Both the position numbers and the translations under genes were made by a program. Positions 1 to 34,113 of a stretch of 34,113 nucleotides of DNA are shown here, one piece after another. The stretch spans positions 1 through 34,113 of the forward strand of contig JAGAYI010000028.1 of the NCBI GenBank assembly GCA_017940545.1, given 5' to 3'. Under the pieces are notes generated by a model. The model was not told the DNA's origin, did not search any database, and was given only the letters and a program-made list of their open reading frames with translations. Source of the stretch: Prevotella sp. Lineage in GTDB: Bacteria; Bacteroidota; Bacteroidia; Bacteroidales; Bacteroidaceae. Positions within the stretch are counted from its first letter, which is position 1. Each line of letters begins with the position of its first letter.

Positions 1-96
1 GGTAAGAAATCGCTCACGGAGCTTGATGATTTGCTCGAGAGTCTGAATCTGTCGTTTGGAACCGACATTTCGAAGTATAAACTGGACAAGGAGTAA
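1..96 (+). CDS. rpoA: DNA-directed RNA polymerase alpha subunit, C-terminal end (partial)
   Basis: The window opens inside this gene. The last 31 codons read in frame from base 1 to a TAA stop at 94-96 and give a tail containing [18 protein letters not shown], the C-terminal end of the alpha subunit after its DNA-binding alpha-CTD as found in Bacteroidota. Alpha dimerises to nucleate RNA polymerase assembly, and its CTD contacts upstream promoter DNA and activators. It sits 33 bp before rplQ in the same direction, the usual rpoA-rplQ order at the end of the ribosomal protein operon. Only the tail is visible, so the call rests on this short match plus synteny. Confidence 0.9.
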
Positions 97-129
97 ACTC
101 CCCCTGTCCGCTTAAAGAAAAAAGAAAAA

Positions 130-648
130 ATGAGACACAATAAGAATTTCAATCATCTGAGTCGTACTGCAGACCACCGTCGCGCTATGCTCGCAAACAT
201 GGCCATCTCGCTGATCATGCACAAAAGAATCACTACGACTCTCGCAAAGGCCAAGGCCCTCAAGAAGTATGTGGAGCCCCTCATCACCCGTTCGAAGGAT
301 GACTCCACAAACTCTCGTCGTGTAGTATTCAGCTACCTCCAGAACAAGGAGGCTCTGAAGGAACTCTTCGGAGCAGTAGCTCAGAAGGTCGGCGATCGTC
401 CCGGTGGCTACACCCGCATCATCAAGCTCGGCACCCGTCAGGGCGATGCTGCTCAGGTATGCTTCATTGAGCTCGTCGACTTCGACGAAAACATGCTGAA
501 GACCCCGAAGGCAGAGAAGAAGACTCGCCGCTCACGCCGTTCATCGGCAAAGGCTGCTGAAGCTGCTGCACCCGCAGAAGCTCCTGCTGCTGAAGAGGCA
601 AAGGCAGAGGCTCCTGCTGAAGAGGCTGCAGAGGCTAAGGCTGAATAA
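130..648 (+). CDS. rplQ: 50S ribosomal protein L17 with Ala/Glu-rich C-terminal extension
   Basis: Large-subunit ribosomal protein L17, which binds 23S rRNA near the exit tunnel. Residues 1-120 carry the family core ([20 protein letters not shown], then [20 protein letters not shown] and the [17 protein letters not shown] segment). The 172-aa product is longer than the roughly 120-130 aa of most bacterial L17. The extra ~45 residues begin with a basic patch ([10 protein letters not shown]) and continue as a low-complexity Ala/Glu/Pro tail built from repeats such as EAPAEEA, a feature seen in several Bacteroidota L17 proteins. It is the last gene of the ribosomal operon and is followed by a clear terminator at 681-714. 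Confidence 0.97.
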
Positions 649-680
649 GTTGAAACAGCTACTCTCTGATAAAGAAAAGA

Positions 681-714
681 CATCCCGGTCACGCTTGACT
701 GGGGTGTTTTTTTT
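681..714 (+). terminator. Rho-independent terminator of the rpoA-rplQ operon
   Basis: An 11-bp stem (catcccggtca / tgactggggtg, two G-U pairs) around a CGCT loop at 681-706 is followed by eight T residues at 707-714, 32 bp after the rplQ stop. A near copy lies at 1235-1266. Confidence 0.9.
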
Positions 715-810
715 AGTGTAAATATAAATTTGATGGGTGTAATCATCGTCCTCGAATCCTTGCTTTAATGACTATGTTGTTGAACCAATTTTTTTGGTCA
801 CGAAAAATGA

Positions 811-1195
811 CAAAAATAGTTTATCTATCCACTAATTCGTTTAACCACTTTATAATCAAGCAGATAGTTAGTGAATAGATGCCTTTCAACTATCCACTAA
901 CTACCCACTATCAGGAAAACGGCACTTTCATACCATGAAAGTGCCGTTTACACTCTGTGAAAGTGCCGTTTACACCATGTAAATATGCCGTCTACAGCAT
1001 CTAAATATGCCGTTTCCATGATGTTAACCTATGGTTTACGACTGCTTAACCTATGGTTTACGGGTGGAAAGTATGTTGTTGATGATGTAAATAGTGGATA
1101 GTTAGTGGATAGTTAAAGGTATCTATCCACTAACTAAAACCTTATAAACAAGGGAATTAACCATGTTAGTGGATAGATGGATAGTTTTTTACAAA
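811..1195. repeat. Imperfect palindromic element with ~100-bp arms
   Basis: The arm at 811-911 matches the reverse complement of 1090-1195 over almost its whole length. The best block is 863-911 against 1090-1138, where about 48 positions pair with only a few mismatches. The outer part also pairs, including an exact atctatccactaa. The word tatccactaac or its complement occurs repeatedly in both arms. The centre (912-1089) holds the 22-bp array. No coding potential was seen. It looks like a MITE-like or otherwise mobile non-coding element, but no transposase or clear short target-site duplication is visible. Confidence 0.7.
917..1068 (+). repeat. 22-bp-period array, locus 1, with leading hairpin
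   Basis: Six consecutive units start at 937, 959, 981, 1003, 1025 and 1047. The word gccgt recurs at 943, 965, 987 and 1009, and the last two units contain ttaacctatggtttacg at 1024 and 1046, in the same phase (GTTTAC core). A perfect 15-bp inverted repeat (917-931 with 935-949, loop acc) at the left end is formed by one inverted unit facing the first direct unit. Units diverge from left to right, unlike CRISPR repeats, and there are no separate spacers. Confidence 0.85.
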
Positions 1196-1347
1196 ACATA
1201 CTTAAAACATTTTAATTCAACAAAGTCAGTATTACCCCGTCACGCTTGACTGGGGTGTCTTTTTTAGTGTTAAGGATAAATTGATGGCTGTAATCATCAT
1301 TTAGTAAGTGCAAACCAGGTGCGTAACTAAAATTTCTTTCTTTTTTA

Positions 1348-1379
1348 TTTGGCTTGCTCATCATAAGTTTGTACTTTTG
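1348..1379 (+). promoter_or_regulatory. Bacteroidota sigma-ABfr promoter for the gene at 1404
   Basis: TTTG at 1348-1351 and TACTTTTG (TAnnTTTG) at 1372-1379 are separated by 20 bp. The start codon at 1404 lies 25 bp downstream. Confidence 0.8.
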
Positions 1380-1403
1380 CACGCTGAAAATAGAAAGTAC
1401 AAA

Positions 1404-2567
1404 ATGAAATCAATTTTAAGAACATTATTACTATTGCTCTGCCTGATGATAGGAAGGGTAGGGTATGGGCAGGAAGTATGGGAACTGGTCACAGATTATG
1501 ACAACTTGAGTACAACTGATACCTATGTTATTGCGGGAAATGATGATCTTGATCACTCACGTTGGCATACTTTAAAGAACCATAGAATTCAGTATAGTTC
1601 TTCGCTGAGTCCATTGCCAATTGGTAGTACTTTAACATTAGAAACCTCTCAAAAGAGAATTTTGAGCGATATTGATGATTATGAAACATGGCTTCTATTA
1701 TCAACGGATGTCGAAGGTGAATATTATATTAAATCGACTCAACCTGGTGATTATTATCTTCAGGCCTCAAATTCAACGGGATCCTTTATTGATGCAATAA
1801 GAGATAATGAGAATGCCAAATGGCGAATACACTATACAATTGTCGGTGGAAGTGAAGAAAAGCCACATACGGTTACAGGATTATATAATGAAAACAGGAA
1901 CAAAATGCTTGCAATTTATTATACAGACTCCTATAACATTGATTGGCGTGCTTATGGTCCTTTTAATTTTAATTATATTCCAGGTGAAGAGGTCGTCCTT
2001 TTCCGTAAAGTTACAACCCAATCCGCTTCTATAACTTCTGCCGAGTACGCAACCTTCAGCAGTCCTTATGCACTTGACTTCTCTGCAGAGAGCGGGCTGA
2101 CGGTCTATACGGCAACGGTAAATGCTGCAAAGATGAAGGTGTCGTTGCATGAGGTGACCAGCAAGAAGATTCCTGCCAATACGGCGGTTGTGCTGCATGG
2201 TACACAAGGAACCTACACAGGCTCTATTGTCGAGACGGCTGAGAATCTTGTAGGAAATGACTTAAAGGTCGCCACAAGCGAGATGAGCGGTGCTGAACAT
2301 TCTATCTATGTACTGAACAAGAAGAATGGTGTGCTTGGCTTTTATAAACTGTCAAATACAGGAAAATTAGAAGCAGGCAAGGCATATTTGACGTTGAATG
2401 CCAGTGCGCCGATGCTGACTTTCACAGCCGATGAGGTGACGTCGGTGGGTCATGCCCGTTCCTCTGTTAAGACAGACAGTCTTTATTTTACGCTTGATGG
2501 TCGTCGCGTGATGTACCCGTCAAGGGGCGTGTTTATTCATAATGGTCGTAAGGTTGTTATCAAGTAA
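1404..2567 (+). CDS. Secreted protein with GRRV/GKKVVIK-type C-terminal tail, function unknown
   Basis: A 387-aa protein. The start at 1404 is chosen because it directly precedes a signal peptide (MKSILRTLLLLLCLMIG...GYGQ) and lies just after a strong promoter; an upstream in-frame ATG at 1308 would precede that promoter. Residues ~24-190 begin with a WELVTDYDNLSTTDTYVIAG segment, a pattern recurring in large Prevotella/Bacteroides secreted proteins without assigned activity. Residues ~205-340 form a predicted beta-rich module. The C-terminus holds FTLDGRRV, then GVFIHNG and RKVVIK, resembling a minimal type IX-secretion-like tail and matching the end of the BspA-like protein at 33342. The first two thirds are AT-richer than the final third. 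It is probably co-transcribed with the 52-aa gene 4 bp downstream. No catalytic motif was recognised. Confidence 0.75.
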   Translation: MKSILRTLLLLLCLMIGRVGYGQEVWELVTDYDNLSTTDTYVIAGNDDLDHSRWHTLKNHRIQYSSSLSPLPIGSTLTLETSQKRILSDIDDYETWLLLSTDVEGEYYIKSTQPGDYYLQASNSTGSFIDAIRDNENAKWRIHYTIVGGSEEKPHTVTGLYNENRNKMLAIYYTDSYNIDWRAYGPFNFNYIPGEEVVLFRKVTTQSASITSAEYATFSSPYALDFSAESGLTVYTATVNAAKMKVSLHEVTSKKIPANTAVVLHGTQGTYTGSIVETAENLVGNDLKVATSEMSGAEHSIYVLNKKNGVLGFYKLSNTGKLEAGKAYLTLNASAPMLTFTADEVTSVGHARSSVKTDSLYFTLDGRRVMYPSRGVFIHNGRKVVIK

Positions 2568-2571
2568 AGTG

Positions 2572-2730
2572 ATGAAAAAGCAATATATAACGCCGCAGGC
2601 AAAGATAGTTTTATTGGCTGAGGAAATGTCTATATTGAATAGCTCTTTGCCAGTTAGCGAAGATACTGTTGGAGGTGGGCTGGCTCCTGCCATGACGTCT
2701 GCACCTGTTGACGAGCCGACAGACGAATAG
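2572..2730 (+). CDS. Small MKKxYxxP-type protein (52 aa), function unknown
   Basis: The ATG at 2572 lies 4 bp after the preceding stop and gives a 52-aa product beginning MKKQYITPQAKIVLLAEEM and ending in an acidic DEPTDE. Its N-terminus aligns with the 57-aa protein at 33361 (MKKxY, a Pro at position 8, then a hydrophobic run with L near position 15). No signal peptide or transmembrane helix is evident. The charged, conserved leader-like N-terminus and the variable Gly/Ala/Ser/Asp-rich rest resemble a peptide precursor, but no modifying enzyme is nearby, so this is only a suggestion. Both copies directly follow a protein with the GRRV/GKKVVIK tail. The longer in-frame start at 2542 overlaps the upstream gene and lacks the conserved start. 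Confidence 0.7.
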   Translation: MKKQYITPQAKIVLLAEEMSILNSSLPVSEDTVGGGLAPAMTSAPVDEPTDE

Positions 2731-2763
2731 GGATTCCCCTAACGAAAAATCGGGATATTCCCC

Positions 2764-2794
2764 TTTGGCATTTCTGGAATATTATTTAACTTTG
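2764..2794 (+). promoter_or_regulatory. Promoter of the glycine-zipper lipoprotein gene
   Basis: TTTG at 2764-2767 and TAACTTTG at 2787-2794, spaced by 19 bp, 54 bp before the ATG at 2849. Confidence 0.8.
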
Positions 2795-2848
2795 CAGCGT
2801 GAGAATAAATATACAATTAATCAATTAAATCAGAGGGGGAACAAGTAG

Positions 2849-3673
2849 ATGAAGAAGAATGTACTGATATTGCTTTTGGCCGTGCTGCTGCTGACCAGCT
2901 GTAACACTTATACCGGTGCGGGCGCTGCCACCGGTGGCTACTTCGGCTCGATGGTAGGTTCGATGATTGGCGGCATTTCTGACGGTCGCCGTGGTAGTAA
3001 CCTTGGCGGACTGGTAGGCTTGGCAGGCGGTGCTGTGCTGGGTGCCGTGGTGGGTAACGCTGCCGACCGCGAGATAGCCCGTAGCCGTGAAGAGGACTAT
3101 CAGCGGGCCCGTGAGGAGCGCTATGCCCGTCGCCATGCCAACGCAAGGGGCAACTACGACGGTTATGAGCCTGCTACAGCGGATAATGGATATTTCGACC
3201 CGACGAACAGCGGTGACGACCGCATCACGTTCGACAACACCCCGTCAACGCCCGCCACGCCTGCTACGACTCCGTCAACAACCACTACGCCCCCGGCTAC
3301 TGCCGTTCAGCCTGCGGTGAAAAAGGGACTGATTATTCGTAATGCGCAGTTTGACGATGCCAACCACGACGGTGTGCTGGTGGCCGGCGAGGAGTGCCGC
3401 GTGTCGTTCGAGATTATGAACTATACCGACAGACCTGTATATGACATTCAGCCGTTGGTCTATGACCTGACGGGCAACAAGCACATACACATTTCACAGA
3501 ACCTGCATGTAGAGAGCATTATGCCGAACAGGGGCATACGCTATACGGCGACCATCAAGGGCGACAGCCGCCTGAAGAATGGTGAGGCGCGTATTCGCCT
3601 GGGCGTGGCACAGGGAAACAGAGAGTTAGACGACCAGTCGAAGGAGTTCGTCGTCACAACGCGCAAGCGATAA
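2849..3673 (+). CDS. Glycine-zipper (YMGG-like) lipoprotein
   Basis: A 274-aa predicted lipoprotein. The lipobox LLTSC places the lipidated Cys at residue 18. Residues ~22-75 are a glycine zipper (GAATGGYFGSMVGSMIGG and GGLVGLAGGAVLGAVVG), which packs as paired membrane-associated helices and is found in outer-membrane 17-kDa-antigen-like proteins. A charged Arg/Glu stretch follows (residues 75-100), then a Thr/Pro/Ala linker (~128-153) and a C-terminal beta-sandwich-like domain starting IIRNAQFDDANHDGVL. The fold and lipid anchor suggest an envelope-stabilising role, but the precise function is unknown. It has its own promoter and converges on the RlpA-like gene, with only 13 bp between the two stops and no obvious terminator. 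Confidence 0.8.
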   Translation: MKKNVLILLLAVLLLTSCNTYTGAGAATGGYFGSMVGSMIGGISDGRRGSNLGGLVGLAGGAVLGAVVGNAADREIARSREEDYQRAREERYARRHANARGNYDGYEPATADNGYFDPTNSGDDRITFDNTPSTPATPATTPSTTTTPPATAVQPAVKKGLIIRNAQFDDANHDGVLVAGEECRVSFEIMNYTDRPVYDIQPLVYDLTGNKHIHISQNLHVESIMPNRGIRYTATIKGDSRLKNGEARIRLGVAQGNRELDDQSKEFVVTTRKR

Positions 3674-3686
3674 ACGAAAAGGAACC

Positions 3687-4235
3687 TTAGTGCTTCCTGA
3701 TGGTTATGGAGTCCCTCATCAGCCTGGTGGTTGATGGGGGATTTGCTATTTGCCAGATGGGGGTGATGCTGTCGTTCATGATTTCCTCCAGCTCCATCTG
3801 GGGCACCTCAATGGGCTTGTCGTCGGGTTTCATGGGTATGACGATGTCGTCGGGCACGCGCTCCACCACCACCATGGCGATGCCGCGCTGCAGAATGTTG
3901 AGCTCGCGGGCAGCACCCCACGACAGGTCGATGATGCGTTTTTTGGAGAACGGTCCGCGGTCGTTGACGCGCACGATGACCGACTTGCCGTTGGCCGGGT
4001 TAGTCACTTTCAGACGGGTGCCGAAGGGGTACTTGCGGTGTGCACACGTCAGGCTGTCATGATGCAGACGGTCACCGTTGGCGGTGCGCCGTCCTGTCCA
4101 GCTCTTGGCGTAGTACGAAGCTACTCCCTCCTGGGTTTGTGCTTCGGCCATCAGCACCGAAGCACAAACCATCAGTATGGTCATATAGATTTTTTTTGAC
4201 AACATCGCTTCTTTATCTGGCATTATCACCTTCAT
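3687..4235 (-). CDS. rlpA: RlpA-like double-psi beta-barrel protein (septal ring lytic transglycosylase family)
   Basis: A 182-aa exported protein with one DPBB domain (residues ~37-128): EGVASYYAKSWTGRRTANGD, then AHRKYPFGTRLKVTNPANGK and VRVNDRGPF, with the catalytic-type Asp in NDRGPF. Family members cleave peptidoglycan glycan strands lacking stem peptides; no SPOR domain is present here. The long start at 4235 overlaps the gdhA stop as ATGA, implying translational coupling. However, the signal peptide begins at an internal ATG at 4205 (MLSKKIYMTILMVCASVLMAEAQ), a good alternative start giving 172 aa. The ~55-residue tail after the DPBB is low complexity. It is the last gene of a minus-strand unit with SemiSWEET and gdhA. 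Confidence 0.85.
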   Translation of the reverse strand: MKVIMPDKEAMLSKKIYMTILMVCASVLMAEAQTQEGVASYYAKSWTGRRTANGDRLHHDSLTCAHRKYPFGTRLKVTNPANGKSVIVRVNDRGPFSKKRIIDLSWGAARELNILQRGIAMVVVERVPDDIVIPMKPDDKPIEVPQMELEEIMNDSITPIWQIANPPSTTRLMRDSITIRKH

Positions 4236-5572
4236 ACCACGCCCTGTGCCAGCATGGCTTTGGCAACCTTCATGAAGCCGGCGACGTTGGCACCTTTCAC
4301 GTAATTAATATAGCCGTCGGGCTGCTTGCCATACTTGACGCACTGCTCGTGTATGCCCGACATGATGTGGTGCAGACGCTGGTCAACCTCCTCGGCTGAC
4401 CACGCCATGCGCATGCTGTTCTGAGTCATTTCCAGTCCGCTCGTTGCCACACCGCCGGCATTCACGGCCTTGCCCGGAGCAAAGAGCTGTCCGGCAGCAA
4501 TGAACTTATCGACTGCTTCGGCCGTGCAGCCCATGTTGCTCACCTCAGCCACACAGAGCGGCTTGTTGGCCAGAATCATGTCGGCATCGGCTCCGTTGAG
4601 TTCGTTTTGCGTAGCACAAGGCAGGTAGATGTCAGCCTTTTGCTCCCACGGCTTCTTGCCCTCGAAGAAGGTGGAGCCCGGGAATTCGTCAGCATAAGGC
4701 TGGCAGACGTCGTTGCCTGAGGCACGCAGTTCCAACAGGTATTCTATCTTCTCGTCGTCCAGACCGGCCGGGTCGTATATGTATCCGTCAGGACCACTGA
4801 TGGTAATGACTTTTGCCCCCAGCTCGGTAGCCTTCTTGGCGGCACCCCATGCCACGTTGCCGAAGCCGGAGAGTGCAACCGTCTTGCCCTTGATGTCGAG
4901 GCCGTGGCTGTCCATCATCTGGTGCACGAAATACAGTGCTCCGAAGCCTGTTGCCTCAGGACGCAGAATGGAACCGCCCCATTCCAGCCCCTTGCCCGTC
5001 AGCGTGGCACCGTGGAACTGAGAGGTCAGCTTCTTGTACATGCCAAAGAGGTAGCCAATCTCACGGCCGCCCACGCCGATGTCGCCTGCCGGCACGTCCA
5101 TGTCAGGGCCAATCACCTTGTACAGTTCACACATGAAGGCCTGGCAGAAGCGCATGACCTCGTTGTCGCTCTTGCCGCGAATGCTGAAGTCGGAGCCGCC
5201 CTTGCCGCCGCCCATGGGCAGCGTGGTGAGTGCGTTCTTGAAAGTCTGTTCAAACCCGAGGAACTTCAGGATGCTGAGGTTCACCGAGGAGTGGAAACGC
5301 AAGCCGCCCTTGTAGGGGCCAATGGCGCTGTTAAATTGTACGCGATAGCCGATGTTCACCTGTACTTCGCCCTTGTCATCGACCCAGGGCACGCGGAAAG
5401 TTGTGATGCGTTCCGGTTCAACAAGCCGCTCAATAATCTTGGCTTTCTCAAACTCGGGGTGTTGATTGTAAACGTCTTCGATGGAAAGGAGCACCTCCTT
5501 GACGGCCTGCAGGTATTCTGCTTCGCCCGGGTGTTTACGCTCCAGTTGTTGCATGATGTTTTGTACGTTCAT
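4232..5572 (-). CDS. gdhA: NADP-type glutamate dehydrogenase
   Basis: A 446-aa hexameric-type glutamate dehydrogenase interconverting 2-oxoglutarate plus ammonium and glutamate, the main ammonium-assimilation route in many rumen and gut Bacteroidota. Residues ~75-135 hold the substrate-binding region GPYKGGLRFH and the active-site LPMGGGKGGSDF with catalytic Lys. DVPAGDIGVGGREIGYL follows, then the Rossmann domain with SGFGNVAWGAAKKA, and later PCATQNELNG and ANAGGVATSGLEMTQN. Length is standard for the family. It lies 31 bp downstream of the SemiSWEET gene and its TGA overlaps the next ATG (ATGA), so all three genes are probably one transcript. NADP preference is inferred from family resemblance, not proven. 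Confidence 0.97.
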   Translation of the reverse strand: MNVQNIMQQLERKHPGEAEYLQAVKEVLLSIEDVYNQHPEFEKAKIIERLVEPERITTFRVPWVDDKGEVQVNIGYRVQFNSAIGPYKGGLRFHSSVNLSILKFLGFEQTFKNALTTLPMGGGKGGSDFSIRGKSDNEVMRFCQAFMCELYKVIGPDMDVPAGDIGVGGREIGYLFGMYKKLTSQFHGATLTGKGLEWGGSILRPEATGFGALYFVHQMMDSHGLDIKGKTVALSGFGNVAWGAAKKATELGAKVITISGPDGYIYDPAGLDDEKIEYLLELRASGNDVCQPYADEFPGSTFFEGKKPWEQKADIYLPCATQNELNGADADMILANKPLCVAEVSNMGCTAEAVDKFIAAGQLFAPGKAVNAGGVATSGLEMTQNSMRMAWSAEEVDQRLHHIMSGIHEQCVKYGKQPDGYINYVKGANVAGFMKVAKAMLAQGVV

Positions 5573-5603
5573 AATATTTATTTAAAGTTTTAGAATATAA
5601 AGT

Positions 5604-5897
5604 TTAACTTTGCTTCTTTCTAAAGTAGTCATTATACACCTTGATGCTAAAGACAATGAGACTGCAAACCGTGGTAATGAGGTTGGTGATGAAGAGTGCC
5701 CACAGAATGTCGGGCTTGTGCAGTAGTCCCTGTAGCATGAAGCACAGTGCGCCGAGTCCCATCATCAGGAACGTAGGCAGTGCTATGCCTTCGGTGTTGC
5801 GGGTGCGGATGGTTTCAATGGCCTGTGGCAGGTAGCCCAGTATCATGCTGATGCTGGCAATCCAGCCACATATTTCATATATTAATTGCTGCTCCAT
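5604..5897 (-). CDS. SemiSWEET / PQ-loop sugar transporter
   Basis: A 97-aa membrane protein with three predicted transmembrane helices, the size of a bacterial SemiSWEET half-transporter, which works as a dimer to pass sugars down a gradient. The diagnostic PQ motif sits in helix 1 (SMILGYLPQAIETIRTRNTEG), followed by a second helix rich in Met/Gly/Leu and a third around ALFITNLITTVCSLIVFSI. It is the first gene of a minus-strand operon with gdhA and an RlpA-like gene. The promoter TACCTTTG lies at 5932-5925. The nearby beta-glucan locus makes glucose a plausible substrate, but that is inference only. Confidence 0.88.
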   Translation of the reverse strand: MEQQLIYEICGWIASISMILGYLPQAIETIRTRNTEGIALPTFLMMGLGALCFMLQGLLHKPDILWALFITNLITTVCSLIVFSIKVYNDYFRKKQS

Positions 5898-5924
5898 AGG
5901 CTTGAATGTCTCTCTTCAGTCATA

Positions 5925-5932
5925 CAAAGGTA
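5925..5932 (-). promoter_or_regulatory. -7 element for the SemiSWEET-gdhA-rlpA operon
   Basis: TACCTTTG on the minus strand matches TAnnTTTG, 28 bp upstream of the start at 5897. The -33 half is not clear. Confidence 0.6.
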
Positions 5933-6007
5933 GTAAAAAGATGTGTTCCTTGTAGCGCAAATGTATTTTTTTTACATATTATTAATAGAAATGTCGGGCG
6001 AAATGAT

Positions 6008-6015
6008 TATCTTTG
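6008..6015 (+). promoter_or_regulatory. -7 element for the PEP-binding-domain gene
   Basis: TATCTTTG matches TAnnTTTG, 20 bp before the ATG at 6035. No convincing -33 TTTG was seen. Confidence 0.6.
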
Positions 6016-6034
6016 CAGCACAAAACGTAAAGTT

Positions 6035-9000
6035 ATGAACGAGAATATTCCCCAGGAATTTAATAACTTCTTCTTGAAAGACGTGTCGTTTGTGAATCTG
6101 ATGACACGCCGCATCTTCAACGTGCTGATTGTGGCTAACCCCTACGACGCCTTCATGCTGGAGGACGACGGCCGCGTCGATGAGAAGATTTTCGACGAGT
6201 ACATGGAGCTTGGCCTGCGCTATCCGCCCACCTTCACGCAGGTGTCAACGACCGAGGAGGCCGACGAGGTGCTGAAGACGACCGACATCGACCTGGTCAT
6301 CTGCATGCCGGGCAATGCCGACAACGATGCTTTTGCCGTGGCACGCGACGTGAAGCAGGCTGCCCCCCACATTCCCTGCGTGGTGCTGACACCCTTCTCG
6401 CACGGCATCACCAAGCGCATAGAGAATGAGGATATGAGCATCTTCGACTACGTGTTCTGCTGGTTGGGCAACACCAACCTCATTCTCAGCATCATCAAGC
6501 TCATTGAAGATAAGATGAACATTGAGCACGACGTGCGCGAAGCCGGTGTGCAGATGATTCTGGTGGTGGAAGACAATATCCGTTTCTACAGCAGCATACT
6601 GCCCAACCTCTATAACTATATTCTCGCTCAGAGCAAGAACTTTTCGACCGAGGCACTGAACCCCCATGCCGCCACGCAGCGCAAGCGCGGCCGTCCTAAG
6701 GTGGTGCTGGCCACAAACTACGAGGAAGCCATGCAGTGGTACGAGAAATACCACGACAACACGCTGGGAGTGATTTCAGACACCCGCTTCCCCATGCAGA
6801 ACGTGCCCGGACGACTGAGCCATGTAGAGGAGGGCGATGCCGAGGCCGGATTGAAGCTGTTGCGTGAGATACGCAAGCGCGACGAATACGTGCCGCTGAT
6901 ATTGGAAAGTTCAGAGATTGCCAACAAAGAGAAGGCAGAGGCCGAAGGTTTCGACTTCATCGACAAGAACTCGAAGAAGATGAATATTGACCTGCGCCAG
7001 CTGATTGAAGAGCACATGGGCTTTGGCGACTTCGTGTTCCGTGACCCCGTGACACATGCCGAGGTGGGCCGCGTATCGACGCTGAAGGAGTTGCAGGACA
7101 ACATCTTCAAGATTCCCGACAGCTCCATGCTCTACCATATCTCCCGCAACCACATGAGCCGCTGGCTTTGTGCACGCGCCATCTTCCCCGTCTCGCAGTT
7201 CCTGAAGACGGTGACGTGGCATAAGTTGCAGGACGTGCAGGCCCACCGTCAGATTATCTTCGATGCCATTGTGCAGTACCGCCACATGAAGAACATTGGC
7301 ATCGTGGCGGTGTTCGACCGGGGCAAGTTCGACCGCTATGCCCACTTCGCCCGCATCGGCGACGGCTCATTAGGCGGCAAGGGGCGTGGACTGGCCTTCT
7401 TGGACAACATTCTGAAGCGCCACCCCGAACTGCAACAGTGGGGGAACGCCACGGTGACCATTCCGAAAACCGTCGTGCTCTGTACCGACCTGTTCGACGA
7501 GTTTATGGACACCAACAACTTGTGGGGCATCGCCCTGAGCGATGCGCCCGACGAGGAGATTCTCCAACACTTCATGCGGGCACAGTTGCCCGACTCGCTC
7601 ATTGCCGACTTCTTCACCTTCTTCGATGCCGTGAAGGCACCCATTGCCGTGCGCTCCAGCTCGTTGCTGGAGGATTCGCACTACCAGCCCTTTGCCGGCA
7701 TCTATTCCACCTACATGATTCCGTATCTGCCCGATAAGTACGAGATGCTGCGCATGCTGGCCTGTGCCATCAAGGGCGTCTATGCCTCGGTCTATTACAA
7801 GGACTCGAAAGCCTACATGACCGCCACGTCAAACGTCATTGACCAAGAGAAGATGGCTGTCATTCTGCAGGAGGTGGTGGGCCGGCAGTATGGCACGCGC
7901 TACTATCCAACCTTCTCGGGTGTGCTGCGCTCGCTGAACTATTACCCCATTGGCGACGAGACGGCCGAGGAAGGTATTGCCTCGCTGGCCTTGGGACTCG
8001 GAAAATATATTGTTGACGGCGGACAGACGCTGCGCGTCTCGCCCTACCATCCCCACCAGGTGCTGCAGACCAGCGAGATGGAAACGGCACTCCGCGACAC
8101 GCAAACACGTTTCTACGCCCTGGACATGAGCCACGTGGGTGGCGACTTTAAGGTGGACGACGGCTTCAACATTCTGAACCTGCGCGTGAAGGAGGCCGAC
8201 AAGGACGGCTCCCTGCAGGGCATTGCCTCTACCTACGACCCCTACGACCAGGTCATACGCGACGGCATCTACGAGGGTGGCCGCAAGGTTATCTCCTTCT
8301 GCGGCGTGCTGCAACACGGCATCTTCCCCCTGCCGGAGCTGCTTCAGCAGGTGCAGAAATTAGGAGCCGACGAAATGAAACGACCGGTAGAGATAGAGTT
8401 TGCGTGCAACTTAGCAACGGCTACCGACCCCGCTCAGGGAGGCGTGAAGGGAGAGCTGTACCTGCTGCAGATACGTCCCATTGTCGATTCCAAGCAGGTG
8501 CTCGACGAAGACCTGGCAGTCATTCCCGACGAGCAATGCCTGCTGCGCTCGAACAACTCGTTGGGGCATGGCATCTCTGAGGATGTCTATGACGTGGTGT
8601 ACGTGAAGACCAACGACGATTTCACGGCTGTCAACAATCCCTTGATTGCCGAAGAGATAGCCCAGATTAACAAGCGGTTCTTAGAGGCAGCCACCCATTT
8701 GTCCCCCGGGGGTGACATAAATGCGTGCCAGCAAGATGCTGAAGCCTCTTCGCAGACCGTGGGAGGAGCCAACTACGTGCTCATCGGCCCGGGCCGTTGG
8801 GGTTCAAGCGACCCCTGGTTGGGCATTCCCGTGAAGTGGCCTCACATTTCTGCTGCCCGTGTCATTGTGGAGCAGGGACTGAAGAACTACCATGTCGATC
8901 CGTCGCAAGGCACCCACTTCTTCCAGAACCTGACGTCGTTCGGCGTGGGCTATTTCAACATCAACACCTATACGGGCGATGGTGTGTTGCAACAGAAAAT

Positions 9001-9136
9001 CCTCGACGACATGCCTGCCATCGAGGAAACTCAGTTTGTACGTCACGTGCGGTTCCGGAAACCGCTGAAAATCATGATGGATGGCAAGAAGCAGCATGCC
9101 GTGGTGCTGTTGCCTACTGACCACCCAGTCGAGTGA
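6035..9136 (+). CDS. PEP/pyruvate-binding (PPDK N-terminal-like) protein with receiver-like N-terminus
   Basis: A 1033-aa protein, start chosen at 6035 because the promoter lies just upstream; the longer frame from 5906 would run through that promoter. Residues ~24-125 resemble a receiver fold without clear acceptor residues. Residues ~173-345 look like a second, expanded receiver with VVEDN, a candidate acceptor Asp at 249 (GVISDTRFP) and a Lys in DFIDKNSKK. An ATP-grasp-like PEP-synthase/PPDK N-terminal domain follows, with GDGSLGGKGRGLAFL near residue 443 and IAVRSSSLLEDSHYQPFAGIYSTY near 537. GPGRWGSSDPWLG is near 918 and SQGTHFFQNL near 957. The phospho-His swivelling domain and TIM barrel of true PEP synthase are absent, so classical PEP synthesis is unlikely. 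A signal-gated nucleotide-dependent phosphotransfer role is inference. Its 3' end overlaps the convergent esterase gene by 23 bp. Confidence 0.82.
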   Translation: MNENIPQEFNNFFLKDVSFVNLMTRRIFNVLIVANPYDAFMLEDDGRVDEKIFDEYMELGLRYPPTFTQVSTTEEADEVLKTTDIDLVICMPGNADNDAFAVARDVKQAAPHIPCVVLTPFSHGITKRIENEDMSIFDYVFCWLGNTNLILSIIKLIEDKMNIEHDVREAGVQMILVVEDNIRFYSSILPNLYNYILAQSKNFSTEALNPHAATQRKRGRPKVVLATNYEEAMQWYEKYHDNTLGVISDTRFPMQNVPGRLSHVEEGDAEAGLKLLREIRKRDEYVPLILESSEIANKEKAEAEGFDFIDKNSKKMNIDLRQLIEEHMGFGDFVFRDPVTHAEVGRVSTLKELQDNIFKIPDSSMLYHISRNHMSRWLCARAIFPVSQFLKTVTWHKLQDVQAHRQIIFDAIVQYRHMKNIGIVAVFDRGKFDRYAHFARIGDGSLGGKGRGLAFLDNILKRHPELQQWGNATVTIPKTVVLCTDLFDEFMDTNNLWGIALSDAPDEEILQHFMRAQLPDSLIADFFTFFDAVKAPIAVRSSSLLEDSHYQPFAGIYSTYMIPYLPDKYEMLRMLACAIKGVYASVYYKDSKAYMTATSNVIDQEKMAVILQEVVGRQYGTRYYPTFSGVLRSLNYYPIGDETAEEGIASLALGLGKYIVDGGQTLRVSPYHPHQVLQTSEMETALRDTQTRFYALDMSHVGGDFKVDDGFNILNLRVKEADKDGSLQGIASTYDPYDQVIRDGIYEGGRKVISFCGVLQHGIFPLPELLQQVQKLGADEMKRPVEIEFACNLATATDPAQGGVKGELYLLQIRPIVDSKQVLDEDLAVIPDEQCLLRSNNSLGHGISEDVYDVVYVKTNDDFTAVNNPLIAEEIAQINKRFLEAATHLSPGGDINACQQDAEASSQTVGGANYVLIGPGRWGSSDPWLGIPVKWPHISAARVIVEQGLKNYHVDPSQGTHFFQNLTSFGVGYFNINTYTGDGVLQQKILDDMPAIEETQFVRHVRFRKPLKIMMDGKKQHAVVLLPTDHPVE

Positions 9137-10226
9137 AGTACGCTATGATGTCGTCCCATGTCTTGAACGTGTCGCTGCCGAAGGGAATGAGCGTACAGAG
9201 AGACGCCTCTTCGCCCATCCTTTCACTTGGAGAGGGTATCGCTATGAGGTAGTCGCCATACAGTAGGTCGCGTCTCCACGTGAAAATGGTGTGCCGCCAG
9301 GCAGGAATGCCAATGTACTCCGCGAGCCATGCCCCCGCCTGTTCCATATGCCGCGACCCCGCCTGTTCCGTATGCCGCGACTCCGCCGCGGCATACGAAG
9401 CACCGCCAGCCGTCGCCACGAAAAATACCTGATAACGCTCAATGAGCAGCCGCACGGCCTTCTGTACCGACGGCTCGGGCTTCTGCTGGCCGTTCACCAT
9501 CGTCTCTATACCTATATATATGATAGGGCGCTGGCGCTTCTCCTGCCGGTCGTCTATCCACCGAATGACCGGCACCACGCTGTGCATGAAACTCTTGTCG
9601 TTCATGCGGTGCTCACCGTGGAAATGGGACGAGAGTGGGTAGAAGTCGTGAAACAGATCGTAGGTGTTCACCGTTGTGTCCTCGTCGCCAAAGAGCCCAA
9701 AGACGCGTTGCCGCTCCTGACTGATGAAGGCTGCCAGCGCTTCAGGTGCCAGTTCCTGATTTCCCTGAAGCGGGTGGGGGGTGAGTGCCCTTTCGGTCAC
9801 ACCCTTGTATTCCTTGACCAGAGCCTTATCGACGTAGAACTCCTGTACACCGTCCTGACGAGGGTTCTGGAAAGTTTGTGTACCCATCATGTTGTGTTCC
9901 TTCATGGTCTCGGCCATCTGCATGGCAGGGTTCACGCAGATGCGGTCATAGCCGTAGAGCTGTTCGGTGTACATGCCGCCCATGCTGGTGCCGATAATCA
10001 GGTCGGGCTGTTCCTCAGCGCACAGCTTATATAATAAGGAGAGCGCCTCTTCAGGATGAATGGGCAGGTCGGGTGCCAGGACCGTGGCGTTGGGGAATAC
10101 CGTGCGCAGTCGGGTGACGGTGCCTGACTGTCCGCTGCTGGCGAAACCGTGTACGTAGAGCACTTTCTTGCCTTTCAGCAAGTCCGGAAACTGTTTGATG
10201 TAGGGGTTTTCTGTCGTTTGTGTCAT
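9114..10226 (-). CDS. YqiA/YcfP-type alpha/beta-hydrolase fused to a degenerate HAD/5'-nucleotidase-like domain
   Basis: A 370-aa protein, start at 10226 (MTQTTENPYIKQFPDLLKGK); the in-frame extension upstream overlaps the divergent promoter and is unlikely. Residues ~20-235 form an esterase fold: KVLYVHGFASSGQSGT, the nucleophile elbow IGTSMGGMY, and a late FGDEDTTVN plus HRMNDKSF that fit the Asp and His region. Residues ~240-370 resemble the HAD-type 5'(3')-deoxyribonucleotidase fold (PIIYIGIETMVNG..., then LYGDYLIAI and PFGSDTFKTWDDI), but the usual DxDxx nucleophile is replaced by GIETM, so this half is probably not a phosphatase. Between residues ~282 and 297 an 8-aa motif (SRHTEQAG/SRHMEQAG) is duplicated by a 24-bp repeat. 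A divergent start region is shared with the GH43 gene. Confidence 0.78.
   Translation of the reverse strand: MTQTTENPYIKQFPDLLKGKKVLYVHGFASSGQSGTVTRLRTVFPNATVLAPDLPIHPEEALSLLYKLCAEEQPDLIIGTSMGGMYTEQLYGYDRICVNPAMQMAETMKEHNMMGTQTFQNPRQDGVQEFYVDKALVKEYKGVTERALTPHPLQGNQELAPEALAAFISQERQRVFGLFGDEDTTVNTYDLFHDFYPLSSHFHGEHRMNDKSFMHSVVPVIRWIDDRQEKRQRPIIYIGIETMVNGQQKPEPSVQKAVRLLIERYQVFFVATAGGASYAAAESRHTEQAGSRHMEQAGAWLAEYIGIPAWRHTIFTWRRDLLYGDYLIAIPSPSERMGEEASLCTLIPFGSDTFKTWDDIIAYFTRLGGQ
9334..9381. repeat. In-frame 24-bp tandem repeat inside the esterase fusion gene
   Basis: Two adjacent 24-bp copies (9334-9357 and 9358-9381) differ at one base (cat/cgt) and add eight residues to the encoded protein. 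A third partial copy follows and forms a small palindrome around ccgcggcata. Confidence 0.8.
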
Positions 10227-10276
10227 GTTTTCTTGCTTTTTGTGGCAAAAATACAAAAAGTTTTCAGATTTTTTGT

Positions 10277-10284
10277 TATATTTG
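10277..10284 (+). promoter_or_regulatory. -7 element of the GH43 gene, in a compact divergent region
   Basis: TATATTTG matches TAnnTTTG, 24 bp before the ATG at 10309. On the opposite strand, TATTTTTG at 10253-10246 is a candidate -7 for the esterase gene. The two promoters lie back to back within about 40 bp. Confidence 0.6.
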
Positions 10285-10308
10285 CCAAGAATTTCAAACA
10301 AGCATGAC

Positions 10309-11877
10309 ATGAAACAAATACTGACCCTGCTTTTTGCCTTTATCAGCCTGCTCACCGTGCAGGCACAGCAACTGCGTAACCCCGTGATTCCCGGCTTTCA
10401 TCCTGACCCCTCCGTCTGCCGTGTAGGCTCCGACTATTATCTGGTCAACTCCTCCTTCCAGTACTTCCCTGGTGTGCCCATTTTCCACTCCAAGGACTTA
10501 GTCAGCTGGAAACAGATAGGTAATGTGCTCGACCGTGAGAGCCAGTTGCCCCTGTCGGGCGCCACATCGTGGTTAGGCATTTATGCACCCACCATTCGCT
10601 ATCACGAGGGAACCTACTACATGATCACCACCAACGTGGGCAAGCAGGGCAACTTCCTGGTCACCGCCTCCAACCCTGCCGGTCCGTGGAGCGAACCCCT
10701 GTGGTTGGAGCAGGGAGGCATTGACCCCTCGCTCTTCTTTGAGGACGGCAAGACGTATATGGTGTCGAACCCTGACAATACCATCACGCTTTGCGAAATA
10801 GACCCCACCACAGGCAAGCGGCTTACCGATAGCAAACCGCTCTGGCAAGGCACAGGCGGCCGCTGGCCGGAAGGACCGCACATCTATAAGAAGGACGGCT
10901 GGTACTACCTGCTCATCTCCGAAGGTGGCACAGAGCTCGCTCACCGGCTGACCATTGCCCGCAGCCGCAACATCTACGGTCCCTACGAGGCCAATCCCGC
11001 CAATCCGCTTCTCACCAACTGCTCTATGGCCGGGCAGACCATGCAGATTCAGGGTACCGGTCATGGCGACTTCGTGCAGGCTCACGACGGTTCCTGGTGG
11101 CTCGTCTTCCTTGCCTACCGTAACTACGGGGGCAGCTATCATCACCTCGGCCGTGAGACCTGTCTGGCTCCAGTGGAGTGGGGTGAGGGTGCATGGCCGG
11201 TGGTCAACGGCGGACAGCCCATCGACACGCTGATGACCGTCCCGTCGCTGCTGAATGCTGCTGCCGTTGCCCCCGTGGTCGAGGAAAAGACCGACTTCCG
11301 TCAACCGTTAGGCCCCGGGTGGCTCTACATTCAGAACCCCGTCAAGGCCAACTACCGGCAGCACGACGGACGGCTGACGCTGACAGCCTCCGACGGCACG
11401 CTGACCGACAATGAGCAGCCCACCTTCGTGGGGCGCAGACAGCAACACGCCCGCTTTATCGCAGAAACAGAGATTTCCGCTGTTGCCGGAACGGGCGGCC
11501 TGACCGTTTACCAAATCAACGACGGCCATGCCGACTTCTGTCTGAGCGAGCAGGGCGAGATAGCCGTCACGCTCCGCCTGAAGTCCGTCGCGGCCGACAT
11601 CTACCGCATGCCCATCCGCCTGACGTCCGACCGCAGGGTAGTGATGCGCGTGGAGAGCGACGGCGAGAAATACTACTTCAGCTACCGTTTTGCCAACGAC
11701 AGCCGTAGCCATGCCGCCGGCAGCATAGAGTGCTCGCTGCTCAGCACCGAGGTGGCAGGCGGCTTCACAGGCGTCGTGTTAGGCATGTATGCCGACTCCG
11801 GCCGTCTGACGTTCGACCGCTTCGAGTACAAGGAGAACCCCCTCTACCGGCTGTCCTCGCAAACCTCTGCTCAGTAA
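10309..11877 (+). CDS. GH43 glycosidase (beta-xylosidase / alpha-L-arabinofuranosidase type)
   Basis: A 522-aa exported enzyme. The start at 10309 gives a signal peptide (MKQILTLLFAFISLLTVQAQ). The catalytic five-bladed propeller spans about residues 22-330. The general-base Asp sits in NPVIPGFHPDPSVCRVG, the second Asp in GGIDPSLFFEDGKTYM, and the general-acid Glu in RWPEGPHIYKKDGWYYL, the arrangement expected of GH43. Residues ~345-515 form a C-terminal beta-sandwich with FRQPLGPGWLYIQNP, as in the two-domain xylosidases. Activity on xylo- or arabino-oligosaccharides is inferred from family; exact specificity is unknown. It stands alone, divergent from the esterase gene and upstream of aquaporin, outside the beta-glucan locus. 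Confidence 0.92.
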   Translation: MKQILTLLFAFISLLTVQAQQLRNPVIPGFHPDPSVCRVGSDYYLVNSSFQYFPGVPIFHSKDLVSWKQIGNVLDRESQLPLSGATSWLGIYAPTIRYHEGTYYMITTNVGKQGNFLVTASNPAGPWSEPLWLEQGGIDPSLFFEDGKTYMVSNPDNTITLCEIDPTTGKRLTDSKPLWQGTGGRWPEGPHIYKKDGWYYLLISEGGTELAHRLTIARSRNIYGPYEANPANPLLTNCSMAGQTMQIQGTGHGDFVQAHDGSWWLVFLAYRNYGGSYHHLGRETCLAPVEWGEGAWPVVNGGQPIDTLMTVPSLLNAAAVAPVVEEKTDFRQPLGPGWLYIQNPVKANYRQHDGRLTLTASDGTLTDNEQPTFVGRRQQHARFIAETEISAVAGTGGLTVYQINDGHADFCLSEQGEIAVTLRLKSVAADIYRMPIRLTSDRRVVMRVESDGEKYYFSYRFANDSRSHAAGSIECSLLSTEVAGGFTGVVLGMYADSGRLTFDRFEYKENPLYRLSSQTSAQ

Positions 11878-11913
11878 AAATAGTACGAAAAATTCACATT
11901 TCGCCTACTTTTT

Positions 11914-11944
11914 TTTGCAAAGTTTATTTTTTTTATTACTTTTG
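11914..11944 (+). promoter_or_regulatory. Promoter of the aquaporin gene
   Basis: TTTG at 11914-11917 and TACTTTTG at 11937-11944, spacing 19 bp, near-perfect consensus. It leaves an ~85-nt leader before the ATG at 12033. Confidence 0.85.
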
Positions 11945-12032
11945 CATGGGTTTAAGCATTAAAAATTAACAAAACAGCTACTCGTTTAATAGTCAATAAA
12001 TACATTTTATCAATCATTAAATAAACAACATC

Positions 12033-12698
12033 ATGAAAAAGTATTTAGCAGAACTCGTGGGTACCTTCGTACTTACATTGTTAGGATGCGGTGCTGCCGT
12101 TGCACTTGGATGCAGCGACGATAACACCGCAGCAGTAGTGGGCACCGCCATTGCCTTCGGTCTTTCTGTCGTTGCCATGGCCTACACCATTGGCGGCATC
12201 AGCGGTTGCCACATCAACCCGGCCATTACGCTCGGCGTGTTCCTCAGCGGACGTATGAATGCCAAGGACTGCGGCATGTACATGCTGTTCCAGGTCATTG
12301 GTGCCGTTCTGGCTGCTGCCGTTCTGGCCGGCATCGTTTCTACGGCCGGTCTCGACGTGGCTACCAACACCGGAGCTAACGGAGCTACCTTCGGCACGAC
12401 CAATGCCCTGCTGGTTGAGGTGGTACTGACAGCTCTCTTCGTGCTGGTCGTCTTAGGTGCTACGGCAAAGACCAACGGTGCTACCAACAACTTCGCCGGA
12501 CTGGCCATCGGCCTGTCGCTGATTCTCATCCACCTCGTAGGCATCCACTTCACAGGTACCAGTGTGAACCCTGCCCGTTCCATCGGTCCCGCTCTGTTCG
12601 CACAGGGTCAGGCTTTGCAAGATCTCTGGATTTTCATTGTCGCTCCGTTGGTTGGTGGCGCTCTGGCTGCCGGCATCTGGAAGGTGATCGACGAGTAG
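12033..12698 (+). CDS. aqpZ: Aquaporin Z-type water channel
   Basis: A 221-aa inner-membrane MIP-family channel with six predicted transmembrane helices. Both half-helix NPA motifs are present: SGCHINPAITLGVF (near residue 63) and GTSVNPARSIGPALF (near residue 175). The Arg after the second NPA is conserved, and a Phe and His in the expected helices fit the narrow aromatic/Arg filter of a water-selective channel rather than a glycerol facilitator. Length is normal for AqpZ. It is monocistronic with its own strong promoter and is followed by the second 22-bp-repeat region. Water-stress function is known for the family; regulation here is not evident. Confidence 0.95.
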   Translation: MKKYLAELVGTFVLTLLGCGAAVALGCSDDNTAAVVGTAIAFGLSVVAMAYTIGGISGCHINPAITLGVFLSGRMNAKDCGMYMLFQVIGAVLAAAVLAGIVSTAGLDVATNTGANGATFGTTNALLVEVVLTALFVLVVLGATAKTNGATNNFAGLAIGLSLILIHLVGIHFTGTSVNPARSIGPALFAQGQALQDLWIFIVAPLVGGALAAGIWKVIDE

Positions 12699-12765
12699 GC
12701 AGTAGGACTGCTCCATTTTCTTAACATTCAAGAAAACCAATCGGAACAGGGTTTTCCCCGTCCGT

Positions 12766-12963
12766 GCTCAATATCAGGCTCGCCCGCGCTCAATATCAGG
12801 CACGGGCGTGCCTGATATTGAGCGCGGGCGTGCTTTTCTCGTTTCCCCGGCAGAAACTCCCCGTCACCCCAGCAGAAACTCCCCGTTTCCCCTACCTTTT
12901 CTCCCTGTTTCCTACACCCTGTCTTTTTGTCCTTTCCGTGTAAACGTCGTGTCTGTTGTCTGC
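12766..12963 (+). repeat. 22-bp-period array, locus 2, with leading 24-bp perfect hairpin
   Basis: Nine consecutive 22-bp units start at 12766, 12788, 12810, 12832, 12854, 12876, 12898, 12920 and 12942. Units 1-3 are gctcaatatcagg-type and include an inversion that gives a perfect 24-bp inverted repeat (12781-12804 with 12807-12830, loop GG). Units 4-9 are pyrimidine-rich and all carry GT at unit positions 10-11, most as GTTTCC or GTCnCC. One 22-mer around 12892-12913 differs at a single base from the reverse complement of a segment in the array near 33800. No T-run immediately follows the hairpin, so it is a doubtful terminator. Confidence 0.85.
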
Positions 12964-12965
12964 AA

Positions 12966-12995
12966 TATCCCGATAAACGCTTATATATCGGGATA
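12966..12995. promoter_or_regulatory. Inverted repeat upstream of susC, candidate operator
   Basis: A perfect 10-bp inverted repeat, TATCCCGATA (12966-12975) and TATCGGGATA (12986-12995), with half-site centres 20 bp apart. It lies about 150 bp upstream of the susC promoter. Regulator binding is inference; it could also be a remnant of the adjacent repeat array. Confidence 0.45.
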
Positions 12996-13125
12996 AATGT
13001 TTTATTTACACCTCTATATCAAGTCTATACTTTTCTTTGCATACCGAAAGTCTAATAGTCTGAAAAACAATTTGTTTGCCCTTGTGAGTGGCTGTAAATA
13101 TCCACTTTTTCAATGCCCTGAGTTT

Positions 13126-13153
13126 TTTGTAAGTTGTTTTATGCGTACTTTTG
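13126..13153 (+). promoter_or_regulatory. Promoter of the Sus-type operon
   Basis: TACTTTTG at 13146-13153 is a consensus -7; TTTG at 13126-13129 is the nearest -33 candidate, spaced only 16 bp. A 62-nt leader precedes the susC start. Confidence 0.65.
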
Positions 13154-13215
13154 CATCACCGAAAACAAAATACGGAGCAATTTACTAACTTAAAATAACA
13201 TTTAAAAATTAAGGT

Positions 13216-16200
13216 ATGAAAAAAGACAGGTTACTTTGGCTACTCTTGGCACTTTGCGTGTCGGTAGCAACCCATGCCCAAAGTCTCTTGGGTACTGTGA
13301 CTGATGCCGAGGGCGAACCGATTATTGGTGCCTCCATCGTCGAAAAGGGAAACCCTCAGAACGCAACCATCACCAATATTGATGGTCAGTTCACCATGAA
13401 GGTGAATGCAGGGAAGACCCTCGTTATCTCTTACATTGGCTACGTTACTCAGGAAGTTTCAGCCCGCAACCAGATGACCGTTGTGCTGAAGGAAGACACC
13501 GAGTCGCTCGAGGAAGTGGTTGTAGTAGGTTATGGTGTTCAGAAGAAGAGCGTGGTGACCGCCTCCATCGCCAAGGTGAGCGCCGACGACCTCACTAATA
13601 CAGCTCCAGTACGTATGGATAACGCCCTAAAAGGTTTGGCAGCTGGTGTTAATGTTACTTCTGCCTCTGGTCAGCCCGGTGATGCAGCTCGTATTCGCAT
13701 TCGTGGTACAGGTACTATTAATAATTCAGAACCACTTTACATTGTTGATGGAATGCCTATTGAAGGAGGTCTTGATTATGTAAATCCAACTGATATTGAG
13801 TCTATCGAAGTACTTAAAGATGCAGCCTCAGGAGCTATCTATGGTGCTCGTGCAGCAAATGGAGTCATTTTGGTCACTACCAAGAAGGGTAAGATGGGTA
13901 AAGCCCAGATTAACTATAACTTTTCTTATGGCTGGCAGAGCAAGTGGAACAAACGTGACATATTGGATGCAACGAATTATGCTATTCTTCAGAATGAGCA
14001 GCGTTTGAATGGTGGTCAGGCTCCGTTATATGCTGATCCTTATAGCTTAGGAAAGGGAACAGACTGGCAAGACCTTGTATTCAATGATAACGCACCTGTT
14101 ATGAATCATGAGTTGGCTGTTAGTGGAGCATCAGAGAAAGTCAATTATTACCTCTCCATGGGCTACTATACGCAAGACGGTATTGTCGGTGGTGATTATG
14201 GACAGTCAAACTATGAGCGTTTGACATTACGCTCAAATACAAACTACAATTTGTTTGATGCAAGTAATGAGCGTAATTTCCTGAATAAGCTCGACTTGAC
14301 TGTAAATGCTTCGTATGCTCGTGTGAAGAGTTCAGGTATTGGAACAAACTCTCAGTGGGGTTCGGTTCTTGGTTCTGCTCTCGCTCTTTCTCCGATTCTT
14401 ACTCCAACATTGACTGGTTCTGCTGCTGAAGCACAGAACGCAGCCTATACCTATACGGATAAGAATGGTGATGTTCAAAGGTATGATCCCCTTTATTGGA
14501 ATGGTGAAGTTCTGATGATTCCTGGGACAAGTTTTAATGAGATAAACAACCCATTGGCATTGATGGTTCTGCCAGCTGCAAAGAACTGGAGCCATAAGTT
14601 CGTGGCTAATTTTGCAGCTGAACTGCAGTTGATTGATGCGTTGAAGTATCGTTTCTCTTATAGTGCAGACATGAGTTTCTGGGGACAGGATAGCTCCCGC
14701 CCACAGACGTACTATCGTTCTGGTAACAACAATGCTTCAACAACACAAGCATATTCAGACTCTGAACGTGGAACAGTATGGCAGATTGAAAACGTATTGT
14801 CTTATGATAAAATGTTTGGCGACCACCATATTAACCTTGTCCTTGGTCAGAGTGCATTTAAGAATACTGGTTATGGCATAAACGGCTCACGAGATTATCT
14901 TGTTAATCCTTACAAACCTTCTATCAACTATGCGCAAGGTGACTATCACCTTACATACGGTGATACCGATGTCTATGATGCAAATGGTAATCTGATTGGT
15001 AAACAGGTTACAGGTGCGGTAATAGAACATGGTGTTGCTGGATGGGTAAACGCACCTCACACAATGTCGTCTTTATTCTTCCGTGTAAGTTACGACTATG
15101 GCGAACGTTACATGGCTCAATTCACCATTCGCCGTGATGGTAGTTCACGTTTTGGTGCAAATCATAAGTATGGTACCTTCCCTTCTTTCTCATTAGGTTG
15201 GAATATCTTTAACGAGCCTTATCTGAAAGAAGTCCGTCCATCGTGGTTAAGCGCGACAAAACTGCGTTTTTCTTGGGGTAAGAATGGTAATGACAACATT
15301 GGTAATTTCCGTTACACCGTTGGTACTGCAGGAGGTAATAATGCTTATTTTGGTAATCCAGTTACCCTCACTCAAGGAACAAAAGCTAATGGACTGCCTA
15401 ATCCTGACCTGAAGTGGGAGGAGAGTGAGCAGACCAACTTCGGACTTGATTTAGGATTCTTCCAGAATGCGCTGACTTTATCAGTTGATTACTTCGTTAA
15501 AAAGACCAATGGTATGCTGATGACAATGAACATCCCCTCCTACGTGGGTGAGGCAAAGCCAATTGGTAATGTTGGTGACATGAAGAACAGTGGAGTTGAA
15601 TTCGAGCTGGGTTACAAGTGGCGCATTGCCGATGCACGTATCGGTATCAAGGGCAACGCCTCTTACCTGAAGAATAAGTTGTTAGAGTATGGTAATGAAA
15701 CAGGATATGCTGACCTTGACTCATTCCAGGGCGTAGGAACAATTACTCGTGCCGAGAACGGAAAACCATTCCCCTTCTTCTTTGGTTACAAAACAAATGG
15801 TATATTCCAGAACTATGATGAAATTAATAGTTATATTAATGCCGATGGCGGACTTATCCAGCCCGCTGCAAAACCTGGTGATGTTCGTTTTGTTGATATC
15901 AATGGTGATGGTTCGATAACTGCTGATGACCGTACCGATATTGGTAATGGTACTCCTGACTGGACATTCGGCATCAAATTGGACGCAGAATGGAGAGGGG
16001 TTGATTTTAGTATGTTCTGGCAGGGCGTACACGGTGCCGATGTTTTTGATGCTACCCACCGTGTTGATATTTCTTCTGTTAACTATCCTACGTGGATGTT
16101 GGAACGTTGGACAGGCGAAGGGTCAAGCAACAAAATCCCCCGCCTGGACGCAACTGCAACTCAGAACTGGGAGTCTTCTGACCTGTATGTCTTCGACGGT

Positions 16201-16434
16201 AGCTATTTCCGTTTAAAGAATATTCAACTGGGTTATACTCTTCCACGTAACCTAACTCAGAAAATCGCTATTGATCGTCTTCGCTTCTATGTAGCAGCAG
16301 AGAACTTGTTGACGTTTACGAAGTATCATGGCTTTGACCCTGAAATCTCGTCTGGTGGAACTTCACTTGGCGTCGATTATGGCGTATATCCTCAGGCTCG
16401 CACATGGACAATAGGACTTAATATTTCATTCTAA
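13216..16434 (+). CDS. susC: SusC-type TonB-dependent outer-membrane transporter
   Basis: A 1072-aa outer-membrane importer for oligosaccharides. A signal peptide (MKKDRLLWLLLALCVSVATHAQ) is followed by a carboxypeptidase-regulatory-like domain (residues ~23-95, LLGTVTDAEGEPIIGASI), a TonB-box-like EEVVVVGYGVQKKS, then the plug domain with IRIRGTGTINNSEPLYIVDG and IESIEVLKDAASGAIYGARAA. The 22-strand barrel ends at a C-terminal Phe (TIGLNISF). It is the first gene of the PUL and 20 bp upstream of susD. The first ~375 bp are GC-richer and use different codons from the remainder, with a visible switch near 13590. A beta-glucan oligosaccharide substrate is inferred from the enzymes downstream. 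Confidence 0.95.
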   Translation: MKKDRLLWLLLALCVSVATHAQSLLGTVTDAEGEPIIGASIVEKGNPQNATITNIDGQFTMKVNAGKTLVISYIGYVTQEVSARNQMTVVLKEDTESLEEVVVVGYGVQKKSVVTASIAKVSADDLTNTAPVRMDNALKGLAAGVNVTSASGQPGDAARIRIRGTGTINNSEPLYIVDGMPIEGGLDYVNPTDIESIEVLKDAASGAIYGARAANGVILVTTKKGKMGKAQINYNFSYGWQSKWNKRDILDATNYAILQNEQRLNGGQAPLYADPYSLGKGTDWQDLVFNDNAPVMNHELAVSGASEKVNYYLSMGYYTQDGIVGGDYGQSNYERLTLRSNTNYNLFDASNERNFLNKLDLTVNASYARVKSSGIGTNSQWGSVLGSALALSPILTPTLTGSAAEAQNAAYTYTDKNGDVQRYDPLYWNGEVLMIPGTSFNEINNPLALMVLPAAKNWSHKFVANFAAELQLIDALKYRFSYSADMSFWGQDSSRPQTYYRSGNNNASTTQAYSDSERGTVWQIENVLSYDKMFGDHHINLVLGQSAFKNTGYGINGSRDYLVNPYKPSINYAQGDYHLTYGDTDVYDANGNLIGKQVTGAVIEHGVAGWVNAPHTMSSLFFRVSYDYGERYMAQFTIRRDGSSRFGANHKYGTFPSFSLGWNIFNEPYLKEVRPSWLSATKLRFSWGKNGNDNIGNFRYTVGTAGGNNAYFGNPVTLTQGTKANGLPNPDLKWEESEQTNFGLDLGFFQNALTLSVDYFVKKTNGMLMTMNIPSYVGEAKPIGNVGDMKNSGVEFELGYKWRIADARIGIKGNASYLKNKLLEYGNETGYADLDSFQGVGTITRAENGKPFPFFFGYKTNGIFQNYDEINSYINADGGLIQPAAKPGDVRFVDINGDGSITADDRTDIGNGTPDWTFGIKLDAEWRGVDFSMFWQGVHGADVFDATHRVDISSVNYPTWMLERWTGEGSSNKIPRLDATATQNWESSDLYVFDGSYFRLKNIQLGYTLPRNLTQKIAIDRLRFYVAAENLLTFTKYHGFDPEISSGGTSLGVDYGVYPQARTWTIGLNISF

Positions 16435-16454
16435 AAACTTAAACAGGTAAAAAT

Positions 16455-17996
16455 ATGAAACTGAAAAATATATTTGCAATAGGATTAGTAGGCTTACTGT
16501 CAACTGGCCTTACTGGCTGCAAGGACAGTTTCCTTGAAGTAGAGAATCCCAGTTCTGACGACCTCAGTGAATACTTCTCGAATAATGCTCATATTCAGGA
16601 GGCACTTGTGGCTGCATACGACCCTCTGCACTGGCCAGATTGGAATGGTGCCTATAACCCCCTCAATATTGTTTCTGACATAATGGCAGATCAAATTAAC
16701 GTTGGTGGTGGTAGTTCGTCAGATATGATGAACTGGCAGCTCCTGTCAAATTATAGTGGTAACGCCAACCAAACACTGAGTGGTCTGTGGACAGCAGAAT
16801 ACAGTGGCGTGAAACGTTGTAATGACTTAATCAGTTACATTGATGCGCTAGACCTGTCAGCAACAGATATATCTGCAGAAAATGCCAATTATTATAAAGT
16901 TCAGGCACGTGTTTTACGTGCTTATTATTACCTGAATTTATGGAAGTTCTGGGGTAATATTGTCTTCTATACAGAAAACCTGACAGGTAACTATTTAGGT
17001 CAACAGTTAGATGCTTCGGCTGTTTATGAAAACGTTATTGCAGACTTGGAGGATGCCATCAATCAGAATGTTCTTCCTATGCGTGAATCAGATGCCCGCG
17101 CTGGTTATGTGACAAAGGCCTTTGCTGAGATGATTTATGCAGACTATGTCATGTACCAGAATGATACAAATCGTTATGGTCAGGCTCTGACATATATGAA
17201 AGAGATTATCAATTCAGGCAAATATGCCTTGAATCCTGACTATGCAGCAATCTGGACAGAATCTGGTGAGTGGGGCAGTGAAAGTATTTATGAAGTTAAC
17301 TATAATGATGATAACCATCAGCGTGGCTGGTCAAGTACTATGGCTGTAGGTGGAACAGTATTACCTCGACTGATAGGACCTCGTGGTTGGACTTCCGGTG
17401 TTGACGGTGTTGATAATGGCTGGAGCTTTGCTCCTGTCCGTCAGGAAACATACGATATGTTCAGTGCTAACGATGCTCGTCGTGATGCTACATGCTATAA
17501 TGCTGATGCAGTTGCTGCCGCAAACGGTATTGAGTACGAACATGCTTGGCAGCATACAGGCTTCTTCCTCAACAAGTATCTGCCTCGTGTTGACAACGTG
17601 AAGGATGCAGGATGGGATCAGGATCTGAACTTCAACAATAATTATCGAGTATATCGTTTTGCCGAAACTTTGCTGAATGCTGCAGAATTGTTAGTGTTAA
17701 CAGGTGGAAGCGCAACAGAAGCTGCGGAATATGTTAACAAGGTGCGATTACGTGCGGGGCTCGGCGATATTTCTTCTGCAACAAGAGACAATATTCTTGA
17801 TGAACGTAAACTTGAATTTGTGGGTGAGGGTAAGCGCTATTTTGACCTTGTCCGTTCTGGTAAGGCTGCTACTGTACTCGTTGCTGGTTCTGCCGCCAAT
17901 CGTACTAATAATTGGACAGAAAACCGTAAGTATGTTCCCATTGAACAGGGAGAATTGAGTGCTGATCCTAATCTGAAGCAGAATCCCGGTTATTAA
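16455..17996 (+). CDS. susD: SusD-type surface glycan-binding lipoprotein
   Basis: A 513-aa lipoprotein with lipobox GLTGC (Cys22), anchored on the cell surface as the lid of the SusC transporter. Features typical of the RagB/SusD family: an alpha-helical TPR-like N-terminal half (VQARVLRAYYYLNLWKFWGN) and a C-terminal segment YRFAETLLNAAELLVLTG, then NKVRLRAGL and a closing ILDERKLEFVGEGKRYFDLVR. It follows susC by 20 bp and precedes the surface glycan-binding gene by 28 bp, the usual operon order. Base composition is AT-rich like the susC barrel. Ligand specificity cannot be read from the sequence. Confidence 0.95.
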   Translation: MKLKNIFAIGLVGLLSTGLTGCKDSFLEVENPSSDDLSEYFSNNAHIQEALVAAYDPLHWPDWNGAYNPLNIVSDIMADQINVGGGSSSDMMNWQLLSNYSGNANQTLSGLWTAEYSGVKRCNDLISYIDALDLSATDISAENANYYKVQARVLRAYYYLNLWKFWGNIVFYTENLTGNYLGQQLDASAVYENVIADLEDAINQNVLPMRESDARAGYVTKAFAEMIYADYVMYQNDTNRYGQALTYMKEIINSGKYALNPDYAAIWTESGEWGSESIYEVNYNDDNHQRGWSSTMAVGGTVLPRLIGPRGWTSGVDGVDNGWSFAPVRQETYDMFSANDARRDATCYNADAVAAANGIEYEHAWQHTGFFLNKYLPRVDNVKDAGWDQDLNFNNNYRVYRFAETLLNAAELLVLTGGSATEAAEYVNKVRLRAGLGDISSATRDNILDERKLEFVGEGKRYFDLVRSGKAATVLVAGSAANRTNNWTENRKYVPIEQGELSADPNLKQNPGY

Positions 17997-18024
17997 TAAT
18001 TTCTAACACTAAATAGTTTTCACA

Positions 18025-19410
18025 ATGAACAAAATATTTCATTATATCAGTTCTTCGCTGATGGTTCTTGGAGTTCTTGCTTTAACAGCATGCTCTCCCG
18101 AAGATTATAGCAATGCTGATGCAAACCGCATACCTAATGTGACTGATTATGCAGATAACTTCACTATAACTGTTGATCAGACTACCAATGTGGCAACTTT
18201 TGCATTCAAGGGTGCTCAAAGTGTTCAGCCTATATGGATTATCAATGGTGATACTTACTCCACAGAGTTTTCTACCACGAAATACTATCGTAAGGCAGGT
18301 AACTATAACGTAGAATGTAAGGTTATGAATGCAAATGGTATTAGCGATGGCTCTATAACAAAGACATTTACTGTTGACCATACTATTATGAATGGATTTG
18401 CAGGCTTCAAAACCGATACAGACTATAATCTGTTGAGAAATGTGGAGTTTGTTCTTAATCGTTTCTGGTACGCTCCAGGGTGGAATCAGATTGCCGACCC
18501 AGGCTATTCTATTGGTTCTGGTGAAATCACGATTAACACACCTGTTGCCACTACAGATCAGTGGCAGGCACAGTGCTTCTTCAATGTAGTGAGCCCAAAG
18601 CCCATCAAGGCAGGAACGAGCTATGATGGTTCTGTTATCTTTACCTCTACAGCCAACCATCCGCATGTGACGTTGAAGATTTGTTCTGCTGCTGATGAGA
18701 ATAACACATTATTCTACAAAGACGGTATTGCTCTGCAGGCAGATGAGCCTCTTTGTGTCTGGTTTAGCGATCAGGTAGCTGGTCAGGATATTAATGACTT
18801 GATGTTCATCTTTGACCTTGGTGGTAATGCAGACAATTCAAGTATTGTGATTGAGAGCTTCGTTATCAAGAACCATGCAGATGATGATGGTACAGTATTG
18901 CCTGAAGTCCCCAAGGCAAAATATGAATACGACAACCCTGCTAACCTGTGGTTACCTGTTGACAACAATCAGTCATATACGATGTCTTACTACTATGCTC
19001 CAGGATGGGCACAGATAGATAATCCTGAGCTGATAAACGATGGTAACGGTAACTATAGCGTAACACTTCCTTCTGCCACATGGGAGCGTTGGCAGGCACA
19101 GGTGACAATGGTAACAAATGATTTGTCTGTTAAGGCTGGTGTTGATTACGACTTCAGCGTAACAATAGAATCAAGTGCACCTGTAACTGCAACGGCTAAG
19201 TTTACTCAGGCAGATGATGATAATAACTTCTTGCCAGGTACTGACGGGACTTTTGCTGTTGAGGCTGATGCTCCAACAACGTTCCAGGTAGCTAAAGCTC
19301 AGTTTAGTGCAGATGCTACCAACGTGAAACTGGTATTTGACTTTGGTGGAAATCCAGACAATACGAAAATAAAGATTAGTCAGATTATCTTCCAGCAACA
19401 TAGAGATTAA
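18025..19410 (+). CDS. Surface glycan-binding lipoprotein with two tandem CBM-like domains
   Basis: A 461-aa protein with lipobox LALTAC (Cys23), in the position of SusE/SusF-like glycan-binding proteins. Residues ~45-118 resemble a PKD/Ig-like spacer (FTITVDQTTNVATFAF...TKTFTVD). Two related ~145-residue domains follow. Each contains a YAPGWxQIxxP motif, an xxWQAQ motif and a closing (F/L)VFDFGGNxDN or IFDLGGNADN, and they are visibly duplicated within the gene. The pattern resembles CBM4/9-type sandwiches of beta-glucan loci, where conserved Trp residues stack on glucose units. Catalytic motifs are absent. It probably captures polysaccharide at the surface before cleavage by GH16. Confidence 0.85.
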   Translation: MNKIFHYISSSLMVLGVLALTACSPEDYSNADANRIPNVTDYADNFTITVDQTTNVATFAFKGAQSVQPIWIINGDTYSTEFSTTKYYRKAGNYNVECKVMNANGISDGSITKTFTVDHTIMNGFAGFKTDTDYNLLRNVEFVLNRFWYAPGWNQIADPGYSIGSGEITINTPVATTDQWQAQCFFNVVSPKPIKAGTSYDGSVIFTSTANHPHVTLKICSAADENNTLFYKDGIALQADEPLCVWFSDQVAGQDINDLMFIFDLGGNADNSSIVIESFVIKNHADDDGTVLPEVPKAKYEYDNPANLWLPVDNNQSYTMSYYYAPGWAQIDNPELINDGNGNYSVTLPSATWERWQAQVTMVTNDLSVKAGVDYDFSVTIESSAPVTATAKFTQADDDNNFLPGTDGTFAVEADAPTTFQVAKAQFSADATNVKLVFDFGGNPDNTKIKISQIIFQQHRD

Positions 19411-19422
19411 TTACTTATTAAA

Positions 19423-19460
19423 GTGGGGCTATAATCCTATAATTAGTAGCCTCACATTTT
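19423..19460 (+). terminator. Intra-operon hairpin with short T-run (weak terminator or processing site)
   Basis: GTGGGGCTA (19423-19431) pairs with TAGCCTCAC (19447-19455), one G-U pair, followed by only four T residues. It sits between the glycan-binding gene and the metallopeptidase-like gene and may reduce downstream expression relative to susCD. Confidence 0.5.
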
Positions 19461-19474
19461 AAATGTATTTTGAT

Positions 19475-20827
19475 ATGAAAAAAAATGTTTCTGTTATATT
19501 GTCGATAATGTTATTACTGATTTCTTGTAATGACGTTGATATTTTTGATACCACAAACCCCAATTATTTGAATGGTGAAAAATCTGTTTGTGTGAAGGAT
19601 ATAATTTATTCTTGGGGATTTGATACATTAGATATTTTAGATTGTGGATCTTATTATGTTGTAGAAGGTGATATTCAAATCAATAAAGAGAATTTGTACA
19701 CCATAGAAGATACAAGAGGCTATCATGCGACACTATATACCCCAAAGCATTCTTATATAACGATTGGAGTAGATGGAACAACGATTCCTCAATCGTCTTT
19801 ATGGGTAACTGCAATTCAAGATGTCATAGGTATATATAATTGTTATGCTCCAACTTTACATCTTTCATATGCTGTAGAGAATCCTGATATCGTGCTTTCA
19901 AAAGACACGTTATATTATAATATTTGTGCTATGGGAGAGTTTCCCATGGAAAATCCATCATCTTTATTTGGTAGAACAATTAAAATAAATTCTCTTTTTT
20001 ATCAAAATATAGATAACTATCTTAATCATTCTCAAAAAGTTTTTTTGTTAATGCATGAATTGGGTCATAACCTTGGTTTAAGACATTCTGACTGCCTTTT
20101 TAATAATGAATATAATACTGCCGGAGCGGTTCTAATCCCCAATACACCAACAAACGATATGAATTCTTATATGAAATCAGGAACATGCGGTAATGCGTGG
20201 ATAGGAATGCCTTATTATGATATAGTAGCCTTAGAGCATTTATGGGCTTATACCCTTAAATTAGAAAATTGTGATAATGATGACATTAGATTTACAACAA
20301 CACCGTATTATGTCAGCCGTTTCTTAATACCGCAAAAGTCGGGATTTGTCTTTGGTGGCTGGCATCATGTAAACTCCGTATATACTCCTTTGTCCTATGA
20401 TTATGCTATTACTGGCGATAAGACTTTATATGCTCACTGGCGTACACCAACAACAATTGTAAAACGTGCTGAGGTTACTTCAAATTATTTTATTGATTTT
20501 TCCGTACAGAGTACATGGGTAGCAACGCTTGAAGCCATAATAGATAGAGGCTTGAATACCTGGGGGGAACTTAGCGGAAAAGAAGGTTCCTGTGCAACTT
20601 TGTATAAGAAAAATAATCTTGATGTATTCGAAGAAATCTGTAAAATAGATTTTAAAGATTATATTTTATATCCGTATCCGACAGGAAACACTATGACAAA
20701 AAGTATAAATCTTGTTCTTGACCCGGGAGATTATCGATTGTCCCCAACTATAACAAGTGCTTTAGGCCCCCAGAATGAGTTGCCTTCCGGGAAGCATGGT
20801 AGCGTGAGATCCTCAATATATTGGTAA
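19475..20827 (+). CDS. Lipoprotein with metzincin-type HExxHxxGxxH motif and Listeria-Bacteroides repeat
   Basis: A 450-aa predicted lipoprotein; the start at 19475 immediately precedes the signal peptide with lipobox LLLISC, better than the ATG four codons earlier. At residues ~190-200 it has HELGHNLGLRH, a full HExxHxxGxxH zinc site of metzincin peptidases, followed at ~230 by a candidate Met-turn (MNSYMKSG). Residues ~285-325 (GFVFGGWHH...KTLYAHW) match the Listeria-Bacteroides (Flg_new) beta-grasp repeat, often an adhesion module. The rest is unassigned. The gene is the most AT-rich in the window and sits in the PUL 7 bp before the GH16 gene, an unexpected partner. Peptidase activity is inferred from the motif. 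Confidence 0.75.
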   Translation: MKKNVSVILSIMLLLISCNDVDIFDTTNPNYLNGEKSVCVKDIIYSWGFDTLDILDCGSYYVVEGDIQINKENLYTIEDTRGYHATLYTPKHSYITIGVDGTTIPQSSLWVTAIQDVIGIYNCYAPTLHLSYAVENPDIVLSKDTLYYNICAMGEFPMENPSSLFGRTIKINSLFYQNIDNYLNHSQKVFLLMHELGHNLGLRHSDCLFNNEYNTAGAVLIPNTPTNDMNSYMKSGTCGNAWIGMPYYDIVALEHLWAYTLKLENCDNDDIRFTTTPYYVSRFLIPQKSGFVFGGWHHVNSVYTPLSYDYAITGDKTLYAHWRTPTTIVKRAEVTSNYFIDFSVQSTWVATLEAIIDRGLNTWGELSGKEGSCATLYKKNNLDVFEEICKIDFKDYILYPYPTGNTMTKSINLVLDPGDYRLSPTITSALGPQNELPSGKHGSVRSSIYW

Positions 20828-20834
20828 AATTAAT

Positions 20835-22196
20835 ATGAAGAAATATTTATTTTTTTTGTTTATGACAATCTTCTCATTGACTGCTAATTCTTGTGGTGAT
20901 GATGAAGAGTCGGTTACAAGTAAAAGTGATGTTACTATAACAATATCTCAAGAAAAATTGGCAGTATCTTCTGCTGAAAGTCATTGCACTATTAATGTTA
21001 CGTGTAGTGGACGTGAGTGGACTGCTTTTGCAGACGTTGACTGGCTTAAGGTACAAGTAGTTGGTTCAACGTCAGCGACAGGTAGTTTAATAGTGGATAT
21101 CATTCAAAACTTGATGCCAGAAGAGCGTATAGGACATATAACTGTTCGCTCAGGTTCTACTCGTAAAACAATTGATATTACACAGGGCTTTCCTCTGTTG
21201 ATTTCTTCTGCAGACTTGTATTCATCTTCAAAAGGTGAAATGTTTAAGGTGGACGTTGTAGCATGGAACGGTGATTATACGATAAGTACATCTGCTGATT
21301 GGATTCAAGCTAAACGTTTCAAAGAGTCGGGAGTTGATTATATAGAAATTACGACGACAGCTAATGAGTCAAGGGAGTCTCGCTCTGCTGTCGTAGCAGT
21401 ATCTACTGATAGTGAGTCTGCTGATATTGTAGTTCACCAGTCCTCAATAGAAGACCAAACGATGTATGCCCCCGAAGGCTATGACCTGGTGTGGCACGAT
21501 GAGTTTGAAGAAGGCAGTGAGCTGAACGCTAACGACTGGACTTACGAGGTGAAGGGCTCCGGCTGGGTAAACAATGAGTTGCAGAACTATGTCAACCAGA
21601 AGACGCCCGAGGGCAACTGGGTGACGCGCATCAGCAATGGTAAACTGAACATCCGTGCTTTGAATGAGGGCGGCAAGATATACTCCGGCCGCGTCTATGC
21701 AAAGGTCAAGGAGGGCTGGACCTACGGCTACATCGAGGCCAGCATCAAGCTGCCCAAGGGTAAGGGCACGTGGCCTGCCTTCTGGATGATGCCCGTCAAC
21801 TTCACCTCCTGGCCTGCCGACGGTGAGATAGACATCATGGAGGAGGTAGGCGGCCACCCGAACTACGTCAGCAGCTCGCTGCACGCTAACGCCCACGTAC
21901 ACTCCAACGGCACGCAGGTGACGCACGAGATGTACCTGAAGGGTGCCGAGGACGACTTCCACACCTACGCCATAGAGTGGACACACGACAACATCACCAC
22001 CTACGTTGACGGTCAGGTGCAACTCTCTTACGACAATCGTGGACTGGGCCGCGACGACTGGCCCTACGACGATCCCTTCTACATCATCCTGAACCTGGCC
22101 TGGGGCGGAACGTGGGGTGGCACTTACGGCATTGACGAAAGCGCGCTGCCTACGACGATGGAGATTGACTACGTTCGCGTCTTCCAAAAGAAATAA
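20835..22196 (+). CDS. BACON-domain GH16 endo-beta-glucanase (laminarinase/lichenase-like) lipoprotein
   Basis: A 453-aa surface enzyme with lipobox LTANSC (Cys20). Residues ~33-118 and ~120-203 are two BACON domains (VTITISQEKLAVSSAESH...WLKV and LLISSADLYSSSKGE...WIQA), spacers that hold the enzyme away from the membrane. The GH16 jelly-roll occupies ~212-452: LVWHDEFEEGSELNANDW, then the catalytic ExDxxE signature GEIDIMEEVGG with nucleophile and acid/base Glu, and INLAWGG-type closing strands. GH16 enzymes of this group cut beta-1,3 or mixed beta-1,3/1,4 glucans internally. Base composition switches sharply at ~21465, exactly where the catalytic domain starts. A terminator follows at 22208-22259. 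Confidence 0.93.
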   Translation: MKKYLFFLFMTIFSLTANSCGDDEESVTSKSDVTITISQEKLAVSSAESHCTINVTCSGREWTAFADVDWLKVQVVGSTSATGSLIVDIIQNLMPEERIGHITVRSGSTRKTIDITQGFPLLISSADLYSSSKGEMFKVDVVAWNGDYTISTSADWIQAKRFKESGVDYIEITTTANESRESRSAVVAVSTDSESADIVVHQSSIEDQTMYAPEGYDLVWHDEFEEGSELNANDWTYEVKGSGWVNNELQNYVNQKTPEGNWVTRISNGKLNIRALNEGGKIYSGRVYAKVKEGWTYGYIEASIKLPKGKGTWPAFWMMPVNFTSWPADGEIDIMEEVGGHPNYVSSSLHANAHVHSNGTQVTHEMYLKGAEDDFHTYAIEWTHDNITTYVDGQVQLSYDNRGLGRDDWPYDDPFYIILNLAWGGTWGGTYGIDESALPTTMEIDYVRVFQKK

Positions 22197-22207
22197 TTTT
22201 CAGGAGA

Positions 22208-22259
22208 AGTTCCATCACATTGAGCAACGCATTACATCAATGGGGTGGAACTTTTTTTA
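22208..22259 (+). terminator. Terminator after GH16
   Basis: A 16-bp stem (22208-22223 with 22237-22252, one G-U pair and one mismatch) is followed by seven T residues at 22253-22259. It separates the susCD-GH16 transcript from the GH5-GH3 genes. Confidence 0.85.
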
Positions 22260-22295
22260 TTACTTTTTACATGATTAAATATAGCTAAACGAAGA

Positions 22296-23525
22296 ATGAA
22301 ACGATACCTGACGATTCTGTTGGTTCTTTCTTTTGCTCTCTTGCTGCCTGCCAAAAACCGCTTTGTGCAGGTAGAGGGGCCGAACTTGGTGAAGCCCAAT
22401 GGGGAACGGTTGTATATTCAGGGCACCAACCTGGGCAACTGGCTGAACCCCGAGGGCTACATGTTCGGACTCAAGAAGACCAACTCCGCCTGGATGATCG
22501 ACCTCATGGTCAAACAGCTCATTGGCCCTGATGCCGCTGCCGACTTCTGGCAGGCGTTCCGCACCAACTACATCACTAAGGCCGACATCGACTTCATTGC
22601 CGCACAGGGGGCCAACACCGTGCGGCTGCCCTTCAACTACAAGCTCTTCACCGACGAGGACTACATGGGACAGACGGGGCAGAAGCAGCCCTTCCTGCTC
22701 ATCGACCGCGTGGTGGAGTGGTGTAAGGCCGACGGCCTCTACCTCATTCTCGACATGCACGACTGTCCTGGCTCGCAGACGGGCGACAACATCGACGACG
22801 GCTACGGCTACCCGTGGCTCTTCGAGAGTGAGCGCTCGCAGCAGCTGTTCTGCGACATCTGGCAACAGATAGGCCGTCACTACAAGGACGAGCCCACCAT
22901 TCTCGGCTACGAGTTGATGAACGAGCCTATTGCCCACTACTTTGACAACCGCGAGCAGCTGAAACAGCTGCTGGAACCGCTCTACAAGCGGGCGGTGAAA
23001 GCCATCAGGGCGGTCGATAAGAACCACGTCATCCTCTTGGGCGGAGCCCACTGGAACAGCCATTTCTACATGTTCACCGACTGGACGTTCGACAAGAACA
23101 TCATGTTCACCTGCCACCGCTACGGCGGACCGGCCACTTCCGAGGCCATCAAGGACTACATAGACTTCCGCGACAAGACGCGACTGCCTATGTACATGGG
23201 CGAGATAGGCCACAATACCATGGAGTGGCAGGCGCAGTTCGTAGAGGTGATGAAGCAGAACAACATCGGCTATACCTTCTGGCCCTACAAGAAGATTGAC
23301 GACTCTTGCATGATGGGCATTCAGCGCCCTGCCGAGTGGGACAGCGTCATCGTGAAGTTCTCGGAAACCAGTCGCAACAGCTACCAGGAGTGGCGCGAGG
23401 CACGCCCCGACCAGCAGCAGGCCCGCCGGCTGCTCATGCAGTATGCTGAGAACAGCCGCTTCGACCGTTGCATTCCCCAGACAGACTATATACAGTCGCT
23501 GGGACTTGGAAAGGTGAGAAGGTGA
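22296..23525 (+). CDS. GH5 family beta-glucanase/cellulase-like glycoside hydrolase
   Basis: A 409-aa TIM-barrel enzyme with an N-terminal signal peptide (MKRYLTILLVLSFALLLPAK). GH5 landmarks in order: QGTNLGNWLNPEGYM near the N-terminus, ANTVRLPFNY, LILDMHD, the acid/base Glu in LGYELMNEP (near residue 210), an aromatic HRYGGP strand, and the nucleophile Glu in PMYMGEIGHN (near residue 305). A retaining beta-glucosidic activity is expected; the subfamily and the exo/endo mode cannot be assigned here. It follows the GH16 terminator by ~37 bp and has only a weak promoter-like tactttt, so it may depend on read-through. It is GC-rich, unlike the upstream PUL core. Confidence 0.9.
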   Translation: MKRYLTILLVLSFALLLPAKNRFVQVEGPNLVKPNGERLYIQGTNLGNWLNPEGYMFGLKKTNSAWMIDLMVKQLIGPDAAADFWQAFRTNYITKADIDFIAAQGANTVRLPFNYKLFTDEDYMGQTGQKQPFLLIDRVVEWCKADGLYLILDMHDCPGSQTGDNIDDGYGYPWLFESERSQQLFCDIWQQIGRHYKDEPTILGYELMNEPIAHYFDNREQLKQLLEPLYKRAVKAIRAVDKNHVILLGGAHWNSHFYMFTDWTFDKNIMFTCHRYGGPATSEAIKDYIDFRDKTRLPMYMGEIGHNTMEWQAQFVEVMKQNNIGYTFWPYKKIDDSCMMGIQRPAEWDSVIVKFSETSRNSYQEWREARPDQQQARRLLMQYAENSRFDRCIPQTDYIQSLGLGKVRR

Positions 23526-23666
23526 AAAAGTGAAAAGGTGAAAAAGTGAAATAAATTGAAAATCCGAAAATCGAAAATAATTATGAAACAGTCAAAGAAC
23601 AATATGGTAGGAAAGTGGGTGCGGGTAATCTTTTTACCTTTTTACTTTTTTACCTTCTTACCTTTA
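23511..23666. repeat. Simple-repeat inverted pair flanking the GH5/GH3 junction
   Basis: The left arm at ~23511-23548 (gaaaaggtgaaaaagtgaa type) and the right arm at ~23630-23666 (cttttttaccttcttacctt type) are complementary over roughly 35 bases when G-U pairs are allowed. The left arm covers the GH5 stop codon. The right arm encodes the hydrophobic core of the GH3 signal peptide. The GH3 start codon lies in the loop. Confidence 0.65.
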
Positions 23667-25856
23667 ACTGCCCAGGTCTATCTGGACGAGACGCAGCCCG
23701 TGGAGCAGCGTGTGGAGGATGCCCTCCGCCGCATGACGCTCGACGAGAAGATAGCCATCATACATGCACAGTCGAAGTTCAGCGCCCCTGGCGTGAAGCG
23801 TCTCGGTATTCCCGATATGTGGACCGACGACGGTCCCCACGGCGTGCGTCCTGACGTGCTGTGGGACGAGTGGGAGCAGGCTGGTCAGACGAACGACTCG
23901 TGCGTGGCATTCCCGGCGCTGACCTGTCTGGCTGCTACGTGGAACCCGCAGATGGCACGCCTCTACGGCGAGAGCCTCGGCGAGGAGGCACTCTATCGTG
24001 GCAAAGCCATGATTTTAGGCCCTGGTGTCAACATCAACCGCACGCCACTCAACGGCCGTAACTTTGAGTACATGGGCGAAGACCCTTGGCTGGCCTCCCG
24101 TATGGTAGTGCCCTACGTGCAGGGCTTGCAGTCGAAGGGCGTGGCAGCCTGTGTGAAGCACTATGCGCTGAACAATGACGAGGAGTATCGCCATCAGGTG
24201 AATGTCATCGTCTCCGACCGTGTCCTGCGCGAAATCTACCTGCCTGCCTTCGAGGCAGCCGTCAAGGAGGGTGGGGCATGGGCCATCATGGGTGCCTACA
24301 ACCTCTATAAGAACCAGCACAACTGTCATAACGAGATACTGCTCAACAAGATTCTGAAGCAGGAGTGGCAGTTCGACGGCGTGGTGGTCAGCGACTGGGG
24401 CGGTACGCACAACATGGACGAGGCCGTGCGCAACGGACTGGACCTGGAGTTCGGCACGTGGACCGACGGACTGACCATGGGTGCCACCAATGCCTACGAC
24501 AACTATTATCTGGCAGCAAGCTACAAGAAGGCCATCCTGGAGGGCCGCTATACCATGAAAGAGCTGGATGAAAAGGTGCGCCGCGTGCTGCGCCTGCACT
24601 TCCGCACGACGATGAACCACCAGCGGTCCTCCGGCTTTCTTTGTTCGGAGTCGCACTACGCCGCTGCCCGCCGGATTGCCGGCGAGGGCATCGTGCTGCT
24701 GAAGAACGAGCGGAACGTGCTGCCGATACAGAAAAACGCCAAGGTCCTCGTTGTCGGCGAGAACGCCGTCAAGATGATGACCGTGGGCGGAGGCTCGTCG
24801 TCGCTCAAGGTGCAGCGCGAGGTACTGCCGTTGGACGGACTGCTGTCACAACTCTGCTCCTTGGAAGGGGCTGGGGGAGGTTCCTACGCCCGTGGCTACG
24901 TCGGCGACACCGTGCAGAGCTACAACGGCGTCACCGTGGGACGCAGCATTGCCGAGAGCCGCACACCGGACGAGCTGCGTGCTGAGGCTGTCGAGAAGGC
25001 CAGACAGGCCGACGTGGTCATCGTCTTCGGCGGTCTGAACAAGTCTGACTTTCAGGATTGCGAGGGTCATGACCGCCGCCAATACGAACTGCCTTACGAG
25101 CAGAACGAGCTGGTGGAGGCACTGGCCAAGGCGAATAGGAATATCGTCTTCGTCAACATCTCGGGCAACGCCGTCGCCATGCCGTGGATTGACCGCGTGC
25201 CTGCCGTCGTGCAGGGTTGGTTCCTCGGCTCGGAGGCAGGAAATGCGCTGGCCGACGTGCTGACCGGACGCGTGAACCCCAGCGGCAAACTGCCTTTCAC
25301 GTGGTTCCGGCAGCTCAGCGACGTGCCGGCCCACCAGTTAGGGACTTACCCCGGCACGTGGCGCCAGGCTCACGATGTCATCGACGAGGATTACAAAGAA
25401 GACATCTTCGTGGGCTACCGCTGGGCCGACCTCCCGGCTCGTCAGCAGAAACAGCTGGGTGCTATGGGCAAGGTGCGCTCACCGCTCTTCCCCTTCGGCT
25501 ACGGACTGAGCTACACCACCTTCGACGTGTCGGTCAGCGGCCATGACGTTGACAGTGACCTCCGCGTGAACGTCACCGTCAGGAACACTGGCAGCGTGGC
25601 CGGAGCAGAGACCGTGCAGCTGTACGTCGGCCCTGACAAACCCGGCAGGTCGCGTCCCGTCAAGGAGCTCAAGGCCTTCCAGAAGGTATGGCTGGAGCCC
25701 GGCGAGAGCAAGACCGTCACGCTGACCGTCAGCCGCCAGTCGCTCTCCGTCTGGGACGAGGCTGCCGGTCGTTGGACGTTCAACCCCGGCACCTACCGCG
25801 CATACATCGGAACATCATCAAATGCTAATAATAGTTTTAAATTAGATTTATTGTAG
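23583..25856 (+). CDS. GH3 family beta-glucosidase
   Basis: A 757-aa exported beta-glucosidase. The ATG at 23583 is preferred; the frame can extend to a TTG at 23556. The signal peptide is unusual, its core FLPFYFFTFLPLTA being encoded by a T-rich simple repeat. The first barrel holds MTLDEKIAIIHAQS, MWTDDGPHG, VNINRTPLNGRNFEYMGEDP and VKHYALNNDEEYRH. The nucleophile is the Asp of GVVVSDWGGTHN (near residue 275). The second (alpha/beta) domain contains GEGIVLLKNERNVLPI and an ENELVEALAK region, and the C-terminal fibronectin-III-like domain follows FGYGLSYTTF. It removes terminal beta-linked glucose from oligosaccharides made by GH16/GH5. It lies 57 bp after GH5, likely co-transcribed. Confidence 0.94.
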   Translation: MKQSKNNMVGKWVRVIFLPFYFFTFLPLTAQVYLDETQPVEQRVEDALRRMTLDEKIAIIHAQSKFSAPGVKRLGIPDMWTDDGPHGVRPDVLWDEWEQAGQTNDSCVAFPALTCLAATWNPQMARLYGESLGEEALYRGKAMILGPGVNINRTPLNGRNFEYMGEDPWLASRMVVPYVQGLQSKGVAACVKHYALNNDEEYRHQVNVIVSDRVLREIYLPAFEAAVKEGGAWAIMGAYNLYKNQHNCHNEILLNKILKQEWQFDGVVVSDWGGTHNMDEAVRNGLDLEFGTWTDGLTMGATNAYDNYYLAASYKKAILEGRYTMKELDEKVRRVLRLHFRTTMNHQRSSGFLCSESHYAAARRIAGEGIVLLKNERNVLPIQKNAKVLVVGENAVKMMTVGGGSSSLKVQREVLPLDGLLSQLCSLEGAGGGSYARGYVGDTVQSYNGVTVGRSIAESRTPDELRAEAVEKARQADVVIVFGGLNKSDFQDCEGHDRRQYELPYEQNELVEALAKANRNIVFVNISGNAVAMPWIDRVPAVVQGWFLGSEAGNALADVLTGRVNPSGKLPFTWFRQLSDVPAHQLGTYPGTWRQAHDVIDEDYKEDIFVGYRWADLPARQQKQLGAMGKVRSPLFPFGYGLSYTTFDVSVSGHDVDSDLRVNVTVRNTGSVAGAETVQLYVGPDKPGRSRPVKELKAFQKVWLEPGESKTVTLTVSRQSLSVWDEAAGRWTFNPGTYRAYIGTSSNANNSFKLDLL

Positions 25857-25888
25857 TTAGTAGTATTACCATTCGCTTATGAAAGCCG

Positions 25889-25925
25889 GAAGGATGTGTG
25901 CGTGAGCATACGTCCTTCTTGCTTT
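25889..25925 (+). terminator. Terminator after GH3
   Basis: A 12-bp stem (aaggatgtgtgc at 25890-25901 with gcatacgtcctt at 25906-25917, two G-U pairs, loop GTGA) is followed by a T-rich stretch. The words gtgcgtgagcatacgtcctt recur exactly at 27138-27157. Confidence 0.75.
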
Positions 25926-26103
25926 TTCTATGGAGAAGGTGTTTTATTATTTCTAAGGATTTAAGGATATAAAGGATTTTCTGTATGATTTCTGCCAATT
26001 TCTTTCAAAAAAAACAGAATGATTCCTGGCCTTTTCTTTCCAAACACATGATAATTACTTGTGGTCCTCGCAGAGTTCACGTTAAATAATTTTCTCAGAA
26101 ATA
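25926..26103. other. AT-rich intergenic stretch without recognised feature
   Basis: Between the GH3 terminator and the SIMPL promoter. Contains short aaggat/aaggattt repeats (near 25956-25980) and an A-run but no ORF with coding character. Confidence 0.5.
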
Positions 26104-26135
26104 TTTGGCGGAATGGAAAAGATGCCGTATATTTG
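26104..26135 (+). promoter_or_regulatory. Promoter of the SIMPL gene
   Basis: TTTG at 26104-26107 and TATATTTG at 26128-26135, spacing 20 bp, 27 bp before the ATG at 26163. Confidence 0.8.
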
Positions 26136-26162
26136 TTCCCGAAAACTAAAAAGCAGAAGGTT

Positions 26163-26858
26163 ATGGAAAAGTATGGAAAACTGATTCAGGCCGCTATACT
26201 GGCCGTTGGGCTCTTGCTGCTCGGACTGTGCATCAAGAGCGGTATTGACAACTTTACCAACAAGGACCGCCGTGTCACCGTGAAGGGACTGGCCGAGAAG
26301 GTGGTAGATGCCGACAAGGTGACGTGGAACCTCTCGGTGACGTATGTCGGCGACGACTTGGACGAGCTGTTCAAGCTGCTGAACGGAAAGGTAGATATTA
26401 TTCAGCAGTACCTGAAGGACAACAAGGTGAGCGACAAGGCAAAAATCACCGTCAACTCGTTCTCTATTACCGACAACAACGCCAACGTGTGGAGCGAGCG
26501 CAGACCGACCTACCGCTACTCGGTGACGAGAAGCCTGAACGTGGCGTCGAACGACACGAAGATGATCAGCGGGCTGAAGGAGAAGGCTGCCGACGCGCTC
26601 CTGGAGAAGGGCGTCATGCTGGACAACAACTACGCGAACTACGAATATACGAAGTTCCAGGAGCTGAAGCCCGAAATGATGAGCGAGGCCATTGCCGCCG
26701 CCGAGAAGACAGCCCAGCAGTTTGCCGAGAACAGCCACTCTACCATCAACAAGATTGTGGAGGCCGGACAGGGTGAGTTCAGCATTGACGATGCCGACAT
26801 TGCCTACCAGAAGAAGGTGCGCGTGGTTTCCACCATTACCTATTCGCTGAAAGACTGA
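26163..26858 (+). CDS. SIMPL-domain (DUF541) envelope protein
   Basis: A 231-aa protein starting at 26163, just after a consensus promoter; the longer frame from 26061 includes the promoter. Residues ~8-28 form one N-terminal membrane segment (IQAAILAVGLLLLGLCI). The rest is a SIMPL domain: VTVKGLAEKVVDADKVTWNL, a central VSDKAKITVNSFSITDN, then a helix-rich middle and the closing ISTITYSLKD-like strand (VRVVSTITYSLKD). SIMPL proteins form oligomeric envelope assemblies and have been tied to stress tolerance; the biochemical role is unsettled. It lies between the two GH3 genes but has its own promoter and terminator, so a part in glucan use is not indicated. Confidence 0.85.
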   Translation: MEKYGKLIQAAILAVGLLLLGLCIKSGIDNFTNKDRRVTVKGLAEKVVDADKVTWNLSVTYVGDDLDELFKLLNGKVDIIQQYLKDNKVSDKAKITVNSFSITDNNANVWSERRPTYRYSVTRSLNVASNDTKMISGLKEKAADALLEKGVMLDNNYANYEYTKFQELKPEMMSEAIAAAEKTAQQFAENSHSTINKIVEAGQGEFSIDDADIAYQKKVRVVSTITYSLKD

Positions 26859-26976
26859 AAAAAGGTTGACACAGCGTGAATGTTGTGCTTACTACACCTT
26901 TATACAGTATCCACTTTAAGCCAGAATATCAGGCTATGTAAGCCGTTGGAAGACTGGCAGATACAAACCAGTTTGG

Positions 26977-27017
26977 CGCCGCTGAGTCCACTTTCAGACT
27001 TAGCGGCGTTGTTTTAT
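26977..27017 (+). terminator. Terminator after the SIMPL gene
   Basis: CGCCGCTGAGTC (26977-26988) pairs with GACTTAGCGGCG (26997-27008), one G-U pair, followed by ttgtttta. It lies ~120 bp after the stop, so the transcript would carry a long 3' untranslated region. Confidence 0.75.
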
Positions 27018-27031
27018 GCTTTTTTTATGCC

Positions 27032-27039
27032 TACCTTTG
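27032..27039 (+). promoter_or_regulatory. -7 element of a candidate small RNA
   Basis: TACCTTTG fits TAnnTTTG and is followed by GC as in many promoters here. The -33 element is poor (ttg at 27009-27011). Confidence 0.5.
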
Positions 27040-27044
27040 CACCA

Positions 27045-27162
27045 CAATTCAATGTTATTGTTAGTTGTTATATAGATTCACACTTATTAGGTACTAATAG
27101 AAAAAAAGTAAGTAGTTTTGGTTAGAAAACAGGGCGGGTGCGTGAGCATACGTCCTTTTTTT
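27045..27162 (+). ncRNA. Candidate ~118-nt small RNA
   Basis: Between the promoter element at 27032-27039 and the hairpin plus T-run at 27131-27162 there is no ORF longer than a few codons. The interval is AU-rich and ends in a well-formed terminator whose 3' arm and loop are identical to the GH3 terminator. This is the layout of an intergenic small RNA. Alternatively it is only a remnant or a leader of the following GH3 gene, whose own promoter starts at 27176. Confidence 0.4.
27131..27162 (+). terminator. Terminator upstream of the second GH3 gene
   Basis: agggcgggtgc (27131-27141) pairs with gcatacgtcct (27146-27156) through several G-U pairs, loop GTGA, followed by seven T residues. Confidence 0.7.
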
Positions 27163-27175
27163 AAAAAATAATGTG

Positions 27176-27183
27176 TATCTTTG
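27176..27183 (+). promoter_or_regulatory. -7 element of the second GH3 gene
   Basis: TATCTTTG matches TAnnTTTG, 47 bp upstream of the ATG at 27231. The expected -33 position falls in the T-run of the preceding terminator. Confidence 0.65.
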
Positions 27184-27230
27184 CAACCGAATAGTAATTT
27201 TTGAAACCTAAAACATATAAAGACAACCAT

Positions 27231-29489
27231 ATGAAAAAAACATTCTTACTGGCAGTAGCCATGACGCTCAGCGCCATTACTGCCTTTGCACAACAGCAGG
27301 ACATGAGGACATTCGTGGATAACCTGATGAGCCGCATGACCCTGCAGGAGAAAATAGGACAGCTGAACCTGCAGGTGGCTGGCGACATTACCACCGGACA
27401 GGCCCAGGACACCCAAGTGGCCGGACTCATTGCCGAGGGCAAGATGGGCGGCGTGTTCAACCTGAAGGGCGTTGACAAGATACGTGCCCTGCAGGACATT
27501 GCCGTCAGGAAGTCGCGCCTGGGTATTCCGCTCATTGTGGGCATGGACGTCATTCACGGCTACGAGACCATTTTCCCCATACCCCTGGCCATGGCCTCGT
27601 CGTGGGACATGGAGGCCATTGAGCGTGCCGCCCGCATTGCCGCCGTCGAGGCATCGGCCGACGGCATCGACTGGTTCTACAGCCCCATGGTAGATATCTG
27701 CGTGGATGCCCGCTGGGGGCGCACGGCAGAGTCGGCCGGCGAGGACCCCTTCTTGGGCAGTGCGGTGGCTCAGGCATACATACGGGGCTACCAGGGCAAC
27801 GGCATGAAGGGCAACGACGAGGTGATGGCCTGCGTGAAGCACTTCGCACTCTACGGTGCTGTGGAGGCCGGGCGCGACTACAACACCGTGGATATGAGCC
27901 GCCTGCGCATGTACAACCAGTACTTCCCGCCCTACAAGGCTGCTGCCGAGGCCGGCGCCGGTTCGTTCATGTCGTCGTTCAACCTGGTTGACGGACAGCA
28001 TGCCACGGCCAACCGCTGGCTGCTGACCGACGTGCTGCGCACGAAGTGGAAGTGGGACGGATTTGTGGTGACCGACTACGGCTCCATAGGCGAAATGATC
28101 AGCCACGGCTTCGGCGACCTGGCCCACAACTCGGCCCTGGCCCTGCATGCAGGTACTGACATGGACATGTGTGCGCAGGGATTCCTGGGCACGCTGGAGC
28201 AGCAGGTGAACGACGGCCGCGTGAGCATGGCCGACATTGACCTGGCCTGCCGCCGCGTGTTGGAGGCGAAGTACAAGCTCGGGCTTTTTGCCGACCCCTA
28301 TAAGTATTTGGACCCGAAGCGACGCGCGCGCGACATCTATACCGACGCGAACCGGCGTGCCAGCCGCGAACTGGCTGCCGAGACTTTCGTGCTGCTGAAG
28401 AACAGCGGCAACGTGCTGCCGCTGAAGGGTGAGCAGAAGATTGCCCTCATAGGCCCGTTGGCCGACGACCGTGCCAACATTGCCGGTACGTGGTGTGTAG
28501 CCTATACGCCTGAACGTTATGCCACCATCAAGGAGGCCTTGCAGCGTAAGATGCAGCAACTGCCAAACGGCAGATTGCTCTACGCACAGGGCTGTAACCT
28601 GACGCGCGACGAGGCCCTGCAGCGTGCCGCAGAGTTCGGAAAGACCATGCCGCGTGGCGACGAGGCGCAGCTGAAGGCCGAGGCCCTGGCCGTGGCCCGT
28701 CAGGCTGACGTCATCGTGTGTGCCATGGGCGAGTGTGCCGACTTCAGCGGCGAGAGCTCCAGCCGTGCCAACCTGGAACTGCCCGACGTGCAGCGCGAGC
28801 TGTTAGAGGAACTGGTCAAGCTGGGCAAGCCCGTCGTGCTGCTCAACTTCTCTGGACGTGCCACGGTGCTGACGTGGGAGCAGGAGCATGTCGATGCCAT
28901 TATGAACGTGTGGTTCGGAGGCTCGGAGGCCGGCGATGCCATCTGCGACGTGCTCTTCGGCGACAAGGCACCCACCGGCAAGCTGACCGTCACCATGCCG
29001 CAGGCCGTCGGTCAGGTACCTATCTATTATAACCACCTGAACACAGGGCGCCCCGTGCCCGAGGGTGCCGACCACTACTTCAAGTATTCGAGCAACTATC
29101 TTGACGTGCGCAACGACCCACTCTATCCCTTCGGCTACGGACTGACGTACACCACCTTCCGTTATGATGCCCCGCAGCTGTCGGCCGACAACAAGCAGGT
29201 CAGCGTGCAGGTGACGAACACCGGCACGCGCGACGGCGACGAAGTGGTGCAGCTGTACATACGCGACGTGTTTGCATCGGTCAGCCGTCCCGTCAAGGAA
29301 CTCAAGGGCTTCCGGCGCATTCACCTGAAGGCTGGCGAGACACAAACCGTCACGTTCGAACTGACACCTGACCTGCTGTCGTTCTACGACTACGACGGCA
29401 ACCTGGTGCTGGAGCCCGGTGAGTTCATCATCATGACAGGCCCCAACAGCCGCGACGTGCAAAGCGTCAAGCTTTCTGTAGTAGAGTAA
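27231..29489 (+). CDS. bglX: GH3 family periplasmic beta-glucosidase, BglX-like
   Basis: A 752-aa exported enzyme; the ATG at 27231 starts a signal peptide (MKKTFLLAVAMTLSAITAFAQ), and the upstream in-frame TTG at 27201 is less likely. BglX-type features: MTLQEKIGQLNLQ, GVFNLKGVDKIRALQ, GIPLIVGMDVIHGYETIFPIP, KHFALYGAVEAGRDYNTV, and the nucleophile Asp in GFVVTDYGSIGEM (near residue 281). The acid/base region CADFSGESSSRANLELP is near residue 505. The fibronectin-III-like end follows FGYGLTYTTF. The enzyme completes breakdown of beta-glucan oligosaccharides to glucose. It has its own promoter and differs clearly from the GH3 at 23583. The stop is 3 bp from the convergent cache-domain gene. 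Confidence 0.95.
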   Translation: MKKTFLLAVAMTLSAITAFAQQQDMRTFVDNLMSRMTLQEKIGQLNLQVAGDITTGQAQDTQVAGLIAEGKMGGVFNLKGVDKIRALQDIAVRKSRLGIPLIVGMDVIHGYETIFPIPLAMASSWDMEAIERAARIAAVEASADGIDWFYSPMVDICVDARWGRTAESAGEDPFLGSAVAQAYIRGYQGNGMKGNDEVMACVKHFALYGAVEAGRDYNTVDMSRLRMYNQYFPPYKAAAEAGAGSFMSSFNLVDGQHATANRWLLTDVLRTKWKWDGFVVTDYGSIGEMISHGFGDLAHNSALALHAGTDMDMCAQGFLGTLEQQVNDGRVSMADIDLACRRVLEAKYKLGLFADPYKYLDPKRRARDIYTDANRRASRELAAETFVLLKNSGNVLPLKGEQKIALIGPLADDRANIAGTWCVAYTPERYATIKEALQRKMQQLPNGRLLYAQGCNLTRDEALQRAAEFGKTMPRGDEAQLKAEALAVARQADVIVCAMGECADFSGESSSRANLELPDVQRELLEELVKLGKPVVLLNFSGRATVLTWEQEHVDAIMNVWFGGSEAGDAICDVLFGDKAPTGKLTVTMPQAVGQVPIYYNHLNTGRPVPEGADHYFKYSSNYLDVRNDPLYPFGYGLTYTTFRYDAPQLSADNKQVSVQVTNTGTRDGDEVVQLYIRDVFASVSRPVKELKGFRRIHLKAGETQTVTFELTPDLLSFYDYDGNLVLEPGEFIIMTGPNSRDVQSVKLSVVE

Positions 29490-29492
29490 ATT

Positions 29493-30389
29493 CTATTGGT
29501 AATAGTAGGTGTTGGTAGATTGGCTGAGCTTTTGCAACTTCTCTGCCAGCTCCATGTTCCGCTTCACTAACTTACGGTTGACCTCGGTGAGCTTCAACAC
29601 TTTCTGTGTCAGTTGCTCCTTCTCGGGGTCAGCCTTCTTTTTTGACTCCTGGCGTTTGTAAACAACTGCCGCCCTCCAGATAATCAAGGCCATAATCAGC
29701 ACGCCGACAATCTGAAGTATAAACACGATGAGACCGCTGCGGTCGATGCCCTCGTACAGGCTATTGCCCATGGTGGTCACCTCTTCCAGCGGAACGTCGG
29801 CAAACAGCACACCCACGTTACGGCCCGTACCGTCCTTGATGGGCATGGTGTAGGTACACATGACGATGAACGTGCCGCCCTTATCCACGTAGGGGTCGGT
29901 CCAGAAGCAGGAGTCGCTGCTCAGCGTGTGCCGGTACCAGTCGCGGTTCGTGTAGTCGAAAGGCAGCAGGCGCGTACATACCTGCGGAACGGCTTTCTTC
30001 TTCTTCAGGTTCTGCGCCGTAATGTCTGGATGCTCGTCGTAGGCATAGGGCGCATAGAGCTCGTCCTTGCCCAAACGCGCATAGTAGCCCGGGCGGAAGG
30101 CAATGCCGGCCCCCACGATGTGCGGGTTGTCAATAACCATGCGGGCGGAAAGGCTGTAGTAGTTGTCGGGCGTCTCTATGGCATTCCTCATGGTGGCGGC
30201 ATAGTTGTGCACAGCCGACTCCACCTCTGCCTTGACGCGGGTGACGCGCTGGTTTTGCTTCATATCGACACTCGCTTTCTGCACCATGTCCTTTTCTACA
30301 CCCCGGCGGGCCATGTAATACTGTATGCTTGAGGTCAGTTCCAGCAGAATGGCTGCAACAATAATCATTGCTATGTTATATTTTCTCAT
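29493..30389 (-). CDS. Orphan dCache-type membrane sensor protein with C-terminal coiled coil
   Basis: A 298-aa protein with an N-terminal membrane helix (residues ~5-22), an external region of about 190 residues and a second helix at ~220-243 (GLIVFILQIVGVLIMALIIW). The external part has double-Cache hallmarks: NPHIVGAGIAFRPGYY, DYTNRDWYRHTL, and FWTDPYVDKGGTFIVMCTYTMPI with DGTGRNVGVLFADVPLEEV. After the second helix there is only a charged heptad-like coiled coil (~255-292), with no HAMP, kinase, GGDEF or phosphatase domain. It therefore looks like the sensor half of a signalling protein without output. A ligand cannot be named. Its promoter is TAACTTTG at 30426-30419. Confidence 0.8.
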   Translation of the reverse strand: MRKYNIAMIIVAAILLELTSSIQYYMARRGVEKDMVQKASVDMKQNQRVTRVKAEVESAVHNYAATMRNAIETPDNYYSLSARMVIDNPHIVGAGIAFRPGYYARLGKDELYAPYAYDEHPDITAQNLKKKKAVPQVCTRLLPFDYTNRDWYRHTLSSDSCFWTDPYVDKGGTFIVMCTYTMPIKDGTGRNVGVLFADVPLEEVTTMGNSLYEGIDRSGLIVFILQIVGVLIMALIIWRAAVVYKRQESKKKADPEKEQLTQKVLKLTEVNRKLVKRNMELAEKLQKLSQSTNTYYYQ

Positions 30390-30418
30390 TCCTGTCTCAT
30401 GTTTTTTTTATTTGGGTG

Positions 30419-30426
30419 CAAAGTTA
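30419..30426 (-). promoter_or_regulatory. -7 element of the cache-domain gene
   Basis: Minus-strand TAACTTTG, 30 bp upstream of the ATG at 30389; the -33 half is weak. Confidence 0.65.
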
Positions 30427-30680
30427 CGTCTTTTTTCTGATAAAATGCAATTTTTTTCATGAAAATAGTAATAAACTGTAAATAGAACAATTAAGCACAG
30501 CGGTGTCCGTTAGGCGGAAAACGCGTGATATTGTCATTTTGACACATTTATATCCCGTCCACTTTTGCAGTTCTTTGGCTATCGCGTAAGTCTTTGTAAG
30601 TCAGAGATGTAACGTCTGCTTGGCAGGTATTTTTTTCCACTTTACCATTCCGTACTCGTTGAAGGAGCAAATATTCTTAC
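30427..30680. other. Divergent intergenic region between the cache-domain and BspA-like genes
   Basis: No coding ORF. Contains a short palindrome tgtcattttgaca near 30533, a second promoter-like ccacttttgc near 30559, and a T-run at ~30629. Probably the regulatory region of the BspA-like gene. Confidence 0.45.
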
Positions 30681-30688
30681 TACTTTTG
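30658..30688 (+). promoter_or_regulatory. Promoter of the BspA-like gene
   Basis: TACTTTTG at 30681-30688 with GTTG at 30658-30661 as an imperfect -33. The leader to the ATG at 30733 is 44 nt. Confidence 0.7.
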
Positions 30689-30732
30689 CAACCGAATTTA
30701 AAACTCTAACTATTAGTAGAATCAATAAAAAA

Positions 30733-33342
30733 ATGAAAAAACTATTACTTATCTCAGTACTGACCCTGTTTGCTACAGGAGTCATGTTCGGACAGACACC
30801 GACAGACTACACGGTGAACCTGGGCAGTTCCTCTGAAGACCCTTCAACCAAGACATCGTTAGCAGATGCCCTGACAGCTGCCGGTGTCACTGATGTATCC
30901 TCAGTTACCTCCTTAACCATCAACGGCGAAATGAACGATGCCGACATCGCCACCCTGCGCACCTTAACCGGCATGACCACACTCGACATGACCAATGTGA
31001 CGCTGAAAGAAGACCTGAAAACCGAAGGTGACATTCAGGTCCCGAACAATCCCTTTATTACTTCAGAATCTCAGAGGGCTAAAGAATATACTTTCACAAC
31101 GGGTTTGGAAATTGTTGCAGATGAAACGCACTACATGACGTGTGGAATTATGAATGCCACGGAGCTTCCGGCTCACATGTTTGATGGAATGACCAACCTT
31201 CAGGCGATAACAGTACCGTCGTCAGTAACGACTTTCGGTAATTACTGTTTCAAGGACTGCTCTGCATTGACAACAGTTAATATTCCTGGGACAGTGACCA
31301 GTCTTGGTGCTTATACATTCTATAAGTGTACGGCAATGACATACTTTGAAATCCCTGCATCTGTTACTTCACTCGTCGGAACATTCATGGATTGCTCTAA
31401 TCTGGAAACGGTCAAGATACCTTTGCCTACAGGTTTGACTGAAATCAATGCCGCCTTTGCCCGTTGCAGAAAATTTAATCCAGCGAACTTTGTCATTCCT
31501 GATAATGTGACGAAAATCAAGGAGTATGCTTTTTATGAATGTACCAGTTTGGACAACATTGTACTCCCTGATAACATCACCGAATTTGATGGCTACTGCT
31601 TCTGTGGATGTAAAAAACTGCAGGGAACCGTAAAACTGAGTAACAATCTTACTATTGTTGGTTATGAAGCTTTCAAGGACTGTGAGAAATTGGATTTCAC
31701 TGGCGTTGAAGACACATTCCTCCCTTCTGGTTTAAGCTTGATAGCTAATGAGGCATTTTTGAATTGTAAGAAGTTAACAGGTGCCATAACTTATCCTGCT
31801 CAAACAAATAATAATAATACGATTAGCGATTTCGCATTCAGTGGTACTGGTGTTACTAGTGTCACTATTCCTGAAGCAGCAGGCATTACAAAGATAGAAA
31901 AATCTGCCTTTGAGTGGGCTAATATTACAGGTACTTTGACAATCCCTTCCACTGTAACCTTTCTTGGTTATGGAACCTTTGCCCATAATCCTAAAATGAG
32001 CACCGTTACCGTTACTGGTGGTTCAACTTCAAGGGATTTGCAGATTGAGGCATGGTGTTTCTATAGTAATGAATCACTCGCATCTGTTACATTTGGTGAA
32101 AATATCGCGAATATCTCTACAGCTCTAAATTCCTTTGCCAATAATGAGAAACTTGAATACGTGACACTTCCTGCGAGTGCAGTACTTTCTGTTGGAGAAA
32201 CGAGTTTTGCTGACAATCCGAAACTGACTCGTGTGGACTTAGGAACTGGTGCAAGAGTGGCATCCATCGCAAAGGGTGGTTTTAAAAACTGTCCATTGTT
32301 GCCTGATGCAGAGGTTAATAAACTGATATCAGATCTTTCTACCATCAATGAAAAAGTTGAGCTCAATTCTGAGATCTTTTATAACTGTAGGAGTTTGGAA
32401 AATCTTATCATTCCTGCAAATGTGACGGATATTTATAAGGATGCTTTTGGTGGAAATGTAAGTCTGAAAACAATAAAAGTTAGCAGGAATCCTGCACCCT
32501 ATGTTCAGACTTCAGAAGTTGTAGAGGGTGAAAGTCAGGATATTACAGTCTTTGGTGCGACAGTACCTAATGATTGCCAGATAATTTTCGAATCTTCTGC
32601 TCATTACAACATTGCAAGCTACCGTGCCAATGGTGAGTTCATGCGCCTGCTGACCAAGACGCTGGATGAGGATGTGACGGAAGTGAACTGGGTGAATCAA
32701 GACGGTGCTGATGTTATTCTGCAGCGTAAGATGGCCAGCAAGTGGAACTCGGTGGTGCTGCCTTTTGACTGCACTCAGGAACAGTTGGTAGAGGCTTTTG
32801 GTGATGGCACTTTGGCAGCAGAGTTCACATCGTCTGATGCAGATAAGGAATCGTTCCGTTTCACGGTGAGGGATGGGCTGTCAAATAACCGCCCCGTACT
32901 GTTGATGCCTGCTGCAACAACAAGCACAAAGACTGATTACACCATTGAGAACGTTAATATCGTCAATGCTGCGGTAGCCCCTTATGGAGACGGCAAGTAT
33001 CTTTTCAATGGCATCTACAAGAAGACAGAGTCTGTTGTCCCGGAGAATAGCTATGTATCCTATCAGAATCACTTCGTAACCTTTGGTAACATCAGGAACC
33101 ACTCGCAGGCCTTCCGAGCCTGGCTGGAGCCTGTGGCTTCCTCTACACCTGCTCCCAGACTTGCGCAGGCAATGGCTATAGAGATTGCAGGCGATGACGG
33201 TGAGACGACGGTGATTGGCAGCGTTCAGGACTTCACGGACAGACAGGGAGACCATGCGTACTATACGCTGGATGGCCGCCGCGTGGAGAACCCCACGAAT
33301 GGCATCTACATCGTGAACGGTAAGAAGGTTGTAATCAAATAG
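30733..33342 (+). CDS. BspA-like leucine-rich-repeat secreted protein with GRRV/GKKVVIK tail
   Basis: An 869-aa exported protein (MKKLLLISVLTLFATGVMFG). Residues ~130-610 are treponemal/BspA-type leucine-rich repeats (LRR_5) of ~23 residues, with units such as ITVPSSVTTFGNYCFKDCSAL and VNIPGTVTSLGAYTFYKCTAM. Such surfaces mediate adhesion or protein binding. Residues ~625-800 form a predicted beta-rich module (MASKWNSVVLPFDCTQEQL...), and the end reads TLDGRRV, then NGIYIVNG and KKVVIK, like the protein ending at 2567. The repeat region is AT-rich, while the first ~100 and last ~240 codons are GC-richer. A 57-aa MKKxYxxP gene follows after 18 bp. Confidence 0.9.
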   Translation: MKKLLLISVLTLFATGVMFGQTPTDYTVNLGSSSEDPSTKTSLADALTAAGVTDVSSVTSLTINGEMNDADIATLRTLTGMTTLDMTNVTLKEDLKTEGDIQVPNNPFITSESQRAKEYTFTTGLEIVADETHYMTCGIMNATELPAHMFDGMTNLQAITVPSSVTTFGNYCFKDCSALTTVNIPGTVTSLGAYTFYKCTAMTYFEIPASVTSLVGTFMDCSNLETVKIPLPTGLTEINAAFARCRKFNPANFVIPDNVTKIKEYAFYECTSLDNIVLPDNITEFDGYCFCGCKKLQGTVKLSNNLTIVGYEAFKDCEKLDFTGVEDTFLPSGLSLIANEAFLNCKKLTGAITYPAQTNNNNTISDFAFSGTGVTSVTIPEAAGITKIEKSAFEWANITGTLTIPSTVTFLGYGTFAHNPKMSTVTVTGGSTSRDLQIEAWCFYSNESLASVTFGENIANISTALNSFANNEKLEYVTLPASAVLSVGETSFADNPKLTRVDLGTGARVASIAKGGFKNCPLLPDAEVNKLISDLSTINEKVELNSEIFYNCRSLENLIIPANVTDIYKDAFGGNVSLKTIKVSRNPAPYVQTSEVVEGESQDITVFGATVPNDCQIIFESSAHYNIASYRANGEFMRLLTKTLDEDVTEVNWVNQDGADVILQRKMASKWNSVVLPFDCTQEQLVEAFGDGTLAAEFTSSDADKESFRFTVRDGLSNNRPVLLMPAATTSTKTDYTIENVNIVNAAVAPYGDGKYLFNGIYKKTESVVPENSYVSYQNHFVTFGNIRNHSQAFRAWLEPVASSTPAPRLAQAMAIEIAGDDGETTVIGSVQDFTDRQGDHAYYTLDGRRVENPTNGIYIVNGKKVVIK

Positions 33343-33360
33343 GAAGGGGAGGAATAAGCA

Positions 33361-33534
33361 ATGAAAAAGAGATATTTAAAACCCGAAATGGAAGTTACGG
33401 AACTTCTTGGAATTGATACCATCTGCCACGCGTCAATATACGCCTCTGACGGTCAGACTCCAGTAGATGTGATTCAGGACAATGATGACGATGACAGCTG
33501 GCAGAAACCTACCGGTCCCATCTGGATCGATTAA
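33361..33534 (+). CDS. Small MKKxYxxP-type protein (57 aa), function unknown
   Basis: The ATG at 33361 gives 57 residues starting MKKRYLKPEMEVTELLGIDT and ending KPTGPIWID. The N-terminus aligns with the 52-aa protein at 2572 (MKK-Y--P, then a Val/Leu-containing segment); the remainder is dissimilar, acidic (DNDDDD) and carries one Cys and two Trp. It has no signal peptide or membrane helix. Its position 18 bp after a GRRV/GKKVVIK-tailed secreted protein repeats the arrangement at 1404-2730 and supports that it is a real gene. The small size, conserved N-terminus and variable C-terminus would suit a peptide precursor or partner protein, but no function is established. A strong terminator follows. 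Confidence 0.72.
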   Translation: MKKRYLKPEMEVTELLGIDTICHASIYASDGQTPVDVIQDNDDDDSWQKPTGPIWID

Positions 33535-33580
33535 TTAGACTTCATAGTTAGTAGTTTTTAATAGTAGTTTTGTGTGTCGT

Positions 33581-33610
33581 GGGATGCCCCAGCGGGGGCA
33601 TCCCCTTTTT
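33581..33610 (+). terminator. Terminator of the BspA-like/small-protein operon
   Basis: A perfect 10-bp stem GGGATGCCCC (33581-33590) with GGGGCATCCC (33595-33604), followed by T residues to 33610. Confidence 0.92.
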
Positions 33611-33613
33611 GTT

Positions 33614-33650
33614 TTTAGACGAATGGACGAATATTTAGACGAATGGACGA
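33614..33650. repeat. Short direct repeat, 20-bp period
   Basis: The word tttagacgaatggacga occurs at 33614-33630 and 33634-33650, exactly 20 bp apart, directly after the terminator. No further structure was seen until the 22-bp array. Confidence 0.7.
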
Positions 33651-33786
33651 AGGAACGAAATCTTTTTAACACGAATTGCCATGAATTGTCCATTAATGGC
33701 TGCGCATAGCAAAATTATATGAGAAATTATATGGTGATTATGTCAAAGAAAGAAACAGATTCATTCTCTCTAAGAGAGAGTGCCGT

Positions 33787-33947
33787 GGAAACTGGGAGAA
33801 ACTGCCGGGGAAACGGGGACTTTGGGTAGGGGAAACAGGGAGAAAGGGTAGGGGAAACTGGAACACAGCGGCCGCTGTTCATTCTAACACCGCCCGCTGT
33901 GAGTTCTAACAGCGGGCGGTGTTAGTTCTAACAGCGGGCGGTGTTGT
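33787..33947 (-). repeat. 22-bp-period array, locus 3, with leading 17-bp perfect hairpin
   Basis: On the plus strand ggaaac recurs at 33787, 33809, 33831 and 33853, then ttctaac recurs at 33882, 33904 and 33926, all exactly 22 bp apart within each group. Read on the minus strand, the ggaaac words become GTTTCC, the same core as in the other arrays. A perfect 17-bp inverted repeat (33884-33900 with 33909-33925) is formed by an inverted unit pair at the 5' end in that orientation. One unit matches a unit of locus 2 with a single difference. Confidence 0.85.
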
Positions 33948-33971
33948 CCCTTCTTGGTTAGTTGCTTTCTG

Positions 33972-33994
33972 TACCTTTGCTTTCTGCAAAGTTA
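33972..33994. promoter_or_regulatory. Two facing promoter -7 elements
   Basis: TACCTTTG on the plus strand (33972-33979) and TAACTTTG on the minus strand (33994-33987) overlap within 23 bp. The plus one could serve the gene starting near 34086. The minus one would transcribe leftward into the 22-bp array. Confidence 0.5.
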
Positions 33995-34085
33995 CGAAGA
34001 AAATACGGAAACGCAAAGGGAAATGCCCGATTTTTTTCTCTAAGGAGTTAAGGAGAAAGGGAGGCTGCTTCCAAAGAAGTCAGAA

Positions 34086-34113
34086 ATGAACATTGAAACC
34101 ATTGACAAAGGCA
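34086..34113 (+). CDS. Possible start of a further gene (partial)
   Basis: An ATG at 34086 opens a frame MNIETIDKG that runs off the window. It lies ~105 bp after a plausible promoter element and after a purine-rich stretch. Too little is visible to name a product. Confidence 0.4.

Follow-up and report, generated by a model that had tools for sequence, protein, structure and literature searches.

Three 22-bp arrays in a Prevotella contig

The window analysed here is the whole 34,113-nt stretch of Prevotella sp. assembly GCA_017940545.1, contig JAGAYI010000028.1, positions 1-34,113, whose genome is coded G000. An earlier note had described three intergenic arrays phased at 22 bp, and this phasing was confirmed: scoring lag identity over 110-bp windows along the stretch with a threshold of 0.5, lag 22 exceeded the threshold at 858-1120 (maximum 0.74), 12718-12983 (0.65) and 33715-34014 (0.69), and nowhere else. 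Lags 20, 21, 23 and 33 never passed 0.5, lag 44 passed it at the arrays, and lags 24 (0.54) and 30 (0.52) passed it near 520-670, which is the end of rplQ. TRF also called a period of 22 at all three loci, whose parts are as follows.

820-1189, + strand: locus 1 element, second repeat family (lag 22; 74% alignment to one other genomic place)
885-911, + strand: locus 1 left flanking inverted repeat, ACTATCCACT type (27-nt arm, 93% complementary to 1091-1117)
about 917-1070, + strand: locus 1 array, GTTTAC cores, with flanking inverted 11-bp repeats (lag 22 above 0.5 at 858-1120)
1091-1117, - strand: locus 1 right flanking inverted repeat, complementary arm to 885-911
12735-12934, + strand: locus 2 array (lag 22 above 0.5 at 12718-12983)
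about 12757-12835, + strand: locus 2 palindromic A-type units
about 12836-12912, + strand: locus 2 B units, GTTTCCCC type, following the A-type units
33765-33860, - strand: locus 3 B units, GTTTCCCCGGCAGTTTCTCCCA type, with a sharp outer repeat end at about 33765
33861-33950, - strand: four A units of locus 3, AACACCGCCCGCTGTT / AACAGCGGCCGCTGTT palindromes (lag 22, inverted-repeat arms)
33951-34113, - strand: locus 3 leader (89.6% match to positions 38-186 of the L037 leader)

The 22-mer reported as nearly identical between loci 2 and 3 is indeed one base apart (GTTTCCCCTACCTTTTCTCCCT in locus 2, GTTTCCCCTACCCTTTCTCCCT in locus 3), and each locus shows its perfect inverted repeat (15, 24 and 17 bp, respectively); with mismatches allowed, the 27-nt arms 885-911/1091-1117 flank locus 1, locus 2 has 27-nt arms (12778-12804/12807-12833) and locus 3 has arms of 44 and 29 nt with centres near 33905 and 33916. 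The GTTTmC core is present in all three arrays but confined to part of each, and loci 2 and 3 contain in addition another, palindromic class of unit. The units are contiguous in the printed arrays, without spacers, which does not correspond to the CRISPR plan of identical repeats and unique spacers.

Dispersed copies and element architecture

One family dispersed through G000 comprises locus 3 and a portion of locus 2; locus 1 represents a second. Locus 3 gave at least 35 alignments at 19 places in G000, itself counted, and no match in 39 other genomes (19 of 68 scored). Locus 2 is matched by 28 fetched G000 loci, several of them mutually overlapping, nearly all across the B units, and locus 1 (820-1189) matches a single other G000 place at 74% (L015/L016, overlapping). 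Genome-wide, GTTTMC-N16-GTTTMC occurs 25+31 times in G000, against 10+2 for the reversed control. The hairpins lying on the same side of the arrays, which had been taken as a common architecture, are thus not three independent cases, since loci 2 and 3 share a dispersed family to which locus 1 does not belong. Nor is a separate hairpin module placed by rule needed: a unit that is palindromic, as many are, reads as inverted through its own symmetry, and loci 2 and 3 owe their fixed order to shared descent, the two together accounting for most of the one-sided hairpin.

Coverage of locus 3 by other fetched copies begins at about 33765, marking its outer end, and its leader, which is common to some G000 copies, reaches the contig end before the terminal inverted repeat known from copy L037. 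This copy of 448 bp carries terminal inverted repeats (56-nt ends, 80% complementary) with no target duplication visible beside it; among G000 copies the terminal repeat stands at both ends in L037 alone, L034 having the left end only, and at 12 places with the terminal repeat no transposase frame was evident by eye. In a second genome, G016, one element gave at least 44 alignments (40 of 197 candidates scored) and is likewise dispersed, with a leader-array-tail layout; a 30-40-codon frame in its tail was rejected as a gene, as it contains stops in many copies. Mean pairwise identity over six of the seven aligned G016 copies (L256 omitted) is 0.69 in the array, 0.62 in the leader, 0.63 in the tail and 0.38-0.39 outside. 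Within the unit, 7 of 22 columns reach 0.83-1.0 in the six copies, most of the others (0.47-0.73) are kept no better than leader and tail, and the two lowest stand at 0.27 and 0.33; the extra conservation of the array over leader and tail therefore covers only part of the unit. Elsewhere, L134 is without the array of L132, L135 and L140, its surrounding region having diverged, and in both L135 and L140 the units are homogenised inside the locus. The earlier view that these are defined genetic elements and not random simple repeats is borne out.

The 22-bp plan across the genus

The expectation that other intergenic regions would show the 22-bp lag held for G000 and related Prevotella but not for every genome, G009 having no lag-22 arrays within 140 kb. 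The G000 sample of 400 kb (contigs C3, C30 and C37, known copy holders) contained eleven lag-22 loci, and the G016 sample of ten 20-kb stretches at even spacing contained nine; lags 19, 20 and 23-26 gave zero loci in both. Arrays were selected throughout by lag threshold, and the full G016 set of 39 arrays comes from 30 stretches, 20 of them (30 arrays) picked for motif hits and 10 (9 arrays) evenly spaced. The periodicity is seen in unrelated sequences of other Prevotella; one motif pair occurs at 22-bp spacing 168 times in one genome, against 1 for its control. In a 221-kb sample of the genus lag 22 (4 loci) did not rise above lags 21 (5), 14 (4) and 28 (4), and in the later Prevotella lag count a run of N in L348 adds 1 per lag and L377 repeats the L347 array. 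The rplQ set gave 22 loci at lag 15, 15 at lag 30, 14 at lag 22 and 13 at lag 21, lags in multiples of 3 being frequent, as expected of coding DNA. A conserved array after rplQ was rejected: 77 of the 80 named loci were tested, and lag 22 reached 0.5 in 8, three of which (L156, L197 and L200) do not resemble arrays by eye; lag 24 is commoner as the best lag (14 loci) than lag 22 (8). Long-range 22-bp phasing outside arrays is slight in G016 and absent elsewhere. Periods of 23 and 24 occur in other genera, so that helix geometry does not strictly demand 22.

The motif itself is common to many arrays within one genome and different between genomes, many genomes of the genus being without any given array motif. 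TTAC-N3-GTAA, derived from G016 and G010, ranked first after composition correction (applied to the best 60 of 2,048 raw scores) in 17 arrays elsewhere (z 6.4), 3 of 20 such arrays (L132, L140 and one of the two of L155) having been dropped against double-counting of place or species, with L264 and L265 both from G004; in G000 itself it is weak (z 1.4). Pairs of this motif match 24 of 200 genomes of the genus and, with gaps of 1-31 permitted, stand 22 bp apart in all but 2 of the 80 typed rows (78). AATG-N3-CATT, suggested by the reversed control and searched directly in five genomes, is paired at 22 bp in G200 (39/39), G101 (6/6) and G050 (3/5), and in neither G186 (0/4) nor G446 (0/15).

Outside G000, 62 of 77 arrays tested by column permutation (p<0.05) have a palindromic unit, namely 30/39 in G016, 6/6 in G010, 15/20 in other genomes and 11/12 in a later set; in G000, 4 of 11 arrays pass. 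Adjacent units with identical arms can differ in the middle triplet, as in G051 and G063. Pairing across the dyad showed no excess in 219 G016 units, as would be expected of a double-stranded DNA site; these units were selected by exact TGAYGCA, so the result holds for one of the two dyads.

Genomic setting

By simple open frames, 38 of 39 G016 arrays are not mostly within called genes, and their density per 10 kb is 4.30 in tandem, 4.28 in convergent and 4.71 in divergent gaps; among gaps of at least 150 bp, an array is contained in 21/90, 7/34 and 8/33, respectively. Because densities are equal across gene orientations, a promoter operator or a 3'-UTR element is disfavoured. With 81 of 84 + strand positions typed, 55 G016 arrays fall over 16 bins at 0-6 per bin, and no ori-ter bias of the nucleoid-occlusion kind is evident. 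No recurrent partner family emerged from 150 flanking proteins (largest cluster 3) or near G016 arrays (73 proteins, 205 families, the commonest in 3), and neither a binding protein nor a transposase for the arrays was identified among the flanking genes.

Interpretation and alternative explanations

On balance, and with little more than even confidence, we consider the arrays to be MITE-like elements, non-autonomous and intergenic, built around a minisatellite whose 22-bp unit is palindromic, often near-perfectly so, and a putative protein site. Two of the roles that the earlier note had listed each receive some support: that of an array bound by protein, and that of a non-autonomous repeat which an enzyme copies. 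The unit would follow roughly the plan arm 8, centre 3, reversed arm 8, centre 3. Each palindrome is predicted to be bound by a symmetric (dimeric) protein supplied in trans, adjacent predicted sites lying on about the same helix face. Unequal exchange within a locus may alter unit number and homogenise arrays, and a transposase or recombinase recognising the element could carry arrays to new intergenic sites.

It is possible, but rather unlikely, that the arrays are primarily sites at which a host protein shapes chromosomal architecture (of the macrodomain, nucleoid-occlusion or centromere-like kind), mobility having only seeded them. Their spread along G016, their orientation-neutral position mostly outside genes, the genome-wide motif and the partly better conservation of the unit all suit such sites; against them stand the genomes in which a given motif is missing (as with the TTAC pairs), the lack of an ori-ter pattern, and the common leader, tail or terminal repeats, which resemble a mobile element. 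Slightly less probable is a pure minisatellite, in which slippage-grown repeats were caught in a transposable element and nothing is bound. The homogenised units of L135 and L140 and the many unit columns kept no better than leader and tail are consistent with it, and the available text on BrickBuilt describes a MITE which trapped a repeat (PMC4596501). A pure minisatellite would not, however, readily explain why unrelated sequences maintain the same 22-bp plan, nor why adjacent units combine identical arms with differing middle triplets.

A structured RNA, each palindrome forming a transcript hairpin, is improbable. TAnnTTTG, which we take to be promoter-like, lies upstream of 9 of 17 G000 copies (17 of 26 loci, by eye), and A-unit positions 4-13 are compensated (AT 40 + GC 12 of 61); however, G-T pairs in A units are not above A-C (4 vs 5), positions 5-12 and 8-9 pair below expectation (16 vs about 31 each), the 219 G016 units lack covariation, gene orientation is not preferred, and Rfam covariance models at gathering score gave 0 matches in 69,704 bases from 7 sources, so that the RNA role proposed earlier finds neither a known family nor wobble asymmetry behind it. 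Still less credible are operators of a transcriptional regulator: the arrays of L132, L135 and L140 lie directly upstream of promoter-like sequence, but the near-equal convergent and divergent densities and the mixed functions of the flanking genes argue otherwise. The REP/BIME repeats of enterobacteria are intergenic, clustered palindromes of alternating orientation, and the arrays share with them palindromy, intergenic position, alternating orientation and letters that differ among genomes. Spread by a RAYT (Y1) transposase is nevertheless the least probable explanation, being disfavoured by the lack of a Y1_Tnp match in 8 of 15 searched TTAC-matching genomes, some of them incomplete, including G051 (94% complete) and G063 (92%), and by the lack of a 22-bp array at all 10 fetched Y1_Tnp loci, 3 of them in Prevotella.

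Returning to the MITE-like elements with putative protein sites, the fixed tandem-palindrome geometry together with genome-wide replacement of the letters points to a trans-acting factor of changing specificity. A broader reading, which we hold to be doubtful, is that each species has a fast-evolving DNA-binding protein and its own palindromic 22-bp arrays, numbering from tens to hundreds, that the two change together while the geometry stays fixed, and that they take part in chromosome organisation or inheritance. If true, this would be a parallel in bacteria to the rapidly evolving repeats of satellite or centromere type. The tandem-palindrome geometry kept across many genomes would account for some of the repetitive DNA between genes in this genus, which is abundant in gut and rumen, may unite separately named repeats (BrickBuilt, perhaps PINSR), and would make the arrays usable as bait to find the putative binding protein. 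Chromosome organisation in Bacteroidota is, to our knowledge, largely open, and a factor that organises the chromosome would address how it is achieved.

Comparison with known systems

The matS sites of MatP are 5-3-5 palindromes, which the array motif TTTAC-N3-GTAAA resembles, although they are single sites and not 22-bp arrays; we presume a similar resemblance to ParB and Noc sites. The same palindromic 22-bp plan was not found in the open-licence PMC literature. PINSR, as far as the available text goes, is an intergenic repeat of 188 bp in Prevotella intermedia and nigrescens with 177-184 copies, judged non-coding and without terminal inverted repeats (PMC4755523). It shares with the arrays its intergenic position and its genus, whereas an internal 22-bp periodicity is not reported in that text. 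One PINSR copy is reported downstream of tnaA (PMC4755523), and in G100 a 22-bp array lies about 250 bp downstream of tnaA, which is no more than suggestive of a link.

The statement that no element of this form had been described overlooked BrickBuilt, a MITE of Porphyromonas gingivalis with 23-nt tandem repeats; the accessible part of the source also mentions matches in P. gulae, weak, tail-only matches in two Prevotella, and 22-nt repeats in P. gingivalis strain W83 (PMC4596501). Unlike the 23-nt BrickBuilt unit, the period is 22 both in the window and in almost every listed row of the genus, the comparison being of period alone; moreover, the letters change per genome in Prevotella, with more than 100 motif pairs in one genome, and the same part of the source reports no palindromic plan across unrelated sequences (PMC4596501). 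Like BrickBuilt, to the extent that it is described there, the Prevotella arrays are spacer-free intergenic tandem repeats of 22-24 nt, with leader and tail flanks common to G016 copies and a leader in some G000 copies, and the best reading is that these elements are probably comparable to BrickBuilt of Porphyromonas gingivalis.

Arrays in the window and their copies

The window is one entire contig (C53, 34,113 bases) of an assembly of 2.2 Mb in 65 contigs, 70.5% complete. When its L17 protein was set against the 80 named loci retained, Prevotella came nearest. Autocorrelation at a shift of 22 bp (lag 22) bore out the three 22-bp arrays described in the earlier note, and found zero further lag-22 places within the window.

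About 917-1068: locus 1, 22-bp array
About 12766-12963: locus 2, 22-bp array
13216-29489: polysaccharide-utilisation-like gene run directly after locus 2, with a TonB receptor and SusD-like, glucanase-like and two GH3-type proteins; among the last three kinds only BglX (27201-29489) passed the curated cut-off
33614-33651: perfect 20-bp tandem duplication, TTTAGACGAATGGACGAATA, adjoining locus 3
About 33787-33947, minus strand: locus 3, 22-bp array

The window arrays belong to dispersed repeats. With 281 bases around locus 3 as query, at least 35 alignments at a minimum of 19 places were obtained in the same genome, self counted (19 of 68 candidates scored), whereas 39 other genomes, including 23 of the same genus, gave none; locus 1 (820-1189), bounded by inverted 11-bp repeats, aligned at 74% to one other place. 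GTTTMC-N16-GTTTMC occurs 56 times in this genome versus 12 for the reversed control. Array copies lie at the contig ends of C52, C54, C59, C60 and C55, as is expected if copies break the assembly. Across the 17 copies examined the order is constant, palindromic A units, about four in most copies, being followed by GTTTmC-bearing B units (GTTTCCCC...). The A units form several sequence classes, in which the palindrome is retained and the arm letters vary. Another 22-bp array, with three direct and then three inverted GTTTTCCCGAGATTC units, was seen at L041:1832-1963, about 180 bp away from an A/B element.

Arms of A-unit classes in the window's genome (left arm-right arm)
AACAGCG-CGCTGTT
TTGACACG-CGTGTCAA
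TTTGCACG-CGTGCAAA
TAGCACG-CGTGCTA
TTTCAGCG-CGCTGAAA

Period and symmetry across genomes

The 22-bp rule extends beyond this genome. The expectation that lag 22 would recur in more of its DNA and in related Prevotella held for this genome (11 loci in 400 kb), for the same-genus genome G016 (9 loci in ten 20-kb stretches) and for loci sampled around rplQ and tnaA, and failed in G009, with zero loci in 140 kb; G004 gave two weak loci, and over 221 kb sampled from the genus, the 4 loci at lag 22 did not exceed those at lags 21, 14 and 28. Lags 19, 20 and 23-26 gave zero loci in the 400 kb and in the ten G016 stretches, as did every lag from 10 to 60 in a 50-kb E. coli control. The rplQ loci, drawn from named records of Prevotella, Segatella and others, held 14 lag-22 loci in 1.17 Mb versus 1, 0, 2, 0 and 0 at lags 19, 20, 23, 25 and 26; some multiple-of-3 lags match or exceed this (22 loci at lag 15, 15 at lag 30, 13 at lag 21), as is expected of coding DNA. 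Once an N-run is removed, the tnaA loci show nine, one array of those examined having been fetched twice. Multiples of 7 (14, 28, 35, 49, 56) also recur in 20 stretches, some short, from 20 same-genus genomes (L092-L111), suggesting heptad arrays in some genomes.

The array unit is often a palindrome. Alignment of 235 units from 39 G016 arrays, with no preset motif, gave cnTCAaaTtacnnngtaAtnTG, that is GTAATTTG-CNT-CAAATTAC-NNN, and TGAYGCA-N15-TGAYGCA occurs there 84+84 times versus 0+1. Palindromy exceeded column permutation (p<0.05) in 30/39 G016 arrays, all six of G010, 15/20 from other genomes and 11/12 of a later set, and in only 4/11 of the window's genome. Since a 22-bp period with one dyad implies a second 11 bp off, these count as one symmetry, not two. 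When 2,048 gapped tetramer palindromes were scored in 17 other-genome arrays and the top 60 by raw score were corrected for composition, TTAC-N3-GTAA came out first (z 6.4); it is weak in the window's genome (z 1.4) and reaches z 3.5 in the later set, whose leaders include TTTT-N7-AAAA (z 9.0) and TTGC-N3-GCAA (z 7.3).

With any gap of 1-31 permitted, TTAC-N3-GTAA pairs were present in 24 of 200 genus genomes, at most 99 per genome. Spacing was 22 bp in 78 of 80 plus-strand pairs, from 15 of the 24, the other two being 19 and 20; three of the 83 listed, string repeats in G188 also at 22 bp, were omitted. Each genome has its own characteristic 11 bases between pairs, and these come close to a palindrome (2.92 of 5 pairs versus 1.46 expected). 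The reversed control, AATG-N3-CATT, unexpectedly gave a signal in G200; searched directly, its pairs stood at 22 bp in 39/39 cases in G200, 6/6 in G101, 3/5 in G050, 0/4 in G186 and 0/15 in G446, of another genus, which indicates that the outer arms change too. Two other genera of the family show the same style at 23 bp (G450, seven plus-strand pairs among those listed) and 24 bp (G227, two). Phylum-wide, 29 of 395 genomes had any match, none above two per strand, with 22 bp in 1 of 31 plus-strand matches listed. G446, whose genus is in this family too, carries a different repeat: AATGTCTCATT pairs with a similar inner sequence, spaced at 30 bp in 13 of the 15 listed.

Carrier elements

Some G016 arrays sit within an element of about 450 bp composed of leader, array and tail. 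Over six of seven aligned copies, pairwise identity was 0.62, 0.69 and 0.63 for these parts versus 0.39 and 0.38 outside, and one copy as query gave at least 44 genome-wide alignments, self counted (40 of 197 candidates scored). Seven of the 22 phase columns stand at 0.83-1.0, two at 0.27 and 0.33 and the others at 0.47-0.82; part of the arms is therefore kept better than the carrier, whereas the middle triplet in part shows no more than background identity. The tail (e.g. L088:18876-19001) has in many copies a 30-40-codon stretch ending ...HFKYASYEKAIVNILE, often with stops, perhaps a decayed gene end. In the window's genome one copy (L037) measures 448 bp, with inverted ends starting TTAACGTGAGTTCG, and shares its leader with locus 3, which the contig end truncates. 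The terminal repeat TTAACGTGAGTTCGAYGTAAG recurs at 12 places (L333-L344) with up to 3 mismatches, the reversed control at none; several lie near contig ends, and inspection of the 12 by eye revealed no evident transposase frame or autonomous parent element.

Possible function and relation to known elements

In G016, 38/39 arrays are not mostly within a called open frame. Array density per 10 kb of intergenic DNA is nearly equal in tandem (4.30), convergent (4.28) and divergent (4.71) settings, which speaks against a role as promoter, terminator or 3'-UTR; the genes on either side are of mixed kinds. As to RNA, Rfam gave no matches in 69,704 bases, and 219 G016 units, picked by exact TGAYGCA, showed excess pairing (p<0.05) at zero of the seven column pairs that span the testable dyad. 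In 61 A units of the window's genome, the position pair 4-13 is compensated (AT 40, GC 12, AC 5, GT 4), but neither strand favours wobble pairs there, and the position pairs 5-12 and 8-9 match less often than expected. Neighbouring A units are compensated too (TA 28, CG 8 versus TG 6, CA 3), which fits a half-site homogenised through an array.

These features fit a MITE-like element whose tandem palindromes would serve as sites for a symmetric DNA-binding protein; that such a putative protein occupies the sites is an inference. No description of a palindromic plan with replaceable letters was found in the open-licence PMC literature searched. The kind of element is already known, since BrickBuilt of P. 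gingivalis has the same composition: leader, 23-nt tandem repeats, tail and small terminal inverted repeats, in 19 intergenic copies (PMC4596501). PINSR, 188 bp long (PMC4755523), is a possible further member, the comparison being one of length (8.5 units) and of position, as G100 has a 22-bp array some 250 bp downstream of tnaA.
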